64,000 bases of DNA, from assembly GCF_014646355.1 (NCBI RefSeq), contig NZ_BMNH01000002.1, forward strand, positions 234,069 through 298,068, written 5' to 3'. This document shows, piece by piece, positions 1 through 64,000 of the stretch. This DNA is from Nonomuraea cavernae. GTDB taxonomy: Bacteria > Actinomycetota > Actinomycetes > Streptosporangiales > Streptosporangiaceae. The stretch's first letter is position 1, and the number at the start of each line of letters is the position of its first letter. A program made the position numbers and the translations under genes. The notes beneath the pieces are model-generated. The model saw only the letters and a list, made by a program, of their open reading frames with translations, was not told the origin of the DNA and made no database searches.

Positions 1-142
1 TGTTCGTCCCATGCCCGCCCGCACGTGGGCCCCGCGTCAGTCGCACATGCAACCTTAAGACCCTTTATGGCGTCTAATGATCATAGGTGGGGATAGCGCC
101 ACGGGGACTGACGGCGCACTCCATCTGAGCCAATACGAAAGC

Positions 143-171
143 GCCGGTGGCGAGAACGTCTCGCCACCGGC
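143..171. promoter_or_regulatory. Perfect 13-bp inverted repeat before the glycosyltransferase
   Basis: The arms GCCGGTGGCGAGA (143-155) and TCTCGCCACCGGC (159-171) pair perfectly around a 3-nt loop. The repeat ends 43 nt before the GTG start at 215. No T-run follows on either strand, so it is not a classical terminator. It could be a 5'-UTR hairpin, or an operator. The rest of 1-214 shows no gene. Confidence 0.5.
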
Positions 172-214
172 CATGTGTGTTGTGACACTCTCGCGACAAG
201 GAGGGATCCCACAG

Positions 215-1507
215 GTGCGCGCACTGGCACGCAAGGGCAAGTCAGCGATGGTCCGGCTGTACAGGGGATACAACCGGCGCAAGAAGCGCGGCGCGCCGCC
301 TCCGTCGATCGACCGGATCCGCATCCTCCTCCTGCACGCCAACGGCATGGGCGGCACGATCAGGACCGTGTTCAACGTCGCCGGCTACCTGGCACGTGAG
401 CACGACGTCGAGATCGTCAGTGTGCTGCGGGAGGCCGAGGAGCCGTTCTTTCCCGTCGATCCGCGGGTCAAGTTCCGATATCTGGACGACCGGGTCAATC
501 CGGGTCTCGACCCGATGCGCGCGATGCTGTCCAAACTGCCCAGCAAGCTGATCCCCCCGGGCGAGTCGGCGTACCATCGCTTCACCCTGTGGACCGACCT
601 CAAGCTGGCCCGCTACATCCGCTCGCTCGACACCGGCGTGCTCATGGCCACCCGGCCGGGGCTCAACCTCGTCATGGCCCAGTTAGCCCTGCCCGGTGTC
701 ATCACCATCGGCCAGGAGCACGTCGCCCTGCGCACGCAGCCCGACTCCATGCAGGCGCTCATCAAGTGGCGCTACCGCCGCCTCGACGCGCTCGTCACCC
801 TCACCAAGGCCGACCAGCGCGACTACCGCGCCACCCTGACCAAGAAGCCCAGGAAACTGGCCCGCATCCCCAACGCCGTGCCGCCGCTGAGCGGCGACGT
901 CGCCAAACTCGACGCCAAGGTCGTCATCGCCGTCGGCAGGCTGACCCGGCTCAAGGGCTTCCACCGGCTCATCACCGCCTGGGAGGAGGTCGCCCGGGCC
1001 CATCCCGACTGGAAGCTGCGCATCTTCGGCGCCGGCCCCCAGGAGGACAACCTGCGCGCCCAGATCACCGAGGCGGGGCTCGACGGCGTGGTCGAGCTGC
1101 CGGGAGCCACCTCCGACGTCGGCGCCGAGCTGGAGAAGGCCTCCATCTTCGTGCTCAGCTCCCGCCACGAGGGCTTCCCCATGACCATCCTCGAAGCCAT
1201 GGCCAAGGGGCTCGCGATCGTCAGCTTCAACAGCCCCCACGGCCCCAAGGAAATGATCACGCACGAGTCCGACGGGCTGCTGGTCAAGCCGCGCACCAAC
1301 GCCAACCTCGCCGCCGCCATCCTGCGGGTCATCGAGGACGAGCCGCTGCGCCGCAGACTCGCCGCGGGCGGCGTGGAGACCGCGCGCCTCTACGACGCCG
1401 ACGTCATCGGCGCCCAGTGGGAGGCGCTGCTGGGCGAGCTGCTCGCCCGCCGCGACGGCACCTGGGTCAAACCCCCGGCCCGTTCGGCTTCACAGGTCCG
1501 GCCATGA
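215..1507 (+). CDS. GT4-family glycosyltransferase
   Basis: A 430-residue glycosyltransferase of the GT-B fold. It probably transfers a sugar from a nucleotide-sugar donor to a cell-wall, teichoic-acid or exopolysaccharide acceptor in the cytoplasm; the substrate cannot be read from the sequence. An N-terminal Rossmann half begins RIRILLLHANGMGGTIRTV. The C-terminal GT1 domain begins VVIAVGRLTRLKGFHRLI and carries the donor-binding signature SSRHEGFPMTILEAMAKGLAIVS with its E-x7-E pattern. The reading frame is open back to 77, but a GTG at 215 sits 10 nt after AAGGAGGG and gives the usual family length, so I chose it. No transmembrane segment is seen. The gene stands alone, and a 238-bp gap follows. 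Confidence 0.85.
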   Translation: MRALARKGKSAMVRLYRGYNRRKKRGAPPPSIDRIRILLLHANGMGGTIRTVFNVAGYLAREHDVEIVSVLREAEEPFFPVDPRVKFRYLDDRVNPGLDPMRAMLSKLPSKLIPPGESAYHRFTLWTDLKLARYIRSLDTGVLMATRPGLNLVMAQLALPGVITIGQEHVALRTQPDSMQALIKWRYRRLDALVTLTKADQRDYRATLTKKPRKLARIPNAVPPLSGDVAKLDAKVVIAVGRLTRLKGFHRLITAWEEVARAHPDWKLRIFGAGPQEDNLRAQITEAGLDGVVELPGATSDVGAELEKASIFVLSSRHEGFPMTILEAMAKGLAIVSFNSPHGPKEMITHESDGLLVKPRTNANLAAAILRVIEDEPLRRRLAAGGVETARLYDADVIGAQWEALLGELLARRDGTWVKPPARSASQVRP

Positions 1508-1603
1508 CGCCGGCCGGCGAGCCGTAGATCGTGATCGGCGTACCCGGCCGCCCCTGAGCGGCGCGGCGGCCATCGGCCGCCCGCCGCCGTCATCCCCGGC
1601 CGT

Positions 1604-1641
1604 TCCTTCACCGACCGGAACGTCCTTCACCGACCGGAACG
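1604..1641. repeat. Two tandem copies of a 19-bp unit
   Basis: TCCTTCACCGACCGGAACG occurs twice without interruption (1604-1622 and 1623-1641), about 100 bp after the glycosyltransferase stop codon. It lies in the gap 1508-1745, which otherwise holds only upstream sequence of the HNH gene. Confidence 0.9.
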
Positions 1642-1745
1642 GCCACATTCTCCTCTCCGCGCCGCCCGCAAGGCCTTACCGTGTCAAAGCAGACCAGGCT
1701 GGGGAAATCCTCTCTAGAGAACCTCCCTCACCCCCGGAGGCGTGC

Positions 1746-2459
1746 TTGAGCACCAAGGACGTGGTCGCCATCCTGGCGGGAGCCGCACTCGTCGCAGCAC
1801 TCCTCGGCTCCGGCACCTCCAGCCCCGCCACCGCGGCCAGCCCGCTCGGCAACGCCAGCGGCACCCTGCCCGGCCTGGCGCCCATCACCACCGCCGCCGA
1901 CAAGGCCACCGCCCGCCGGCTCATCCAGCGGTTACGCGTCAAGGGCCGCGGCCCCGCCACCGGCTACACGCGCACCCGCTACGGCGCCAACTGGGCCGAC
2001 GACGCCACCGGAGTCCCCTACGCCCGCAACGGCTGCCGCACCCGCGACGACCTGCTCGCCCGCGACGGACAGGACATCAGATACCGCGATGGCTCCCGCT
2101 GCGTGGTCGTCTCGATGCGCCTGGCCGACCCCTACACCGGCCGGACCATCCACTGGCACAAGGACCGCGCCGACGAGGTCCAGGTCGACCACGTGGTGCC
2201 GCTCGGCTACGGCTGGCGCATGGGCGCCCCCCGCTGGCCCATGTCCAAACGCCTCGACTTCGCCAACGACCCGCTCAACCTGCTGCCGGTCGACGGCGCG
2301 GCCAACGAGCAGAAGGACGCCTCCGGCCCGGCCGGCTGGCTCCCGCCGCAACGCCGCGTCCGCTGCGCCTACGTCACCCGCTTCGCGCAGGTCGCGCTCA
2401 AGTACGGCCTGCCCGTGACCAGGGCCGACAAGACCGCCATGCTCGCCCAGTGCCGCTAA
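1746..2459 (+). CDS. Secreted HNH-family (DUF1524-type) nuclease
   Basis: A 237-residue exported protein that probably hydrolyses nucleic acid outside the cell. The TTG start at 1746 follows GGAGG by 6 nt. Residues 1-30 form a short signal peptide with the hydrophobic core VAILAGAALVAALLG and an Ala-rich end. The catalytic core at about residues 145-200 has QVDHVVPLGYGWRMG, then FANDPLNLLPVDGAANEQKDA. This is the DH...N...N/K arrangement of GmrSD C-terminal/DUF1524 HNH nucleases, with Asp-His as metal ligand and general base. Cysteines near residues 99, 119, 222 and 236 could form disulfides. The stop codon overlaps the end of the convergent esterase gene by 4 bp. Confidence 0.85.
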   Translation: MSTKDVVAILAGAALVAALLGSGTSSPATAASPLGNASGTLPGLAPITTAADKATARRLIQRLRVKGRGPATGYTRTRYGANWADDATGVPYARNGCRTRDDLLARDGQDIRYRDGSRCVVVSMRLADPYTGRTIHWHKDRADEVQVDHVVPLGYGWRMGAPRWPMSKRLDFANDPLNLLPVDGAANEQKDASGPAGWLPPQRRVRCAYVTRFAQVALKYGLPVTRADKTAMLAQCR

Positions 2460-3289
2460 CGCGGATCCAGCCAGTCGAACCCTCGCCTGAACGTCTGCTC
2501 CGCCAGCACCCGCTGCCCCGCGGAGTTCGGATGGAAGTAGTCCCACCGGCTGACCTGGTCCAGCGTGAAGCGGTAGGAGAACACCGAGCCCCCGTCCGTA
2601 CGGCAGGACTCCCCCAGGGACGCGCAGGCCGCGGCCGCCTCCCGGTTGTAGGCCATCACCCGCTCCCGCACCCGCGCCCGCCGCTCCACGTCCGCCCGCT
2701 TGACCGACGTCGGCTCGGCCAGCATCGCCGGGCAGATCCGCCCCAGCGCCCAGAACGTGCGCGCGATCGCGTTGCCCTTGCCCACCTGCCACAGCCGCCG
2801 CAGGTCGGGGATGCTCGACACGAACACCCGCACCCCCGGCACCCCGTCGCGCAACACCGTCAACGCCTGGTCCAGCCGCTGCCGGTAGACGGCCACCGGC
2901 GTCATCTCCCGTTCGGTGCGCACGCAGGCGTCCTGGGCGCCGATCAGCACCGTGACGTAGCCGGGCTTGAGATCGATGGCCCGCCGCACCTGTCCCATCA
3001 GGTCGGCGCTGGTCGCCCCCGGCGCCGCCAGGTTGTCGTTGTGCCCCTTGATGTCGCGGTCCAGCCGCAGCAGCCGCAGGTAGTGGCTGGAGACCTCGGG
3101 GTTGTCACCGGCGGACCACGAACGTGAGGTGCACGACACGTACCAGCCGCACGCGTTGAAGCCCGACGAGATGGAATCACCCAGGGCCACCATCCTCGCC
3201 GGCACCGGAGGGACCGACGTGGCCTGCGCCGCTCCGGAACCGAGAACCACCACCACAGCGCCGAGCAACGGCGACAGACGACCGATCAT
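2456..3289 (-). CDS. Secreted SGNH/GDSL-family hydrolase
   Basis: A 277-residue exported esterase or lipase-type hydrolase. A signal peptide (MIGRLSPLLGAVVVVLGSGA) precedes block I, VALGDSISSGFNACG, which holds the nucleophilic Ser. Block II-type Gly follows in NLAAPGATSADL. The block V catalytic Asp-x-x-His appears as WDYFHPNSAGQRVL near the C terminus. Paired Cys residues fit an extracellular protein. The natural substrate cannot be inferred. The ATG has no convincing Shine-Dalgarno sequence; TACCTT lies 6 nt upstream, so the transcript may be leaderless. Its 3' end overlaps the convergent HNH nuclease gene. Confidence 0.85.
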   Translation of the reverse strand: MIGRLSPLLGAVVVVLGSGAAQATSVPPVPARMVALGDSISSGFNACGWYVSCTSRSWSAGDNPEVSSHYLRLLRLDRDIKGHNDNLAAPGATSADLMGQVRRAIDLKPGYVTVLIGAQDACVRTEREMTPVAVYRQRLDQALTVLRDGVPGVRVFVSSIPDLRRLWQVGKGNAIARTFWALGRICPAMLAEPTSVKRADVERRARVRERVMAYNREAAAACASLGESCRTDGGSVFSYRFTLDQVSRWDYFHPNSAGQRVLAEQTFRRGFDWLDPR

Positions 3290-3505
3290 GAGCTCAAGGT
3301 AGGGAGCCGGTCAACGGCACACCATGACCTGACGGCAAGGACTGCCATCTCAGGACCGACTTCATATCGCGGCTTGACAGTGCCGCCCCGGCCGCGTGCG
3401 CCCAAAACCCCCCTGGATGCGCACCTTTCTCCGTCGAACGACCGTAACCAGTCATTAGCCGGGGCCCCAGTCGAACGTGTTCAGTTCACGCATAGAGTGT
3501 CTCGG

Positions 3506-4735
3506 GTGAGTGTCGCGCTCGGAACCACCCGCCCACTACCGGTTCGCACCACCCCCGTAGGTGACCCGGGTGACCTGCTGGCGTCCCTGCCGAGGTCCGC
3601 GCCCTACGCGTGGATCAGGCACGGCGAGGGGCTCGTGGGCTGGGGAGAGGCCGCCCGTGTCGCGGTGCCTCCCGGCCCCCACCGGTTCGCCTGGGCCCGC
3701 GAGTGGCTCGCGGACATCCTGGGCGAGGCCCACGTCGACGACGCCGTCAACACTCCCGGCTCCGGTCCCGTCGCCTTCGGCAGTTTCACCTTCGACGAGA
3801 GTTCTCCCGGCTCCGTGCTCACCGTCCCGCAGGCGATCCTCGCCCGCCGCGGCGGCCGCGCCTGGCTCACCACCATCGGTGACACGCCCCTGGAGACCTT
3901 CACCCCGATCCGCGATCCCGGCCACATCAGCTACGGCGACGGCAGCCTGACCGCTCCCGAGTGGGAGCACGTGGTGGCCCGCGCCGCCGCGCGCATCCGC
4001 GACGGCGAGCTGGAGAAGGTCGTCCTCGCCCGCGACCTGCTCGCCACGGCCGAGCACCCCATCGACATCCGCCTGCTCCTCACCCGGCTGGCGCACCGCT
4101 ACCCCGACTGCTACACGTTCTCCGTCGCCGGTCTCGTCGGCGCCACCCCCGAGCTGCTCATCCGCCGCACCGGCCAGGAGATCGAGTCGCTCGTCCTGGC
4201 CGGCACCACCCCGCGCGGCAGCAGCGCCGCCGACGACCTCGCCCGGGGCGCGGCCCTGTTCGCCTCCGAGAAGGACCGGCACGAGCACGAGTGCGCCATC
4301 GCCTCCGTGCGCCAGACCCTGGCGCCGCTCTGCGCCTCCCTGCACACCCCCGACGAGCCCGAGCTGCTGGTCCTGCCCAACGTCCAGCACCTGGCCAGCC
4401 ACGTCGTCGGCCGCCTGGCCGACGGGGCCTCCGTCCTCGACGTCGTCGCCGCCATGCATCCCACGGCCGCCGTCGGCGGCACCCCCACCGCCACCGCCAT
4501 CGACGTCATCCGCGAGCTCGAGGGCATGGACCGCGCCGGCTACGCCGGGCCCGTCGGCTGGATCGACGCCCACGGCGACGGCGAGTGGGGCATCGCGCTG
4601 CGTTCCGGCCTGATCAGCGGCAGACGCGCCCGGCTGTTCGCCGGCGGCGGCATCATGGGCAACTCCGACCCGGCGTCCGAGCTGGCCGAGGCCCAGGCGA
4701 AGTTCCGGGTCATGCAGTACGCGCTCGAAGGCTGA
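3506..4735 (+). CDS. menF: Isochorismate synthase (menaquinone pathway)
   Basis: Converts chorismate to isochorismate, the first committed step of classical menaquinone synthesis. The 409-residue protein has the chorismate-binding fold. KVVLARDLLATAEHP, LVLAGTTPRGSSAADD, HPTAAVGGTPTATA and GYAGPVGWIDAHGDGEWGIALRSG are its conserved catalytic and Mg-binding blocks. The frame is open from 3374, but a GTG at 3506 lies 7 nt after a TAGAGT -10 hexamer, so translation is probably leaderless from there. An isochorismate synthase can also feed siderophores, but no DhbA/B/E genes are near while menD, menC and menE lie 12 kb downstream. Its last codons and stop are tandemly repeated. Confidence 0.87.
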   Translation: MSVALGTTRPLPVRTTPVGDPGDLLASLPRSAPYAWIRHGEGLVGWGEAARVAVPPGPHRFAWAREWLADILGEAHVDDAVNTPGSGPVAFGSFTFDESSPGSVLTVPQAILARRGGRAWLTTIGDTPLETFTPIRDPGHISYGDGSLTAPEWEHVVARAAARIRDGELEKVVLARDLLATAEHPIDIRLLLTRLAHRYPDCYTFSVAGLVGATPELLIRRTGQEIESLVLAGTTPRGSSAADDLARGAALFASEKDRHEHECAIASVRQTLAPLCASLHTPDEPELLVLPNVQHLASHVVGRLADGASVLDVVAAMHPTAAVGGTPTATAIDVIRELEGMDRAGYAGPVGWIDAHGDGEWGIALRSGLISGRRARLFAGGGIMGNSDPASELAEAQAKFRVMQYALEG

Positions 4736-4765
4736 CCCCGCGAAGGCTGACCCCGCGAAGGCTGA
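4726..4765. repeat. 15-bp tandem repeat over the menF stop codon
   Basis: The unit CGAAGGCTGACCCCG occurs at 4726-4740 and 4741-4755, then as a 10-bp partial copy at 4756-4765. Each copy carries TGA, and because the period is 15 bp all three stops (4733, 4748, 4763) are in the menF frame. Confidence 0.95.
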
Positions 4766-4774
4766 AGCCGCCGG

Positions 4775-5401
4775 TCACACGGGCTCGGGCACATGGATGT
4801 CGGCGGCGACCACGACCGTGGCCCGGCCTGAGGTCAGGGTCGCCACCCAGTCCGCGAAGGCGCCGAGCTCGGCGTCGGCGACCGCGACCGAGAAGTCCAC
4901 GGCCTGGCCGTAGCCGACGTCGTGGACGGGGTGACGGGAGGCGCGCAGGTCGTTCTCCACCCGGCCGGCCTGGTCGTGGGCCACCGAGACGCGCACCAGC
5001 TTGGCCGGGACCATCCGCACCGGGTCGGCCCGGTCCAGGGTCTCGGTCACCGCCGAGCCGTAGGCCCGCACCAGGCCGCCCGCTCCGAGCAGGGTGCCGC
5101 CGAAGTAGCGGGTGACCACCGCCACCACATCGTCGTACCCCCTGCCCAGCAGGGCCTGGACCATCGGCGTGCCGGCGGTGCCGCCCGGCTCGCCGTCGTC
5201 GTCGCCCTTCCGCAGGCGCTGCCCGATCAGGTAGGCCGTGCAGTTGTGGGTGGCGCCCGGATGCAGGCGGCGGCGCTCGGCGATGAACGCCGCCGCCTCC
5301 TCGACGGTCCGGGCGGGCGCCACCGCGCAGATGAAACGTGACCGCCGCGCCTCCGTCTCGTGCTCGACGCTGGTGGTGAGGGTGAGGAACGGGGCGGCCA
5401 T
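4775..5401 (-). CDS. YigZ/IMPACT family protein
   Basis: A 208-residue member of the widespread YigZ/IMPACT (UPF0029) family, homologous to the eukaryotic GCN1-binding protein IMPACT. Its exact bacterial role is not settled; a ribosome or translation link is suggested for the family. The N-terminal domain has the signature EARRSRFICAVAPARTVEEAAAFI, GATHNCTAYLIG, DDDGEPGGTAGTPMVQALLGRGYDDVVAVVTRYFGGTLLGAGGLVRAYG, which is the diagnostic UPF0029 core. A smaller ferredoxin-like C-terminal domain follows. The ATG lies 7 nt after TAGCTT, so the message is probably leaderless. It is divergent from the epoxide hydrolase gene. Confidence 0.9.
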   Translation of the reverse strand: MAAPFLTLTTSVEHETEARRSRFICAVAPARTVEEAAAFIAERRRLHPGATHNCTAYLIGQRLRKGDDDGEPGGTAGTPMVQALLGRGYDDVVAVVTRYFGGTLLGAGGLVRAYGSAVTETLDRADPVRMVPAKLVRVSVAHDQAGRVENDLRASRHPVHDVGYGQAVDFSVAVADAELGAFADWVATLTSGRATVVVAADIHVPEPV

Positions 5402-5408
5402 GCCTCAC

Positions 5409-5436
5409 AAGCTACCGCCTTTACATCGTAGATCAA
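5409..5436 (-). promoter_or_regulatory. Promoter of the yigZ-like gene
   Basis: Reading leftward, TTGATC (5436-5431) is followed after 16 nt by TAGCTT (5414-5409), which ends 7 nt before the ATG at 5401. The spacing fits a housekeeping sigma factor and a leaderless start. Confidence 0.5.
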
Positions 5437-5499
5437 CACTGGGGGGCTACGCGATCGCCCGCGCCGCACAGCGCCTCAGGCGCCGGTCTCGGAACCGGT

Positions 5500-5539
5500 T
5501 TGCCCGTACGAAACGTATGCCGTACGGTACAGCGTACCG
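5500..5539 (+). promoter_or_regulatory. Promoter with palindromic operator before the epoxide hydrolase
   Basis: TTGCCC (5500-5505), a 17-nt spacer and TACGGT (5523-5528) form a promoter. The inverted repeat CGGTAC-AGC-GTACCG (5525-5539) overlaps the -10 hexamer, and further CGTA/GTAC steps occur between the boxes. That position suits a repressor site; the TetR gene at 6891 is the obvious candidate regulator, by proximity only. Confidence 0.5.
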
Positions 5540-5562
5540 AACCGAGCTGGAGGTATACCCCC

Positions 5563-6690
5563 TTGACTGCGAACGACATCCGGCCCTTCCGCTTCGAAGC
5601 CTCCCCGAGCGAGCTCGACGACCTGCGGGACCGGCTCGACCGGGTGCGCTGGCCGGACGAGGTGCCCGGCCTCGGCTGGCGCCACGGCGTCCCGCTCGCC
5701 CATCTCAAGGAGCTGGTCCACCACTGGCGCACCGGCTACGACTGGCACCGCGCTTACGCCGAGCTCGACCGGTACGACCAGTTCGTCACCGAGATCGACG
5801 GCCAGAGCATCCACTTCCTGCACGTCCGCTCCGCTCGCCGGGACGCGCTGCCGCTGCTCATCACGCACGGCTGGCCCAGCTCCCCCGTCGAGTACCTCGA
5901 CGTGATCGGCCCGCTCAGCCAGGACTTCCATCTGGTCATCCCGTCGCTGCCCGGCTACGGCCTGTCCGGCCCCACCCGCGAGTTCGGCTGGGGCTCGACC
6001 CGCGTCGCCAGAGCCTGGCTGGAGCTGATGACCAGGCTCGGCTACGACCGCTTCGGCACCCAGGGCGGCGACTGGGGCACCTGGATCTCCCGCGAGGTCG
6101 GCGTGCTCGCCCCCGAACGCGTCGTCGGCATGCACGGCAACGGCATCATCTGTTTCCCCATCGGCGCCCCCGGCGAGCTCGACGACCTCTCCGAGGTCGA
6201 ACAGGACCGGATGGCCTTCCGCGAGCGCTACCTCACCGAGCAGTACGGCTACAAGCTCATCCAGTCGGCCCGGCCGCAGACCTTCGCCTACGGGATGGCC
6301 GACTCCCCCGTCGCGCTGCTCGCCTGGTTCGCCGGAGTCTTCCACGAGTGGAGCGACGACGCCGTGGACACCGACCGGCTGCTCACCACCGTCATGCTCT
6401 ACTGGCTCACCAACACCGCCGGCTCGGCCGCCCGCTCCTTCGTCGAGACCCCCGACACCGACCAGGACACCAGCGTCGAGTGGGAGCTCAAACCGGCCAC
6501 CGTGCCCACGTCCATCTCGGTGTTCCCCCAGGACATCCTGCGGCCGATCCGCCGCTTCGCCGAGCGCGACAACAACATCGTCGGCTGGGTGGAGCACGAG
6601 CGCGGCGGCACGTTCGCCGCCCTGGAACAGCCCGCCGCCTTCGTCACCGACGTCCGCGCGTTCTTCACGTCCCTGAAGTCAGCTCCTTGA
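5563..6690 (+). CDS. Epoxide hydrolase family protein lacking the usual catalytic His
   Basis: A 375-residue alpha/beta hydrolase with the N-terminal EHN domain (residues 1-110, FRFEASPSELDDLRDRLDRVRWPDE). The oxyanion motif HGWP and the nucleophile elbow GGDWG (Asp nucleophile) are present. The segment that normally reads RGGHFAALE, whose His completes the triad, reads RGGTFAALEQP (codon ACG). This enzyme may therefore be inactive, or may use a nearby His such as that in WVEHERGG. The TTG at 5563 follows CTGGAGG by 9 nt and is preferred over an upstream ATG at 5500. A TetR regulator follows 200 bp later. The 3' end runs into a 14-bp repeat array. Confidence 0.82.
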   Translation: MTANDIRPFRFEASPSELDDLRDRLDRVRWPDEVPGLGWRHGVPLAHLKELVHHWRTGYDWHRAYAELDRYDQFVTEIDGQSIHFLHVRSARRDALPLLITHGWPSSPVEYLDVIGPLSQDFHLVIPSLPGYGLSGPTREFGWGSTRVARAWLELMTRLGYDRFGTQGGDWGTWISREVGVLAPERVVGMHGNGIICFPIGAPGELDDLSEVEQDRMAFRERYLTEQYGYKLIQSARPQTFAYGMADSPVALLAWFAGVFHEWSDDAVDTDRLLTTVMLYWLTNTAGSAARSFVETPDTDQDTSVEWELKPATVPTSISVFPQDILRPIRRFAERDNNIVGWVEHERGGTFAALEQPAAFVTDVRAFFTSLKSAP

Positions 6691-6802
6691 CGTCAGCTCC
6701 TTGACGTCAGCTCCTTGACGTCAGCTCCTCGACGCCGGGTCCCTGAAGTCACGTCCCTGAAGTCACGTCCCTGAAGTCAGCGCGCTGAGGTCGCCCCGTT
6801 GA
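6663..6802. repeat. 14-bp periodic repeat array carrying stop codons
   Basis: About ten degenerate 14-bp units, each ending in TGA, run from inside the last epoxide hydrolase codons to 6802. The best copies read CGTCAGCTCCTTGA (6691-6704, 6705-6718) and AGTCACGTCCCTGA (6747-6760, 6761-6774). The gene's own stop (6688-6690) is the TGA of the second unit. As 14 is not a multiple of 3, successive TGA codons fall in all three frames. The array fills most of the gap 6691-6890. Confidence 0.93.
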
Positions 6803-6890
6803 CCTCACCCCGCATTTCGGCCGGCCCTTACCGCGTAGATTCACGGCATACCTTCACAGAAGAACCGCTCTGAGGCTTACTCTGGAAGTC

Positions 6891-7478
6891 ATGTCGGTGA
6901 CGCCCCTGCGAGGAGGGGCCGCGCGTGAGGCGGAGTTGCTCAGCGCGGTGCTCGAGGTGCTGCGCGAAAGCGGCTACGACCGGCTGACCGTCGACGCCGT
7001 CGCGGCGCGCGCCAGAGCCGGCCGCCAGACCGTCTATCGCCGCTGGCCGACCAAGGCCGACCTGGTGGTGGCCGCGTTCGTCAACGCCGTGTCGGCGCCG
7101 CCGGGCATACCTGACACCGGGGAGCTGCGCGGTGACCTGCTCGCCCTGATGGAGTCGCTGCTCGACGAGGTCATACGCCTCGGCGACGTCTTCGCCGGCC
7201 TGGTCGGCGAGACGCGGCACAACCCCGAGCTGGCGGTCGCGATGGAGCAGCACTACGTCGCGACCCGCCGCCGCGCCGTCCTGGCCGTCTTCGAGCGGGC
7301 GTGGGAGCGGGGTGAGCTGTCCGGCAGCGCCGACACCGACCTGCTCTGGGAGGTGGGACCGGCCACGCTGTTCTTCCGGGCGGTGGCCAGCGGCGAGACC
7401 GTCGACTCCGAGCTGACCCGCCGGATCGTCGACCACATCGTGCTGCCGCTCGCCACCGCCGGCCGGCAACCGGGTTAG
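6891..7478 (+). CDS. TetR/AcrR-family transcriptional regulator
   Basis: A 195-residue one-component repressor. The N-terminal helix-turn-helix is clear: [49 protein letters not shown] (residues 14-62). The C-terminal ligand domain is helical, of the TetR_C_16/AcrR sort that often ends in IVDHIVLPL. The ATG lies 7 nt after TACTCT, so it may be leaderless. It lies downstream of the epoxide hydrolase on the same strand and convergent to the ABC importer. The palindrome overlapping the epoxide hydrolase promoter is a plausible target. The ligand is unknown. Confidence 0.88.
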
Positions 7479-8233
7479 AGCTCGCGCCCCAGCTCGTGCG
7501 CGAGCTCGTCCAGCTCCGCGCCGCCGGCCATCAACGTGGTGAGCTCCTCCCTGGTGATGTCGGCCTTGCCGTACTCGCCGAGGCTCGTCCCCCGGTTGAG
7601 CAGCAGGAACCGGTCTCCCACCGGGTAGGCGTGATGCGGGTTGTGGGTGATGAACACGACCCCGAGGCCACGGTCGCGGGCCCTGGCGATGTAACGCAGC
7701 ACCACGCCCGCCTGCTTGACCCCCAGCGCCGAGGTGGGCTCGTCGAGGATCAGCACCCGGGCGCCGAAATGGACGGCCCGCGCGATGGCCACCGACTGCC
7801 GTTCGCCTCCCGACAGCGTGCCGACCGGCTGGTCGACGTCGCGGATGTCGATGCCCATCGCCCGCAACTCCTCGCGGGCCACCTTCTTGGCCTTGGCCAC
7901 GTCGAAGGACAGGCCCTTGCGCGGCTCGGAACCGAGGAAGAAGTTACGCCACACCGACATCAGCGGGATCATCGCCAGGTCCTGGTAGACCGTGGCGATC
8001 CCCCGGTCCAGCGCCTCGCGGGGGCTGGCGAACCGCACCTCGGCGCCGTCGACCAGGAACGTGCCCGCGTCGTGCCGGTGCACCCCGGACAGGATCTTGA
8101 TGAGGGTCGACTTGCCCGCGCCGTTGTCACCGAGCACGCAGGTGACCCGGCCCTCCTCGACGCCCATCGACACCTCGCGCAGCGCCAGCACCGAGCCGAA
8201 CGTCTTGCCGATGCCCCGCGTCTCGATGATCAA
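7475..8233 (-). CDS. Sugar-type ABC importer, ATP-binding subunit
   Basis: A 252-residue ATPase that powers uptake through the adjacent RbsC-like permease. Walker A is [12 protein letters not shown], the signature is [15 protein letters not shown], and Walker B is [12 protein letters not shown]. It has only one ATPase domain, unlike RbsA/XylG with two, which fits the short FrcA-type ATPases. The TTG start at 8233 overlaps the permease stop (TTGA) and follows GGAGGTGAAGCA; no in-frame ATG is available nearby. Third gene of a binding protein-permease-ATPase operon. The 3' end overlaps the TetR gene by 4 bp. Confidence 0.88.
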
Positions 8234-9270
8234 TGCTTCACCTCCTCCGCGTAGCGCCGCACCAGCCGGTTGGCGAGCGTGGCCAGCAGCAGCATGGCGC
8301 CCAGGAAGAACTTGAACCAGTCGGCGTCCCAGCCGAGGAACACGATGCCCTTGTCGGCCATGCCGAAGATGACCGCGCCGATCGCGGCCCCGATGGCGGA
8401 GCCGTACCCGCCGGTGAGCAGACAGCCGCCGATGACGGCGGCGATGATGTAGATGAACTCCTGCCCGATGCCGATGTTGGCCTGCACGGACGTGTAGCGC
8501 AGCGCCAGGATCGAGCCGACCAGCCAGGCCGCGAACGCGGTCGTCATGAACAGCGCGATCTTCGTGCGGGCGGCGGGCACGCCGACCGCGCGGGCCGCCT
8601 GCTCGTTGCCGCCGACGGCGAAGATCCAGTTGCCGGCCCGCGAGCGCATCAGCACCCAGGTGGCCACGGCGGTGACCAGCAGCCACCACAGGATCGCCAC
8701 CCGGAACGAGGTGCCGCCGATCTGCACGCTGCCCGCGAAGATCGTGCGGGCCTCCTCGTAGCCCGCGGCCCGGCGCAGGCCGCTGACCTGGACGGTGCCG
8801 GTCAGCGCCTTGGTGACGCCGAGGTTGAGCCCCTGCAGCATGAGGAACGTGCCGAGCGTGACGATGAAGCTGGGCAGCCTGGTCCTGGTCACGATCAGGC
8901 CGTTGAGGAACCCGATGCCCAGCGCCACGACGAGCCCGACGAGCATCGCGGTCCACACGTCTAAGCCGTAGCGGGTGGCCAGGGTGACCAGGATGAGCCC
9001 GGTGGTGCCGGTGAGCACGCCGGCCGACAGGTCGAACTCTCCGCCGATCATCAGCAGCGCGATGGCGACCGCCATGATGCCCAGCGTGGCGGCCGGGTCG
9101 AGCCAGTTGGCGACGCCGTCGAGCGAGCGGAAGACCGGTGACTGGCTCGCGAAGAACGCGAAGACCACGACCATCCCGACGACCGCGCCCAGTTCGGGGC
9201 GGATGAGCAGCCGGCGCAGCAGGCCGACCCCGGCGACCCGTTCGTCGGCCCGCTCGGCGACGCCGGTCAC
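8230..9270 (-). CDS. Sugar-type ABC importer, permease (RbsC-like)
   Basis: A 346-residue inner-membrane permease of the BPD_transp_2 family, with about 8-10 hydrophobic segments. It forms the channel for the solute delivered by the lipoprotein encoded upstream. The segments [29 protein letters not shown] and [26 protein letters not shown] are the two conserved RbsC blocks; the first includes the typical GGEFDLS motif. It overlaps the ATPase gene by 4 bp and starts 19 bp after the binding-protein gene. The substrate is probably a monosaccharide or polyol; I cannot say which. Confidence 0.9.
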
Positions 9271-9289
9271 GCCGCCTCTCCGGCGCCGC

Positions 9290-10264
9290 TCATCGGGTGC
9301 CCGCCTCGGCCAGCTTGGCCACCTGGTCGGCGGTCTCCTTGGTGACGAAGCCGGGTCCGGTGTTGACCGGCAGGCCGCCGCCGACGGTGTTGAGGTTGGT
9401 CCTGTACAGGTTCAGGAACGTGATGGGCAGCCAGCCCTGCAGGTACTGCTGCTGGTCCACGGCGAACAGGATGTCGCCGTCCTTGATCGCTGTCACCACG
9501 TCGGCCGACAGGTCGAAGGTGGCGAGCTTGGCCTGCGACCCGGAGTCCTTGATGGCGTCCCTGGCCGCCACCGCGATCGCCGGGTTGAGCGCGAGCACGC
9601 CGTTGACCTGCTTGTCCGACTGCAGTTTGGCGGTGACCTTGGAGGTCACGTCCGCCAGGTTGCTGACGTCGACCTGGAGCCGCTCGACCGTGCCGCCGAG
9701 GCCCTCCTCGGCGCCCTTGCACCGCTGGTCGAGGCCGATGTTGCCGGCCTCGTGGATCACGCACAGCAGCTTGGTGACGCCTCCGGCCTTGAGCTGCTCG
9801 CCCGCGCCCCGCCCGGCCACGTCCTCGGACTGGCCCACGTGGGTGATCGCGCCGAGCTCCTTGGAGGAGTCGGCGCCGGAGTTGATCGTCACCACCGGGA
9901 TCTTCGCGGCGACGGCCTTGCCGATGGCCTCCTTCAGGGCGTCGGGGTTGGCCAGGGAGACCACGATGCCGCCCACCTTCTCCGACACGGCCTGGTCGAT
10001 GAGTTGCGACTGCTTGCCCGGGTCGCCGTCGCCCTGGTAGGTGACCGTGGCGCCGTACTGCTTGCCCGCGGCCTCCGCGCCGTTCTTGACCACGTCCCAG
10101 AAGGCGTCGCCGGGCGCGCCGTGGGTGATGACGGCGAAAGTGGCCGCATCCGCCGAGGCCGGGCCAGCGGCCGGCGCGCTCTCGGCGCCGGGCTCTCCCG
10201 AGGAGGAGCAGCCGCCCAGGGTCAGGGCGCCCAGCAGGGCCAGCACGATCGGGGTTCGTCTCAT
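9290..10264 (-). CDS. Sugar ABC importer, substrate-binding lipoprotein
   Basis: A 324-residue periplasmic-binding-protein homologue of the Peripla_BP_4 (ribose/xylose-binding) type, anchored to the membrane outer face. The signal peptide ends in the lipobox LGGC (Cys19), followed by a Ser/Gly/Ala linker. The fold begins FAVITHGAPGDAFWDVVKNGAEAAGKQYG and continues VVSLANPDALKEAIGKAVAAKIPVVTINSG, typical of sugar binders. GNIGLDQRCKG and ATFDLSADVVTAIKDGDILFAVDQQQYLQG mark the second lobe. It is the first gene of the leftward operon with the permease and ATPase. The ATG follows GGAGGTATCCCG. Confidence 0.9.
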   Translation of the reverse strand: MRRTPIVLALLGALTLGGCSSSGEPGAESAPAAGPASADAATFAVITHGAPGDAFWDVVKNGAEAAGKQYGATVTYQGDGDPGKQSQLIDQAVSEKVGGIVVSLANPDALKEAIGKAVAAKIPVVTINSGADSSKELGAITHVGQSEDVAGRGAGEQLKAGGVTKLLCVIHEAGNIGLDQRCKGAEEGLGGTVERLQVDVSNLADVTSKVTAKLQSDKQVNGVLALNPAIAVAARDAIKDSGSQAKLATFDLSADVVTAIKDGDILFAVDQQQYLQGWLPITFLNLYRTNLNTVGGGLPVNTGPGFVTKETADQVAKLAEAGTR

Positions 10265-10444
10265 CGGGATACCTCCAAGGCCGACGGGCTCGCCCCAGGT
10301 TTACCCCAATCAAGTGTCATTTGTATAGACATGCGGACCAGCGCGGGAGATCTCGATCGGGTTGCGCGCCAAGACCCGGCGACGTCCGGATGTCACGTCA
10401 CAGCACTCCGGCAGGGCCGAGGAGCCGCGGGGCCACTGGGTCCC

Positions 10445-10510
10445 GTGACCCGGTTCTCCGGCGCCGAGCTGCTCGGCGTGACCCGGCTATCCGGCGCCGA
10501 GCTGCTCGGC
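10445..10510. repeat. 33-bp tandem duplication over the citE stop codon
   Basis: 10445-10477 and 10478-10510 match at 31 of 33 positions. The CitE-like gene (leftward) stops in the second copy (TAG at 10489-10487); in the first copy the same site reads GAA. The last 7 or so codons have therefore been duplicated in frame, and the stop exists in only one copy. The rest of the gap 10265-10486 shows no gene. Confidence 0.92.
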
Positions 10511-11335
10511 CAGGGCCACGGTGCGCCGGGCCCTGGCGACGATCGGCGCGTCCACGAAGCGCCCGTCGGGCAGGGCGACGACTCCCCTGCCGGCCTTCTC
10601 GGCCTCTTCGGCGGCCTCGACGATCTCGGCGGCCCGGGCCGCCTCCTCGGCCGTGGGGGTGAACGCCCTTTTGATCGCCGGAAGCTGGCGGGGGTGGATC
10701 GCGGTCCGGCCGAACATGCCGAGGCCCCGGCCCGCCAGGCACGAGGCGACGAGCCCCTCCTCGTCCCGCAGGTCCGGGTAGACGGACATGGGCACCGGCG
10801 GCAGGCCCGCGGCGGCCGCGGCGAGCACGACGTCCAGCCTGATCTGGTTCATCGCCGACTCGGCGCTGATCGACAGCTCGGCCGCCAGGTCCTGCTCGCC
10901 CAGCGCCACGCCGCCGACGCTCGGATGCGCGGCGATCTCGGCGACGGCGACGACGCCCGCGGCCGACTCCAGCAACGCGTGCGCGGGGACCCCCAGCCCC
11001 TCCAGCGCGCCGAGGCCCTCGGCGGACTCGACCTTCGGCAGGCGGACCGCGTCGAGGCCCGGCAGCCCGCCGAGCTCGGCCACGTCCGCCAGGCCCCGCG
11101 GCGTGGCCAGGTCGTTGACCCGCACGTGCACCGCCACCCCCTCCCGGTCCGTACGCTCGCGCAGGAAGGCCGCCGCGTTGGCCCGGGCCTCGTCCTTGCG
11201 GGCGGGCACCACGGCGTCCTCCAGGTCGATGATCACCACGTCCGCGCCGGAGCCGACGGCCTTGGCGAACCGCTCGGGCCGGTCGCCGGGAACGTAGAGC
11301 CAGGTGACGGGCACCCGGGCGGCGGTCGCGGTCAT
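10487..11335 (-). CDS. HpcH/HpaI aldolase, CitE-like CoA-ester lyase
   Basis: A 282-residue TIM-barrel lyase of the CitE/citramalyl-CoA/malyl-CoA lyase family, which cleaves a 3-hydroxyacyl-CoA to acetyl-CoA plus an oxo acid. Landmarks are TWLYVPGDRPERFAKAV, DVVIIDLEDAVVPARKDEAR (metal-binding Asp/Glu), VRVNDLATPRGLADV, VRLPKVES and ALGEQDLAAEL. It lacks its own citrate lyase partners, so it is not citrate lyase proper. It overlaps the upstream CaiB-type CoA-transferase by 4 bp (ATGA), so the two likely act in sequence: one activates a dicarboxylate and the other cleaves it. The exact substrate is unknown. Confidence 0.85.
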   Translation of the reverse strand: MTATAARVPVTWLYVPGDRPERFAKAVGSGADVVIIDLEDAVVPARKDEARANAAAFLRERTDREGVAVHVRVNDLATPRGLADVAELGGLPGLDAVRLPKVESAEGLGALEGLGVPAHALLESAAGVVAVAEIAAHPSVGGVALGEQDLAAELSISAESAMNQIRLDVVLAAAAAGLPPVPMSVYPDLRDEEGLVASCLAGRGLGMFGRTAIHPRQLPAIKRAFTPTAEEAARAAEIVEAAEEAEKAGRGVVALPDGRFVDAPIVARARRTVALAEQLGAG

Positions 11336-12519
11336 GCCACGACTCCCTTCTCGCGCAGCTCGGCGATCTCCGCCGGGCCGTAGGACAGCTCGGCGAGCAC
11401 CTCGTCGGTGTCGCGGCCGAGGGAGCGGCCGGGCCAGCGCACCTCGCCGGGCGTGTCCGAGAGGCGGAACAGCACGTTCTGCATGGTGACCTCACCGAGT
11501 TCCTCGTCGGGCACCTCGACGAAGGTGCCCAGGGCGGCGTACTGCGGGTCCTGGGCGATGTCGCTCACGTCGTAGATGGGGGCGACCGCGGCCTGAGCCT
11601 CCTCGAAGCGGGCGATGACCTCCGCGGCGTCGCGTTCGGCGATCCAGGTGGCGACCGCCTCGTCGAGCTCGTCGACGTGCCGCACGCGGCCGGCGCCGGT
11701 GCCGAACCAGGGCTGCTCGACCAGGTCGGGGCGGCCGACGAGGGTGACGACCCGCTCGGCGATGGGCTGGGCGCTGGTGGAGATGGCCAGCCAGCGGCCG
11801 TCGCGGGTGCGGTAGGTGTTGCGGGGCGCGTTGCTGCTCGACCGGTTGCCGGTGCGCTCGGGCACCACGCCGAGTGCCCGGTAGGCGGTCATCTGGGGGC
11901 CGAGCAGGCCGAGGATGGGCTCGATGATCGCCATGTCGATGATCTGGCCACGGCCGGTCGCCTCACGGGCCCGCAGCGCCACCATGATCGCGTACGACAT
12001 CGCCAGTCCGGCGATGCCGTCGGCCAGGGCGAGCGGCGGCAGCGTGGGCGGCCCGTCGGGCTGACCGGTCATGGCCGCGAACCCGCTCATGGCCTCGGCC
12101 AGCGTGCCGAACCCCGGCTGGCCGGCCATCGGGCCGAACTGCCCGAACCCCGTCATGCGCGCCACGATCAGCCGGGGGTTGAGCTCCAGCAGGTTCTCGG
12201 GCGCCAGATCCCACCGTTCCAAGGTGCCGGGGCGGAAGTTCTCGATCAGCACGTCGGCGCGCCCGGCCAGGCGGCGCAGGACGTCCTGCCCCTCTGCGCG
12301 TGACAGGTCGACCGCGGCGGCGCGCTTGTTGCGGCCCAGCGTCTTCCACCACAGGCCCACCCCGTCGACGGCGGCGCCATGGCCGCGTGAGGGGTCGCCG
12401 CGCCTGGGATGCTCGATCTTGACCACGTCGGCGCCGAAGTCGCCGAGCATCATCGCGGCGGAGGGACCGGCGAACAGCGTCGCGGCGTCGATGACGCGAA
12501 GGCCGGCGAGACTCATCAT
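11332..12519 (-). CDS. CaiB/BaiF family (class III) CoA-transferase
   Basis: A 395-residue CoA-transferase that moves CoA between carboxylic acids. The N-terminal half begins GLRVIDAATLFAGPSAAMMLGDFGADVVKIEHPRRGDPSRGHG, with WWKTLGRNKRAAAVDLSRAEGQDVLRRLAGRADVLIENFRPG. These are the family hallmarks, including the Asp of the DFGADV block region. The start is either of two adjacent ATGs (12519 or 12516). There is no ribosome binding site, but TTGACC-N16-TAAGTT ends 8 nt upstream, so it is probably leaderless. It shares an operon with the CitE-like lyase and has a divergent GntR regulator. Together they resemble itaconate/citramalate-type degradation modules without a hydratase. Confidence 0.88.
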   Translation of the reverse strand: MMSLAGLRVIDAATLFAGPSAAMMLGDFGADVVKIEHPRRGDPSRGHGAAVDGVGLWWKTLGRNKRAAAVDLSRAEGQDVLRRLAGRADVLIENFRPGTLERWDLAPENLLELNPRLIVARMTGFGQFGPMAGQPGFGTLAEAMSGFAAMTGQPDGPPTLPPLALADGIAGLAMSYAIMVALRAREATGRGQIIDMAIIEPILGLLGPQMTAYRALGVVPERTGNRSSSNAPRNTYRTRDGRWLAISTSAQPIAERVVTLVGRPDLVEQPWFGTGAGRVRHVDELDEAVATWIAERDAAEVIARFEEAQAAVAPIYDVSDIAQDPQYAALGTFVEVPDEELGEVTMQNVLFRLSDTPGEVRWPGRSLGRDTDEVLAELSYGPAEIAELREKGVVA

Positions 12520-12527
12520 GAGTATGT

Positions 12528-12566
12528 AACTTATAAGAAATATGTCATAGGTCAATCCCGGACATA
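12528..12566. promoter_or_regulatory. caiB-citE promoter with inverted repeat
   Basis: Leftward promoter: TTGACC (12555-12550), 16-nt spacer, TAAGTT (12533-12528). An inverted repeat TATGTC (12541-12546) ... GACATA (12561-12566) straddles the -35 box and also lies 17 bp before the divergent GntR start. A GntR dimer could control both genes here (inference). Confidence 0.5.
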
Positions 12567-12582
12567 CGGAACATTGGACGAC

Positions 12583-13236
12583 ATGCCGACCAACGAGCCC
12601 CGGCCGCCGATGAGCAAGGCCGACTACGTCTACACCGTGCTGCTCGACGAGATCCGCACCGCCCGGATCCCCGGCGGCACGGCGCTGCGGGCCGGCGCGG
12701 TCGCCCGCCGGCTCGGGGTCTCGGTGACGCCGGTCCGCGAGGCGCTGCGCCGGCTGGAGAAGGACCGCCTGATCAGCTACGAGGCCCACCACGGCGCGAC
12801 CGTGATCGATCTCGGCGACGACGCGCTGGAGGAGTTCTACGGCCTGCGCGCCGTGGTGGAGGGCCTGGCCGCCCGGCTGGCCGCCGGCCGCGTCACCGCC
12901 GCCGACCTCGACTGGCTGCGCGAGTTGCACGCCTCGATGGCCGAGGACGTCCGGCAGGGCAGGTACGACCGGCTCGCCGAGCAGAGCAGGCACTTCCACC
13001 TGCGCATCGCCGACATCGGCGGCCCCGCCTTCCTCGGCCAGCACGCCCGGGCGGTGCGCAACAGCGTCCCGGTGCCCGCCACGGCCTCACTCTGGCTCGA
13101 CGGCGAGCAGGCCCGGCTGCAACTGGAGGCCCACGAGCGCATCCTCGCCGCCCTGGCGGACTCCGACGGCCCCGCCGCCGAACGCCTCATGATCGAGCAC
13201 GTCCGCCGGGCCGGAGATCACCGCAGGACCCACTGA
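12583..13236 (+). CDS. GntR-family regulator (FadR/FCD subfamily)
   Basis: A 217-residue regulator. Its winged helix, VYTVLLDEIRTARIPGGTALRAGAVARRLGVSVTPVREALRRLEKDRLISYEAHHGATV (residues 14-73), is a textbook GntR domain. The all-helical C-terminal FCD domain has the metal/ligand-binding His/Asp pattern in HFHLRIADIGG and LEAHERILAAL. It starts at ATG 12583 and is divergent from the caiB-citE operon, which it most likely controls through the 63-bp shared region. Its final 19 bp overlap the convergent DUF5753 regulator gene. Confidence 0.88.
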   Translation: MPTNEPRPPMSKADYVYTVLLDEIRTARIPGGTALRAGAVARRLGVSVTPVREALRRLEKDRLISYEAHHGATVIDLGDDALEEFYGLRAVVEGLAARLAAGRVTAADLDWLRELHASMAEDVRQGRYDRLAEQSRHFHLRIADIGGPAFLGQHARAVRNSVPVPATASLWLDGEQARLQLEAHERILAALADSDGPAAERLMIEHVRRAGDHRRTH

Positions 13237-14120
13237 CCGGACGCGCCGGCCGCCGCCTCCGCGCCGACCACGGGGGTCGATCCGCTCAGGCGCGCCCGGA
13301 CGTCCCGCAGGACGTCAGGGGTGAAGTCGATCCGGAAGGACGCCAGCGCCAGCCGCGCGAACACCTGATGGTGCTCCTCGGCCAGCCGCGGGTCGTCGAC
13401 CAGCACCGGCTCCCGTTGCAGGTGAAGCACCAGCAGATCGGGCCGGTCACGCTCGGGGAAGCGCAGCAGCGTGAACGGCGGGCCCTGGTAGAGGAAGCCG
13501 GTCTCGGCGACGGGCCGGGCCACCTGCACCGCGACGTTCGGCCGCCTGGCGGCCAGGGCGAGCGCGTCGAGCTGCTCCAGCCGGTCCTGCGGCCGGGGCA
13601 GCGGCGGATCCTCGATCGCCTCCCGGTCGAGCACCGCCCACAGGCGCGGCCCGCCCGCCCGGTCGAGCAGCCGCTGCCCGCGCATGACGAGGCAGGCGCC
13701 GCCGGCGACCTGCTCGGCCGTGGCGCGGGGCCGCCGGGACGCGCGCACGGCGGCCTCGGCGTAGGCACGGGTCTGCAGCAGCGGCGGCACGCCCCGGGGC
13801 CGGTAGGTGTAGATGACCTCGGCGTCGTCCTCCTGCTCGAGGAACCCGGCCAGCGCCAGCGGCACCTCGGGCGCGTCGAACCAGCCCGGCTCCCGGTCGC
13901 CCCGCAACAGGGACAGCACGTGCGCCTGCTGCGCCCGCTCGCGCACGCCGTACAACTCCAGCAGGGCCCGCGCGGTCGACTCGCGCGCCGCGACGAGGCC
14001 GTGCTCGATGCGGTAGATCGTCGACGTGTTGAGCCCGGCCGCCCGCGCGGCCGCCTGCATGGACAGGCCACGGGCCCGTCGCAGGGCCGCGAGCCGGGCC
14101 GCCACCGAGATCGTATGCAT
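13218..14120 (-). CDS. XRE-type HTH regulator with C-terminal DUF5753-like domain
   Basis: A 300-residue protein. Residues 5-60 are a lambda-repressor-like HTH (ARLAALRRARGLSMQAAARAAGLNTSTIYRIEHGL). The rest matches the layout of DUF5753 proteins, very numerous in actinomycetes and often paired with small DUF397 genes: EVIYTYRPRGVPPLLQTRAYAEAAVRA, a stretch of conserved Arg/Glu, and TGFLYQGPPFTLLRFPERDRPDLLVLHLQ. No DUF397 gene is adjacent. The target is unknown. The 3' end overlaps the convergent GntR gene by 19 bp. Confidence 0.8.
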   Translation of the reverse strand: MHTISVAARLAALRRARGLSMQAAARAAGLNTSTIYRIEHGLVAARESTARALLELYGVRERAQQAHVLSLLRGDREPGWFDAPEVPLALAGFLEQEDDAEVIYTYRPRGVPPLLQTRAYAEAAVRASRRPRATAEQVAGGACLVMRGQRLLDRAGGPRLWAVLDREAIEDPPLPRPQDRLEQLDALALAARRPNVAVQVARPVAETGFLYQGPPFTLLRFPERDRPDLLVLHLQREPVLVDDPRLAEEHHQVFARLALASFRIDFTPDVLRDVRARLSGSTPVVGAEAAAGASGQWVLR

Positions 14121-14254
14121 ACGCGCGCCACCATGGTGAATGAAAGAAAACTCCGCCTTGACGTGGAATGTTGCAAGTTATCGACCCGTGATGGACGATG
14201 TCCCCTTGCGATCTGGAAAGCCTATTGCAGACGCCGATCGGGCAGGATGAAACC

Positions 14255-14935
14255 GTGATCAGAGGCATCCTGTTCGACCTCGACGGCACCCTGCTCGACC
14301 ACCGCTCGGCCGCCGACGGCGCGATCACCGCCTGGGTGTCCGGGCGCGTTCCGGGCCATCCCCGGCTGGCCGAAGCGGCCAGGTTGTGGAGGGAGCTGGA
14401 GGAGCCCCATCTGGGGGCGTGGCAGCGCGGCGAGTGCTCCTTGGAGGAGCAGCGCCGCCGCCGCATCCACGCGCTCTGCCTGGAGCTCGCGATCGCCGTG
14501 CCCGGCGACCTCGACAGGGCGTTCGCCGCCTTCGCCGACCACTACCGGCGCGGCTGGTCCGCCTACCCCGACGCGGCGCGGGCGGTGCGATCGCTCGGCG
14601 GGTTCCGGCTGGGGGTGCTGACCAACGGCACCCAGGAGATGCAGGAGGCGAAGGTCGAGGCGATCGGCCTCGGCGGGCTGGTCGGGCCGGTGCTGACCGG
14701 CGAGCTGCTCGGCTCCTGCAAACCGGCGGCCGCCAGCTACACGAGAGCGGCCGCGGCCCTCGGCCTCGCGCCCGGCGAGGTGCTGCTGGTGGGCGACGAC
14801 GTGGACAAGGACGTGACGGCCCCGGCCGTGACCGGGATGCGCTCGGTCTGGCTCGACCGCCTCGGCGTCGATCCGGCACCGGCCGGCTTCCCCCGGATCA
14901 CCTCGCTCATCCAGTTGCCCGCGCTCGTCGCCTGA
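14255..14935 (+). CDS. HAD-superfamily hydrolase
   Basis: A 226-residue phosphatase-like protein of the HAD superfamily, subfamily IA. Motif I is FDLDGTLLDHR (nucleophile Asp), motif II is GVLTNGTQEMQEAKVEAIGL, motif III Lys lies in GELLGSCKPAAASY, and motif IV is LLVGDDVDKDVTAP. The cap is the small helical type. Substrates of such proteins are small phosphometabolites and cannot be predicted. The GTG at 14255 after GGCAGGATGAAACC is preferred to an upstream ATG at 14198. It stands alone between two regulators. Confidence 0.85.
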   Translation: MIRGILFDLDGTLLDHRSAADGAITAWVSGRVPGHPRLAEAARLWRELEEPHLGAWQRGECSLEEQRRRRIHALCLELAIAVPGDLDRAFAAFADHYRRGWSAYPDAARAVRSLGGFRLGVLTNGTQEMQEAKVEAIGLGGLVGPVLTGELLGSCKPAAASYTRAAAALGLAPGEVLLVGDDVDKDVTAPAVTGMRSVWLDRLGVDPAPAGFPRITSLIQLPALVA

Positions 14936-15000
14936 GCAGGCGATCCCGCCCTGGTCAACCGCGGTCATCCCGTCAAGGAAGTCACGACCGACGGTCATAT

Positions 15001-15030
15001 TTGTCAGGACATTCTGACCTCGGTTAATCT
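15001..15030 (+). promoter_or_regulatory. Promoter and operator of the UTRA regulator
   Basis: TTGTCA (15001-15006), an 18-nt spacer and TAATCT (15025-15030), ending 7 nt before the ATG. The inverted repeat GTCAG-N6-CTGAC (15003-15018) fills the spacer, a good position for autorepression by the GntR/UTRA protein encoded next (inference). Confidence 0.55.
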
Positions 15031-15037
15031 GATCAGC

Positions 15038-15778
15038 ATGACCGCGAACCTGGCGATCGACCTGGACCGATCCAGCCCCGTGCCGCTCTACTTCCAGGTG
15101 GCCGAGCAGATCGCCGAGGCGATCCGGCGAGGCGACCTGGCGCCCGGCTCCCGGCTGGACAACGAGATCCTGCTGGCCGACAAGCTCGGCCTGTCACGGC
15201 CGACGATCCGCCAGGCCATCCAGTACCTCGTCGACAAAGGGCTGCTGGTGCGCAAGCGCGGGGTCGGCACCCAGGTGGTGCACGGCCAGGTGAAGCGCTC
15301 GGTCGAGCTGACGAGCCTCTACGACGACCTGCGCCGCGCCGGCCAGGAGCCCGCCACCCAGGTGCTCACCCTGGAGTCGCGCCCCGTCGCGGAGGAGATC
15401 GCCCCCATCCTCGGCGTCGAGCCCGGCACCGAGGTGCTCCACCTCGAACGCCTCCGCTTCGCGGCCGGCGAGCCGCTGGCCCTGCTGAGCAACTGGCTGC
15501 CGCTCGGGCTCGCCCAGCTCACCGCCGCCGACCTGGAAGGCCGCGGCCTGTACGAGCTGCTGCGCGGCGCGGGCGTGCGGATGCGGGTCGCCAACCAGCG
15601 CATCGGCGCCCGGGCGGCCAGCCAGGCCGAGGCCAGGCTGCTGGACGAGCGGCGCGGCGCCCCCCTGCTCACCATGATCCGCACCACCTACGACGACCAG
15701 GGCCGGGCGGTCGAGCACGGCTCACACGTCTACCGGGCCTCCCACTACTCCCTGGAAGTCACCCTCATCGAGCGCTGA
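15038..15778 (+). CDS. GntR-family regulator with UTRA domain (HutC subfamily)
   Basis: A 246-residue repressor. The winged helix at residues 14-80 reads PVPLYFQVAEQIAEAIRRGDLAPGSRLDNEILLADKLGLSRPTIRQAIQYLVDKGLLVRKRGVGTQV. Residues 95-240 are a UTRA ligand domain (LRLRFAAGEPLALLSNWLP-type core, AEARLLDERRGAPLLTMIRTTYDDQGRAVEHGSHVYRASHY). Members of this subfamily sense sugars, phosphosugars or small acids. The ATG lies 7 nt after TAATCT, so it is leaderless. No transport operon is adjacent; the nearest candidate target is its own promoter palindrome. Its 3' end overlaps the convergent acetyltransferase by 57 bp. Confidence 0.87.
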   Translation: MTANLAIDLDRSSPVPLYFQVAEQIAEAIRRGDLAPGSRLDNEILLADKLGLSRPTIRQAIQYLVDKGLLVRKRGVGTQVVHGQVKRSVELTSLYDDLRRAGQEPATQVLTLESRPVAEEIAPILGVEPGTEVLHLERLRFAAGEPLALLSNWLPLGLAQLTAADLEGRGLYELLRGAGVRMRVANQRIGARAASQAEARLLDERRGAPLLTMIRTTYDDQGRAVEHGSHVYRASHYSLEVTLIER

Positions 15779-16654
15779 GACCCACAGCGCGCTCCGGGTC
15801 ACCTCGCCGAACCCGATGGACCGGTAGAGCCGGCGCGGCACCGGATGGCCGTCGTCGCCGCGGGCGCAGACCACGGCCCGGGTGGCGCCCGCGTCCCGGG
15901 CCGCGCGCAGTGCCGCCAGGCACACCGCCCGGCCCAGCCCCCGCCGCCGGTGGGCCGGCACGGTGCCCGTCGGCTCGATCTCCGCCACCCGCCGGGCCGG
16001 ATCCAGCCAGGCCAGGCAGTAGGCGGCCACCTCGCCGTCCGGCGCCTGCGCGATCCAGTCCAGCCCGCCGTCGTACGGCCAGGCGGCGCGCACCGCGTGA
16101 TAGCTCTCCACGGTCACCCGCGACGGGTGGAAGGCCGCGCGATGGGCCGCGACCCGGCCCGGCACATCACCGGCGCCGACGGGGCGCAGCCGGAACCCCG
16201 GCGGCGGCGCCGGCTCCGCCAACCCGTCGAGGTCTCGGGTGAGCTGGACGAAGAACGGCCCGTCGCCGGAGCGCAGGTAGCCGGCCCGGCGCAGCGCCGG
16301 CCACAGGTGCGTCTCGGAGTCGAGCACGGAGACCGAGCGCCGGACGCCGGGCGCCGTCTCGGCGAACCAGGCCAGCACCTCGTCCGCCAGGTGCGCGCGG
16401 GCCGGGTCGACCGCCAGGTCGAGATGGCCGGGCAGCTCGATCCAGCCCCACGCCACGGTCGTGCCTCCGGCGCGCCACAGCCGGGTGGGCCACTCGGGCT
16501 CCCGGCCGGTGTGCTGGAACCGCCCCCACGCCAGGTCGCCGGCGTGCCACCGCGATGCCGGCGACCAGATGCGGCTGCTGAGCTCCTGCATGGCCCGCAG
16601 GTCGCCGCCGCCCGTGTAGGCGGCGGCGGTGACGGCGGGCGAGGGGACGGCCAT
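15722..16654 (-). CDS. GNAT-family N-acetyltransferase (double-domain)
   Basis: A 310-residue protein with two GNAT-like halves. The C-terminal half (about residues 160-300) has the acetyl-CoA binding signature VPAHRRRGLGRAVCLAALRAARDAGATRAVV, followed by the usual ARRLYRSIGF-type ending (PRRLYRSIGFGEVTRSALW). The N-terminal half (WGWIELPGHLDLAVDP ... LWPALRRAGYLRSGDGPFFV) looks like a degenerate second domain, common in actinomycete proteins of this size. The acceptor is unknown. The open frame continues far upstream, but the ATG at 16654 gives a natural start. It overlaps the GntR/UTRA gene by 57 bp. Confidence 0.8.
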   Translation of the reverse strand: MAVPSPAVTAAAYTGGGDLRAMQELSSRIWSPASRWHAGDLAWGRFQHTGREPEWPTRLWRAGGTTVAWGWIELPGHLDLAVDPARAHLADEVLAWFAETAPGVRRSVSVLDSETHLWPALRRAGYLRSGDGPFFVQLTRDLDGLAEPAPPPGFRLRPVGAGDVPGRVAAHRAAFHPSRVTVESYHAVRAAWPYDGGLDWIAQAPDGEVAAYCLAWLDPARRVAEIEPTGTVPAHRRRGLGRAVCLAALRAARDAGATRAVVCARGDDGHPVPRRLYRSIGFGEVTRSALWVSALDEGDFQGVVGGPVDV

Positions 16655-16720
16655 GGCCGCCAGTCTGGCCGGGACGGCGCCCGGCTCGCACCTGAATATC
16701 CCGCCCTGCCCGCCACCCGC

Positions 16721-16791
16721 CAGCCCGCCAGCCCGCCAGCCCGCCAGCCCGCCAGCCCGCCGGGTCGCCGGGTCGCCGGGTCGCCGGGTCG
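16721..16791. repeat. 8-bp tandem repeats just after menD
   Basis: Five copies of CAGCCCGC (16721-16760) are followed by four copies of CCGGGTCG (16760-16791) and a variant copy that reaches the menD stop codon (TGA at 16800-16798, leftward). The array occupies most of the 143-bp gap between menD and the acetyltransferase gene. Confidence 0.93.
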
Positions 16792-16797
16792 CCGGGG

Positions 16798-18456
16798 TCA
16801 GCCCACCGCCGCGCGGACCGCCTCCAGGGCGGCGTCGCGCAGGCGGGCGTGCAGCTCGGCGTTCGCCTCGCGGTCGGTGCGGACCTCCACCACCCGCGGC
16901 CCCTCGCCCCGCAGCGCCTTGGGCAGCTCCGTGACCTCCTCCACCAGGGTGTACGGGGTGCCGGTCGAGGCGGCCACGTAGCCGAGGTCCACCCCGTGCG
17001 GCGTGCCGAAGACCCGTTCGAACGGGTCGCGGACCGCCGCCTGGGGCAGCAGCGAGAAGATCCCGCCGCCGTCGTTGTTGACCACCACCAGGCACAGGTC
17101 CGGGCGCGGCTCGCGGGGCCCGAGGATCAGGCCGTTCTGGTCGTGCAGGAACGACAGGTCGCCGATGAGCGCGTAGGACGGCCCGTTGTGCGCGAGCGCC
17201 GCCCCCATGGCCGTGGAGACCACGCCGTCGATGCCCGACGCGCCCCGGTTGGCCAGCAGCCGCAGCCCGCGACGCGGTCGCATCGCCTGGTCGAGGTCGC
17301 GGATCGGCATCGAGGAGCCGGCGACCAGCAGAGAGCCGTTGGGCAGCGCGTCGACCAGGTCCCGGGCGATCCGCGGCTCGCTCGTCCCCGACATGTCGAG
17401 CAGCTCGTCCACGGCCGTACGGGCGGCGGCGTCGGCCTGTCGCCAGGAGTGCAGCCAGCTGTCGTCGCCCGAGGCCACCGGGATCTCGACCGCCTGCGCC
17501 ACCTGGGTGGCCGAGCGGGTGGGGTCGGGCCAGCGGTCGAGGTCGGCGGCCACCACGATGTGCTCGCCGGCCTGCCCCAGCCACGACAGCAACGGCCGCG
17601 ACAGCCCGGGCCGGCCGAGCGTGACGACCACGTCGGGCACGTGCGCGTCGGCGAACTCGGGGGTGCCCAGCAGGTAGTGGTAGGTGGAGATGGCGTGGTC
17701 GCCGTAGCGGCCACCGCCGCTCGGCTCCGACAGCACCGGCCAGCCGGCCATCCCGGCCGCGGCGACGTAGCGGCGCACGTTGACCGCGCCGTCGCCGACC
17801 ACGAGCACGCCGCGCCGGGTCGGCGGGAGGTGCAGGGCGACGGGCGGCGGCGCGACCCGGGTGCGCACCCAGGGGCCGCTCTCGGCGCCGTCGAGCGGCT
17901 CGCACCACCGGGTGTCGCCGTCGGGGATCAACGGCTCGCGGAAGGCCAGGTTGAGGTGCACGGGGCCGGCTCCGGCGGGGCCGTGGGCGCGCTGGTAGGC
18001 GCGGCAGGCCAGCGAACGCCAGTAGGCCACCTGCCCGGGGCGCTCCTCGGGCACGCCGACCTCGGCGAACCAGCGGGCGGCCGGGCCGTACATCTTGATC
18101 TGGTCGATGGTCTGGTTGGCTCCGGTGCCGCGCAGCTCGGGCGGGCGGTCGGCGGTCAGCACGAGCAGCGGCACGCCCGACTCGCTCGCCTCGACGACGG
18201 CGGGATGGAAGTTGGCGGCGGCCGTGCCGGAGGAGCAGATGAGCGCGACCGGCCGCTCCGAGCGCCGGGCCAGCCCGACCGCCAGGTAGGAGGCCGACCG
18301 CTCGTCGACGCGCACGTGCAGCCGGACCCGCGACTCGGCGTGCAGGGCCAGCGCGAGCGGCGCCGAGCGCGAGCCCGGCGCCAGGACGACGTCGGTCAGG
18401 CCGCATCGCACCAGCTCGTCGACCAGAACGGTGGCCAGCGCGGTGGCGGGGTTCAC
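16798..18456 (-). CDS. menD: SEPHCHC synthase (menaquinone pathway)
   Basis: Thiamine-diphosphate enzyme that condenses isochorismate with 2-oxoglutarate, the second step of menaquinone synthesis. The 552-residue protein begins VNPATALATVLVDELVRCGLTDVVLAPGSRSAPLALAL, diagnostic of MenD. The ThDP and Mg site is ALIGDLSFLHDQNGL ... LVVVNNDGGGIFSLLPQ. ICSSGTAAANFHPAVVEA is the N-terminal domain signature. The GTG start at 18456 is 7 nt after GGAGG and overlaps the menC stop by 4 nt (GTGA), so the two are translationally coupled. The stop codon adjoins an 8-bp repeat array. Confidence 0.95.
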   Translation of the reverse strand: MNPATALATVLVDELVRCGLTDVVLAPGSRSAPLALALHAESRVRLHVRVDERSASYLAVGLARRSERPVALICSSGTAAANFHPAVVEASESGVPLLVLTADRPPELRGTGANQTIDQIKMYGPAARWFAEVGVPEERPGQVAYWRSLACRAYQRAHGPAGAGPVHLNLAFREPLIPDGDTRWCEPLDGAESGPWVRTRVAPPPVALHLPPTRRGVLVVGDGAVNVRRYVAAAGMAGWPVLSEPSGGGRYGDHAISTYHYLLGTPEFADAHVPDVVVTLGRPGLSRPLLSWLGQAGEHIVVAADLDRWPDPTRSATQVAQAVEIPVASGDDSWLHSWRQADAAARTAVDELLDMSGTSEPRIARDLVDALPNGSLLVAGSSMPIRDLDQAMRPRRGLRLLANRGASGIDGVVSTAMGAALAHNGPSYALIGDLSFLHDQNGLILGPREPRPDLCLVVVNNDGGGIFSLLPQAAVRDPFERVFGTPHGVDLGYVAASTGTPYTLVEEVTELPKALRGEGPRVVEVRTDREANAELHARLRDAALEAVRAAVG

Positions 18457-19364
18457 AGTGACGCCTCCTGCATCCGGCGAAGCCACGAGGGAGATTCGAT
18501 CTCAAATGCCGACAAATGCTCATAATTTACGTCAGGACGCCGTACCGCCAGCCGGCCGTCCACCGGCACCAGCGAGTCGGCCACCACGTCCCCCGACAGC
18601 AGCGACATCGTGCCGAGCCCGCACGCGTAGGGCAGCTCGGGCAACGCGGCGGCCAGCGCGAGCCCCGCGGCCAGCCCCACCGAGGTCTCCACGGCGCTCG
18701 ACACCACGGCGGGCAGCCCGCACGCCTCGACCACGCGCAGCGCCTCACGCACCCCGCCGAGCGGCTGCACCTTGACCACCGCGATGTCGGCCGCCTCGGC
18801 GGCTCTGACCCGCAGGGGGTCCTCGGCCCGCCGGATGGACTCGTCGGCGGCGACCGGCACGTCGCAGGCCCGCCGCACCGCGGCCAGCTCGTCGAGCGTG
18901 GCGCACGGCTGCTCGGCGTATTCGAGGCCGAACCGGTCGAGCTCCTTCAGCCGCCGCACCGCCTGGCCGACGTCCCACGCGCCGTTGGCGTCGACGCGCA
19001 GCGCGCCCGACGGGCCGAGGGCGTCACGCACCGCCTCCACCCTGGCCAGGTCGTCGGCGAAGCTCTGGCCCGGCTCGGCCACCTTGACCTTGGCCGTGCC
19101 GCAGCCCGAGTCTCGCACCATCCCGAAGGCCCGCTCGGGGCCGACGGCGGGCACGGTCGTGTTGACCGGGACACTGTCGCGCACCGGCTCCGGCCAGCCC
19201 TCGAAGGCGGCCTCGCGGGCGCACGCCAGCCAGCGCGCGCACTCGCGCGGACCGTACTCGGGGAACGGCGAGAACTCGCCCCACCCGGCCGGGCCGTGCA
19301 GCAGGAGTCCTTCCCTGACGATCTGCCCGCGGAAGCGTGTCCGCATGGGAATCCGGAAGACCAC
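18453..19364 (-). CDS. menC: o-Succinylbenzoate synthase (menaquinone pathway)
   Basis: Enolase-superfamily dehydratase that converts SHCHC to o-succinylbenzoate. The 303-residue protein has IPMRTRFRGQIVREG at the N terminus, the catalytic Lys pair in GTAKVKVAEPG, metal ligands in LRVDANGAWD, EYAEQPC and VAADES, and the second Lys in IAVVKVQPLGG. The GTG at 19364 is chosen because it gives the VVFRIPMRTRFRG start seen in actinobacterial MenC; the ATG at 19346 is possible. It overlaps menD by 4 nt and is divergent from menE, with only 64 bp between them, so both promoters share that gap. Confidence 0.92.
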   Translation of the reverse strand: MVFRIPMRTRFRGQIVREGLLLHGPAGWGEFSPFPEYGPRECARWLACAREAAFEGWPEPVRDSVPVNTTVPAVGPERAFGMVRDSGCGTAKVKVAEPGQSFADDLARVEAVRDALGPSGALRVDANGAWDVGQAVRRLKELDRFGLEYAEQPCATLDELAAVRRACDVPVAADESIRRAEDPLRVRAAEAADIAVVKVQPLGGVREALRVVEACGLPAVVSSAVETSVGLAAGLALAAALPELPYACGLGTMSLLSGDVVADSLVPVDGRLAVRRPDVNYEHLSAFEIESPSWLRRMQEASL

Positions 19365-19428
19365 GGGAGAACGCGTCACGACCCTCCCAGCGCCTCTGTC
19401 CGACCTTGTCGCCACTAACCTTACGAGC

Positions 19429-20574
19429 ATGCCGAGCAAGCCGTCGCATCCGGATCGTCCGTTGCGTGCTGTTGTGCAGCCGCCTGGTCTCGAGCTGTTC
19501 GAGGCGATTCGCGATGCTTTGTCCGGCGAGGGTCCGGCAATCCTGCCCCTCTCCCCCGACCACGCCGAGGCGGCGCTCGCCGCGCTGCGCCCCACCGACG
19601 TCGACGGCGTCCCCCGGGCCGGCGGCGAGGGCGTGCCCGCCGACGTGGCCGTGGTGATCGCCACCAGTGGCAGCACCGGCGCCCCCAAGGGCGTGTTGCT
19701 CTCCGCGACCGCGCTGCGCGCCTCGGCCGCGGCGTCGCTGCGGCGGCTGGAGGCGGCCAAGGGCGAGCGCTGGCTGTGCTGCCTGCCGCTGTCCCACGTG
19801 TCCGGGCTGCAGGTGCTGGTCCGCGCCCTGCTGAGCGAGACCGAGCCGATCGTCCACCCGCGCTTCGACCCCCGCGGGGTGCTCGACTCGGGCGCCGACC
19901 ACGTGTCGCTGGTGCCCACGCAGTTGCACCGGCTGGTCGAGCTGGGCGCCGACCTGTCGGTGTTCCGCACGATCCTGCTCGGCGGCGCCGCCCCGCGTCC
20001 CGGCCTGCTGGCCGAGGCCCGTGATCTCGGCGCCCGGGTGGTCACGACGTACGGGATGAGCGAGACCTGCGGCGGCTGCGTGTACGACGGCCAGCCCCTT
20101 TACAATGTAGATCTCAAAATCGGTGACGACGGGCTGATCCGGGTCGCCGGGCCCGTGCTGTTCTCGGGCTACCGGTCCGGCGAGCCGGCGCCCCTCGACG
20201 GCGGCTGGTTCGTCACCTCCGACCTGGGCGAGCTGCACGGGGGCCGGCTGCGGGTGCTCGGACGCGCCGACGACGTCATCAACACCGGCGGCGAGAAGGT
20301 GGTGGCCGGGGCGGTCGCGGGCGTCCTCGGCGAGCATCCCGCGATCGCCGACGTGGCCGTGGTCGGCTCGCCCCACCCCGAGTGGGGCGAGGTCGTGGTC
20401 GCCGTCGTGGTGCCCGCCGATCCCGCGAGCCCGCCCACGCTCTCCCAGCTCCGCGCCTACTCCAGCGACCGCCTGCCGGCCTACGCCGCGCCCCGTGAGC
20501 TCCGGCTGACGTCCCGGTTGCCGCTGTTGCCCAACGGCAAGACCGATCTCGTACGACTAAGGTCAGGAACCTGA
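19429..20574 (+). CDS. menE: o-Succinylbenzoate-CoA ligase (menaquinone pathway)
   Basis: AMP-forming ligase that activates o-succinylbenzoate to its CoA ester, the substrate of MenB. The 381-residue protein is short for an ANL enzyme but typical of actinobacterial MenE. Motifs are VVIATSGSTGAPKGVLLS (P-loop), VVTTYGMSETCGGCVYDG, the hinge/domain-break Asp in LGRADDVINTGGEKV and the C-terminal Lys in PLLPNGKTDLVRL. The ATG at 19429 lies 8 nt after TAACCT, so it is leaderless. It is divergent from menC-menD. menB, menH and menA are not in the window. Confidence 0.92.
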   Translation: MPSKPSHPDRPLRAVVQPPGLELFEAIRDALSGEGPAILPLSPDHAEAALAALRPTDVDGVPRAGGEGVPADVAVVIATSGSTGAPKGVLLSATALRASAAASLRRLEAAKGERWLCCLPLSHVSGLQVLVRALLSETEPIVHPRFDPRGVLDSGADHVSLVPTQLHRLVELGADLSVFRTILLGGAAPRPGLLAEARDLGARVVTTYGMSETCGGCVYDGQPLYNVDLKIGDDGLIRVAGPVLFSGYRSGEPAPLDGGWFVTSDLGELHGGRLRVLGRADDVINTGGEKVVAGAVAGVLGEHPAIADVAVVGSPHPEWGEVVVAVVVPADPASPPTLSQLRAYSSDRLPAYAAPRELRLTSRLPLLPNGKTDLVRLRSGT

Positions 20575-20620
20575 CAGATCGCGAATGCGTCATAGTGGGC
20601 AGAGCACGAAAGGAGCCTTC

Positions 20621-20962
20621 ATGAACCGGTCCCGCAGGATGCTGGCCTCCGCGGCGGTCGTCGGTGTGATCGTCGTCGGCGGCGTCTCGGTAGCGGCCGC
20701 CGCCTCGGCGGGCAGGCTCCAGCAGGTCGGCGAGGAGACCGGAGCAGTGCTGGAGAAGGCGTCACCCTCCGGCGGGCCCCTCACCGACCAGATGACGGAG
20801 CTGACCTCGTCCCCCGAGCCGAGCGACGGCTTCGTCGTGTCGAAGGAGGTCAACCCTGACCCCGACGCGGCCGGCGACTACTGGACCGAGGACCGCATGG
20901 AGGACGCCGAGCCCATGCCGATGCCCGAGGTCAAGCCGGGCGAAATCGTCATCGGAGACTAG
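20621..20962 (+). CDS. Small exported protein of unknown function
   Basis: A 113-residue protein I do not recognise. It starts at ATG 20621 after GAAAGGAGCCTTC. A signal peptide or membrane anchor (RRMLASAAVVGVIVVGGVSVAAAASAG) is followed by an acidic, Pro-rich, low-complexity tail with no Cys (SPEPSDGFVVSKEVNPDPDAAGDYWTEDRMEDAEPMPMPEV). It probably sits outside the membrane. A strong terminator follows 6 bp after the stop codon. Confidence 0.7.
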   Translation: MNRSRRMLASAAVVGVIVVGGVSVAAAASAGRLQQVGEETGAVLEKASPSGGPLTDQMTELTSSPEPSDGFVVSKEVNPDPDAAGDYWTEDRMEDAEPMPMPEVKPGEIVIGD

Positions 20963-20968
20963 ACGCGG

Positions 20969-21000
20969 AGGGGTGGGTCGCCTTCGGGCGGTCCACCCCT
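20969..21000 (+). terminator. Strong hairpin terminator with UUCG tetraloop
   Basis: AGGGGTGG (20969-20976) pairs with CCACCCCT (20993-21000). The stem continues inward, with two G-T pairs, to close on C(TTCG)G at 20982-20987, about 14 bp in all. The following ATTTCC is weakly T-rich. It separates the small exported gene from the sigma factor gene. Confidence 0.8.
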
Positions 21001-21123
21001 ATTTCCTGCCTACGGGAACAAATCAGGCTATATGGCGTTATTGATACTGGTGCGCTGAGCGGCCGGGCCGCCCCACCACAACCTGCCTGACTCGCTTCTA
21101 CTCCGTATGGAGGAGGTGTCCTC

Positions 21124-22476
21124 ATGCCCCGAACCGCCGTGGCGAACCCACCCGCGCCCCTCGACCAGCTTCTTGACCGAGGGCGAGCACAGGGTCACCT
21201 CTCCCTGGCGGAGCTGCGCGGAGCGTTCGCCGAAGCCGGGATCAGCCCCGCCGACGGCCGGTCGATCCTGCGCGAACTCACCGACGCCGGCGTCAGCCTG
21301 GCCGCGGAGGACGAGCCGTCCCTCGGCACACCCGCCGCGAAGACCACCAAGAAGACCACCAAGCGGTCGACCAAGGCGAAGTCTACCGGCTCCCGCACCG
21401 CCGGCGCCAAAACCGAGCCCGAGGCGGCTCCCCAGGCCGTCGCCGAGGCCGCCGACCACAAACCCGAGGCCGAGGCCGAGCCCGAGCCCGAGCCCGACGT
21501 GATCGCCATGAACGCCGAGGAGGCCGAGCTGGAGAGCGAGGTCAACGACCTCGACGACACCCAGTCGGCCATGGGCGACTCCGTGCACACCTACCTCAAG
21601 TCCATCGGCCGCCGGAGCCTGCTCACCGCCGCCCAGGAGGTCGACCTGGCCAGGCGGATCGAGGCCGGCCTGTACGCGGAGTACAAGCTCGAGACCGCCG
21701 ACGACCTCTCGCCCGACGACCGCGAGGACCTGCTGATGGTCGCCGAGGACGGCAAGGAGGCCAAGAACCACATGCTGGAGGCCAACCTCCGGCTCGTGGT
21801 CTCGGTCGCCAAGAAGTACACCGACCGCGGCATGTCCCTGCTCGACGTGGTCCAGGAAGGCAACCTGGGCCTGATCCGGGCCGTGGAGAAGTTCGACTAC
21901 AGCAAGGGCTTCAAGTTCTCCACCTACGCCATGTGGTGGATCAGGCAGGCCATCCAGCGCGGCTTCGCCGACTCCGCCCGTACCATCCGGCTGCCGGTGC
22001 ACGTGCTGGAGATGCTGTCCAAGCTGTCGCGCATCGAGCGCGACATGCACCAGCGCCTGGGCCGCGAGCCCACGCCGGAGGAGCTGGCCGTCGAGCTGGA
22101 CAAGACACCCGACCAGGTCGAGGAGCTGCTGCGGACCAGCCGCCAGCCCATCTCGCTCAACGCGACCATCGGCGAGGACGGTGAGACCACGATCGGCGAC
22201 CTCATCGAGGACGTCGACTCGCCCGAGGCGTCGGAGATCGTCGACCGCCAGCTACTGGGCGACCAGCTGCGCGGCGTCCTCGAGAACCTCTCGCCGCGCG
22301 AGTCGAAGATCATGGCTCTGCGCTTCGGCCTGGTGGACGGCAAGCCGCACACGCTCGACGAGATCGGCAAGCATCTCGGCCTGACCCGTGAGCGCATCCG
22401 CCAGCTCGAGAAGGAGTCGCTCTCCAAGCTGCGCCACCCGAGCAACACCCGCCCGTTGCTCGACTGGGCCAGCTGA
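21124..22476 (+). CDS. RpoD-family RNA polymerase sigma factor
   Basis: A 450-residue sigma70-family factor. Residues 1-70 resemble sigma region 1.1. Residues 75-135 are a low-complexity linker, first Lys/Thr-rich (AAKTTKKTTKRSTKAKS) then Glu/Pro-rich. Region 1.2 to 2 begins DSVHTYLKSIGRRSLLTAAQEVDLARRIEAG, core binding is VVSVAKKYTDRGMSLLDVVQEGNLGLIRAVEKFDYSKGFKFSTYAMWWIRQAIQR (2.1-2.4), and region 4.2 is LTRERIRQLEKESLSKLRHPS. This makes it a group 1 or group 2 factor. Region 3 (RGFADSARTIRLPVHVLEMLSKL) and the ending LLDWAS differ from Streptomyces HrdB. Whether it is the principal factor cannot be decided here. The start follows GGAGGAGG. Confidence 0.9.
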   Translation: MPRTAVANPPAPLDQLLDRGRAQGHLSLAELRGAFAEAGISPADGRSILRELTDAGVSLAAEDEPSLGTPAAKTTKKTTKRSTKAKSTGSRTAGAKTEPEAAPQAVAEAADHKPEAEAEPEPEPDVIAMNAEEAELESEVNDLDDTQSAMGDSVHTYLKSIGRRSLLTAAQEVDLARRIEAGLYAEYKLETADDLSPDDREDLLMVAEDGKEAKNHMLEANLRLVVSVAKKYTDRGMSLLDVVQEGNLGLIRAVEKFDYSKGFKFSTYAMWWIRQAIQRGFADSARTIRLPVHVLEMLSKLSRIERDMHQRLGREPTPEELAVELDKTPDQVEELLRTSRQPISLNATIGEDGETTIGDLIEDVDSPEASEIVDRQLLGDQLRGVLENLSPRESKIMALRFGLVDGKPHTLDEIGKHLGLTRERIRQLEKESLSKLRHPSNTRPLLDWAS

Positions 22477-22484
22477 CCCGCGAA

Positions 22485-22515
22485 GAAAGCCCCGGCCGAG
22501 GTGGCCGGGGCTTTC
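22485..22515 (+). terminator. Terminator after the sigma factor gene
   Basis: A 13-bp stem GAAAGCCCCGGCC (22485-22497) pairs perfectly with GGCCGGGGCTTTC (22503-22515) around a 5-nt loop, 8 bp after the stop codon. CTTTCT gives a short T-run. It may serve both directions, because the next gene converges on it. Confidence 0.85.
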
Positions 22516-22546
22516 TCGCGTCGCCGGCCCCCTGGGGGCCCGCCGA

Positions 22547-22942
22547 TCAGAAGGTGGGCACCAGGCGCGGCACGCGCGGGATGCCCGACAGCCGGTTGTC
22601 CTCGCGCAGCGTGCGCAGCCGCTCCACCTCGGAGGTCCACATGGCCCCGGCCGGCGTCGCCCTGGCCTTGCGTCGGGCGATGCGGTCGTCATAGGACGTG
22701 ACGCCGAACGTGCTCCGCTGCCCCGCCTCGGCCGCCCGCAGCGCCTCGGTCAGCGCCCGGTCGAACGCCAGCCCGGCGGCGCGCAACTCGACCTCGTCGG
22801 CGTCACCGGCCCGCAGCTCGCGCACGACCTGCTCGGCCTGCCTGGCCTTCTCCAGCAGCTGAGGGTAGCTCTTGGAGATCTCCAGGTCCGCGTGGTAGCG
22901 GACCTCGGCCTCGCGGCTCACCCGCGGACGGAAAAACGCCAT
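22547..22942 (-). CDS. Conserved hypothetical protein, probably helical
   Basis: A 131-residue protein I do not recognise. It is charged, without signal peptide, Cys or membrane segment. Heptad-like helices span about residues 15-70 (YHADLEISKSYPQLLEKARQAEQVVRELRAGDADEVELRAAGLAFDRALTEALRAAE), and a basic C-terminal third ends RIPRVPRLVPTF-like. It starts at the ATG at 22942 and converges on the sigma factor terminator. A gap of 113 bp to the divergent TetR gene holds both promoters. Confidence 0.65.
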   Translation of the reverse strand: MAFFRPRVSREAEVRYHADLEISKSYPQLLEKARQAEQVVRELRAGDADEVELRAAGLAFDRALTEALRAAEAGQRSTFGVTSYDDRIARRKARATPAGAMWTSEVERLRTLREDNRLSGIPRVPRLVPTF

Positions 22943-23034
22943 CGACTCTGCCCCTTCGCCCCAACGGCTCGATTACCGCGACCAGGGTACGCGCTCCGGC
23001 GACACGCGGCGCAATCGGACCGGCGCGACGCCCT

Positions 23035-23048
23035 TTACATAGTAAGAT
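23035..23048 (+). promoter_or_regulatory. TetR promoter with overlapping palindrome
   Basis: The palindrome TTAC-ATA-GTAA (23035-23045) overlaps a good -10 hexamer TAAGAT (23043-23048), which ends 7 nt before the ATG at 23056. A TetR dimer bound here would block its own transcription (inference). Confidence 0.5.
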
Positions 23049-23055
23049 GATCTCC

Positions 23056-23616
23056 ATGCCCGCCAAGAGACCGCCCGTGCCCCTGTCCCGCGAGCGCATC
23101 ATCGAGGCCGCGCTGCACATCGCCGACACGCAGGGGCTGCGCCGGCTCACCATGCGCAGGCTCGGCGACGCCCTCCAGGTCGAGGCCATGGCCATCTACC
23201 ACCACCTGCCGAGGGGCAAGGAGGCGCTGATGGACGCGCTGGCCGAGCATGTGACGGCGGTCCACGTCGAGCAGGCGGCCACCTGGCAGGACACCGCCAG
23301 GGCCTGGTGCCGGGCGAGCCGCGAGCTGCTGCGCGACCACCCCGGCGTGCTCGCGCTGGCCCTCACGAAGCCGCCCAAGGGCGGCACCGCCGTGGCCGTC
23401 AGGGAGCAGACGGAGCAGCTCGCCGACGGCGGCCTGGACGACGCGGCCGAGGCCGTGCGAGCCCTGCGCGCCTACGTCTTCGGCAGCGTGGCGGTGGAGG
23501 TGCAGCAGTCGGGCTGGGCCGACCCCGAGGTCGACGAGTGGATCAGGCGCGACGAGCGGGCCGACCTCGACTTCGAGCGCGGGCTGGAGGCCTTGCTACG
23601 GGGCTTGCGAACCTAG
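23056..23616 (+). CDS. TetR-family transcriptional regulator
   Basis: A 186-residue repressor. The N-terminal HTH is RERIIEAALHIADTQGLRRLTMRRLGDALQVEAMAIYHHLPRGKEALMDALAEHV (residues 11-65). This form, with MAIYHHL, is typical of the TetR(class)/TetR_C_1-like group. The C-terminal helical domain has WADPEVDEW and DFERGLEALLRGL. Of two in-frame ATGs (23047 and 23056) I chose 23056, because TAAGAT at 23043-23048 would place transcription start there; the earlier ATG lies inside the -10 box. Its target may be only itself. Confidence 0.87.
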   Translation: MPAKRPPVPLSRERIIEAALHIADTQGLRRLTMRRLGDALQVEAMAIYHHLPRGKEALMDALAEHVTAVHVEQAATWQDTARAWCRASRELLRDHPGVLALALTKPPKGGTAVAVREQTEQLADGGLDDAAEAVRALRAYVFGSVAVEVQQSGWADPEVDEWIRRDERADLDFERGLEALLRGLRT

Positions 23617-23658
23617 TGGGCGTGTCGAGCTTGGACCGTTATCCTGCATAAGGCACGC

Positions 23659-23740
23659 TGTGTCGAAGGTCACACGATGGCGCATCCTCCTCTAACAGTC
23701 CTAACGGACTATGTCGGATCGTGTGACATACGCCTCACAC
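23659..23740. promoter_or_regulatory. CRP-like palindromes before the DUF5999 gene
   Basis: TGTGTcgaaggTCACA (23659-23674) differs by one base from the classical TGTGA-N6-TCACA CRP site, and fits the GTG-N6-GNCAC form described for Streptomyces Crp. A second inverted repeat, GTGTGA-N8-TCACAC (23721-23740), lies 47 bp further on, with a wider spacer. Both are inside the 200-bp gap before the DUF5999 gene at 23817. No other gene is seen in the gap. Confidence 0.5.
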
Positions 23741-23816
23741 TTGCTACAACGACCAACCCGAGCCGCTCCCGTCCTTGCAACGCGGGGGCCATCCACGAGA
23801 TATCGGAGGCACGCCG

Positions 23817-24008
23817 ATGTGCCCGCACGACCCGGCCTGTCCGTCTGCCGAGGCGCCCGACCGTGAGGCCGCACGCACCCTCGCGAGCCACCCCGAGCAG
23901 GGGTGGAGCCTCCTCTGCAACGGCGTGGTCCTGTTCGAGGACACCGGGGAGCTGCTGCCTGGCGGCACCGCCATCGCACCCCACCGCCCTGTGGTGGGCG
24001 CCGCCTGA
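23817..24008 (+). CDS. DUF5999 family small protein
   Basis: A 63-residue protein that matches a small conserved actinomycete family (DUF5999): CPHDPACPSAEAPDREAARTLASHPEQGWSLLCNGVVLFEDTGELLPGG. Cys at 2, 8 and 33 plus His at 4 and 24 could bind a metal; this is speculation. The function is unknown. The ATG at 23817 follows CGGAGG by 7 nt. The long upstream region with CRP-like palindromes suggests tight regulation. It converges on the hydrolase gene, with 1 bp between stop codons. Confidence 0.85.
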   Translation: MCPHDPACPSAEAPDREAARTLASHPEQGWSLLCNGVVLFEDTGELLPGGTAIAPHRPVVGAA

Positions 24009-24009
24009 C

Positions 24010-24600
24010 TCAGGCGTAACGGACGATCCACTCCGCTACCACCTCGCCCACCCGGGCGGGGTCCTTCTTCAGGTCATGTCCCTCTCCGGGCAGCACGACC
24101 AGCCGTGCCGCGTCGGCCGCCTCGGGCACGCCGAACGGATCCCGGTCCCCGTTGACCACGAGCACGTCCACCCCGGCGTCGCGCAGCTCGTCGGCCCTGG
24201 AACGTTCCGGCCTGCCCGGCGGATGCAGGGGGAAGGCCAGCGCCACCACCGCGACCGCGCCGACGGCCCGCGCGGTGCGGCAGGCGACCCGGGCGCCGTT
24301 GCTCCGCCCGCCCTGCACCAGCGGCAACTCCGGCCACCGGGCCCGCAGCTCGCCGAGCACCACGCCCCAGGCCTCGTCCTGCCGGACGGCCGAGCCGGGC
24401 GCTCGGGCCCCCGCCAGCCGGAACGGCTGCGTCACCCGCGCCACGCTGGCCCCCACGCCCAGCGCCGCGTCGCGCACCGCCAGCAGGTCGGGCGCGTCCA
24501 CTCCCCCGGCCGAACCATGGGTCAGCACCAGCAGCATCCTGGGCCGCTCCGCCTCATCGACCTCGACCGTCGCCGGACCACGCGGCGTCTCCACCTTCAT
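24010..24600 (-). CDS. Alpha/beta-hydrolase of the KANSL3/Tex30 type
   Basis: A 196-residue hydrolase. VLTHGSAGGVDAPDL is the oxyanion region, VQGGRSNGARVACRTA carries the nucleophile elbow (G-R-S-N-G), VVNGDRDPFGVP holds the acid, and LPGEGHDLKKDP the catalytic His. This order matches the Tex30/KANL3-like (dienelactone-hydrolase-related) group, whose substrates are not known in bacteria. The ATG at 24600 is preferred; it lies 8 nt after TACGGT and has no ribosome binding site. An earlier ATG at 24633 is possible. Confidence 0.78.
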   Translation of the reverse strand: MKVETPRGPATVEVDEAERPRMLLVLTHGSAGGVDAPDLLAVRDAALGVGASVARVTQPFRLAGARAPGSAVRQDEAWGVVLGELRARWPELPLVQGGRSNGARVACRTARAVGAVAVVALAFPLHPPGRPERSRADELRDAGVDVLVVNGDRDPFGVPEAADAARLVVLPGEGHDLKKDPARVGEVVAEWIVRYA

Positions 24601-24683
24601 GGGCAGCACCGTACTCAGGGAGGAGGGCGGCATGCCCCTCAGGTGGGATGACGGCGTGCCGCCCCTCGGGGAGGATGGGCTTC

Positions 24684-25031
24684 ATGCCGGACCACCGACC
24701 CATCCGTGAGGATCTCCAGGCGACGCTCGACGCCCGCCGCGACCTCGGCCCCGACTACGAGGCGGCGCTGGTCGACTCGTTCGCCGAACGGCTCGACGCG
24801 ACGATCGCGGCCCGGGTGAGCGCCGAGCTGCACCGTCATGGCCCAGCGCCGCGCCCGTCCAAGGGCCCCGGCGCCTCGATGATCCCGCTCGCGCTGGGCT
24901 CCATGGGCCTGGGCGTCCCGCTGACCGCCATCGCCTCGGCCAACGCCGGCCTGCTCGGCCTCGCCGTCACCTGGATGGCCATCGCGATCATCAACATCGC
25001 CGCCGCCATGGCCATCATGCGCCGCGGCTGA
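24684..25031 (+). CDS. Small membrane protein of unknown function
   Basis: A 115-residue protein. Residues 1-60 are hydrophilic and resemble the conserved actinobacterial segment DLQATLDARRDLGPDYEAALVDSFAERLDATIAARV that precedes membrane anchors. Two hydrophobic segments follow (MIPLALGSMGLGVPLTAIA and GLLGLAVTWMAIAIINIAAAMAIM). The start at ATG 24684 follows GGGGAGGA. It is probably membrane-bound with the N terminus inside. A short GC-rich direct repeat (CGCCGGGCGGG) lies between its stop and 25100. Confidence 0.75.
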   Translation: MPDHRPIREDLQATLDARRDLGPDYEAALVDSFAERLDATIAARVSAELHRHGPAPRPSKGPGASMIPLALGSMGLGVPLTAIASANAGLLGLAVTWMAIAIINIAAAMAIMRRG

Positions 25032-25103
25032 CCGCGCGAGCAGGCGCCGCCGGGCGGGACAGACGCCGGGCGGGGTGGGCGGGCGCCGGGCGGGCGAAGC
25101 GCG

Positions 25104-25907
25104 TCAGGTGTCGCGGTCGTGACGGAGCCGGACCTCACCCGCGAGCGCCTCGTCCTCGTGGTCGAGGCCGTAGGCCCAGACGCGGTCGGCATCGTCGAGC
25201 CGGCCGCGCAGTGGCAGGGTGCGGGCGAGCAGCTCGATGGCCAGGCCGCTGGTCGCGGCGTCGCCGCCGTCGTCGACCGCCTGGGCGAACTCCGCGCAGG
25301 CGAGCTCCAGATGCGCGATGCCGAGCTGGACCCGCAGCCGGGCCACCGAGTCAGGCGGGGCGCTCCCCAGAGCCTCCAGCAGCACCTCGGCCGCCGCGCC
25401 GGGCTCGCCTCGCTCCAGCAGCAGGTCGGCGAGCTGCTGCGCGGCGTGCACACGCAGCTCGTCGTCGTCGCCGGCCACCTCGGCGGCTGAGCGCAGCGCG
25501 CTCTCGGCCTCGTCGTAGTCGTCGGCCTCCGCGGCGAGCCGGGCCAGCGCGAGATGGGCCAGCGGGACGTAGGCGGGGGTGCCGACACCGAGCACCGCCT
25601 GCCAGGCGCCCCTGGCCTGCTCGGCTCTCCCCTCGCGTTCGAAGCCCTGCGCCAGGTGGCAGGCCGCCTGGGCGGCGAACTCGGGATGGCCGGTGGCCAG
25701 CGCGGTCCTGGCCGCGGCGCGGGCGCCCTCGACGTCGCCACGCTCCTCCAGCACCACGGCCAGACCGACGGCCGCCTGTGCCCGGTCGGGCCCGTCGGGG
25801 TCGGCGGCGAGCTCGGTGAGGATGGCCGCGGCCCCCTCCAGGTCGCCGTCCTCGGCCAGGCGGCGGGCGGTGTCGAGAGGCGGGGTCTCCAGCTCGGATG
25901 ACGTCAA
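25104..25907 (-). CDS. Tetratricopeptide-repeat protein
   Basis: A 267-residue soluble protein made almost wholly of TPR-like helical pairs: TARRLAEDGDLEGAAAILTELAADPDGPDRAQAAVGLAVVLEERGDVEGARAAARTALATGHPEFAAQAACHLAQGFEREGRAEQARGAW and further units to about residue 235. Such proteins are scaffolds, so no reaction is expected. The TTG start at 25907 follows AAGGAG by 6 nt and is better than the ATG at 25946. It lies upstream of, and on the same strand as, no clear partner; gcvP ends 134 bp away. Confidence 0.78.
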   Translation of the reverse strand: MTSSELETPPLDTARRLAEDGDLEGAAAILTELAADPDGPDRAQAAVGLAVVLEERGDVEGARAAARTALATGHPEFAAQAACHLAQGFEREGRAEQARGAWQAVLGVGTPAYVPLAHLALARLAAEADDYDEAESALRSAAEVAGDDDELRVHAAQQLADLLLERGEPGAAAEVLLEALGSAPPDSVARLRVQLGIAHLELACAEFAQAVDDGGDAATSGLAIELLARTLPLRGRLDDADRVWAYGLDHEDEALAGEVRLRHDRDT

Positions 25908-26041
25908 GAGAGCTCCTTCGGCGACGATCGCACCGAGCCTAACCACTCCGGCTGATCATGTCTGCCGACTTGACACTCCCGGTCCGGAACGTCCCTCGGC
26001 CCTCCCCCGGCGGGCGGGAAGGCCGCGGGACGACGCGGAGG

Positions 26042-28903
<2,862 letters not shown>

Positions 28904-28957
28904 GGAGATGCCTCCCGAGGCTGTGGAGACCGGCGCCGGGGCGCGGGCGCGTGCCGG

Positions 28958-29140
28958 ATCTCCCCCTCTGTCATGTCGACCTGAGAGCTTCACCCGGAGG
29001 GCTTGCACCGTCGGTGAGACGCGCCTGGCGGACGCGCCTGCTTTCCAGAGTTGCCTCGCCCGAGCGGTACGGGTGCCTGAGAGATTCCGGGGAGGTTGCT
29101 CCTTCGGCGCCCCGGTCAGGCCGGGGACTCTCCCGCACGG
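28958..29140 (-). ncRNA. Tandem glycine riboswitch upstream of gcvP
   Basis: Reading leftward from 29140 the leader starts GGGAGAGTCCCC and contains GCCGAAGGAGCAA, CTCTCAGGCACC, TACCGCTCGGGCGAG and GGAAAG (first aptamer). It then reads CGACGGTGCAAGCC, GTGAAGCTCTCAGGTC and ATGACAGAGGGGGAG (second aptamer). The paired GGAGCAA/GTGCAAG and CTCTCAGG blocks are the conserved core of the glycine riboswitch. It ends about 55 nt before the gcvP start, whose GGGAGG ribosome binding site lies in between. Confidence 0.93.
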
Positions 29141-29163
29141 GGTTGCCAGCTTGTCCTAGATTA

Positions 29164-29784
29164 CTACCCTGTGCGGCGAGCCCGTCGCCGCTGGGCCAGT
29201 TCGTCAGCGGGGTGGTCGGCCGGGACGGTGTCCGCGACCGCCGCGCGTTCCCCCGGCAGCTCCGCGAGCGAGCCCTCGACCTCACGCCAGACCCGGCCGA
29301 GCGCGATGCCGAACACGCCCTGGCCGCCCTGGAGCAGGTCGATCACCTCGTCGGCCGAGGTGCACTCGTAGACGCTGACGCCGTCGCTCATCAGGGTGAT
29401 CTGCGCGAGGTCTCCCACTCCGCGGTCACGCAGGTGCTGGACGGCGGTGCGGATCTGCTGGAGGGAGACCCCGGTGTCGAGCAGCCGTTTGACGACCTTG
29501 AGCACCAGGATGTCGCGGAAGCTGTAGAGGCGCTGCGAACCGGAGCCCTGAGCGGCCCTTATCGTGGGTTCGACCAGGCCGGTGCGCGCCCAGTAGTCGA
29601 GCTGCCTGTAGGTGATGCCGGCCGCCGAACAGGCCGTCGGGCCACGGTAGCCGATGTCCATCGGCAGCGTCGTCGGCTGCTCGTCGAAGAGCAGCCCCTG
29701 CTCTCCGGCACGCTGCCGCGCACTCTCACGCCGCACCGGATCTTCCTGGCCGGCCGTCTTTCCCTCGCCGCTGCTGACCGCCAC
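29164..29784 (-). CDS. MerR-family regulator (Rv1830/ResR-like)
   Basis: A 206-residue regulator. Residues 44-110 are a MerR-type winged helix (IGYRGPTACSAAGITYRQLDYWARTGLVEPTIRAAQGSGSQRLYSFRDILVLKVVKRLLDTGVSLQQIRTAVQHLRDRG). The C-terminal part (LMSDGVSVYECTSADEVIDLLQGGQGVFGIALGRVWREVEGSLAELP) is shared with M. tuberculosis Rv1830. Position between gcvP and the bifunctional nuclease matches the mycobacterial order. The GTG start at 29784 follows GGAGGT by 4 nt. Rv1830 is linked to growth and antibiotic resilience; the role here is inferred. Confidence 0.85.
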   Translation of the reverse strand: MAVSSGEGKTAGQEDPVRRESARQRAGEQGLLFDEQPTTLPMDIGYRGPTACSAAGITYRQLDYWARTGLVEPTIRAAQGSGSQRLYSFRDILVLKVVKRLLDTGVSLQQIRTAVQHLRDRGVGDLAQITLMSDGVSVYECTSADEVIDLLQGGQGVFGIALGRVWREVEGSLAELPGERAAVADTVPADHPADELAQRRRARRTG

Positions 29785-29858
29785 GCGGACCTCCGGCTTT
29801 CTCTCATCCCATGGTCTGATCTGGGGGTTAGTAAAGGGCGACCACGGGTTTCACTTGC

Positions 29859-29887
29859 ACCGTAGGACCGTGACCATGCGCAGTCAA
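29859..29887 (-). promoter_or_regulatory. Promoter of the ResR-like gene
   Basis: Leftward, TTGACT (29887-29882), a 17-nt spacer and TACGGT (29864-29859) make a near-consensus housekeeping promoter, about 70 nt before the start at 29784. It occupies the 147-bp gap downstream of the bifunctional nuclease gene. Confidence 0.65.
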
Positions 29888-29931
29888 CGATCCGGCTCGG
29901 CGCGTCGTGAAGCGTAAATGCACTGAAATAC

Positions 29932-30402
29932 CTACCCCGCCCTGCCGAAGTCCTCGGGAGTGATCGTGTCAAGAAACTCCCTGAACTTCTCCACCTCGTC
30001 CTCCTGGTCGTCAGGGATGATCACCCCTGCCTCCTGGACGACCTCCTCGCTGGCGAAGATGCGCGCCCCGGTGCGCAGGGCGAGCGCGATCGAGTCGGAC
30101 GGCCGCGCGCTCACCTCCACGCCGTTGGAGAAGACGAGGTCGGCGAAGAAGATGCCCTCGCGCAGGGCGACGATGTTGACGGCACGCAGGCCGACGCCCA
30201 GCGCGCTCAGCACGTCCCGGAAAAGGTCGTGCGTGAGCGGCCGGGGAGGTGGCTCCTCCGCTTGGGCCAACGCGATGGCCGTCGCTTCGGTCATGCCGAT
30301 CCATATAGGAAGGAACCGCTCCCCGTGTGCCTCCTTGAGCAAGACGATCGGCTGATTTGTGGGCATTTCTACCCGAACGCCCACGACCTCCATCTGCAAC
30401 AC
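29932..30402 (-). CDS. Bifunctional nuclease family protein (DUF151)
   Basis: A 156-residue protein of the BFN/DUF151 family, homologous to M. tuberculosis Rv1829. Landmarks are VVGVRVEMPTNQPIVLLKEAHGERFLPIWIGMTEATAIALA (residues 5-45), RPLTHDLFRDVL, FFADLVFSNGVEVSARPSDSIALALRTG and IFASEEVV. A plant homologue has RNase and DNase activity; the bacterial function is not established. The GTG at 30402, after GGAG by 6 nt, starts VLQMEVVGVRVEM; an ATG three codons later is possible. The gene lies between the two MerR genes, as in mycobacteria. Confidence 0.87.
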   Translation of the reverse strand: MLQMEVVGVRVEMPTNQPIVLLKEAHGERFLPIWIGMTEATAIALAQAEEPPPRPLTHDLFRDVLSALGVGLRAVNIVALREGIFFADLVFSNGVEVSARPSDSIALALRTGARIFASEEVVQEAGVIIPDDQEDEVEKFREFLDTITPEDFGRAG

Positions 30403-30509
30403 GGGCTGCTCCGTATCGACCGGCCGGTGACCCGGCACGGCTCATTTCTGGTCCGCTTCTGCAATTCAACGTAACACCCGGTGGGCCTCGAATGTCCCGC
30501 CGGTCCGGT

Positions 30510-31163
30510 TCATCGCCCCAGAACGCCGCGCACCCCCGCGCGCACAAGGGCGGCGTGCAGTTCGAGCAGCAGGGAGGACAACTCCCTGGCGATCTCGTCG
30601 GCCTCGCCGATCGCGCCCGGCGCGCGGCGTTTCAGGATCGGCGCGACCGCCTGTTCGACCAGGCCGCTCTCACGCTCGGCCGCCGCCTTGACGGCGCGCA
30701 GGTGGCGGGCGTGCAGCCCGAACCGGGACAGCGCGCCGACGCTGCGCGCGACGTCGAGCGCGTCCTGGTCGTAGCGCCTGGCCCGCGCGGCGAGCAGGCC
30801 GTAGTCCTCGAGCTCGGCGAGGGTCTCCTCGTCGAGCCCGGCCGCCTCCAGCAACTCCGCGCGGCTGAGCAGCACCTCGCGGCTTTCCGGCACGGCACGC
30901 GGACGGCCGAGCTCCTCGGCCATCTTGTCCTTGATCACCCGCAGCGGGAGGTAGTGGTCGCGCTGTTCGGTGAGGATGTAGCGCAGTTGCTGCACGTGCA
31001 GGTGGGTGAACTTACGGTAACCCGACGGACTGCGCTCGGGCTCGATGAGACCCTCGCCCTCCAGGAAGCGGATCTTGGAGATCGTCACGTCGGGGAACTC
31101 GCCCTGCAGGAGCGCGAGCACCTCCCCGATGCTCATGTGCGAGCGTGCCGCCTGCGAGCTCAT
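30510..31163 (-). CDS. ftsR: MerR-family regulator FtsR-like
   Basis: A 217-residue regulator homologous to Rv1828 and to C. glutamicum FtsR, which activates ftsZ. The HTH is MSIGEVLALLQGEFPDVTISKIRFLEGEGLIEPERSPSGYRKFTHLHVQQLRYILTEQRDHYLPLRVIKDKM (residues 10-85), with the unusual TISKIRFLE wing of this group. The C-terminal helical region (LSRAELLEAAGLDEETLAELEDYGLL) is the second conserved block. The start overlaps the garA stop by 4 nt (ATGA), so the two are co-translated. The link to cell division here is inferred from homology. Confidence 0.86.
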   Translation of the reverse strand: MSSQAARSHMSIGEVLALLQGEFPDVTISKIRFLEGEGLIEPERSPSGYRKFTHLHVQQLRYILTEQRDHYLPLRVIKDKMAEELGRPRAVPESREVLLSRAELLEAAGLDEETLAELEDYGLLAARARRYDQDALDVARSVGALSRFGLHARHLRAVKAAAERESGLVEQAVAPILKRRAPGAIGEADEIARELSSLLLELHAALVRAGVRGVLGR

Positions 31164-31672
31164 GCGCCTGCGGCGGTCCGCATCAGGAAGACCAGCCGGA
31201 ACTTGCCGATCTGCACCTCGTCGCCGGAGTGCAGCGGCACCTCCTCGATGCGCTCCCTGTTGACGTAGGTGCCGTTGAGGCTGCCCACGTCACGCACCGA
31301 GAACTGGCCCCCGCGGTGCCGGTAGAACTCGACGTGACGCCGCGAGACCGTGATGTCGTCGAGGAAGATGTCGCTCTCGGGATGGCGCCCGGTGGTGGTC
31401 AGGTCCTTGTCCAGCCGGAACCGGCTGCCCTGGTTGGGGCCCCTGGTCACGCTGAGCAACGCCGTGCCGGGCGGCAGCTGTTCGACCAGCGCCCGCTCGG
31501 CCAGGAGCATGTCTCCGGTCTCAGCCTCGTACGCCTCGATTCCCGCGACGGAGATCGTCGAGGTGGTATCCGCGGAGACCTCGGGTCTGGTCAGCGGTGA
31601 CCCACAACGGGAACAGAAACGGGCATCCTCGGGGTTGGCGTGCCCGCACTGCGTGCAGTAGACGCTCGGCAT
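31160..31672 (-). CDS. garA: FHA-domain regulator GarA/OdhI
   Basis: A 170-residue phospho-switch protein that in relatives inhibits 2-oxoglutarate dehydrogenase and controls glutamate metabolism under PknG/PknB. An N-terminal zinc ribbon, YCTQCGHANPEDARFCSRCG (two CxxC pairs), is followed by the Thr-Thr phosphorylation motif SADTTSTISV at about residues 32-41. The FHA domain at residues 75-155 has GRHPESDIFLDDITVSRRHVEF and VGSLNGTYVNRERIEE, giving the Arg, Ser and Asn of the phosphothreonine pocket. It is the first gene of a garA-ftsR operon with a good promoter at 31758-31786. Confidence 0.93.
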   Translation of the reverse strand: MPSVYCTQCGHANPEDARFCSRCGSPLTRPEVSADTTSTISVAGIEAYEAETGDMLLAERALVEQLPPGTALLSVTRGPNQGSRFRLDKDLTTTGRHPESDIFLDDITVSRRHVEFYRHRGGQFSVRDVGSLNGTYVNRERIEEVPLHSGDEVQIGKFRLVFLMRTAAGA

Positions 31673-31757
31673 CGATCGGCTCGGCCTCCTACCGCGAAGA
31701 CGCGGCGACGGTGCTCGGGGCGCGCCTCGCTTCGCTCTTCAAGTTTGCGAATGCCGC

Positions 31758-31786
31758 AACTTACGCTGCTGAACGGCAAAGGTCAA
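31758..31786 (-). promoter_or_regulatory. garA-ftsR promoter
   Basis: Leftward, TTGACC (31786-31781), a 17-nt spacer and TAAGTT (31763-31758). This would give a leader of about 80 nt before garA. It lies in the 260-bp gap 31673-31932, where I see no gene. Confidence 0.7.
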
Positions 31787-31932
31787 GGCGGGGCGCTGGA
31801 CGACAGTTCGGACGGTGACAAAGTTACCGCCGCCCGAGCCTGAAGGTCCATGCCGCCGCGCGTTTCCCACCATACGATCATGCAAGCCCCGGCGCGAGCG
31901 TCCGGTCAAGATCACAGAGGGCGATATTACCC

Positions 31933-34437
31933 TCAAGTGGCCGCGTCCTCGACGATTCTGGCCCAACGTTCCAGAAGCGACTGGGCGGTGTCGACGTCCT
32001 GGGCCTCGGCCCACAGGTCGGTGACCGGCTCGGTGGCGGCGGGCAGGATCAGCACCCAGCTGCCGTCGTCGCCCACGACCCGCACTCCGTCGGTGGTGTC
32101 GATCCGGTGCCCGTCGGAGCCCGCCTCGGCCGACTCGATGACCGAGCGCATCACCGCACCCTTGGCCGCCCAGCGCGTCGGCACGGTCCGCTTGAGCAGC
32201 TTGGCCTCGGGGATGCGGGCGTCGATCTGGCTGAGCGAGAGCCGGGTGCGGGCGACGAGCCCGAGCAGCCGCATGAACGCGGCCAGCCCGTCGATGGCCG
32301 GGGTGAACTCCGGCACGACGAAGCCGCCCCGGCCGTCGGCCGCGAAGATCATGTCGTCTTCCGCGGCCGCGGAGGTGAGCGCGTCGAGGGCGGTCGAGGT
32401 CCACTGCACCTGTACGCCGTGGAAGCGGCAGACCTGCTCGGCCACCCTGGTGGTGGTGACGGGCAGGGCCACCCGGCCGCCCCCGCGCTCGGCGGCGATC
32501 AGGTCGAGCACCACGAGCAGCGCCCGTTCCTCGCCGATCAGCTGGCCCATCTCGTCCACCAGCGCGATCCGCTCGCCGACCGGGTCGAAGCGGACCCCGA
32601 ACGCCGCCCGCGAGGAGCTGACCAGCTCCGACAGGCGTTGCAGGTCGCGGCGGCGCTCGGCGAGCGTCTCGGTGGGCGAGGCTTCGTCGAGCCGGGCGTT
32701 GACCGTGAGCACCTCGACCCCGACGCGGCCGAGCAGGGTGGGCAGGACGAGCGAGGAGGTGCCGCCCGCGCAGTCGACCACCACCTTCATGTCGCGGATG
32801 CCGGTCATGTCCACGCGGCGCAGCAGCTCGTACGCGTAGTCCTCGACGACCCTGGCCGGATAGGCGAGCCCGGCGATCTCGCCGGGGAAGGCCCGGCGGA
32901 ACTCCTGCCGGGAGAAGACCCGTTCCAGCTTGCGCTGGGCGGCCGCCGGCAGGTCGGCGCCCCGGTCGTCCATGATCACGATGTCCACGCTCTGCGGGTC
33001 GCCGGCGCTGGTGCGCAGCGCGATGCCCCCGGCGGCCGACTCGCGGGAGGTGTGGAAGCGGGCCACGGGCAGCGGGGCGGCCTGCAGGTCGAGCACGTTG
33101 ATGGCGCTGGCGGTGAGCGCGCCGATCACGGCCCGCTTGAGCGCCCTGGCCGCCAGCGAGGAGTCGCGGGCGGTGACGACGTGCTCGCCCTTCTTCAGGG
33201 TCGTCGCGTAGGCGCTGGCCAGCCGTACGCACAGCTCGGGGGTGATCTCCACGTTGACCAGCCCGCTGACCCCCTTGGGCCCGAAGAGGCTGCGCTGGCC
33301 GCGCGACTCCCAGATGACGCTGGTGTTGACGACCGCGCCGGCCTCGATGGTCTTGAACGGGTAGATCTTGACGCCGCTGGAGACGTACACCTCGGGCTCG
33401 ATGACGCACTCGTCGCCGATGACCGCGTTCTCCTCGATGCGGGCGCCGGTCATCACGTCGGTGTTCTTGCCGATGACGCAGCCGCGCAGGTGGGTCCCGG
33501 GGCCGAGGTAGACGTTGTCGTGCACGACCGCCCGGTGCAGGAACGCCCCCTCGCGGACCACCGCGTTGTTGCCCAGGACGGTGTATTCGCGCAGCTCGGC
33601 CCCGGCCTCGACCTTGGCGTAGTCGCCGATGAGCAGCGGGCCCTTGAGCACCGCGTCGGTGTCGATCGAGGCCGACTCGGCCACCCAGACGCCGGGCGAG
33701 AGCTCGAAGCCGCCGATGTCCAGCTTGACCCGGCCGGACAGGGCGTCGGCGTGGGCCTTGAGGTAGCTGTCGTGGCTGCCGACGTCCTCCCAGTAGCCGT
33801 CGGCGATGTAGCCGTAGATGGGGGCGCCGGCGGCGAGGAGGTCGGGGAACACGTCGGCCGACCAGTCGACGGGCTCGCCGGCCGCGACCCGGTCGAGGAC
33901 CTCGGGCTCCATGACGTAGACGCCGGTGTTGACGGTGTCGGAGAAGACCTGGCCCCAGGTGGGCTTCTCCAGGAAGCGCTGCACCCGGCCGGACTCGTCG
34001 ACGATGATGATCCCGAATTCGAGCGGGTTCGGGACGCGTTTCAGGCCGATCGTGATAAGCGCCGAATTTTCGCGATGAAACCGGACCATATCCGACAAAT
34101 CGATATCGGTGAGAGCGTCGCCGGAGATGACGAGGAAGCGGTCGTCACGCAGCCGGTCGGCGGCGTTCTTGACGCTGCCCGCCGTGCCGAGGGGCAGCTC
34201 CTCCGTGGCGTACTGCAGGCTCATCCCGAGCTCGTCGCCGTCGCCGAAGTAGTTGCGCACGAGTGCGGCCAGGAACTGGACCGTGACGACGGTCTCGGTG
34301 ACCGCGTGCCGCTTGAGCAGGCGCAACACGTGTTCCATGATCGGGCGATTGGCTACGGGAAGCAGGGGTTTGGGCTGGTTGGCGGTCATCGGACGCAGCC
34401 GAGTCCCCTCCCCGCCCGCCATGACGACCGCCTTCAC
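31933..34437 (-). CDS. Nucleotidyltransferase fused to a degenerate phosphomannomutase domain (ManC-like)
   Basis: An 834-residue fusion. Residues 1-230 form a nucleotidyltransferase (MKAVVMAGGEGTRLRPMTANQPKPLLPVANRPIMEH, then VISGDALTDIDL), probably making GDP-mannose from mannose 1-phosphate. Residues 250-370 are left-handed hexapeptide repeats (IGDYAKVEAGAELREYTVLGNNAVVREGAFL). Residues 380-830 have the phosphohexomutase fold, but the catalytic TASHNP loop is missing (RTSAGDPQSVDIVI instead) and the metal loop DGDxDR reads DPVGER. The C-terminal half is therefore probably a regulatory or structural remnant. It follows the phosphatidyltransferase gene by 4 bp. Confidence 0.85.
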   Translation of the reverse strand: MKAVVMAGGEGTRLRPMTANQPKPLLPVANRPIMEHVLRLLKRHAVTETVVTVQFLAALVRNYFGDGDELGMSLQYATEELPLGTAGSVKNAADRLRDDRFLVISGDALTDIDLSDMVRFHRENSALITIGLKRVPNPLEFGIIIVDESGRVQRFLEKPTWGQVFSDTVNTGVYVMEPEVLDRVAAGEPVDWSADVFPDLLAAGAPIYGYIADGYWEDVGSHDSYLKAHADALSGRVKLDIGGFELSPGVWVAESASIDTDAVLKGPLLIGDYAKVEAGAELREYTVLGNNAVVREGAFLHRAVVHDNVYLGPGTHLRGCVIGKNTDVMTGARIEENAVIGDECVIEPEVYVSSGVKIYPFKTIEAGAVVNTSVIWESRGQRSLFGPKGVSGLVNVEITPELCVRLASAYATTLKKGEHVVTARDSSLAARALKRAVIGALTASAINVLDLQAAPLPVARFHTSRESAAGGIALRTSAGDPQSVDIVIMDDRGADLPAAAQRKLERVFSRQEFRRAFPGEIAGLAYPARVVEDYAYELLRRVDMTGIRDMKVVVDCAGGTSSLVLPTLLGRVGVEVLTVNARLDEASPTETLAERRRDLQRLSELVSSSRAAFGVRFDPVGERIALVDEMGQLIGEERALLVVLDLIAAERGGGRVALPVTTTRVAEQVCRFHGVQVQWTSTALDALTSAAAEDDMIFAADGRGGFVVPEFTPAIDGLAAFMRLLGLVARTRLSLSQIDARIPEAKLLKRTVPTRWAAKGAVMRSVIESAEAGSDGHRIDTTDGVRVVGDDGSWVLILPAATEPVTDLWAEAQDVDTAQSLLERWARIVEDAAT

Positions 34438-34441
34438 CCGA

Positions 34442-35023
34442 TCACTCCTTAGAGGTCGCAGTTACGAGCCGACGCACCTGTATCACATACAGCAACCCTG
34501 CCCACCAGTACAGACCCGTTCCCCAGAGGGCGAAGGCCCACCCGACAATTCGGGCCATATCGGCGTACCAGCCAGTGTGCGAGGCGAGGAACAGCAGAGG
34601 GAAGGCGTACATGAGACTAAACATGGCGGCCTTGCCCAGAAAATGCACTTGAAGTGCCTTATATCCGTGTTTGCGAAGTACAGGAATGAAACAGGCGACG
34701 AAGAGTTCACGCCCCAGAATGGCGACCACCAGCCACCACGGGATGATGTCGCGCACCAGCAACGCCAGGATCGTCGCGAAGACGTACAGTTTGTCGGCGG
34801 CCGGGTCGATGAGCCTGCCGAGCCGGCTGGTCTGGTCGAACCTGCGAGCGATCACGCCGTCGAGCCAGTCGGTGAACCCGGCGAGGGCGAGGACGGCGAT
34901 GGCCCAGCCGTCGGCCTTCGGCCCCAGAACCAGCCAGAGGAACACAGGCACGCCGAGAAGACGTAGGAAGCTCAACAGGTTAGGAATCGTCCAGATGCGG
35001 TCCTCGGCGGAAGTTTCGCTCAC
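34442..35023 (-). CDS. CDP-alcohol phosphatidyltransferase (PgsA family)
   Basis: A 193-residue membrane enzyme that replaces CMP in a CDP-diacylglycerol with an alcohol, such as glycerol 3-phosphate. The catalytic motif DG-x2-AR-x8-G-x3-D-x3-D is complete in DWLDGVIARRFDQTSRLGRLIDPAADK (about residues 49-75). Around it are five to six hydrophobic helices. The alcohol is uncertain: phosphatidylglycerolphosphate synthase or a phosphatidylinositol-type enzyme are both possible. The GTG start at 35023 gives MSETSAEDRIWTIPNLLSFLRLLGVP, the usual start. It is co-transcribed with the ManC-like gene. Confidence 0.88.
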   Translation of the reverse strand: MSETSAEDRIWTIPNLLSFLRLLGVPVFLWLVLGPKADGWAIAVLALAGFTDWLDGVIARRFDQTSRLGRLIDPAADKLYVFATILALLVRDIIPWWLVVAILGRELFVACFIPVLRKHGYKALQVHFLGKAAMFSLMYAFPLLFLASHTGWYADMARIVGWAFALWGTGLYWWAGLLYVIQVRRLVTATSKE

Positions 35024-35116
35024 GCAGCAGACCCTACTGCGTCACCTGTGGCCCCAGCGGCCCGCCGGGTGACCCATCACGGCCACCTGCCCGCCCTGAC
35101 ACGCGAAAGCCCCGGG

Positions 35117-35133
35117 CGGCGATCTCATCGCCG
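35117..35133 (-). terminator. Probable terminator after trpF
   Basis: CGGCGAT (35117-35123) and ATCGCCG (35127-35133) form a 7-bp stem with a 3-nt loop. Leftward, it is followed by CCCGGGGCTTT. It lies 15 bp beyond the trpF stop and before the phosphatidyltransferase promoter region. Confidence 0.4.
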
Positions 35134-35147
35134 GAGGCCGAAGCCGC

Positions 35148-35741
35148 TCAGCCCGGACGGCGGGCGGCCCGGACGAACTCCGCGATCAGCTTCGGGTCCT
35201 TGACCCCGGGCGCCACCTCCACGCCGCTCGACACGTCGACCCCCCAGGGCGCGGCGGCGGCGACAGCCTCGGCCACGTTGGCCGGACCCAGCCCGCCCGC
35301 GAGCATCCAGCGGCCGGAGGGGCGGCCGCGCACGGCGGCCCAGTCCCACGGCTCTCCCGAGCCGGGGCGGGGCGCGTCGACGATGAGCAGGTGCTCGTCG
35401 TGGGCGCCGCAGCGCAGGTCGGCCGCCGCGTCGACGGCTCTGACCAGGGTCAGGCCGAGGTCCTTCAGCGCGGTGAAGTCGTCGTGCGGGTGGGCCCCGT
35501 GCAACTGGATCGCGCGCACCCCGGCCGCCAGCGCGGCCGCCCGCACCGTCGCCGGGTCCTCGCCCCGGAAGACCCCCACGGTCAGCACGTGGGCGGGCAC
35601 CGGCCGGGCCAGCTCCGCCGCCCGCTCGGGCGTCACCCGGCGGGGGCTCGCGGTCAGCACGAATCCGATGGCGTCGGCGCCCGCCTCGACGGCGGCCGTC
35701 ACGTGGCCGGGCTCACGGAGGCCGCAGATCTTCACATACAC
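35148..35741 (-). CDS. trpF: Phosphoribosylanthranilate isomerase (tryptophan synthesis)
   Basis: TIM-barrel isomerase, third step of tryptophan synthesis. The 197-residue protein has VKICGLREPGHVTAAVEAGADAIGFVL (catalytic Cys7-like residue in KICG), RAIQLHG, VDAPRPGSGEPWDW (catalytic Asp) and MLAGGLGPANVAEAV ... GVDVSSGVEVAPGVKD. In many actinobacteria PriA replaces TrpF, so a dedicated trpF is notable. Start at GTG 35741, 7 nt after TAACCT, so it is probably leaderless. The stop codon of the preceding gene forms part of that -10 hexamer. Confidence 0.9.
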   Translation of the reverse strand: MYVKICGLREPGHVTAAVEAGADAIGFVLTASPRRVTPERAAELARPVPAHVLTVGVFRGEDPATVRAAALAAGVRAIQLHGAHPHDDFTALKDLGLTLVRAVDAAADLRCGAHDEHLLIVDAPRPGSGEPWDWAAVRGRPSGRWMLAGGLGPANVAEAVAAAAPWGVDVSSGVEVAPGVKDPKLIAEFVRAARRPG

Positions 35742-35751
35742 ACCGCCGAGG

Positions 35752-36177
35752 TTACTTGCGCCTGGCGGCCCGCGGCGACCAGACCCAGATCAGCACCGCG
35801 GTGATGAGCCCGAACATGACCACCCCGTTGGGCAGGTGGGCGCCGAGCGCCGACCAGGTGACGTGCTGGGCCATCCCGGCCAGGAAGAGCGCCGTGCTGG
35901 CGAGCGCCGGCCAGCCCGCCCCGTGTCCGGGCCGCCAGACGAGCACCGCGAAGACGATCTGCGCCAGCCCCACCAGGTGCACGACCAGTCCGGCCATGAC
36001 GTGGGCCTCGGTCAGCGCCTCGCCGGAGGCCACCGACTGGCCGGCCAGCGACGCGGCCACGAGCAGGGCCGCCGCGTGCGCGATGACCACGACGCGCAGG
36101 CCGTAGAGGAGCCCGGCGGGCACCCGCGCGGCCTGTCCCTGGGCGGGGGGCGCGGCCGGAGCCGTCGTCTCGTGCAT
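35752..36177 (-). CDS. Small integral membrane protein, unknown function
   Basis: A 141-residue protein with an Ala/Pro/Gln-rich N terminus and four hydrophobic segments (VPAGLLYGLRVVVIAHAAALLVAASLAG, MAGLVVHLVGLAQIVFAVLVW, ALASTALFLAGMAQHVTW, VVMFGLITAVLIWVW). I do not recognise the family; it resembles unnamed four-helix actinomycete membrane proteins. The ATG at 36177 follows AAAGGA. It lies downstream of a two-component system on the same strand, with 62 bp between, so co-expression is possible. Confidence 0.72.
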   Translation of the reverse strand: MHETTAPAAPPAQGQAARVPAGLLYGLRVVVIAHAAALLVAASLAGQSVASGEALTEAHVMAGLVVHLVGLAQIVFAVLVWRPGHGAGWPALASTALFLAGMAQHVTWSALGAHLPNGVVMFGLITAVLIWVWSPRAARRK

Positions 36178-36239
36178 GGTGTGGTCCTTTCCTGGAACGG
36201 TGAGGACCACATGGTCGCGGCGCGGGGCGCCGCCGGTCG

Positions 36240-36938
36240 TCAGCCTGCCGGATTATCCGGCGGTCCGCCCCGGGGATGACGTACGGGGCGGAAGTCCTCG
36301 TCCACCAGTCCGCTGCGGTGGGCGACGACGGCCGCCTGGATGCGGTTGCGCAGCCCCAGCTTGTCCATCGCGGCGCCGATGTGGGTCTTGACCGTGGTGA
36401 CGCCGACGTGCAGCTCCTCGGCGATCTCGGCGTTGGACAGACCGGTGCCGACCAGGGCGAGCACCTCCAGCTCGCGCGCGGTCAGCCCGGCGGGCACGGA
36501 CGTGGCGGCCGGCTCTCCGGCGGCCAGGAAGCCCTCGACGACCCGGCGCAGCGCGGACGGGCCGAGCAACTGCTCGCCCGCCGCGGCCCGGCGCACCGCG
36601 TCGACCATGCGTTCGGGCTCGTCGTCCTTGACCAGGAAGCCGACCGCGCCGGCGCGCAGCGCGGCGTAGACGTCGGCGTCCTCGGAGAACGTGGTGAGCA
36701 CGACGATCCGGCTGTTCGGCCGGACGGCGAGCAGGCGCCTGATCGCCTCAAGGCCGTCGACCCTGGGCATCCGCAGGTCCATCAGGATCACGTCGGGCAG
36801 GTGCCGTCCGGCCTGGCGTACGGCCTCGGCGCCGTCCTCGGCCTCGCCGACGACCTCCATGTCGCCGGCGGCCTGCAGCAGCATCCGGACGCCCGCGCGG
36901 ACCAGGGCCTGGTCGTCGGCGACCAGCACCCGGATCAC
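36240..36938 (-). CDS. NarL/LuxR-type response regulator
   Basis: A 232-residue DNA-binding response regulator. The receiver domain (residues 1-120) has VLVADDQALVRAG, the phospho-acceptor Asp in VILMDLRMPRVDGLEAI, and VLTTFSEDADVY with GAVGFLVKD. The LuxR-type HTH (residues 155-215) is LTARELEVLALVGTGLSNAEIAEELHVGVTTVKTHIGAAMDKLGLRNRIQAAVVAHR. Its GTG start overlaps the kinase stop (GTGA), so the pair is translationally coupled. The targets are unknown. Confidence 0.9.
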   Translation of the reverse strand: MIRVLVADDQALVRAGVRMLLQAAGDMEVVGEAEDGAEAVRQAGRHLPDVILMDLRMPRVDGLEAIRRLLAVRPNSRIVVLTTFSEDADVYAALRAGAVGFLVKDDEPERMVDAVRRAAAGEQLLGPSALRRVVEGFLAAGEPAATSVPAGLTARELEVLALVGTGLSNAEIAEELHVGVTTVKTHIGAAMDKLGLRNRIQAAVVAHRSGLVDEDFRPVRHPRGGPPDNPAG

Positions 36939-38557
36939 GTGGCGGCCCGCGCGGCGGGCACAGCGGCGGGCACAGCGGCGGGCAGGCTCGCGCTCAGCCG
37001 CCAGCCGCCCTCCCCATCGGGGCCGGCGGTCAGGGTGCCGCCGAGCGCCCGGACCCGTTCGCGCATGCCGGCCAGCCCGCGGCCCGAGGAGGGCAGGCGC
37101 TCGATGGCCGTGGGCGGGCGGCCGTTGCGGATCTCGATGGCCAGCCCCTCGCCGGCGGACGCGAGGGTGACCCGGACCTCGGTGCCGGGTCCGGCGTGTT
37201 TGAGCACGTTGGTGAGGCCTTCCTGGACGATGCGGGCGGCTGAGGCGCGCGCCACGAGCGGCGCCTGGTCGGCGGCCGGATCGAGGTCGAGGTCCACCAG
37301 CAACCCGGCGGCTGCCATCCTCTCGGCGGACTCGCGCACCACGTCGGCGGGGTCGGCGAGCAGGCCCGGCCGGCGTTCGGGGTCGCGCAGCACGTCGAGC
37401 AGGCCGCGCAGGTCCTGCAGCACCTGGTGGCCGGTGTCGCGGATGTCGCCCAGGGCGTCGGCGACGGGCCCCTCCGGCGCGGCGTACCGGGCCGCGCCGG
37501 CCCGCAGCACCATCGCGCCGACGTGGTGGGCGACGATGTCGTGCACCTCGCGGGCGATGCGCTCGCGCTCGGCCAGCTGGTCGGCGCGCACCTGCGCGAC
37601 GGCCAGGCGGGCCGACTCGCCCGCGCGCAGCCGTTCGGCCGCGGCCACGGCCTGCCGGACGCCGAGGTAGCGGCCGATCGCGATGGGCGTGATCACCAGC
37701 GCCATCAGCACCGCCACCCGGAACGGCGTGACCTCGGTGCCGGCGTCGGCCACGACCGCCGTCGCGGTCAGCAGGCAGCCCGCGAGGTAGGCGGCGACGG
37801 TCCAGGTCCAGGACGCCACGCGGAAGGCGAACACGGCGAGCGCGATCAAGGTCAGCACCAGGCAGGTGGTGACCACCTCGGCGAGGTAGCGGTCGGCGGC
37901 GACCAGCAGCGCGCCCTGGAAGAGGAAGACCAGCCCGGGCATCCTCCGGCTCACGCCGAGGGAGAGCCCGGCGAACACGGCGAGCATCCCGGCCAGCCAC
38001 ACCGGCAGCCCGTCACCGTGCCAGTCGGTCCAGGTGCTCAGCACGGCGACGGCCACCCCGCCGCCCGCCAGCAGCACGTCGGGCGTGATGTCGTCGTTCT
38101 CCAGCCGGCCGGCGGGGCCGCGCAGGTAGCCGCCGATCACGGCGGGCAGCAGGGGCACGAGCACGGTGAACAGCCAGTTTTCGGCGGTGAGCGCGATGCC
38201 GGGATCGGCCAGGTTGATCGCGGTGGCTACGGTCGTGGCGGCCAGCGACAGGACGACGGCGCGCCAGGCGCACCGGTGGGCGACCGATCCGACGGCGACG
38301 CAGAGCAGCACCTGGACGGTGTGGGAGGTGAAGGAGCCGACCTGGTCGGTGAAGATCAGGAAGGCCGCGAGGTAGAGGCTCACCGCGAACGGCCACCGCC
38401 TGACGAACCCCATGGGCGCGCCGGCCAGGACGGCCATCGGGACCATCATGAAGGCCGGCAGGTGCTCTTCGCCGCCCGCCTTGCCCGCCAGCAGCAGGTC
38501 GAGCACGACCCCCGAGACCGCCAGCAGGATGTCGAGCGGCACACCACGCCAACGCAT
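36935..38557 (-). CDS. Two-component sensor histidine kinase (HisKA_3 type)
   Basis: A 540-residue membrane kinase. Residues 1-310 contain many hydrophobic helices (about 8-10) with no large extracellular domain, as in DesK/LiaS-like sensors of membrane state. The dimerisation box EREREIAREVHDIVAHHVGAMVLRAGAAR (written QLAERERIAREVHDIVAHHVGAM in the protein) carries the phospho-His. The ATP-binding end has VARASAARIVQEGLTNVLKHAGPGTEVRV (N box) and SGRGLAGMRERVRALGGTL (G box). The C terminus (AAVPAAVPAARAAT) is encoded by 12-bp repeats at 36951-36984. Start at ATG 38557; cognate regulator follows. Confidence 0.88.
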   Translation of the reverse strand: MRWRGVPLDILLAVSGVVLDLLLAGKAGGEEHLPAFMMVPMAVLAGAPMGFVRRWPFAVSLYLAAFLIFTDQVGSFTSHTVQVLLCVAVGSVAHRCAWRAVVLSLAATTVATAINLADPGIALTAENWLFTVLVPLLPAVIGGYLRGPAGRLENDDITPDVLLAGGGVAVAVLSTWTDWHGDGLPVWLAGMLAVFAGLSLGVSRRMPGLVFLFQGALLVAADRYLAEVVTTCLVLTLIALAVFAFRVASWTWTVAAYLAGCLLTATAVVADAGTEVTPFRVAVLMALVITPIAIGRYLGVRQAVAAAERLRAGESARLAVAQVRADQLAERERIAREVHDIVAHHVGAMVLRAGAARYAAPEGPVADALGDIRDTGHQVLQDLRGLLDVLRDPERRPGLLADPADVVRESAERMAAAGLLVDLDLDPAADQAPLVARASAARIVQEGLTNVLKHAGPGTEVRVTLASAGEGLAIEIRNGRPPTAIERLPSSGRGLAGMRERVRALGGTLTAGPDGEGGWRLSASLPAAVPAAVPAARAAT

Positions 38558-38687
38558 GGTGCACACGGTATCCCGGACGATACGATTTCCCGATCCTCCG
38601 CCCGGAGGACCCGGCCTCCTCCTTGTGGCCGAAACCACGTCCCCTTGGCGGAGTGGCCCCCTGCGATCTCCCCTCTACTTTCGGATC

Positions 38688-39278
38688 ATGTCCAACGACA
38701 CCGCCTTGCTCTTCGGCCAGTTCCTGCGCGCTCCCACCCGGGTGGGAGCCATCGCGCCAAGCTCCCGGAAGCTGGCCGCGTCGGTCTGCGCCCCTGTCCC
38801 CGAACGGGGCGAGCCGATCGTGGTCGAGCTGGGGCCCGGCACCGGCCCGTTCACCGCGGAGATCCAGCGCAGGCTCGGCGGGCGCGGCCGGCACCTGGCC
38901 GTGGAGCTCAACGAGGCGCTGGCGAGCCTGCTGGCCGACCGCTTCCCCACGGTCGACGTGGTGCACGGCGACGCCGCCGAGCTGTCGGCGCTGCTCGGCG
39001 GGCACGGGGTGGACCAGGCCGACGTGGTGATCAGCGGGCTCCCCTGGGCGTCCTTCCCTGAGGGGCTGCAGCGCGACCTGCTCGGCGCGGTCGCCTCGGC
39101 GATGAGCCCGGCCGGGGCGTTCACCACCTTCTCCTACATCCACGCGATTCCGCTGAGCTCGGCGCGCCGCTTCCGCACGCTGCTCGGGGAGCGTTTCGAG
39201 GAGGTCGTGCAGGGCCGCACCGTGTGGCGCAACGCTCCCCCGGCGTTCGTCTTCCACGCCCGCAGACCCCGCCCCTGA
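38688..39278 (+). CDS. SAM-dependent methyltransferase, phospholipid N-methyltransferase-like
   Basis: A 196-residue class I methyltransferase. SAM motif I is VVELGPGTGPFTAEIQRRLG, and motif II is LAVELNEALASLLADRFP followed by VVHGDAAEL. The substrate region VVISGLPWASFPEGLQRDLL and the N terminus LFGQFLRAPTRVGAIAPSSRKLA match the PmtA/COG3963 group, which methylates phosphatidylethanolamine in some bacteria; KsgA-like rRNA dimethylases are more distant. The lipid role is inferred. The ATG lies 6 nt after TACTTT, so it is leaderless. Confidence 0.8.
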   Translation: MSNDTALLFGQFLRAPTRVGAIAPSSRKLAASVCAPVPERGEPIVVELGPGTGPFTAEIQRRLGGRGRHLAVELNEALASLLADRFPTVDVVHGDAAELSALLGGHGVDQADVVISGLPWASFPEGLQRDLLGAVASAMSPAGAFTTFSYIHAIPLSSARRFRTLLGERFEEVVQGRTVWRNAPPAFVFHARRPRP

Positions 39279-39343
39279 ACGTCCGCGAACCCGGACGCGT
39301 ACGGTCCTCGACCCCGAACAGAACATGGTTCTACTATGGCGTG

Positions 39344-40525
39344 ATGGATTTCACCCTTACCGAAAGCGCCCTGGCCGTGCAGCGCGGAGTCGGCGACATC
39401 TGCTCGCGTTACGACCTCGACTACTGGCAGCGGTGTGAGGCCGACAAGCGCTGGCCCGAGGAGGTCTGGGCCGACCTGGCCAAGGGCGGCTGGCTGGGCC
39501 TCGCCGTCCCCGAGGAGTACGGCGGAGGCGGCCAGGGCCTGCTGGAGCTGGCGGTGGCCACCGAGACGCTGTCGGCGTCGGGGGCGGCGGGCGGGTCGGC
39601 GTTCACCTACGTGCTCACCCCTGGGTTCGGCGCGCTCACCCTGGCCAGGCACGGTTCGGCCGAGCAGCGGGCGGAGCTGCTGCCCAGGCTCGCCACCGGG
39701 GAGGTGGAGACCTGCTTCGCGCTGACCGAGCCCGACGCCGGCTCCAACTCGCTGGCCATCAGCACCTCGGCCAGGCGCGACGGCGACGAGTTCGTGATCA
39801 ACGGGCAGAAGATCTGGATCACCGGCGTGCAGCGGGCCACCTGGATGCTGCTGGTCACCCGGACCATCCCGGCCGCCGAGGCCAAGCCGCGCACCAACGG
39901 GCTGACGGTGTTCCTGGTGAACGTGCCCGACGCGGTCGCCGCCGGGCGGCTGACCTACCAGCCGATCCCGAAGATGGGCGCCAACACCACGCCGTCCAAC
40001 ATGGTCTTCGTCGACGACCTGCGGGTGCCCGCCTCCAGCGTGGTGGGCCAGGTCGACCAGGGCGCCGCCGTGCTCTGGGACATCCTCAACCCCGAGCGCG
40101 TCCTGCTGGCCGCCTCGGCGCTCGGCGGGGCCGAGGTGGCCCTGCGGGTCGCGGTCGCGTACGCCAAGGAGCGCGAGGTGTTCGGCCGCCCGATCGGCGC
40201 CAACCAGGCGGTCGCGTTCCCGCTCGCGCAGGTCAAGGCCAAGATCGAGCTGGCCCGTCTGATGCTGTACAAGGCGGCCTGGAGCTTCGACCAGCGGCTG
40301 CCCTGCGCCATGGAGGCCAACATCGCCAAGCTGACCGCGTCGCAGGCGGCCTGGGAGGCGGCCGACGCGGCCTTCCAGACGCACGGCGGGATGGCGTACT
40401 CACTGGAGTATCCGGTGGCCAGGCTGCTCACCGACGCCCGCATCGGGAAGGTCGCACCTGTGACCGAGGAGCTGCTTCTTAACTACCTCGCGACCCAGGT
40501 GCTGGGGCTGCCCCGCAGCTTCTGA
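39344..40525 (+). CDS. Acyl-CoA dehydrogenase
   Basis: A 393-residue FAD enzyme that oxidises an acyl-CoA to the 2-enoyl-CoA. Motifs: LAVPEEYGGGGQGLLELAVATE, CFALTEPDAGSNSLAISTSARRDGDEFVINGQKIWITG (FAD and substrate), SALGGAEVALRVAVAYAKEREVFGRPIGANQAVAFPLAQVK, and AFQTHGGMAYSLEYPVARLLTDARIGKVAPVTEELLLNYLA. The region where the catalytic Glu usually sits (GxGYxxEYPxxRxxRDxR, then T/GxxEI) reads APVTEELL. The ATG lies 6 nt after a perfect TACTAT, so it is leaderless. The next operon, on the other strand, encodes an enoyl-CoA hydratase. Confidence 0.88.
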   Translation: MDFTLTESALAVQRGVGDICSRYDLDYWQRCEADKRWPEEVWADLAKGGWLGLAVPEEYGGGGQGLLELAVATETLSASGAAGGSAFTYVLTPGFGALTLARHGSAEQRAELLPRLATGEVETCFALTEPDAGSNSLAISTSARRDGDEFVINGQKIWITGVQRATWMLLVTRTIPAAEAKPRTNGLTVFLVNVPDAVAAGRLTYQPIPKMGANTTPSNMVFVDDLRVPASSVVGQVDQGAAVLWDILNPERVLLAASALGGAEVALRVAVAYAKEREVFGRPIGANQAVAFPLAQVKAKIELARLMLYKAAWSFDQRLPCAMEANIAKLTASQAAWEAADAAFQTHGGMAYSLEYPVARLLTDARIGKVAPVTEELLLNYLATQVLGLPRSF

Positions 40526-40804
40526 CCTCCGGGCCCCGCCTGCCCACGGCCCTCGTGGTTGCGCGGAACGGCGTCGATGTCCGCGGTCATGGCGCCGTTC
40601 CCCTGCCTGATCTCCCCCTCGCGGTCTCGTACGCGGCCGGGAGCGGACCGTCCCTCAACGGCGCCCCCGTTCTGCCTCCGGGCCTGCCTTCTGGACCTCG
40701 GCCGACAGGCTTTCGTCACCGCAGGCCGGCGCGGCGGCAGGGCCGCGCTGACCTTGGCTCTCATGCTGACTGCGCCTACCCCGAGTCGGGGCCCAATCAC
40801 CTCG
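40526..40804. other. Intergenic region without a recognisable gene
   Basis: 279 bp between the acyl-CoA dehydrogenase and the convergent enoyl-CoA hydratase. Short open frames on both strands are Pro/Arg-rich and match nothing I know. I see no clear hairpin with a T-run and no RNA gene. Confidence 0.6.
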
Positions 40805-41584
40805 TCACGAGAACGAGGGCGGTCGTTTCTCCCTCAGCGCGCGCACACCCTCGGCCACGTCAGGGCCGGTGAAACCGAGAAACTCCATCGCCAGCGAGGC
40901 GTCGAACGAGGGCCCGGCCATCCGCAGCCAGTTGTTGAGCGCGTACTTGGTCAGCCTGATCGCCTCCTGCGCTCCGGAGGCCAGCTTGACGGCGATCTCC
41001 ATCGCCGTCTCGTGCACCCGGTCGTCGTCGACGCACAGGCTGACCAGGCCCATCCGCTCGGCCTGCTCGCCCGTGACGGGCTCACAGAGCAGCAGATGGT
41101 ATTTGGCCTTGGCCAGCCCGCACAGCAGTGGCCAGACGATCGCGGCGTGGTCGCCGGCGGCCACGCCGAGCCTGGTGTGGCCGTCGATGATGCGGGCGGT
41201 GCGGCCGGCCACGGAGATGTCGGCCAGCAGCGCGACCGCCAGCCCGGCTCCGACGGCGGGGCCCTGGATGGCCGAGATGATCGGCTTGGAGCAGTTGAGG
41301 ACGTTGTAGACGATGTCGCGGGCCTCGCCGAACACCCGCAACCGGGTGGCGTGGTCGCGGGTCATCTCCTCGATCATCGACAGGTCGCCGCCGGCCGAGA
41401 ACGCCTCGCCCTCCCCTCTGACGACGACGGCCCTGACGGAGTCGTCGCGGTCGACGTCGCGCCAGATCTCGGCCAGCTCGCGGTGACCGGTCATGTCGAC
41501 GGCGTTGAGCCTGCGCGGCTCGCTGATCGTGACGCGCAGCACGCCGGCCTCGGGCATGTCGGTCTTGAGCTTCTCGTACGTCAT
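40805..41584 (-). CDS. Enoyl-CoA hydratase/isomerase family protein
   Basis: A 259-residue crotonase-fold protein that adds water to, or isomerises, an enoyl-CoA. The CoA-binding loop is [22 protein letters not shown] (oxyanion Gly), and the second oxyanion motif is [44 protein letters not shown]. The hydratase catalytic Glu positions are occupied by other residues ([12 protein letters not shown]), so isomerase, hydrolase or lyase activity is possible. The C terminus ([11 protein letters not shown]) is the typical REKRxPxF end. Its start overlaps the upstream esterase stop by 4 nt (ATGA). Confidence 0.87.
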
Positions 41585-42510
41585 GCCGCCCCCTTGGCGA
41601 AGGCCTCGCGCAGCCGTTCGGCCACGTAGGCACGGGCTTCGATGGCCTGGTCGAACAGGCCGGGCAGGCCGAAGAAGCCGTGCACGGCGCCCGGGTAGCG
41701 GCGCACCTCGGCGGGCACCCCGGCCTCGGCCAGCCGCGCGGCGTAGCGCTCGCCGTCGTCGCGCAGCACGTCGCACTCGGCGGTCACCACGGTCGCGGGC
41801 GCCAGCCCGGCCGGGGACCCGAGCCGCAGCGGCGACAGGCGGGGGTCGCCGGGATCGGCGTCGCGGGCGTAGCGCTCGGCGAACCACGCCATCTCCGCGG
41901 CGTCCAGGCCGAAGCCGGTGGCGAACTCACGGTAGCTGGGGGTGTCCATCGCCAGGTCGAGCGCCGGGTAGACGAGCACCTGGTGGGCCAGGGCGAGCCC
42001 GGCGTCGCGGGCCTGCCAGGCGGCGACGGCCGCGAGGTTGCCCCCGGCGCTGTCGCCGAGCACCGCGACGGCGCCGTTGCTCTGGTAGAAGGCGGGGCGG
42101 GCGAACAGGTCGCGCACCACGGTCCAGGCGTCGTCGGCGGCGGCCGGGAAGGGATGCTCCGGCGCCAGCCGGTAGTCGACCGAGACCACCACCGCGCCCG
42201 TGCGGATCGCCAGGTCGCGGCCGAGGGCGTCGTTGCGCTTGACGCTGCCGAACACCCAGCCGCCGCCGTGGAAGTAGACCACCACGGGCAGCGCGCCGTC
42301 GCCCCGGTCGGCCCGGTAGACGCGGATCGGCACCCCCTCGGCCTCCTCGTCGCGGACGAAGGGCAGGTGGGTGAGCGGCCCTCGCTGGGTGGCCAGCTCG
42401 TCGTGCGCCCGGACCTCCCGGATCCTCGCCAGGTCCAGCGTGGCCAGGTCGGCGCCGAGATCAGACGGGTGGAGCGCGATGTACTCCCGCGCCTGGGGGT
42501 GCAGCGGCAT
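41581..42510 (-). CDS. Alpha/beta-hydrolase, hormone-sensitive-lipase type
   Basis: A 309-residue esterase of family IV. The oxyanion motif is [11 protein letters not shown], the nucleophile elbow is [12 protein letters not shown] (Ser), the acid is in [15 protein letters not shown] (Asp), and the catalytic His is in [14 protein letters not shown]. No signal peptide, so it acts in the cytoplasm. It lies in the middle of a three-gene operon (C26 amidotransferase - esterase - enoyl-CoA hydratase family), which suggests breakdown of an ester-containing carbon source. The substrate is unknown. Confidence 0.9.
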
Positions 42511-42519
42511 GATCGCAGC

Positions 42520-43206
42520 CTAGCGGGCCGCCTCCACGAACGCATCGAACAAGCCGGCTTCCCCGCCCCGCTCGGGATGCCACTGCACGCCCACGCCGAA
42601 CCGGTGCCCCTGCAGCTCGACGGCCTCGACGATCTGGTCGTCGGCCCAGGCCACGGCGAGCAGCCCGCTGCCCAGCCGGCGCAGCGACTGCACGTGCGGC
42701 GCGACCACCTCGACCCGGTCGCCCACGGCCTTGCCGAGCGTGCTGGAGACGCTCACCTGGATCACGTGGGGGGTGCCGGGCTCGCCGTGCCGGTCGTGGT
42801 CGAGCATCTCGGGCAGCCACGGGATCAGGGTGCCGCCCTGCGCGACGTTGAGCACGTGCATGCCCCGGGCGATGGCCAGGATCGGGACGTCGGCCTCCAC
42901 GGCGGCCCGGGCCAGTGCCAGCTCGAACCGGTCGCGGTGGACCTGCGCCCCGGCCACCCGCTCGTCCTGCTCGTCTCCGTAGGCCGCGGCGCCCACCTCG
43001 ACGCCCCCGGCCAGCACCACGCCCCGCAGCCCGCGCACGTAGTCGGCGACCGCGTGCGGGCCGAGCGGCGGCAGGATCACGGGGGCGCCGCCCGCCCGCT
43101 CGACCGCCTTGGCGTAGGCGGGAGGCGAGATCACCGCCTCGCGCACCCAGTCACCCCAGCGGGCGGCCTCGAAGTAGGCGGTGATGCCGATCAGCGGTCG
43201 GGACAT
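42520..43206 (-). CDS. C26 amidotransferase-like protein with Cys replaced by Ala
   Basis: A 228-residue class I glutamine-amidotransferase-fold protein of the PuuD/gamma-glutamyl-GABA hydrolase family. It begins PLIGITAYFEAARWGDWVREAVISPPAYAKAVERAGGAPVILPP, with GVVLAGGVEVG. The nucleophile elbow, normally ICRGMQVLNV, reads AIARGMHVLNVAQGG: the catalytic Cys is Ala (codon GCC). The rest of the triad, His-Pro-Glu, is in VQWHPERGG. The usual hydrolysis of a gamma-glutamyl bond is therefore unlikely; a binding role is possible. First gene of the leftward operon with the esterase. Confidence 0.82.
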   Translation of the reverse strand: MSRPLIGITAYFEAARWGDWVREAVISPPAYAKAVERAGGAPVILPPLGPHAVADYVRGLRGVVLAGGVEVGAAAYGDEQDERVAGAQVHRDRFELALARAAVEADVPILAIARGMHVLNVAQGGTLIPWLPEMLDHDRHGEPGTPHVIQVSVSSTLGKAVGDRVEVVAPHVQSLRRLGSGLLAVAWADDQIVEAVELQGHRFGVGVQWHPERGGEAGLFDAFVEAAR

Positions 43207-43504
43207 GCGATCTCCAGGGGGCGTGCAGGAGGTGTGCCGCCATCGTGTCGGGCGACGGCCACTGACCCATCATGGCGCACTCCATTTCGGTTATGTCACC
43301 TCTCTCGGAGATCCCCTTCCGTCACTGCCGTTCAGGACCGAAAACTGACCACGCATGACATTTCGTCAAATGATCCGGTCAGGCCGCGTGTCTCCGCGTG
43401 ACCGGTCGCCTGGGAGTCGTCCTGCCGGCAGACCGCGCGATCGGGCCTGCGAGCCCCGGGAAAGCCGGTTGCCGGGCCCGGCCGGCGGGTGCTGCAGTGG
43501 GCGG

Positions 43505-44290
43505 ATGAATCGGATGGATCACGATGCGGTGCTCGCCCTCTTCGACCGGGAGATGCGGCGGGAGGTGCCGCCCGAGGGCTCCGGGGTCCGGGTCGAGCGC
43601 GCGGACGACGTGGTGCGGCAGACCGGCGACTGGAACGCGGTCGTCTGGTCGTGCCTCGACGAGGCGGGCGCGGACGCGGCGATCGCCGCGCAGGTGCGCC
43701 ACTTCACCGCGCTGGGCGTCGAGTTCGAGTGGAAGCACTACGGGCACGACCGGCCGGCCGACCTGGCGGAGCGGCTGCGGGCGGCCGGTTTCGTCCCCGA
43801 GCCCGCCGAGACGCTGATGGTGGCTCCGGTCGCCGCCCTGCCCAAGGAGGTCCGGCCGCCGGACGGCGTCCGTCTGGCGCCGGTCACCGACGCGGCCGGC
43901 GTCGAGTTGCTGACGCGGGCGCACGAGGAGGCGTTCGGCGAGGCCCGGCCCGAGATGGGGCGCCAGTTGCTCGACCGGCTGACGCGGGAGCCGGACACGG
44001 TGGTCGCGGTGGTGGCGCTGGCCGGGGATCGGCCGGTGAGCGGGGGGCGGATCGAGCTGACCCCCGGCGTCGCGTTCGCCGGCCTGTGGGGCGGGGGCAC
44101 CGCGCCGGCCTGGCGAGGGCGCGGCGTCTACCGAGCCCTCGTCGCCTACCGGGCCCGCGTCGCCGCCGAGCGCGGTTACCGCTACCTCCAGGTGGACGCC
44201 TCCGACCAGAGCCGCCCGATCCTGGGCCGCCTCGGCTTCACCCCGCTGACCAGCACGACTCCGTACATCTACCGGCCTCGGCGCTCCTGA
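43505..44290 (+). CDS. GNAT-family N-acetyltransferase
   Basis: A 261-residue acetyltransferase. The acetyl-CoA signature is GGGTAPAWRGRGVYRALVAYRARVAAERGYRYLQVDA (residues 195-235), followed by SDQSRPILGRLGFTPLTSTTPYIYRP. The N-terminal half (HFTALGVEFEWKHYGHDRPADLAERLRAAGFVPEPAETLMV) is the conserved extension of this GNAT subgroup. The acceptor is unknown. I chose ATG 43505; ATG 43514 is also possible. It stands alone. Confidence 0.82.
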   Translation: MNRMDHDAVLALFDREMRREVPPEGSGVRVERADDVVRQTGDWNAVVWSCLDEAGADAAIAAQVRHFTALGVEFEWKHYGHDRPADLAERLRAAGFVPEPAETLMVAPVAALPKEVRPPDGVRLAPVTDAAGVELLTRAHEEAFGEARPEMGRQLLDRLTREPDTVVAVVALAGDRPVSGGRIELTPGVAFAGLWGGGTAPAWRGRGVYRALVAYRARVAAERGYRYLQVDASDQSRPILGRLGFTPLTSTTPYIYRPRRS

Positions 44291-44373
44291 CGAGATGACA
44301 TGGAGCGGCGTCTCGCGGCGGCCGGGCCCGGCCTCAGCCGAACCGACCATGTTCGCGATCCGTTCCGATAGAC

Positions 44374-44806
44374 GTGATAACACGGATGATGATGGTCCTC
44401 TCCCTGGTCGCTGCCTTCTTGATGATCTCGGTGGACACCGTGACCGCCCACTCGGGCTGCTCATGCGTGACGCGTACGCCACAGCAGCACGTGAACGAGG
44501 CGGCCGCCGTCTTCTCCGCCACAGTCACGGACGTCCGCGTGGACGAACCGATCCTGGGCGGCGGCAGTGTCACCGCCACGTTCCGCACCGACCACGTCTA
44601 CAAGGGTGACCCCGGGGCCGAGCCGGAGGTGTTCACCAAGGCGCAGGGGTCGGCCTGCGGATACCCGTTCACGAAGGGCGCTGTGCGACGCCGGGCCCGC
44701 ACCCGCCGCCGGCTGGACCGGCCCCGCGATGATCGCCGTGGCCGTGGGGGCGACCGTCCTGACGGGCATCGCCTGGGCACGCAGGAGGGCTCGGGCTCGA
44801 AGATGA
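44374..44806 (+). pseudogene. Broken gene for a secreted Cys-rich, membrane-anchored protein
   Basis: The first part, from GTG 44374, encodes a signal peptide (MMMVLSLVAAFLMISVDTVTA) and HSGCSCVTRTPQQHVNEAAAVFSATVTDVRVDEP ... VYKGDPGAEPEVFTKAQGSACGYPFTKG, the start of a family of exported CxC proteins of about 200 residues. After CGYPFTKG (about 44682) the frame becomes Arg-rich nonsense. The missing C-terminal anchor, LCDAGPAPAAGWTGPAMIAVAVGATVLTGIAWARRR, appears in another frame and ends at 44806. The simplest reading is an internal deletion with frameshift, leaving a pseudogene. Confidence 0.7.
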
Positions 44807-44847
44807 ACGATCCTCCCGAACACACTTTTAGTTATTTATTTGGATAA

Positions 44848-45000
44848 ATGGCTGTAAATACGAATGCAATACACGTTCACTTGTCGCCGACAATCACCGG
44901 ACATTCGATCAACAAAAATAACGCTACCGTTACACATAGCTCTGCTTAGCCCCCTATCGGGGTGAAACGGTTGTGGTGCCCAGGTGGTGGTGGAAGACTC
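44848..45000. other. AT-rich intergenic island
   Basis: Roughly 150 bp between the broken gene and the flavohemoglobin-like gene are far richer in A and T than the surrounding DNA (TTTAGTTATTTATTTGG; AACAAAAATAACGC). No convincing gene is present on either strand. It may hold upstream control elements of the next gene, or foreign DNA. Confidence 0.5.
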
Positions 45001-45121
45001 GATTTCGAGCGCTCGGATGAGCCGGGGCCCGCCGGACGCTCGACACCCGGAGCCGTCAGGGAGGTGGAACAACGCGACCGGAAACCGATTCCGGTCACCT
45101 AGGGTGGGGTTGATTAGGCAT

Positions 45122-46240
45122 ATGTCGTTGAATCCGCGCCTGGTAAAGGAGAGTTTCTCCGTCATCGAACCGGTGGCGGACAAGGCCGCCGCCTACTTCT
45201 ACGGCCGGCTGTTCGCCGAGAATCCGCACCTGCGGAGCATGTTCCCGCCGGCCATGAACGTCCAGCGCGACCGGCTGTTCGGCGCTCTGACCCGTATCGT
45301 GTGGAGCCTCGACAGCCCTGGCGGCCTTTCCTGCTTCCTCGGCCAGCTGGGGCGCGACCACCGCAAGTACGGCGTGGTCGCCGAGCACTACACCGCGGTC
45401 GGCAACGCCCTGCTCGCGACCGTCAGGAGGTTCGCGGCCGACATCTGGACCAGCGAGATCGAGGCCGCCTGGGTGGCCGCCTACGGCTCCGCCGCCAACC
45501 AGATGATCGAGTCGGCCGACTCCGACGCCGGGATGTCGCCCGCCTGGTGGCTGGCCGAGGTCGTCGACCACGAGCGCCGCGCCCGCGACATCGCGGTCAT
45601 CACCCTGCGGCCCACGCAGCGGCTGCCGTACACCGCGGGGCAGTACATCAACGTGCAGACCGCGCGCTGGCCGCGCGTGTGGCGGACCTTCTCCATCGCC
45701 AACGCGCCGCGCGCGGACAACACGATCCGGCTGCACGTGCGCTCGGTCCCGGGCGGCTGGGTCTCGACCACGCTGATCCGCGACACCCGCGTGGGCGACA
45801 CGGTCATGGCCGGGCCCCCGATGGGCACGATGACGCCGCCGGAACGCGGCGCGCGCGACCTGCTCTTCGTCGCGGGCGGCACCGGGCTGGCTCCGCTGAA
45901 GGCCATCATCGAGCAGGTCATCGAGTCGGGCCACCGGCCCAACATCCACCTGCTGTACGGCGCGCGGACCGCCGAGGAGCTGTACGACCTGCCCGACCTG
46001 ATCCGGATGGAGTCCTCCTTCCCCTGGCTGCGCGTGGTGCCCGTGGTGTCGGACGACCCGGGTTACGAGGGGATGCGCGGCGCGCTCCCGGAGGTCACGC
46101 GGCGCTTCCACTCCTGGACCGAGCACGAGGTGTACGTGTGCGGGCCGTCACCCATGGTCAACGAGACGGTCCGGCGGCTGCAGGCGGACGGGGTGCCGCT
46201 GTCGCGCATTCACCGCGACATCGTCCACGGCGAACGGTAG
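45122..46240 (+). CDS. Flavohemoglobin-like globin/FAD/NAD(P) reductase
   Basis: A 372-residue fusion that in relatives oxidises nitric oxide to nitrate, or reduces the haem iron. The globin domain (residues 1-135) has FYGRLFAENPHLRSMFPPAM and the proximal His region LGQLGRDHRKYGVVAEHY. The FAD domain has the motif RTFSIANAP (R-x-x-S form) and HVRSVPGGWVSTTLIRDTRVGDTVMAGPPMG. The NAD(P) domain has LLFVAGGTGLAPLKAIIEQV and YVCGPSPMVNETVRRL. ATG 45122 is preferred; TAGGGT at 45100-45105 is a fair -10 hexamer. Compared with Hmp it is somewhat short. An AT-rich region precedes it. Confidence 0.86.
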   Translation: MSLNPRLVKESFSVIEPVADKAAAYFYGRLFAENPHLRSMFPPAMNVQRDRLFGALTRIVWSLDSPGGLSCFLGQLGRDHRKYGVVAEHYTAVGNALLATVRRFAADIWTSEIEAAWVAAYGSAANQMIESADSDAGMSPAWWLAEVVDHERRARDIAVITLRPTQRLPYTAGQYINVQTARWPRVWRTFSIANAPRADNTIRLHVRSVPGGWVSTTLIRDTRVGDTVMAGPPMGTMTPPERGARDLLFVAGGTGLAPLKAIIEQVIESGHRPNIHLLYGARTAEELYDLPDLIRMESSFPWLRVVPVVSDDPGYEGMRGALPEVTRRFHSWTEHEVYVCGPSPMVNETVRRLQADGVPLSRIHRDIVHGER

Positions 46241-46246
46241 GCGCGG

Positions 46247-47038
46247 CTACCGGAAGGCCGCGGCGGTCTCCTCGTCGCTGGGCCAGAACGTCTCGATGGC
46301 CAGCTCCGACACCGTCACGTCCACCGGCGTGCCGAAGGTGGCGATCGTGGTGAACATCGACAGGATCCGGTCGCCGTGCCTGATCCGCAGCGGCACCAGG
46401 ATGTCGGTCGGCCCCGGCACGTGCGCCACGTTCAGGTCCACCCCCGGGTAGACGTAGCCGGCCAGTTCGTCGTGCAGCTCGGCCAGCCGCCCGTCGCCCG
46501 ACACCTCCGCCTGCCTGCGCAGCCGGTGCAGCAGGTGGGCGCGCACCTCCGCCAGGTTGGCCAGCCGGCCGCCCATCGCGTCGGGGTGCAGCGACAGCCG
46601 CAGCGCGTTGACCGGCTCCGTCAGCAGCTCGGCGGGCACGCCCTCCATGAACATCCCGGCCGCCCGGTTGGCCGCCACCAGGTTCCAGGCCGCGTCCACC
46701 ACCAGGGCGGGGTACGGCTCGTGGCCGGCGAGGATCTTGTCCAGCGCCTGCCGTACCGCGTGCATCTCGGGGGCGCGCACCTCACGCTCGGGGAACATCG
46801 GCGCGAACCCGGCGGCGACCAGCAGCCGGTTGCGGTGCCGCAGCGGCACCTCCAGCTCCTCGGCCAGCCTCGCCACCATCTCGCGGCTCGGCCGGGCCCG
46901 CCCGGTCTCCAGGAAGCTGAGGTGGCGGGCCGACACGTCGGCCTCGATCGCCAGGTCCAGCTGGCTCACGCGGCGGCGCTGCCGCCACGACCGCAACAAA
47001 TCACCAAAAGTCTCATCTTGTACGGCAAGGGCTCCCAT
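46247..47038 (-). CDS. XRE-family regulator with MmyB-like ligand domain
   Basis: A 263-residue regulator. The HTH (residues 10-70) is FGDLLRSWRQRRRVSQLDLAIEADVSARHLSFLETGRARPSREMVARLAEELEVPLRHRNRLLVAAGF. The C-terminal PAS-like MmyB ligand-binding domain has ALDKILAGHEPYPALVVDAAWNLVAANRAAGMFM and a conserved LSLHPDAM. Such proteins sense small fatty or aromatic ligands and are often next to the gene they control. The 3' end converges with the flavohemoglobin-like gene (6 bp apart). Start at ATG 47038, 8 nt after TAGAGT, leaderless. The target is unknown. Confidence 0.87.
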   Translation of the reverse strand: MGALAVQDETFGDLLRSWRQRRRVSQLDLAIEADVSARHLSFLETGRARPSREMVARLAEELEVPLRHRNRLLVAAGFAPMFPEREVRAPEMHAVRQALDKILAGHEPYPALVVDAAWNLVAANRAAGMFMEGVPAELLTEPVNALRLSLHPDAMGGRLANLAEVRAHLLHRLRRQAEVSGDGRLAELHDELAGYVYPGVDLNVAHVPGPTDILVPLRIRHGDRILSMFTTIATFGTPVDVTVSELAIETFWPSDEETAAAFR

Positions 47039-47180
47039 GTCGCCCAACTCTAGGAGCAGGAGGGAAGCGGCACGATTACCTGGCGGGTAATCGGCCGCCA
47101 AATCTCCCACCTCCCGGCGGCCTCCGCGATGCCGTGACACGATGGCCGGAAAGCGAACATAGGAGCGATGGGAGCTAGGC

Positions 47181-48260
47181 ATGAGTGATGTGATGCTCGC
47201 GATCGGCACCCGCAAGGGCCTGTTCCTGGCCCGCTCGGCGGGAGGCGGCGCGTTCGAGGTCGAACCCATCCGGTTCTCCACGGTCGGTGTCCCCTCGGTG
47301 GCGATCGACACGCGCACCGCCACCCCCCGGCTGCTGGCCGGGATCGAGTACGGCCACTTCGGCCCCTCGGTGACCTACTCCGACGACCTGGGCGCCACCT
47401 GGCAGGAGGCACGACAGGCGCCTGTCGCCTTCCCCGAGAAGACGGGCGCCACGCTCACCCGGGTGTGGCAGCTGACGCCGTCGCCGTCGGAGCCCGACGT
47501 GGTGTGGGCGGGAGCGGAGCCGGCCGCGTTGTTCCGCTCCGAGGACCGCGGGGTCACCTACGAGCTCGTCGAGGGTCTGTGGGAGCACCCCCACCGGGAG
47601 CTCTGGCAGCCGGGCGGCGGCGGGCTCTGCCTGCACACGATCATTCCGCACCCGACCGACCCCAGGATCATGGGCATCGCGGTGTCCGCGGCCGGCTTCT
47701 ACCGCACCCTCGACGGCGGCGTGTCGTGGGAGGCGGCCAACCAGGGCATCCGGGCGCCGTTCCTGCCCGAGGGGCAGCAGTATCCCGAGTTCGGGCAGTG
47801 CGTGCACAAGGTGGGCATGCACGCCTCGCGTCCCGACCGGCTGTTCCTGCAGCACCACTTCGGCGTCTACCGCAGCGACGACTTCGGCGGCTCCTGGCAC
47901 GACGTCGGCGCGTCGCTGCCGTCCGACTTCGGCTTCCCGATCGTGGTGCACTCCTCGCGGCCCGACACGGCGTACGTGCTGCCGCTGCGAGCCGACATGG
48001 ACCGCACTCCCGTCGACCACCACCTGCGGGTCTACCGCACCGACGACGCGGGGGCGAGCTGGCATGGGTTCGACCGGGGCCTGCCCGAGCCGCCGGTGCA
48101 CGCGACCGTGCTGCGCGACGCGATGACCGCCTCCGAGGCGGGCGTCTACTTCGGCACCCGCGACGGCGAGGTCTACGCCTCGCGCGACGACGGCGAGAGC
48201 TGGTCGCTGGTGGCCGGGCACCTGCCCGACGTGCTGTCGGTGCGCGCGGCGGTGCTGTAG
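47181..48260 (+). CDS. Asp-box/BNR beta-propeller protein
   Basis: A 359-residue cytoplasmic beta-propeller (no signal peptide). It has six Asp-box motifs S/T-x-D-x-G-x-x-W: SDDLGATW, SEDRGVTY, TLDGGVSW, SDDFGGSW, TDDAGASW and SRDDGESW. This fold is shared with sialidases, photosystem-assembly Ycf48 and sortilin, but sialidase Arg-triad and FRIP motifs are not seen, so glycosidase activity is not supported. It is 3 bp upstream of a MoaD/ThiS-like gene, which suggests they act together. The start follows GGGAGC. Confidence 0.85.
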   Translation: MSDVMLAIGTRKGLFLARSAGGGAFEVEPIRFSTVGVPSVAIDTRTATPRLLAGIEYGHFGPSVTYSDDLGATWQEARQAPVAFPEKTGATLTRVWQLTPSPSEPDVVWAGAEPAALFRSEDRGVTYELVEGLWEHPHRELWQPGGGGLCLHTIIPHPTDPRIMGIAVSAAGFYRTLDGGVSWEAANQGIRAPFLPEGQQYPEFGQCVHKVGMHASRPDRLFLQHHFGVYRSDDFGGSWHDVGASLPSDFGFPIVVHSSRPDTAYVLPLRADMDRTPVDHHLRVYRTDDAGASWHGFDRGLPEPPVHATVLRDAMTASEAGVYFGTRDGEVYASRDDGESWSLVAGHLPDVLSVRAAVL

Positions 48261-48263
48261 CCG

Positions 48264-48572
48264 ATGGCCAAGCCCGTGACGATGGTCGTGTTCGTGCTGC
48301 CCGGCTCGTTGCGCCGCTGGGTGAGCGGCCGGAGCGAGGTCAAGGTCTTCGCCGTCGGCGCCGACACCGAGACCCCGCCCACCCTGGGCGCCGCGCTCGA
48401 CACGCTCCGCCGCACCCACCCCCTGCTGGAGGAACGGCTGCGCGACGAGTACGGCCGCATCCGCCGCCACATCAGCATGATCATCTCAGGTGACAGCATC
48501 CGCGGCCTCGGCAGCCTCGACTGCGCTCTGCCGCCGGGCGCCGAGGTGTACGTGATGCCGACTCTCGCCTGA
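48264..48572 (+). CDS. MoaD/ThiS-like beta-grasp protein
   Basis: A 102-residue beta-grasp protein: TMVVFVLPGSLRRWVSGRSEVKVFAVGADTETPPTLGAALDTLRRTHPLLEERLRDEYGRIRRHISMIISGDSIRGLGSLDCALPPGAEVYVMPTLA. The pattern matches MoaD/ThiS/ubiquitin-like sulfur carriers (IRRHISMIISG, ALPPGAEVYVMP). However, MoaD proteins end in Gly-Gly, needed for thiocarboxylation, and this one ends PTLA. It is 3 bp after the Asp-box gene and so part of a two-gene operon. A bidirectional terminator follows. Confidence 0.8.
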   Translation: MAKPVTMVVFVLPGSLRRWVSGRSEVKVFAVGADTETPPTLGAALDTLRRTHPLLEERLRDEYGRIRRHISMIISGDSIRGLGSLDCALPPGAEVYVMPTLA

Positions 48573-48576
48573 ACCC

Positions 48577-48609
48577 GGCGCTGGGGCGGCATGACCCCGC
48601 CCCAGCGCC
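48577..48609. terminator. Bidirectional terminator between the MoaD-like gene and thyX
   Basis: A perfect 13-bp stem GGCGCTGGGGCGG (48577-48589) and CCGCCCCAGCGCC (48597-48609) with a 7-nt loop lies between two convergent genes, 4 bp after one stop and 6 bp before the other. Downstream T-runs are weak on both sides. Confidence 0.75.
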
Positions 48610-48615
48610 CTCTCG

Positions 48616-49350
48616 TCAGGGACAGACGCGGCCGTTGGCTTCGAAGGCCGCGTGGGTGAGAGGCATGAGCCCCGCCCACAGCTCCTCCATCCGCTCGGCG
48701 ACCATCTCGATCTCGCGCTGCGGGAACGAGGGGAACGCGGAGTCCTCGCGCTTGGTCCGCAGGGACAGGAAGTTCATCAGAGCGCGAGCGTTGCAGGTGG
48801 CGTACATCGACGAGTAGAGGCCGACCGGGAGCACGGTGCGGGCCACCTCCCGGGCCACTCCCGCCTCCAGCATCTCCAGATAGGCGCGGTAGGAGCGCCG
48901 GTAGCTCTCCTGGGTCACCTCGGTGACCAGCTTGTGCTGCTCGGGCGTGCCGCCGGTGAAGACATATCTGCCGGGTTTGCCTTCTTGGACCAGCTTGCGA
49001 TCGGGCCCTGGCACGTAGAAGACCGGGACCAGCTGCCGGTATCTGCCGGACTCCTCGTTGTAGGAGAAGGTCCGATGCCGCATGAACTCACGGAACACGA
49101 AGATCGGGGCGCTGACGTAGAAGGTCATCGACGAGTGCTCGAACGGCGTGCCGTGCCGATCTCTCATCAGATAGTTGATCAGGCCCTTGGACCGCTCAGG
49201 GTCGGCTTCGACCTCGGCCAGCGAGCTCTCACCCTTGGTGGAGACCCGTGCGGCCCACAACACGTCGGCGTCGGACGCGGCGGACTTGACCAGCTCCACG
49301 TCCATGTCGCTGCGAAAGGTGATCTCGATCTCCGGTTCGACGGCGTGCAC
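48616..49350 (-). CDS. thyX: FAD-dependent thymidylate synthase
   Basis: Makes dTMP from dUMP with methylene-tetrahydrofolate and FAD, the flavin-dependent alternative to ThyA. The 244-residue protein has the ThyX signature RHR-x2-S-x-NE-x-S-x-RY as RHRTFSYNEESGRY. The substrate motif is RHGTPFEHSSMTFYVSAPIFVFREFMRHRTFS, and the C terminus has LLPVGLYSSMYATCNARALMNFLSLRTKREDSAFPSFPQREI. The start is GTG at 49350. It stands alone and converges on the MoaD-like gene. The region 49351-49439 up to the ABC permease gene carries no gene. Confidence 0.96.
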   Translation of the reverse strand: MHAVEPEIEITFRSDMDVELVKSAASDADVLWAARVSTKGESSLAEVEADPERSKGLINYLMRDRHGTPFEHSSMTFYVSAPIFVFREFMRHRTFSYNEESGRYRQLVPVFYVPGPDRKLVQEGKPGRYVFTGGTPEQHKLVTEVTQESYRRSYRAYLEMLEAGVAREVARTVLPVGLYSSMYATCNARALMNFLSLRTKREDSAFPSFPQREIEMVAERMEELWAGLMPLTHAAFEANGRVCP

Positions 49351-49439
49351 GGCGAGCCCCCGCTCGGTTCAGATGGTGTGACGGCCCCAAGCAAACCAGG
49401 TCGGGGGCTCGCCCGCGACTCGGGGCCCGGGATGGGACC

Positions 49440-50222
49440 TCAGGTGATGTCGCGGCGCAACGTGGTGGCCGAGGCCACTGCGGCGAACACCAGCGCGTAG
49501 CCGAGCAGCACCACGCCACCGGCCCAGGCCGGCAGCAGCCAGTCGGTGCCGAGGCCGAGGTCGACGCCGCTGTTGGTGAGCGCGGTGGCGGCGCCGCCGG
49601 GTGTCCACCGGCCCACCGGCCGCAGCGCGGGGATCGCGCTGACGATGGCCTCGATGACGAAGACCCAGGCGACGGCCGCGACGATGGCGCCGAGCTGGTT
49701 GCGGATCAGGGCGCCGATCCCGATGCCGAAGAGCGTGTAGAGCATCAGCACGGCCAGGGTGCCCACGACGATCCGGGCGGTCGATCCGGTGAAGGACAGC
49801 TCGCCGCCGGCGAGCGGCACCGTGATCACCACCGCGACAGCGGTCAGCGCCAGCACGACCAGGCCGAAGACCAGGCCGACGACGACCCCGGCGCCGAGCT
49901 TGCCGGCCACCACCCGTTCGCGCCGCGGAGTGGTCAGGAACGTGCTGGTGATGGTCTGGTAGCGGTATTCGGCGGTCATCATGACCACCCCGAGGATCAT
50001 CGGGAAGACCGCCCCGCTCGCCCCGAGGCCCCACATGAGCTCCTGGAAAGGCGCGGTGTCGCGGCCGGGGATCGCGGGCGCGCCGGGCTGGCCGCCGGTC
50101 ACTCCCGCGAAGCCGATGGTGATCCCCAGCTGCAGCAGCGCGTAGGCGATGGTGACGGCCAGCATCACCCACCAGAGCCGGGTGGTTGTGAGTTTGAGCA
50201 GCTCCGCGCGGATCAGTCTCAT
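49440..50222 (-). CDS. ABC-2 type exporter, permease
   Basis: A 260-residue membrane protein with six hydrophobic segments. It begins MRLIRAELLKLTTTRLWWVMLAVTIAYALLQLGI, the common opening of the LnoCB/ABC-2 permeases that partner CcmA-type ATPases. EYRYQTITSTFLTTPRRERVVAGKLGAGVVVGLVFGL is the conserved cytoplasmic loop, and TTLRRDIT is the C terminus (the gene reads ASATTLRRDIT). It probably exports a lipid-like molecule or peptide, or gives antibiotic resistance. The start (ATG) overlaps the ATPase stop by 4 nt (ATGA). Confidence 0.85.
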   Translation of the reverse strand: MRLIRAELLKLTTTRLWWVMLAVTIAYALLQLGITIGFAGVTGGQPGAPAIPGRDTAPFQELMWGLGASGAVFPMILGVVMMTAEYRYQTITSTFLTTPRRERVVAGKLGAGVVVGLVFGLVVLALTAVAVVITVPLAGGELSFTGSTARIVVGTLAVLMLYTLFGIGIGALIRNQLGAIVAAVAWVFVIEAIVSAIPALRPVGRWTPGGAATALTNSGVDLGLGTDWLLPAWAGGVVLLGYALVFAAVASATTLRRDIT

Positions 50223-51115
50223 GAGGTCTCCCCCTCGCCGGTCAGCTCCAGGAAGACGTGTTGCAGGTCGCTGCGCTCCTGGCTGACCTCGGTGAGCACG
50301 ACCCGCTCGTCCAGCGCGATCCGGCCGATGCGTTCGGCGTCGAGCCCGGTCACCCGCAGGACGCCGTCGGACTGCACGACCGTGGCGCCGGCCCGTTCGA
50401 GGGCGGGCACCAGCTCGCCGGGGTCGGCCGCGCGCACCCGGATGGCCGTGTCGCCGTTGGAGACGAGCTCCGCCAGGCTCCCCTGGCGGACGAGCCGGCC
50501 CTTGGCGATGATCACCACGTTGTCGACGATCTGCTCGACCTCGGCCAGCACGTGGCTGGAGACCAGCACCGCGGCGCCCCGCTCGTGGGCCAGGTGCCGC
50601 AGGAAGCCGCGCAGCCACTGGATGCCGGCCGGGTCGAGCCCGTTGGCGGGCTCGTCGAGGATGAACACCCGGGGGTGACCGACCAGGGCGGTGGCCAGCG
50701 CCAGGCGCTGCCGCATGCCGAGCGAGAAGGTCATCACCCGTTTGCCGGCGACTTCTCCGAGGCCGACCTGTTCGAGCGCCTCCGCCGCGCGCTCGGGGGG
50801 CAGCCCGGCCGCCGCGCAGATCACCCGCAGATGGTTGAGGGCCGTACGGCCCGGATGGAAGTTGGTGGCTTCGAGCACCGCGCCCACCTCGGTGAGCGGG
50901 TGCGGCAGCTCGACGTAGCGCCGGTCGTTGACCAGCGCCGTCCCGGAGTCGGCGGTGACAAGGCCCAGCAGGCAGCGCAAAGTGGTGGTCTTGCCGGCGC
51001 CGTTGGGGCCCAGATAGCCCGTGATCGTGCCCGGCTCGACCGTGAAGGACACCCCGTCGACCGCCCGCACCGCTCCGAACGATTTGCCAAGATCTCGAAT
51101 CTCGATCGCACTCAT
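50219..51115 (-). CDS. ABC-2 type exporter, ATP-binding subunit
   Basis: A 298-residue ATPase of the CcmA/NodI/DrrA group. Walker A is GYLGPNGAGKTTTLRCLLGL, the signature motif is VMTFSLGMRQRLALATALVGHP, Walker B is VFILDEPANGLDPAGIQW, and the switch His is in VSSHVLAEVEQIVDNVVII. The C terminus has the DUF4162-like domain common in DrrA proteins. It couples with the permease encoded next, 4 nt overlap. The substrate is unknown. A 15-bp repeat follows upstream in the next gap. Confidence 0.88.
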   Translation of the reverse strand: MSAIEIRDLGKSFGAVRAVDGVSFTVEPGTITGYLGPNGAGKTTTLRCLLGLVTADSGTALVNDRRYVELPHPLTEVGAVLEATNFHPGRTALNHLRVICAAAGLPPERAAEALEQVGLGEVAGKRVMTFSLGMRQRLALATALVGHPRVFILDEPANGLDPAGIQWLRGFLRHLAHERGAAVLVSSHVLAEVEQIVDNVVIIAKGRLVRQGSLAELVSNGDTAIRVRAADPGELVPALERAGATVVQSDGVLRVTGLDAERIGRIALDERVVLTEVSQERSDLQHVFLELTGEGETS

Positions 51116-51158
51116 TTGTCGGCGATTATGGCGAAGTCAGGACTGCCCGCGCCTCCTA

Positions 51159-51203
51159 CCGGAGGAGGAATTCCCGGAGAAGGAACGCCCGGAGGAGGAA
51201 TTC
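51159..51203. repeat. 15-bp tandem repeat starting at the amidohydrolase stop
   Basis: CCGGAGGAGGAATTC occurs at 51159-51173 and 51189-51203, with a variant copy (CCGGAGAAGGAACGC) between them. The final copy overlaps the stop codon of the leftward amidohydrolase gene (51204-51202). The array lies in the 86-bp gap before the ABC ATPase gene. Confidence 0.9.
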
Positions 51204-52347
51204 ACAGGCGGTAGACGCGGCGGGCGTTGCCGGAGCCGATCATGTGGGCCACGCGGGCGGCGTCGGCGGTGCTCCACTCACCCGCGTCGAGCCGCGTCTT
51301 GAGCGCCCCGCCCAGCGAACGCCGGAAGAAGAACGCGCCCAGGTGACAGGTCTCGGCCACACCGGCGCAGCCGGACCCGAACAACTGCTTGTGAAACGGC
51401 GCCAGCTCCAGCAGCTCGTCCATCGCCCGCCACGCCCCGGCCGCGCCGCGGGTGAGGGCGGGCCCCACGTCGACGTGCACGTGGGGGTGCACGTCGGCGA
51501 GGTGCGCGGCCTGCCGGTGGTAGGGGTAGCAGTGCAGCAGGACCACCGGCACCCCCATCGGCTGCAGCGCCCTGATGAACCCGGTCAGCCGCGACGGGTC
51601 GGCCAGGTGCGGGCCGGCGCCGCCGGCGCCGAACCCGGCGTGCACCTGCAGCGGCAGCCCGCGTTCCCTGGCCACGTCGACCGCCGTCCAGAGCAGGTGG
51701 CGCAGCAGGATCGGGTCGGTCACCGGCTCCTTGGGCTCGGACAGCCGCCGGTTGGCCGCGGCGAGCACCGAGCCGCGGGCCGGCCGGGACGGGTCGAAGC
51801 CGAGGCCGCAGCGGTGGGCGACGACCGTCTTCATCCCGACGGCACCGACGGCCCGGGCGGTGAGCTCCTCGGCGAGGCTGTCCACGTAGTCGAGGGCGGC
51901 CTCGGCCACTTCCGCCACGTCCTGCTCGATCTGCTCGATCCGGATGATCTCGTCGGCCACGGCGGAGCCGAACCGGCCCAGCTCGGCGGCCGACAATAGC
52001 TCTCCGCTCTCCACCCCGGTGTCGACGAGGAATGTCAGCGCCCCGGCCGCCCCCAGCAACCGCCGGTTGACCTCGTCGGCGCCGAGCTCGGCCCGCCGCG
52101 CCAGGTAGACGGTGGGGGCGACGTGCGGCTCCAGATCGAGCACGGGGGCGCACCAGCGGCGGATCGCGGCGCCGAGCGGGGTGTCGAAGTGGGTGGTGCC
52201 GGGCGGCGCCGGCAGGCCGCCCGTGCTGATCAGCGTCTCGAAGGGGGCCCTGGTCAGGTCGTCGCGGCGCACCCCGTGGCAGTGCTGGTCGACGAGCGGG
52301 GCCGACAGGGCCTCACGCACCGTGTCCGGTAGGTCTACGGGGAGCAT
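51202..52347 (-). CDS. Amidohydrolase family 2 protein
   Basis: A 381-residue metal-dependent TIM-barrel hydrolase or decarboxylase. The first metal motif is VDQHCHGV (HxH), and others are in LPLQVHAGFGAGGAGPHLADP, VVLLHCYPYHRQAAHLADVHPHVHVDVGPALTRGAAGAW and GSGCAGVAETCHLGAFFFRRSL. This pattern fits the amidohydrolase-2 branch related to the N-terminal half of fungal FluG. The substrate is unknown. A relative is sometimes found near glutamine synthetases, but none is here. It is convergent-adjacent to trpEG with 40 bp between. Its stop codon marks the start of a 15-bp repeat. Confidence 0.82.
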   Translation of the reverse strand: MLPVDLPDTVREALSAPLVDQHCHGVRRDDLTRAPFETLISTGGLPAPPGTTHFDTPLGAAIRRWCAPVLDLEPHVAPTVYLARRAELGADEVNRRLLGAAGALTFLVDTGVESGELLSAAELGRFGSAVADEIIRIEQIEQDVAEVAEAALDYVDSLAEELTARAVGAVGMKTVVAHRCGLGFDPSRPARGSVLAAANRRLSEPKEPVTDPILLRHLLWTAVDVARERGLPLQVHAGFGAGGAGPHLADPSRLTGFIRALQPMGVPVVLLHCYPYHRQAAHLADVHPHVHVDVGPALTRGAAGAWRAMDELLELAPFHKQLFGSGCAGVAETCHLGAFFFRRSLGGALKTRLDAGEWSTADAARVAHMIGSGNARRVYRL

Positions 52348-52388
52348 GCGGAGACTCTAGGGGGTCACCGCATGCTCCCGGGGTGGTT

Positions 52389-54527
52389 TTACCGACGCGA
52401 GAGCCGCAGCACGTTCGCGATGACCTTCGCGCCCGCGCCTCCCTCGGCGGTGAGGATCGACTCGGGGTGGAACTGCACCGCGAAGCGGCGGTTGCGGGTG
52501 TCCTCGATCGCCATCACGTTGCCGTCGGGCGTGAGGGCGGTGGCGGTGAAGCCGACGACGCCGGGCCGCTTGGCGTGCAGCGAGTGGTAGCGGGCCGCGG
52601 TGAACTCGGCGGGCAGCCCGTCGAGCAGCGCGCTGTCGCCGAGCCGCGTCACCTGGCCGCGCTTGCCGTGCTCGGGGTAGTCGAGCAGCTCCAGCGAGCC
52701 GCCCGCCTGCTCGACCATGGCCTGCAGTCCGAGGCAGACGCCGAAGACGGGCAGCTCGCGGGCGTAGATCTGGTCGATCAGCGCCGACATGCCGAAGTCG
52801 GACGGCCAGCCGGGGCCGGGCGAGAGCACCACCAGGTCGGGCCCGACCTCGTCGATCGTCTCGGCCGGGAACCCGTGGCGCAGCGTCACCACCTCGGCGC
52901 CCTCCTGGCGGAAGTAGTCGGCCAGCGTGTTGACGAAGGAGTCCTCGTGGTCGACGAGCAGCACCTTCATGCCCTGGCCGGGCAGCTCGCGGACGGGCTT
53001 GGCGGGCACGGCGTGCGGCTCGTTGACGGCGGCGAGCGCGCCGAGCAGGGCGCTGGCCTTGAGCTCGGTCTCGCGCTCCTCGGCGGCGGGGTCGGAGTCG
53101 AACAGCAGGGTGGCCCCGGCTCTGACGGTGGCGACGCCGTTCCTGATCTGGGCGGTGCGCAGGGTCAGGCCGGTGTTCATGGAGCCGTCGAAGCCGATGA
53201 AGCCGATCGCGCCGCCGTACCACCTGCGGGTGGTGGCCTCGTGGTCCTCGATGAACTGCATGGCCCAGGTCTTGGGCGCGCCGGTGACCGTGACGGCCCA
53301 CATGTGGGTGAGGAAGGCGTCGAGCGCGTCGAACTCGGGGCGCAGCCGGCCCTCGATGTGGTCGACGGTGTGGATCAGGCGGGAGTAGAGCTCGATCTGG
53401 CGCCGGCCGATGACCTGGACGGAGCCGGGCACGCAGATGCGCGACTTGTCGTTGCGGTCGACGTCGGTGCACATGGTCAGCTCCGACTCCTCCTTGACGC
53501 TGGTCAGGAGGGTGCGGATGGCCTCGGCGTCCTCGACCGGGTTGCTGCCGCGGGCGATGGTGCCGGAGATGGGGCAGGTCTCGACGCGGTCGCCGCTGAC
53601 CCGGACGTACATCTCGGGCGAGGCGCCGACCAGGTGCTCGCCCTCGCCGAGGCTGATGATGAACTCGTACGGGGCGGGGTTGCTGTGACGCAGGCCGCGG
53701 TAGAAGGCGGCCGGGTCGGCGCAGGTGGCGTGGAAGACCTGGCCGGGCACGACCTCGAACAGGTCTCCGCGCTTGAACTTCTCCTTGGCGGCGGCGACGA
53801 CCTTGGCGTAGGAGCCCTTGACCGGGTCGGGCGGGATCGCGGCCGGGGCGGCGGGCGGGGCGGTGTCGCCGGAGCGCTCCAGCCCCCGGGTGGTGGCGCC
53901 GTCGACGGTGAACTCGTAGCGGTGCTCCAGGCAGGTCTCGCGCTGCCGGTCGATCACGATGAGCCGGTCGGGCAGGTGCAGCACGAGGTCGCGCTGGTCG
54001 TCGGGCCGGACGAGCTCCTGCCGGATGGGCTCGAACTGGAAGGCCAGGTCGTAGCCGAAGGCGCCGTAGAGGCCGAGATGGGGGTCGTCTCCCCGGAAGG
54101 CGGCGATGACCTCGCGGATCGCGGTGAACACCGTGGGCCGGCGGCTGCGCATCTCCTCGGGCAGCAGGCCCTCCGACTCGGGCACGTGCACCTCGACCCG
54201 GTCGGCGGTGGGCTCCTCGACCGGCTTGCCCGCGGCCAGCAGGCAGGACACGACGGCCGGCAGCACCACCCGGCCGCGCGCGTTGAGCGCCCTGGCGGAG
54301 ATGGTGCGGCCCCGGGCGACCAGCTCCAGGCAGGGGTCGACATAGCCGAAGGCCCATCGGCTGTAGCGGCCGGGATAGTCCATGCCGGAGGAGAACGCGC
54401 CGCCGCGCCTCTCGCCGAGGGCCGTCACGATCTCTTCGAGGGCGTCCTCCGACACCTCGCGCGTCTCGCGCTCGACGCCGATGCCCCCGGCCGTGACGTA
54501 TCCGCTGGTATATCCGCTCGTCTCCAC
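52389..54527 (-). CDS. trpEG: Anthranilate synthase, fused TrpE-TrpG
   Basis: Converts chorismate and glutamine to anthranilate, the first step of tryptophan synthesis. The 712-residue fusion has a TrpE domain (residues 1-500): FEFEPIRQELVRPDD, KFKRGDLFEVVPGQVF, SPEMYVRV, PISGTIARG, DVDRNDKSRICVPGSVQV and VTGAPKTWAMQFIEDHE. The TrpG domain (residues 520-712) has VLLVDHEDSFVNTLADYF, the catalytic Cys in VFGVCLGLQAMVE, and HPESILTAEGGAGAKVI. The fused form is common in actinomycetes. The GTG start at 54527 follows AAGGGG. Upstream lie a leader peptide and attenuator. Confidence 0.95.
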   Translation of the reverse strand: METSGYTSGYVTAGGIGVERETREVSEDALEEIVTALGERRGGAFSSGMDYPGRYSRWAFGYVDPCLELVARGRTISARALNARGRVVLPAVVSCLLAAGKPVEEPTADRVEVHVPESEGLLPEEMRSRRPTVFTAIREVIAAFRGDDPHLGLYGAFGYDLAFQFEPIRQELVRPDDQRDLVLHLPDRLIVIDRQRETCLEHRYEFTVDGATTRGLERSGDTAPPAAPAAIPPDPVKGSYAKVVAAAKEKFKRGDLFEVVPGQVFHATCADPAAFYRGLRHSNPAPYEFIISLGEGEHLVGASPEMYVRVSGDRVETCPISGTIARGSNPVEDAEAIRTLLTSVKEESELTMCTDVDRNDKSRICVPGSVQVIGRRQIELYSRLIHTVDHIEGRLRPEFDALDAFLTHMWAVTVTGAPKTWAMQFIEDHEATTRRWYGGAIGFIGFDGSMNTGLTLRTAQIRNGVATVRAGATLLFDSDPAAEERETELKASALLGALAAVNEPHAVPAKPVRELPGQGMKVLLVDHEDSFVNTLADYFRQEGAEVVTLRHGFPAETIDEVGPDLVVLSPGPGWPSDFGMSALIDQIYARELPVFGVCLGLQAMVEQAGGSLELLDYPEHGKRGQVTRLGDSALLDGLPAEFTAARYHSLHAKRPGVVGFTATALTPDGNVMAIEDTRNRRFAVQFHPESILTAEGGAGAKVIANVLRLSRR

Positions 54528-54539
54528 GTGCTGCCCCTT

Positions 54540-54569
54540 GTCGAATGATGAGCCGTCAAATGATGAGCC
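54540..54569. repeat. 15-bp tandem repeat in the trpEG leader
   Basis: GTCGAATGATGAGCC (54540-54554) and GTCAAATGATGAGCC (54555-54569) differ at one base. They sit between the attenuator and the trpEG ribosome binding site and carry ATGATGAG in both copies. The role is unknown. Confidence 0.9.
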
Positions 54570-54584
54570 CCGGGGGCGGACACG

Positions 54585-54609
54585 AAAAAGGCCGCCATCC
54601 GGGGCGGCC
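54585..54609 (-). terminator. Intrinsic terminator (attenuator) of the trp leader
   Basis: Leftward, GGCCGCC (54609-54603), a short loop and GGCGGCC (54596-54590) form a stem followed by TTTTT (54589-54585). It lies 28 nt after the leader peptide stop, as expected of a tryptophan attenuator. Confidence 0.85.
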
Positions 54610-54637
54610 GTCCGTTGAAATGCGAGTATCGCGCCGC

Positions 54638-54679
54638 CTAGGAGCGGCGCCACCACTGGAGCTCGACGCGATTTCGCAT
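54638..54679 (-). CDS. trpL: Tryptophan leader peptide
   Basis: A 13-codon open frame encodes MRNRVELQWWRRS, with two adjacent Trp codons near its end. Together with the intrinsic terminator at 54585-54609 it forms a classical transcription attenuator in front of trpEG: ribosome stalling at Trp codons would prevent the terminator hairpin. The ATG lies 7 nt after TACCCT, so the leader is probably translated from a leaderless transcript. Tandem Trp codons and position make chance unlikely. Confidence 0.85.
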   Translation of the reverse strand: MRNRVELQWWRRS

Positions 54680-54686
54680 GCCCACC

Positions 54687-54716
54687 AGGGTAGCCGCCCG
54701 AACCAAGATCACGCAA
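54687..54716 (-). promoter_or_regulatory. trp leader promoter
   Basis: Leftward, TTGCGT (54716-54711), an 18-nt spacer and TACCCT (54692-54687) lie 7 nt before the trpL ATG. The divergent GT39 promoter (TTCACG at 54737, 18-nt spacer, TAGCTT at 54761) lies next to it. Confidence 0.65.
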
Positions 54717-54774
54717 CGCGGCTCGCCGAACCCGGCTTCACGCGGATGGCCTTCAGCGGCTAGCTTCTCCGGTC

Positions 54775-56211
54775 ATGGGGCTCCCCTTACCGGCGTGGCG
54801 ATCGGTCACGTCCATCGCTGTCGCGTTGTTCGCCATTCTGCTGTCCGTCAGCCCTCGTTACGGCTATCACCGTGACGAGCTCTACTTCCGCTTCCTGTCC
54901 GACCATCTCGACTGGGGATACGTCGACCAGCCGCCGCTGACGCCGCTGCTGGTCAGGGCGTCCAGAGCGGTGTTCGGCGACTCGCCGCTCGCGTTCCGGC
55001 TGCTGCCCGCCCTGGCCGCGGCGGTGCTGGTGGTGCTGGTGGCGCTCATCGCGCGCGAGCTGGGCGGCGGCGGCCCGGCGCAGGTGCTGTCGGCGTTCGG
55101 CGTCGCCACCGGCGCCTACACCCTCATCCTGGGCCACACCGTGCTGACCGCCAGCCTCGACCTGCCGTTCTGGGCGGCGGGCATCCTGTGCGTGCTCAGG
55201 GCGCTGCTGCGCGAGGAGCCCCGGTGGTGGGCGGCCGCCGGCCTGGTGCTGGGGCTGGCGACGTACAACAAGCTGCTGATCGCGATGCTGGTGCTGGGGC
55301 TGGCCGCCGGGCTGGTGCTGGCGGGGCCGCGCCGGACGCTGGCCGGCCCCTGGCTGTGGGCGGGGGTGGCGATCGCGCTGGCGATCGCCGCGCCCAACCT
55401 GATCTACCAGGCCACCCATGACTGGCCGCAGGTGACGATGGCGGGGGCGCTCGGCGAGGACAAGGGCGGCGAGATGCGGGTGCTGTTCGTGCCCATGCAG
55501 CTGATCCTGTTCGGGCCGGTGGTGTCGGTGATCGGCGCCTTCGGCTGGTGGCGGCTGTGGCGCGACCGCCGGGTGCGGGCACTGGCCGTGGCCTATCCCG
55601 CCATCGCCGTGCTGACCCTGGTCAGCGGCGGCCGCTTCGACTACACGGCGGGGCTCATCCTGCTGCTGTTCGCGGCGGGGTGCGTGAGCGCGGAGCAGGC
55701 GGGGGTCGACCGGGCGCGGCAGGCGAGGGCGTCGCTGGTGTTCAACGGCCTGGGCTCGGCGCTGCTCGCGCTGCCGCTCATCCCGGTCGGGGTCCTGGCC
55801 GCCACCCCCGTGCCCGCGATCAACGAGGTGGCGCGCGAGTCGATCGGCTGGCCGGAGTTCGACGCCGCCGTGCTCGGCGTGCTGCGCTCGCTGCCGCCGG
55901 ACGAGCAGGCGCGGGCGGTGATCGTGACCGGCAACTACGGCGAGCACGGCTCGCTCGTGCGCGCGGGCCTGCCGCGCGTCTACTCCGGGCACAACCAGCT
56001 CTGGGAGTACGGCCCGCCGCCCGAGTCGGGCACCGTCGCCGTCCTGGTGAACACCGGCCGGCGCGACTATTTCGACACCTGCGAGGCCCGGGCGGAGGTG
56101 GACAACGGCGTCGGGATCGACAACGAGGAGCAGGGCATGACCGTCTGGCTGTGCCGGGGGCTCCGGCAGCCGTGGAGCGACCTCTGGCCGCACTTCCGGC
56201 ATTTCAGCTGA
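54775..56211 (+). CDS. GT39/PMT-type membrane glycosyltransferase
   Basis: A 478-residue integral membrane protein, about 9-11 hydrophobic segments. It belongs to the PMT_2 (ArnT-like) superfamily, which transfers a sugar from a polyprenyl phosphate to an external acceptor. The acidic loop motif RYGYHRDELYFRFLSDHLDWGYVDQPPLTPLLVRASRAVFGDSPLAFRL holds the conserved D-E and P-P-L residues. YNKLLIAMLVLGLAAGLVL and NLIYQATHDWPQVTM are also typical. The donor and acceptor are unknown. ATG 54775, 8 nt after TAGCTT, leaderless. Confidence 0.85.
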   Translation: MGLPLPAWRSVTSIAVALFAILLSVSPRYGYHRDELYFRFLSDHLDWGYVDQPPLTPLLVRASRAVFGDSPLAFRLLPALAAAVLVVLVALIARELGGGGPAQVLSAFGVATGAYTLILGHTVLTASLDLPFWAAGILCVLRALLREEPRWWAAAGLVLGLATYNKLLIAMLVLGLAAGLVLAGPRRTLAGPWLWAGVAIALAIAAPNLIYQATHDWPQVTMAGALGEDKGGEMRVLFVPMQLILFGPVVSVIGAFGWWRLWRDRRVRALAVAYPAIAVLTLVSGGRFDYTAGLILLLFAAGCVSAEQAGVDRARQARASLVFNGLGSALLALPLIPVGVLAATPVPAINEVARESIGWPEFDAAVLGVLRSLPPDEQARAVIVTGNYGEHGSLVRAGLPRVYSGHNQLWEYGPPPESGTVAVLVNTGRRDYFDTCEARAEVDNGVGIDNEEQGMTVWLCRGLRQPWSDLWPHFRHFS

Positions 56212-56259
56212 ACACCCCCGGGCTATCGCATCCCCGCAGGCATCTGTTAGTGGTAGGAC

Positions 56260-57849
56260 ATGCGACGCGTACGGCTCCAGCGTGACCTGCCCGTGCCGAT
56301 GCCCGACGGCGTGATCCTGCTGGCCGACCGCTACGCCCCCGAGGGGGTGGAGCGGCCGCCGACCATCCTGGTCCGCTCGCCATACGGCAGGCGCGGCCTG
56401 TTCGGCTGGATGTACGGCCGGGGGTTCGCGCGGCACGGGTTCCAGGTGGTGATCCAGAGCTGCCGGGGCGGTTTCGGCTCCGGCGGGCGGCTCGACCCGC
56501 TGGGCGACGAACGCGACGACGGCCTGGCCACCCTCGCCTGGCTGCGCGGGCAGCCCTGGTACGGCGGATCGCTGGCCATGTTCGGCCCCTCCTACCTCGG
56601 CTACACCCAGTGGGCCGTGGCGGCCGAGGCCGGTCCCGAGCTGAGGGCGATGGCCACCCAGATCACCGCCTCGCAGTTCAGGGACGCCGCCTACGTGGGC
56701 GGCGCGTTCGCCCTGGAGTCGGTGCTGAGCTGGACCACGCTGACCGACGTCATGTCGCGCCGGTTCGGCGGCACCGCCGTGCTGACCGCGCCCCGGCTGA
56801 CCCGCCGGGCCGTGCTGTCGGGGCGGCCGATGGCGGAGCTGGACCTGGTGTCGGCCGGCCGGCCGCTGCGCTTCTACCAGGACCTGCTGGCCCACCACGC
56901 CGATCCGGCCGCGCCGTACTGGGACAGGCGGGACTTCTCGCCCAGGGTGGGTGAGGTCCACGCGGCGGTCACCATGCTGGGCGGCTGGTACGACGTCTTC
57001 CTGCCGTGGCAGTTGAAGGACTACCTGGCGATGCGGGCCGCCGGGCACCGGCCGTACCTGACGATCGGCCCCTGGTACCACATCGACAGGCGGCACGGGC
57101 GGCCGTCGATGGCCGAGGCGCTGGCCTGGTTCCGGGCCCACCTGATGGGCGACGACTCCGGGCTGCGCGAGCAGCCGGTGCGGCTGTACGTGACGGGAGC
57201 CGAGGAGTGGCGCGACTACCACGACTGGCCGGTGCCGGGCGTGCGGACCCAGCGCTGGCACCTGCGGCCGAGGTTGGGACTGGGCACCGGCGATCCCGTC
57301 GAGTCGGAGCCCGACCGGTTCCGCTACCACCCGGAGCATCCGACGCCGGTGGTCGGCGGGCCGGTGCTGCTGGCCGACTCCCGGCCGCGCGACCAGCGCC
57401 GCCTGGAGGCCCGGCGCGACGTCCTGGTCTACAGCTCTTCCACGCTGGACGCCGACGTGGAGATGATCGGCCCGGTCTCCGCCGAGCTGTTCGTCCGCTC
57501 CAGCACGCCGTACGTGGACGTGGTGGTGCGCCTGTGCGACGTGCACCCGGACGGCAGGTCGTTCAACCTGGCCGAGGGCGTGCGACGGCTCGGCCCCGGC
57601 GACGCCGCCGACGCCGACGGGGTGCGCCGGGTCACGGTGGACCTGTGGCCGGTCGGGCACCGGTTCCGGCGCGGCCACCGGATCCGGGCGCACGTCGCCG
57701 CGGGCGCCTACCCGACGATCGCCCGCAACCCCGGCACCGGGGCTCCGTTCGCCGACGGTGGTCCGATGGTGCCCGCCGACGTCGAGGTCTTCCACTCCCC
57801 CGCCCACCCGTCCGCCGTGCTGCTGCCGCTGTGCGCGCCGCGCGGCTGA
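56260..57849 (+). CDS. CocE/NonD family hydrolase
   Basis: A 529-residue serine hydrolase of the X-Pro dipeptidyl-peptidase/cocaine-esterase family, acting on amide or ester bonds. It begins RDLPVPMPDGVILLADRYAPEG, then VIQSCRGGFGSGG, the nucleophile motif FGPSYLGYTQW (Ser), and Asp/His partners in GWYDVFLPWQ and TIGPWYHID. The C-terminal jelly-roll domain ends about residue 520 (FRRGHRIRAHVAAGAYPTIARNPGTGAPF). No signal peptide. The stop codon overlaps a WYL-type regulator gene, so both are co-transcribed. Confidence 0.87.
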   Translation: MRRVRLQRDLPVPMPDGVILLADRYAPEGVERPPTILVRSPYGRRGLFGWMYGRGFARHGFQVVIQSCRGGFGSGGRLDPLGDERDDGLATLAWLRGQPWYGGSLAMFGPSYLGYTQWAVAAEAGPELRAMATQITASQFRDAAYVGGAFALESVLSWTTLTDVMSRRFGGTAVLTAPRLTRRAVLSGRPMAELDLVSAGRPLRFYQDLLAHHADPAAPYWDRRDFSPRVGEVHAAVTMLGGWYDVFLPWQLKDYLAMRAAGHRPYLTIGPWYHIDRRHGRPSMAEALAWFRAHLMGDDSGLREQPVRLYVTGAEEWRDYHDWPVPGVRTQRWHLRPRLGLGTGDPVESEPDRFRYHPEHPTPVVGGPVLLADSRPRDQRRLEARRDVLVYSSSTLDADVEMIGPVSAELFVRSSTPYVDVVVRLCDVHPDGRSFNLAEGVRRLGPGDAADADGVRRVTVDLWPVGHRFRRGHRIRAHVAAGAYPTIARNPGTGAPFADGGPMVPADVEVFHSPAHPSAVLLPLCAPRG

Positions 57850-58856
57850 TGTCGCTGGTCCTGCTGCTGCAGGGCCGGGGCGGCATGACGGCGGCGGAGC
57901 TGGCCCGGGAGCTGGAGGTGTCGGAACGCACCGTGCACCGCGACGTGCTGGCGCTGGCCGAGGCGGGCGTGCCGGTCTACGCCGACCGGGGACGCGGCGG
58001 CGGCTACCGGCTGCTCGACGGCTACCGGACCCGGCTGACCGGGCTGGACCGGGCCGAGGCCGAGGCGTTGTTCCTGTCGGGGGTGCCCGGGGCGCTGCGC
58101 GAGATGGGGCTGCAGGAGGTGGCGGCGACCGCCCGGCTGAAGGCCGCCGCCGCGCTCTCGCCGGGCCTGCGCGACGCCCCCGCGACGGCCGCGCAGCGCT
58201 TCCACCTCGACGCCCCCGGCTGGTTCGCGGCCGGCGACCCGCCGCCCGCCGCGCTCGCGCCGCTGGCCAGGGCCGTCTGGAAGGACCGCCTGGTCACCGC
58301 CGTCTACAAGGAGCGGGCGCGGACGCTGGAACCGTACGGGCTCGTGCTCAAGGCGGGCGCCTGGTATCTGGCCGCCCGTTCGCGGTCGAGATTCCTGATC
58401 TTCCGGGTGGACCGGTTCGGCCCGGTCGAGGTCGGCGACGCCGGCTTCGACCGGGACACCGGTTTCGACCTGGCCGCGTTCTGGGCCGAGCAGGCGAACT
58501 GGTTCACCCGGTCGCTGCTGCGGACCGAGATCACGCTGCGGCTCACCCCGCGCGGGGTGCGGCTGCTCCGCCACATCGCCGACCCGGCCGCCCTGACCGG
58601 CGCGCTCGGCTCGCTCCAGCCCGACGGCACCGTACGGCTCGCGGTCGAGTCGGACGAGGTGGCCTTCGGGCAGGTGCTGAGGTTCGGCCCGGAGGCCGAG
58701 GTGCTCGCGCCGCCGGAGCTGCGGGCCGCGGTCGCCGAGGCCGCCACCCGCATGTCAGGCCTGTACGGGACCGGTCAGGCCCGCACGGCGGGCTGGCGGT
58801 GGTCGTCCGGGTCGCCAAGCCGGTCGCCGGGCCGGTCGCCGGGGCGGTCGGCTTGA
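57831..58856 (+). CDS. WYL-domain HTH regulator (YafY-like)
   Basis: A 341-residue regulator. The N-terminal HTH_11 is MSLVLLLQGRGGMTAAELARELEVSERTVHRDVLALAEAGVPVYADRGRGGGYRLLDGYRT. The WYL domain (about residues 150-225) has VYKERARTLEPYGLVLKAGAWYLAARSRSRFLIFRVDR, and a WCX-like C-terminal extension follows. The GTG at 57831 gives the family start VRAARLMSLVLLLQ and overlaps the hydrolase gene by 19 nt; ATG 57849 is the alternative. The last residues (SPSRSPGRSPGRSA) are encoded by a 12-bp repeat and look like added sequence. It may control the hydrolase gene. Confidence 0.82.
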   Translation: MRAARLMSLVLLLQGRGGMTAAELARELEVSERTVHRDVLALAEAGVPVYADRGRGGGYRLLDGYRTRLTGLDRAEAEALFLSGVPGALREMGLQEVAATARLKAAAALSPGLRDAPATAAQRFHLDAPGWFAAGDPPPAALAPLARAVWKDRLVTAVYKERARTLEPYGLVLKAGAWYLAARSRSRFLIFRVDRFGPVEVGDAGFDRDTGFDLAAFWAEQANWFTRSLLRTEITLRLTPRGVRLLRHIADPAALTGALGSLQPDGTVRLAVESDEVAFGQVLRFGPEAEVLAPPELRAAVAEAATRMSGLYGTGQARTAGWRWSSGSPSRSPGRSPGRSA

Positions 58857-58896
58857 GGCCTCAACGGTGGTCCGCCGGGCCGACCGGCTCCCGGCC

Positions 58897-59814
58897 TCAT
58901 CGGTAGTCCGCCGGGTCGGGGGCGACGCCCTTGTCCGCGGCGTCCGTGAGGTAGCCGACGTCCGTGAGGTATCTCCACACCTGGGGCCGGCTGCCGTCCA
59001 CGTCGGTGAACCCGTACGCCAGGGCCACCTCCTCGCTGGAGACCGACCGGCCCGACCAGCGCCCCCGGTCGGGGTCGGCGGCGAGGGCGGCGACCGCCCG
59101 GCCGGTGTAGGCGGGGGTCTCGGAGACCGCGAACGCGGCGTCGGCGCCCTTGGCGACCGCCTCCCGCCAGGTGTCCTCGGTGACGCCGAAGTGCTCCAGC
59201 ATCGCCTCGGAGCGCAGGAAACCGGGCGAGACGGCCACCGCGGTGCCGCCGTGCGGGCGCAGCTCGTGGGCCTGGGCGAACGCCAGCCGGTTGACCGCCA
59301 TCTTGGCCAGGTCGTAGACGAGCGACTCGCGGTAGCGGGTGACGTTGAAGTCCCAGGTGCCGTCGGTCACCTCCACGACCAGGCCGTCGCCGCCCTTGAT
59401 CAGCAGCGGCAGCAGGTGGTGGCTGGTGATGATGTGGGTGTCGATGCCCAGCCTGAGCAGCCGCAGCCCCTTGTCCAGATCCTGCTCCCAGATCGGCGTG
59501 TTCCAGCTCCACAGGGAGTCGGCGCCCCAGACGTCGTTGACCAGCACGTCCAGGCGCCCCTGCTCGCTGTCGATCCGCTCGGCCAGCGCCTTGACCTGGT
59601 CGCTCTCCAGATGGTCCACCCGGACCGCGATGCCGGTGCCGCCGGCCGCGGTGACCAGCTCGGCGGTCTCCTCGATCGTCTCGGACCGGTTCATCTCCGA
59701 CCGCCGCTCGCGGGTCGTCCTGCCGGTGCAGTAGACGGTCGCGCCGATCGCGCCCAGCTCGCGTGCTATTCCTCGTCCCGTGCCGCGGGTCGCTCCCGCC
59801 ACCAGTGCAATCAT
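58897..59814 (-). CDS. Short-chain dehydrogenase/reductase
   Basis: A 305-residue Rossmann-fold oxidoreductase. The cofactor motif is LVAGATRGTGRGIARELG (TGxxxGxG form), with VDHLESDQVKAL and NDVWG (variant of NNAG). The catalytic Tyr-x3-Lys is YDLAK in RESLVYDLAKMAVNRL, and GLVVEVTDGTW holds the Ser/Thr position. It matches DHRS1-like actinobacterial SDRs. Its substrate is unknown. It is divergent from the VOC gene across 77 bp that contain the palindrome GACAT-CTC-ATGTC (59839-59851), so one regulator may control both. Confidence 0.87.
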   Translation of the reverse strand: MIALVAGATRGTGRGIARELGAIGATVYCTGRTTRERRSEMNRSETIEETAELVTAAGGTGIAVRVDHLESDQVKALAERIDSEQGRLDVLVNDVWGADSLWSWNTPIWEQDLDKGLRLLRLGIDTHIITSHHLLPLLIKGGDGLVVEVTDGTWDFNVTRYRESLVYDLAKMAVNRLAFAQAHELRPHGGTAVAVSPGFLRSEAMLEHFGVTEDTWREAVAKGADAAFAVSETPAYTGRAVAALAADPDRGRWSGRSVSSEEVALAYGFTDVDGSRPQVWRYLTDVGYLTDAADKGVAPDPADYR

Positions 59815-59891
59815 GCGGCGAGCCTGCCCGGTAAAGAGGACATCTCATGTCATGTTTTTTGGCTGAACCCTGTGATAAGTACGTAGTTACT

Positions 59892-60440
59892 ATGAACAGC
59901 GAATTCGAGCTTCGCGGGGTCAACCACATCGCTCTGGTCTGCTCCGACATGAAGCAGACCGTCGACTTCTACTCCGGCGTCCTGGGCATGCCGCTGATCA
60001 AGACGATCGAGCTGCCGATGGGCTGGGGCCAGCACTTCTTCTTCGACTGCGGCGGCGGCAACGCGCTGGCGTTCTTCTGGTTCCCCGACGCGCCGGAGGG
60101 CGTGCCGGGCGTCTCCGCGCCGAAGAACCTGCCCGACCGGGGCGAGCTGGTGTCGGCCGTCGGATCGATGAACCACATCGCCTTCGACGTGCCGCCCGAG
60201 CGGATCGAGGAGTACCGCGACCGGCTGCTCGCCAAGGGCATCGACGTGGGCGTGCTGCTCAACCACGACGACAGCGAGTTCGGGGTGGCGCCGAAGATGC
60301 ACGACGGGGTGTTCGTCCGGTCCATCTACTTCAAGGACCCCGACGGCGTGCTGGTGGAGTTCGCCGCCTGGACCCGCCCTGTCGGGCAGCCGGGCGACGT
60401 GCGGCACGAGCCGAGGACCGCCGCCGACAGGACCGTCTGA
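59892..60440 (+). CDS. VOC-family (glyoxalase/dioxygenase-like) protein
   Basis: A 182-residue vicinal-oxygen-chelate protein. Two beta-alpha-beta-beta-beta units are seen: GVNHIALVCSDMKQTVDFYSGVLGMPLIKTIELP (metal His in NHIAL) and SMNHIAFDVPPERIEEYRDRLLAKGIDV (second His), ending SIYFKDPDGVLVEFAAW (Glu ligand). The metal ligands for a dioxygenase or isomerase are in place. The reaction is unknown. The start at ATG 59892 is preferred. Its stop overlaps the next gene's ATG (TGATG), so both are one operon. Confidence 0.85.
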   Translation: MNSEFELRGVNHIALVCSDMKQTVDFYSGVLGMPLIKTIELPMGWGQHFFFDCGGGNALAFFWFPDAPEGVPGVSAPKNLPDRGELVSAVGSMNHIAFDVPPERIEEYRDRLLAKGIDVGVLLNHDDSEFGVAPKMHDGVFVRSIYFKDPDGVLVEFAAWTRPVGQPGDVRHEPRTAADRTV

Positions 60441-61072
60441 TGCCGAGGCTGCGGCAGGTGCCGCGCGAGGAGATGACCGACCCGGTGGTCACCTTCTTCA
60501 ACGACCGGCTGCTCGAGCCCGGCCGACAGGGCACGGCGACCGGCTCGCCCGGCGACTGGTGGACGGTCTTCGCGCTCGACCCGGCGATCTTCCGGCACTG
60601 CGTCAAGGGCTTCCAGCTCTACCGCGAGTCCAGCCTCGACCCGGTGCTGCGCGAGCTCGGCCAGACCAGGGCCGGATGGGCGCGGCAGAGCCAGTTCGTC
60701 TACTCCCAGCACTGCAAGCAGCTACGGGCCCTCGGACTGCCCGAGGAGAAGATCAAGGCGATCGCCCACTGGGCGGTCAGTGACCTGTTCGGCGAGCTGG
60801 AACGGGCCGTGCTCGCCTACACCGACGCGCTCGTGCTCGACGGCGGCCGGGTGCACGACGAGGTGTTCGCGGTGCTCAAGCGGCACCTGCCGGACGAGCA
60901 GATCCTGGAGCTGACCTACATCACCTGCCTGTACGAGATGCACGCCACGATGGCGCGGGCCCTGCGGCTGGAGTTCGACGACCGCCCCGACCCGATCGTG
61001 GAGGTGCCGGCGCCCGACGGATACGGCACCCGCGACATCTCCGAGGACCTGACCGGCCGCCCGGCGACCTGA
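60440..61072 (+). CDS. Carboxymuconolactone-decarboxylase-like protein
   Basis: A 210-residue all-helical protein of the AhpD/CMD fold. The core runs SLDPVLRELGQTRAGWARQSQFVYSQHCKQLRALGLPEEKIKAIAHWAVSDLFGELERAVLAYTDAL and VHDEVFAVLKRHLPDEQILELTYITCLYEMHATMARAL. The AhpD-type CxxC is absent; single Cys in SQHC and TCLY remain, so a peroxidase role is not supported. It overlaps the VOC gene, which hints at a shared aromatic or lactone catabolic step. The substrate is unknown. Confidence 0.8.
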   Translation: MPRLRQVPREEMTDPVVTFFNDRLLEPGRQGTATGSPGDWWTVFALDPAIFRHCVKGFQLYRESSLDPVLRELGQTRAGWARQSQFVYSQHCKQLRALGLPEEKIKAIAHWAVSDLFGELERAVLAYTDALVLDGGRVHDEVFAVLKRHLPDEQILELTYITCLYEMHATMARALRLEFDDRPDPIVEVPAPDGYGTRDISEDLTGRPAT

Positions 61073-61077
61073 CGCGC

Positions 61078-61149
61078 CAGGGGCCGCGGAGTCGAGGTGA
61101 CCCGATCCGGGCCCGGCTCGTCAGGGGCGCCCGGAGTCGAGGTGGCCGG
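61078..61149. repeat. Direct repeat over the DUF6285 gene end
   Basis: A segment at 61121-61149 covering the last codons and stop of the DUF6285 gene recurs at 61078-61104, about 42 bp further on in the gene's reading direction, beyond the stop. The shared core is GGAGTCGAGGTG with similar flanks. It resembles the end-of-gene duplications seen elsewhere in the window. Confidence 0.75.
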
Positions 61150-61495
61150 GATTGGCGACCAGCAGCTTGGCGCGGACCGCCTGCTTCAGGAGCGGGGCGA
61201 GCGTGTCGTCGCCGTCGAGGCGGCCCTCGCGGACGGCGGCGGCCAGCTCGGCGTCGGAGCCCACGCCGAGCGCCTCCAGACGGGCGGCGTGCTCCCGCGC
61301 CTGGGCGGGCCCGAGTTCGAGCTCGCGCTCGACCATGCCCAGGACGTTGATCGCCACCCGGGCGTGGAAGCGCACCCGGCCGTCCACCGCCGGCAGCACG
61401 TCGGCGGCCAGGAAGTCGCGCACCGCGGCCACCAGCTGCGCGGCCGTGGGCACGTCGTGCGGCCCGCTCGCCGGGGACTCCTCGTCCAGCGCCAT
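61121..61495 (-). CDS. DUF6285 protein (possible kinase partner)
   Basis: A 124-residue helical protein: MALDEESPASGPHDVPTAAQLVAAVRDFLAADVLPAVDGRVRFHARVAINVLGMVERELELGPAQAREHAARLEALGVGSDAELAAAVREGRLDGDDTLAPLLKQAVRAKLLVANPGHLDSGRP. The family, DUF6285, is usually found next to APH-type phosphotransferase and acyl-CoA dehydrogenase genes. LvaB, a small partner of the LvaA kinase in P. putida levulinate catabolism, is of this size and may be a homologue; this is inference. The ATG at 61495 follows AAGGGG. Divergent from the dehydrogenase gene across 52 bp. Confidence 0.8.
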   Translation of the reverse strand: MALDEESPASGPHDVPTAAQLVAAVRDFLAADVLPAVDGRVRFHARVAINVLGMVERELELGPAQAREHAARLEALGVGSDAELAAAVREGRLDGDDTLAPLLKQAVRAKLLVANPGHLDSGRP

Positions 61496-61547
61496 AAGGG
61501 ACCCCTTATCCGTTGACCCGGCAACGATTTTCGGCTGAGATCCTCTC

Positions 61548-62738
61548 ATGAGCTTCGCCGTTCCCGACAGCGTCCGACCGATCCGCGACGCCGTCCACAC
61601 GTTCATGACCGAGCGGGTCGAGCCGGCGGAGGCCGTGCTGCACGAGGGCGGCCCCGCGGCCGCCGAGGCGCTCGGCGAGCTGCAGCGGGAGGCGAAGAAG
61701 GAAGGCCTGTGGGCGCTCGGCCACCCGCGCGAGCTCGGCGGCGGCGGGCTGCCGTTCCTCGACTACGTGTACGTCAACGAGGTGCAGGGCCGCAGCGAGT
61801 TCGGGCAGCTCGCGCTCGGCACGTTCACCCTGCAGGACTCGCTCATGCTGGGCGAGCACGCCTCCCCCGAGCAGCGCGAGCGCTACCTGGAGCCGCTGGT
61901 GCGCGGCGACATCTGGCCGAGCTTCGCGATGACCGAGCCGGCCGTGTCGAGCAGCGACCCCACCCAGCTCCGGACGTCCGCCGTGCTCGACGGCGACGAA
62001 TGGGTGATCAACGGGCACAAGTGGTTCACGACCGGCGCGTCACGGGCCGCGTACACGACCGTGATGTGCCGCACCGAGCAGGACGCGCCGCCGCACCTGG
62101 CCTTCTCCATGATCCTGGTGCCGACCGACACCCCGGGCTACACCATCGTGCGTGACACCCCGGTGCTCGGCCTCGACGGCGCCCACTGCGAGGTCCGCTA
62201 CGAGGACGTCCGGGTGCCCGCGGCCAACCTGCTCGGCCCGCGCGGCCAGGGCTTCGTCATCGCGCAGAAACGGCTCGGGCCGGGCCGGATCTTCCACTGC
62301 ATGCGCTGGCTCGGGCAGGCGCAGCGGGCCTTCGACCTGATGTGCCGCAGGCTGCACGAACGCACCGCCTTCGGCGAGCCGCTGGCCAGGAAGCAGCTCA
62401 TGCGCCAGCACGTGTTCGACTCCTACACCGAGATCCAGGCGGCCCGGCTGCTCACCCTGCACGCCGCGCAGGCCGTCGACGCCGGCTCCGACGCCCGCGT
62501 CGAGATCGGCGCGATCAAGGTGGTGGGCGCGCGCACGCTGCACAACGTGATCGACCGGGCCATCCAGGTGTACGGCGCCATGGGGCTGACCGGCGACACC
62601 CCGCTCGACCGGATGTACCGCCACGCGCGAGCCGGCCGCATCTACGACGGCCCGGACGAGGTGCACGTCGACTCGGTGGGCCGGCGCGTCCTCGGCGTCT
62701 ACGCGGCGGGCGGCAACTGGGAGTTCGGCCTCCGATGA
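61548..62738 (+). CDS. Acyl-CoA dehydrogenase of the ACAD10/ACAD11 type
   Basis: A 396-residue flavoenzyme. General ACAD motifs are FAMTEPAVSSSDPTQLRTSAVLDGDEWVINGHKWFTTG and TAFGEPLARKQLMRQHVFDSYTEI. LGPGRIFHCMRWLGQAQRA and the C-terminal YGAMGLTGDTPLDRMYRHARAGRIYDGPDEVHVDSVGRR match human ACAD11, especially DGPDEVH. ACAD10/11 and LvaC act on phosphorylated 4-hydroxyacyl-CoAs. The next gene is an APH-fold kinase, overlapping by 4 nt (ATGA), so a linked kinase/dehydrogenase is likely. A DUF6285 gene is divergent. Confidence 0.85.
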   Translation: MSFAVPDSVRPIRDAVHTFMTERVEPAEAVLHEGGPAAAEALGELQREAKKEGLWALGHPRELGGGGLPFLDYVYVNEVQGRSEFGQLALGTFTLQDSLMLGEHASPEQRERYLEPLVRGDIWPSFAMTEPAVSSSDPTQLRTSAVLDGDEWVINGHKWFTTGASRAAYTTVMCRTEQDAPPHLAFSMILVPTDTPGYTIVRDTPVLGLDGAHCEVRYEDVRVPAANLLGPRGQGFVIAQKRLGPGRIFHCMRWLGQAQRAFDLMCRRLHERTAFGEPLARKQLMRQHVFDSYTEIQAARLLTLHAAQAVDAGSDARVEIGAIKVVGARTLHNVIDRAIQVYGAMGLTGDTPLDRMYRHARAGRIYDGPDEVHVDSVGRRVLGVYAAGGNWEFGLR

Positions 62739-63727
62739 CCACCGCGCGTGCTCACCCGTCCGACACCTTCGACGCCGAGGCGCTGGTGCGTGAGGTGTTC
62801 GGGACGGAGGCGACGGTCGCCTTCAGCGCCCGGCTGCCCGGCGGGGCGTCCCGCGAGACGTGGGCGCTGGACGCGGTCACGCCGGACGGCGAGCGGCACG
62901 AGCTGATCCTGCGTCTCGACTCCCCCGGCACGCCGCTCGACGCGGGCGCGCCGCTGGCCGCCGAGGCGACGCTGATGCGGGCCGCGCTGGACGCCGGGGT
63001 GCCGGTGCCGCGGATCGTCGCGGCGGCGGGGCCGTACATCCTGATGACGCGCGTCGCGGGTGAGACCATCCCGCGCCGCATCCTGCGGGACGAGGCGTAC
63101 GCCGGGGCCCGGCCGAGGCTGGCGGCGCAGTGCGGGCAGGCGCTGGCCGCGATCCACCGGATGCCCCTGTCCGCCCTTCCCCCACCCCCGTCGGGGACGC
63201 TGGAGGAGGATCCGCTGCGGCAGTGGCGGGACCTGCTGGACCTGACGGGTGAGCCGCATCCGGTGTTCGAACTCGCGCTGCGGCGGCTCGCGGCGAACCG
63301 GCCGCCGGGCGGGCGGCGGACGGTGGTGCACGGCGACTTCCGCAACGGCAACCTGATCGTCGGCCCGGACGGCGTCAGGGCGGTGCTGGACTGGGAGCTG
63401 GCCCACGCCGGCGACCCGCTGGAGGACCTCGGCTGGCTGTGCGTGAAGGCGTGGCGGTTCGGCTCGCCGCTGCCGGTGGGCGGGTTCGGCGGCTACGACG
63501 ACCTCGTCACCGCGTACGAGAAGGCGGGCGGGCAGCCCGTGGACCGCGAGGCGCTGCGCTGGTGGGAGACGTTCGGCGTGCTCAAGTGGGGGATCATCTG
63601 CGTCATGCAGACCATGCGGCACCTGCGCGGCGGCGCCGGGTCGGTGGAGCTGGCGGCGATCGGGCGCCGGGTCTGCGAGAACGAGTGGGACCTGCTGGAA
63701 CTGCTCGGGTCAGCTTCTCAGCCTTGA
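62735..63727 (+). CDS. APH-fold phosphotransferase (ACAD10/11-kinase-like)
   Basis: A 330-residue kinase-like enzyme. The N-lobe has FSARLPGGASRETWALDAV and LILRLDSPGTPLDAGAPLAAEATLMRAALDAGVPVPRIV; the catalytic loop is VVHGDFRNGNLIVG (Brenner HGDxxxxN), and the metal Asp is VRAVLDWELAHAGDPLEDLGWLCVKAWRFG. It is not a drug-resistance type by context: it overlaps the ACAD11-like gene by 4 nt, next to DUF6285. It probably phosphorylates a hydroxyacyl-CoA. The C-terminal residues (GSASQP) abut transposon-like sequence, so its end may be altered. Confidence 0.85.
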   Translation: MTTARAHPSDTFDAEALVREVFGTEATVAFSARLPGGASRETWALDAVTPDGERHELILRLDSPGTPLDAGAPLAAEATLMRAALDAGVPVPRIVAAAGPYILMTRVAGETIPRRILRDEAYAGARPRLAAQCGQALAAIHRMPLSALPPPPSGTLEEDPLRQWRDLLDLTGEPHPVFELALRRLAANRPPGGRRTVVHGDFRNGNLIVGPDGVRAVLDWELAHAGDPLEDLGWLCVKAWRFGSPLPVGGFGGYDDLVTAYEKAGGQPVDREALRWWETFGVLKWGIICVMQTMRHLRGGAGSVELAAIGRRVCENEWDLLELLGSASQP

Positions 63728-63732
63728 AGGAC

Positions 63733-63768
63733 TGAGCTTGCAGCTCCTGGCCGTCGGTGGCTTCGACG
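63733..63768. repeat. Hairpins at the end of the IS200/IS605-type element
   Basis: GAGCT-TGC-AGCTC (63733-63745) and CCGTCG-N7-CGACGG (63750-63768) lie between the kinase gene and the TnpB stop. IS200/IS605 right ends carry such subterminal hairpins, and the RNA guide (omega RNA) is made from this side. The element end itself cannot be fixed, because the left part lies outside the window. Confidence 0.45.
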
Positions 63769-63780
63769 GTCTGGTCCGCG

Positions 63781-64000
63781 TCAGGCAGCGTGACTCACTG
63801 CCCAGCCCGTCTCACCGCGTGCGGCGATGTTGCGGGCTGCGTTGACGTCGGCGTGCTCAGCGAAGCCGCACGACGTACAGGCGAAGGCGGCCTGGCCGGG
63901 CCGGTTGTTCTTGGCCACGTGCCCGCAGGCCGAGCAGGCTTGCGAGGTGTAGGCCGGGTCCACCCAGACCAGGGCGACACCGGCGCGGGCCGCCTTGTAG
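63781..64000 (-). mobile_element. tnpB: 3' end of a TnpB-type (IS200/IS605 OrfB) gene, cut by the window edge
   Basis: Leftward from the window edge an open frame encodes YKAARAGVALVWVDPAYTSQACSACGHVAKNNRPGQAAFACTSCGFAEHADVNAARNIAARG and ends at 63781. The DPAYTSQ-CSxCG ... CxxCG-x3-DxNAARNI pattern is the zinc-ribbon and RuvC-III end of TnpB, an RNA-guided endonuclease relative of Cas12. Only about 72 residues lie in the window; the catalytic Asp in HADVNAARN is present. I cannot tell whether the rest of the gene is intact. Confidence 0.9.

What the first reader, a model, noticed from the sequence alone, without database searches (positions are those of the whole stretch)
4726..61149. Tandem repeats that repeatedly coincide with stop codons
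Six genes end in a short tandem repeat that contains or begins at their stop codon: menF (15 bp), epoxide hydrolase (14 bp), citE (33 bp), menD (8 bp, adjoining), amidohydrolase (15 bp) and DUF6285 (about 42 bp apart). In several the last codons plus the stop were copied downstream. The histidine kinase and WYL regulator also end in 12-bp coding repeats. In menF the extra stops are in frame; in the epoxide hydrolase array they cover all three frames. This looks like a local process acting at gene 3' ends: replication slippage tolerated only there, or selection for back-up stop codons.
Basis: seen in the sequence. Interest (0 to 1): 0.75.

Follow-up and report, generated by a model that had tools for sequence, protein, structure and literature searches.

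The report
Stop-swallowing tandem repeats after genes
In this actinomycete, short head-to-tail DNA repeats cluster just after genes and often swallow the stop codon, likely because a chance duplication there, unlike elsewhere in a gene, leaves the protein unchanged.

Summary
In 1.63 Mb of the 8.12-Mb Nonomuraea-type genome, tandem repeats (unit 7-60 bp) cover 4.1% of non-coding bases within 60 nt of stop codons, 0.84% near starts and 0.33% inside genes. Eighty related loci repeat this; shuffles give 0 against 128. Units differ between arrays and are species-specific; relatives show single copies.

When an array reaches into a gene, the stop lies in the FIRST copy in 49 of 53 cases (20.6 expected). 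Units are multiples of three in 185 of 187 arrays inside genes, but in 19 of 53 spanning a stop.

So random short tandem duplications are likely tolerated where protein and start signals stay unchanged. Back-up stops (no in-frame bias), terminator hairpins and a strong local mutagenic process are not supported. Caveat: the stop/start contrast is confined to gaps under 300 nt. Supply is lineage-dependent: none outside genes in sampled stretches of a same-class genome, E. coli or one Streptomyces plasmid. How the first duplication arises is open.

The parts
3506..4735 (+). menF-like isochorismate synthase gene; its end KFRVMQYALEG-stop is shared by 18 of 18 congeners compared
4726..4765 (+). 15-bp x 2.7 array starting in the last codons of menF; stop in the first copy; in frame
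   Evidence: this unit seen in none of the 18 congeners compared
5563..6690 (+). epoxide hydrolase gene; most of the 10 relatives compared end about 3 residues earlier, none has an array there
6670..6792 (+). 14-bp array spanning the stop; TGA triplets fall in rotating frames
10444..10510 (-). 33-bp x 2.0 array spanning the stop of a citE/HpcH-type lyase (gene 10487-11335)
16716..16796 (-). 8-bp arrays beginning 1 nt after the menD stop (gene 16798-18456)
51159..51203 (-). three imperfect 15-bp copies starting inside the amidohydrolase stop (gene 51202-52347)
61074..61144 (-). imperfect 26-nt copy of the DUF6285 gene end including its stop, 45 nt downstream (gene 61121-61495)
36951..36984 (-). 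12-bp x 2.8 in-frame repeat inside a gene, 13 nt before its stop (gene 36935-38542)
58810..58850 (+). 12-bp in-frame repeat at the end of the WYL-regulator gene (57831-58856)
58837..58919 (.). imperfect 36-bp repeat covering the convergent stops of the WYL regulator and an SDR gene

Best explanation
The arrays lie mostly just downstream of genes and, where one reaches into a gene, the stop codon sits in its first copy in 49 of 53 cases; they are likely random short tandem duplications that survive only where the protein and its start signals stay unchanged. Step 1 (inferred): a 7-60 bp stretch is duplicated in place, anywhere on the chromosome. Step 2 (selection inferred from shown patterns): inside genes almost only units of 3n length remain; close to starts most are removed; downstream of a stop, or across a stop when the unit contains it, the first copy still encodes the old protein and any unit length is allowed. 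Step 3 (inferred): once two copies exist, slippage or unequal exchange makes more copies, and arrays come and go faster than species. The epoxide hydrolase end looks like a 14-bp duplication in the last codons that shifted frame and stopped inside its own second copy (inferred). Some births show no microhomology, so pure slippage is unlikely to be the only source; end joining of staggered breaks is a candidate (untested).
For: Density near stops against near starts: 4.14 and 0.84% in the own genome, 0.33% inside genes; bootstrap ratio 5.0, 95% interval 2.8-10.5, and TRF gives 7.15, 1.90 and 1.55%; 3.67, 0.62 and 0.18% in 80 related loci; G010 3.81 and 0.47%; N. gerenzanensis 4.02 and 0.88%, S. 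clavuligerus pSCL4 8.65 and 1.34%. Within the same tandem gaps 62 repeats lie in the stop half and 21 in the start half (P = 7.5e-6). Stop in the first unit 49 of 53, expected 20.6; with N. gerenzanensis added 53 of 58. Start-spanning arrays 9 against 53. 3n units: 185 of 187 inside genes, 81 of 176 not wholly inside genes (counts; test). No shared unit in the own sample: 6 of 2775 array pairs share a 12-mer, three of these being neighbouring arrays. Single-copy relatives: N. roseoviolacea has an 18-bp and N. guangzhouensis a 3 x 20-bp insertion relative to a congener, with both flanks alignable and the last residues kept. menF: this genome and 18 of 18 congeners end in KFRVMQYALEG; arrays at the stop in 2 of the 19, with different units. 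Repeats inside genes are spread along them: 20, 20, 20, 16, 18, 16, 14, 14, 23, 26 by decile, n = 187.
Against: The stop/start contrast holds only in short gaps: within 60 nt, 3.12 against 0.77% in tandem gaps under 300 nt (49 and 10 repeats by half), but 1.37 against 1.42% in longer ones (13 and 11); the model does not predict why stop-proximal density is lower in long gaps. Without matching for gap, density far from any start falls with distance from a stop (4.7, 5.4, 3.4, 1.5, 1.9%) and is 0.9% in divergent gaps, so some attraction to gene ends is possible; in convergent gaps of 200-1000 nt it is 5.1% within 75 nt of a stop and 3.1% further away (14 and 13 repeats). In G010 divergent gaps are not poor (2.69%). 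Four of 53 stop-spanning arrays break the first-copy rule. The mirror case at starts is too small to test: start in the last copy in 6 of 10, 3.8 expected, and my start calls are weaker than stops (31 and 39 of 41). Repeats inside genes rise a little in the last decile (26, mean 18.7). The supply is unexplained: a same-class genome with Ku and NucS has no non-coding repeat in 400 kb. Microhomology gives no single birth mechanism: of 22 perfect two-copy cases 8 have none, but 7 have 4 or more bases against 3% expected. Confidence was lowered from 0.77 to 0.72.
Confidence: 0.72

Rival explanations
1. Gene 3' ends are a mutational hot zone: transcription termination, stalled or colliding polymerases or R-loops downstream of stops make short tandem duplications there more often.
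For: Density falls beyond about 150 nt from a stop even far from starts; convergent gaps are richest (0.83 per kb, against 0.37 tandem and 0.16 divergent; 6.6% near stops in short convergent gaps).
Against: In tandem gaps of 300-1000 nt there is no clear difference (2.0% stop-proximal, 1.6% middle, 8 and 7 repeats, interval of the difference -1.4 to 2.3; with S. clavuligerus added 2.6 and 1.65%, interval -0.9 to 2.9); in divergent gaps of that length the middle is richer than near starts (2.75 against 1.56%, 5 and 9 repeats); repeats inside genes are nearly even along them; arrays are no more hairpin-prone than other 3' flanks (P = 0.87).
Confidence: 0.19
2. Selection for back-up stop codons: copies are kept because they add further in-frame stops after a leaky TGA.
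For: menF copies give extra in-frame TGA codons.
Against: Stop-spanning unit lengths are 19/15/19 by remainder mod 3; arrays are species-specific; a systematic study finds no evidence of selection for additional stops in eubacteria (PMC6764699, abstract read).
Confidence: 0.03
3. The arrays are functional 3' elements such as terminators, RNA-stability elements or protein-binding sites.
For: Position downstream of genes; some units contain inverted repeats by eye (C2:369491 and the citE unit).
Against: Units are unrelated, absent from the orthologues compared, and no more structured than other 3' flanks.
Confidence: 0.04
4. Assembly or gene-calling artefact.
For: The genome is a draft of 81 contigs and genes were called with my own script.
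Against: Same pattern in a one-contig congener (G010), in 80 loci of other assemblies and with TRF; the caller found 39 of 41 annotated stops in a Streptomyces stretch that was part of its training set.
Confidence: 0.01

Closest known systems
Tandem repeats of archaeal Borg elements (PMC9879509; found passages and section 2.1.3 read)
   Same: Units nearly all unique, recently and independently formed; unit lengths divisible by three inside ORFs but mostly not between them; [quoted passage not shown]
   Different: Here on chromosomes of actinomycetes; mostly few, imperfect copies (median 2.75); no A enrichment; position relative to the stop is quantified here and gives the first-copy rule.
Mycobacterial MIRU/VNTR and other intergenic minisatellites (recalled; only search listings seen)
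   Same: Short tandem arrays between genes; as I recall, some overlap stop and start codons.
   Different: MIRU are, as I recall, a dispersed sequence family; here units do not recur.
TAACTGA direct repeats of Beggiatoaceae (PMC4679880, abstract read)
   Same: Short intergenic direct repeats in many copies per genome.
   Different: One recurring heptamer, mostly just upstream of start codons; here unrelated units, mostly after stops.
Fail-safe additional stop codons (PMC6764699, abstract read)
   Same: Extra stops downstream of the gene end.
   Different: No frame bias here; copies look like by-products.
Over-represented close direct repeats in prokaryotic intergenic DNA (PMC4060949, passages read)
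   Same: Some repeats of longer units are commoner outside than inside genes.
   Different: In the passages seen, that survey does not resolve position relative to stop codons.

Membership tests
Tolerated intergenic minisatellites (Borg-type tandem repeats) | Unique units, not a dispersed family | tested here: met
   own sample: 6 of 2775 array pairs share a 12-mer, three of them neighbouring arrays
Tolerated intergenic minisatellites (Borg-type tandem repeats) | 3n unit lengths inside genes, not outside | tested here: met
   185 of 187 against 81 of 176
Tolerated intergenic minisatellites (Borg-type tandem repeats) | Recent, independent formation | tested here: met
   single-copy congeners in the clean cases, different units at orthologous menF ends
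Borg tandem repeats proper | A-enriched, perfect, 3 or more copies over at least 50 nt | tested here: not met
   A 13.2% against 16.3% in controls; median 2.75 copies
MIRU-type dispersed repeats | One recurring unit family (definition recalled) | tested here: not met
Fail-safe stop codons | Excess of in-frame extra stops | tested here: not met
   19/15/19 mod 3, P = 0.74
Intrinsic terminators | Stronger hairpins than other 3' flanks | tested here: not met
   144 arrays, median MFE per nt -0.329 against -0.324 in controls, P = 0.87; T-runs not examined
Slipped-strand products | Microhomology at the first duplication | tested here: inconclusive
   8 of 22 with none, 7 of 22 with 4 or more
VNTR loci | Copy number varies between strains of one species | not testable with these tools
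   one genome per species held in the genome sets used

The most novel reading that the evidence does not exclude
Some actinomycete lineages run an uncharacterised, homology-independent machine that copies about 10-35 bp in place; it is active around the zone where transcription ends, and by copying last codons plus stop it continually rewrites gene ends, occasionally adding new C-terminal residues as in the epoxide hydrolase.
Probability: 0.15. Interest if true: 0.72.

Novelty: new member of a known kind. Interest (0 to 1): 0.42.

Why it matters
The stop codon acts as a base-sharp switch: the same kind of duplication that must be 3n upstream of it becomes free of frame across it, provided the first copy keeps the stop. 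If the sieve reading holds, this gives a cheap read-out of short-duplication supply and of constraint at gene ends in any genome, and would explain why repeats 'coincide' with stops without a dedicated function. It also flags that the supply differs strongly between the lineages sampled (many in Streptosporangiaceae and S. clavuligerus pSCL4; none outside genes in the sampled stretches of a same-class genome, E. coli and another Streptomyces plasmid), for an unknown reason.

Tried and rejected
A Ku (NHEJ) or NucS (repair) explanation of lineage differences: Ku in 26 of 27 and NucS in 27 of 27 genomes searched, the repeat-free G025 having both (a 28th handle, E. coli, was not held and not searched), so neither discriminates. 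A genus-level absence in Sphaerisporangium, suggested by 0 non-coding repeats in 16.9 kb, was refuted by 7 in 24 kb of other loci. A palindrome motif in the epoxide hydrolase array (CTGANNTCAG: 3 matches, 0.57 expected) led nowhere. Hairpin drive: nothing. Script faults: one search failed and was redone; one search read minus-strand loci unturned and was superseded; the blast part used unsupported gap costs and wrongly reported 0, redone; the distance table had an indexing error, redone; one search failed, redone. In one search, 53 of 144 queries had a spanning hit, but many at low identity are clearly not orthologous; I use only a few clean cases, chosen by eye, and claim no count of gains. 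In one search, arrays near the menF stop were found in 8 of 80 loci (threshold 12, -80 to +160 nt), 1 of them spanning the stop. The pool of 53 stop-spanning arrays is own genome, 80 loci and G010; N. gerenzanensis (4 of 5 with the stop in the first copy) and S. clavuligerus pSCL4 (3 of 3) were counted apart. Literature: ten searches (one search was rejected for a term and replaced). I saw no description of the first-copy rule in their listings; the library holds open-licence papers only and listings show abstracts' beginnings, so this is not proof of absence.
Full report
What was checked. The window lies at C2:234069-298068 of an 8.12-Mb, 81-contig genome, same genus as G010, whose contig length equals that of Nonomuraea jabiensis. 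I fetched 1.63 Mb of it (contigs 1 and 2 whole, 240 kb of contig 3), called genes with a codon-model script (in a test stretch it recovered 39 of 41 annotated stops and 31 of 41 starts) and searched for tandem repeats of period 7-60 with two or more copies.

Is it more than chance? Yes. Non-coding DNA of the own genome, G010 and 80 related loci (417 kb) holds 128 repeats at the working threshold, and three dinucleotide shuffles hold 0 each. In the own sample, repeats cover 4.14% of non-coding bases within 60 nt of a stop, 0.84% within 60 nt of a start and 0.33% inside genes. Among flanks with strong gene calls it is 6.89 against 1.50%, TRF gives 7.15 against 1.90%, and the bootstrap ratio is 5.0 (2.8-10.5). 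An independent set of 80 loci (1.57 Mb) gives 3.67, 0.62 and 0.18%. The window itself is only mildly above average (5 of 64 stops against 49 of 1525).

What they are. Units differ from array to array (own sample: 6 of 2775 pairs share a 12-mer, three of these neighbouring arrays). They are young: menF ends in the same KFRVMQYALEG in this genome and 18 of 18 congeners, but only this genome and N. jabiensis have arrays at the stop, with unrelated units. In N. guangzhouensis four 20-bp copies of a gene end stand where a congener has one; in N. roseoviolacea two 18-bp copies stand where N. montanisoli has one, with flanks and last residues kept. In that last pair the congener's stop overlaps the next gene's called ATG; after duplication the old stop is in the first copy and a GTG in the last copy could serve as start (inferred).

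The rule. Of 53 arrays that span a stop, 49 hold it in the first copy, against 20.6 expected if position were random; adding N. gerenzanensis, 53 of 58. Frame: 185 of 187 arrays inside genes have 3n units, 81 of 176 others, and stop-spanning ones split 19/15/19. Start-spanning arrays number 9 against 53; the mirror rule, start in the last copy, holds in 6 of 10 with 3.8 expected, too few to test. This is what purifying selection on random tandem duplications predicts: the copy that is translated must remain intact.

Local process or tolerance? Unmatched, density falls beyond about 150 nt from a stop even away from starts, and divergent gaps are poor (not in G010). In tandem gaps of 300-1000 nt there is no clear difference (2.0, 1.6 and 1.8% near stop, middle and near start; 8, 7 and 7 repeats), and a mild one in convergent gaps (5.1 against 3.1%; 14 and 13 repeats). 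Repeats inside genes are nearly even along gene length. Over all tandem gaps 62 repeats lie in the stop half and 21 in the start half, but this contrast sits in gaps under 300 nt (49 and 10; longer gaps 13 and 11). I read this as avoidance of the bases close to starts, which make up much of short gaps, plus freedom after stops; why stop-proximal density is lower in long gaps is unexplained, and a modest local excess is not excluded.

Other functions. No in-frame bias, no extra hairpin potential (P = 0.87) and no A enrichment. For back-up stops the literature is also negative in eubacteria (PMC6764699, abstract).

Birth and lineage. Of 22 perfect two-copy duplications with units of 14 bp or more, 8 have no microhomology and 7 have 4 or more bases, against 3% in simulated random duplications: a mixture, with slippage unlikely to explain all. 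N. gerenzanensis (4.02 against 0.88%) and S. clavuligerus pSCL4 (8.65 against 1.34%) show the pattern; 200 kb of E. coli K-12 hold no repeat at all, and 150 kb of a Streptomyces NBC_00841 plasmid and 400 kb of same-class G025 hold none outside genes. Ku and NucS do not discriminate.

Closest known. The tandem repeats of Borg elements (PMC9879509) share unique, young, frame-respecting units and may begin in the end of an ORF. The present case is the same kind of thing on actinomycete chromosomes, with the stop-codon rule measured.

Noticed in passing
window 1604-1641: Perfect 19-bp x 2 repeat about 97 nt downstream of a glycosyltransferase gene, not touching a stop.
   Followed up: partly
window 54540-54569: 15-bp x 2 AT-richer direct repeat (GTCAAATGATGAGCC) just upstream of the minus-strand gene 52389-54527 and the plus-strand gene at 54775; may be a regulator site rather than a neutral array.
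   Followed up: no
window 24614-24660: Imperfect 24-bp x 2 repeat overlapping the start of the minus-strand gene 24010-24633 and reaching towards the plus-strand gene at 24675; a counter-example to the stop rule.
   Followed up: no
L212 (N. deserti), menF end: The last 15 nt of menF including the stop recur 29 nt downstream with unrelated sequence between, a spaced rather than tandem copy, like DUF6285 in the window.
   Followed up: partly
G000 C1:338505-338605, C1:636807-636899, C2:407564-407659: Three regular 16-bp arrays of about six copies after genes.
   Followed up: no
L275-L277 against L272-L274: Two Streptomyces megaplasmids differ from 26 non-coding repeats in 150 kb (pSCL4) to none in 150 kb (NBC_00841); cause unknown.
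   Followed up: partly
L210 18567-18587 against L203 18420-18423: A duplication over an overlapping stop/start (ATGA) leaves the stop in the first copy and offers a GTG start in the last copy (start read by eye).
   Followed up: partly
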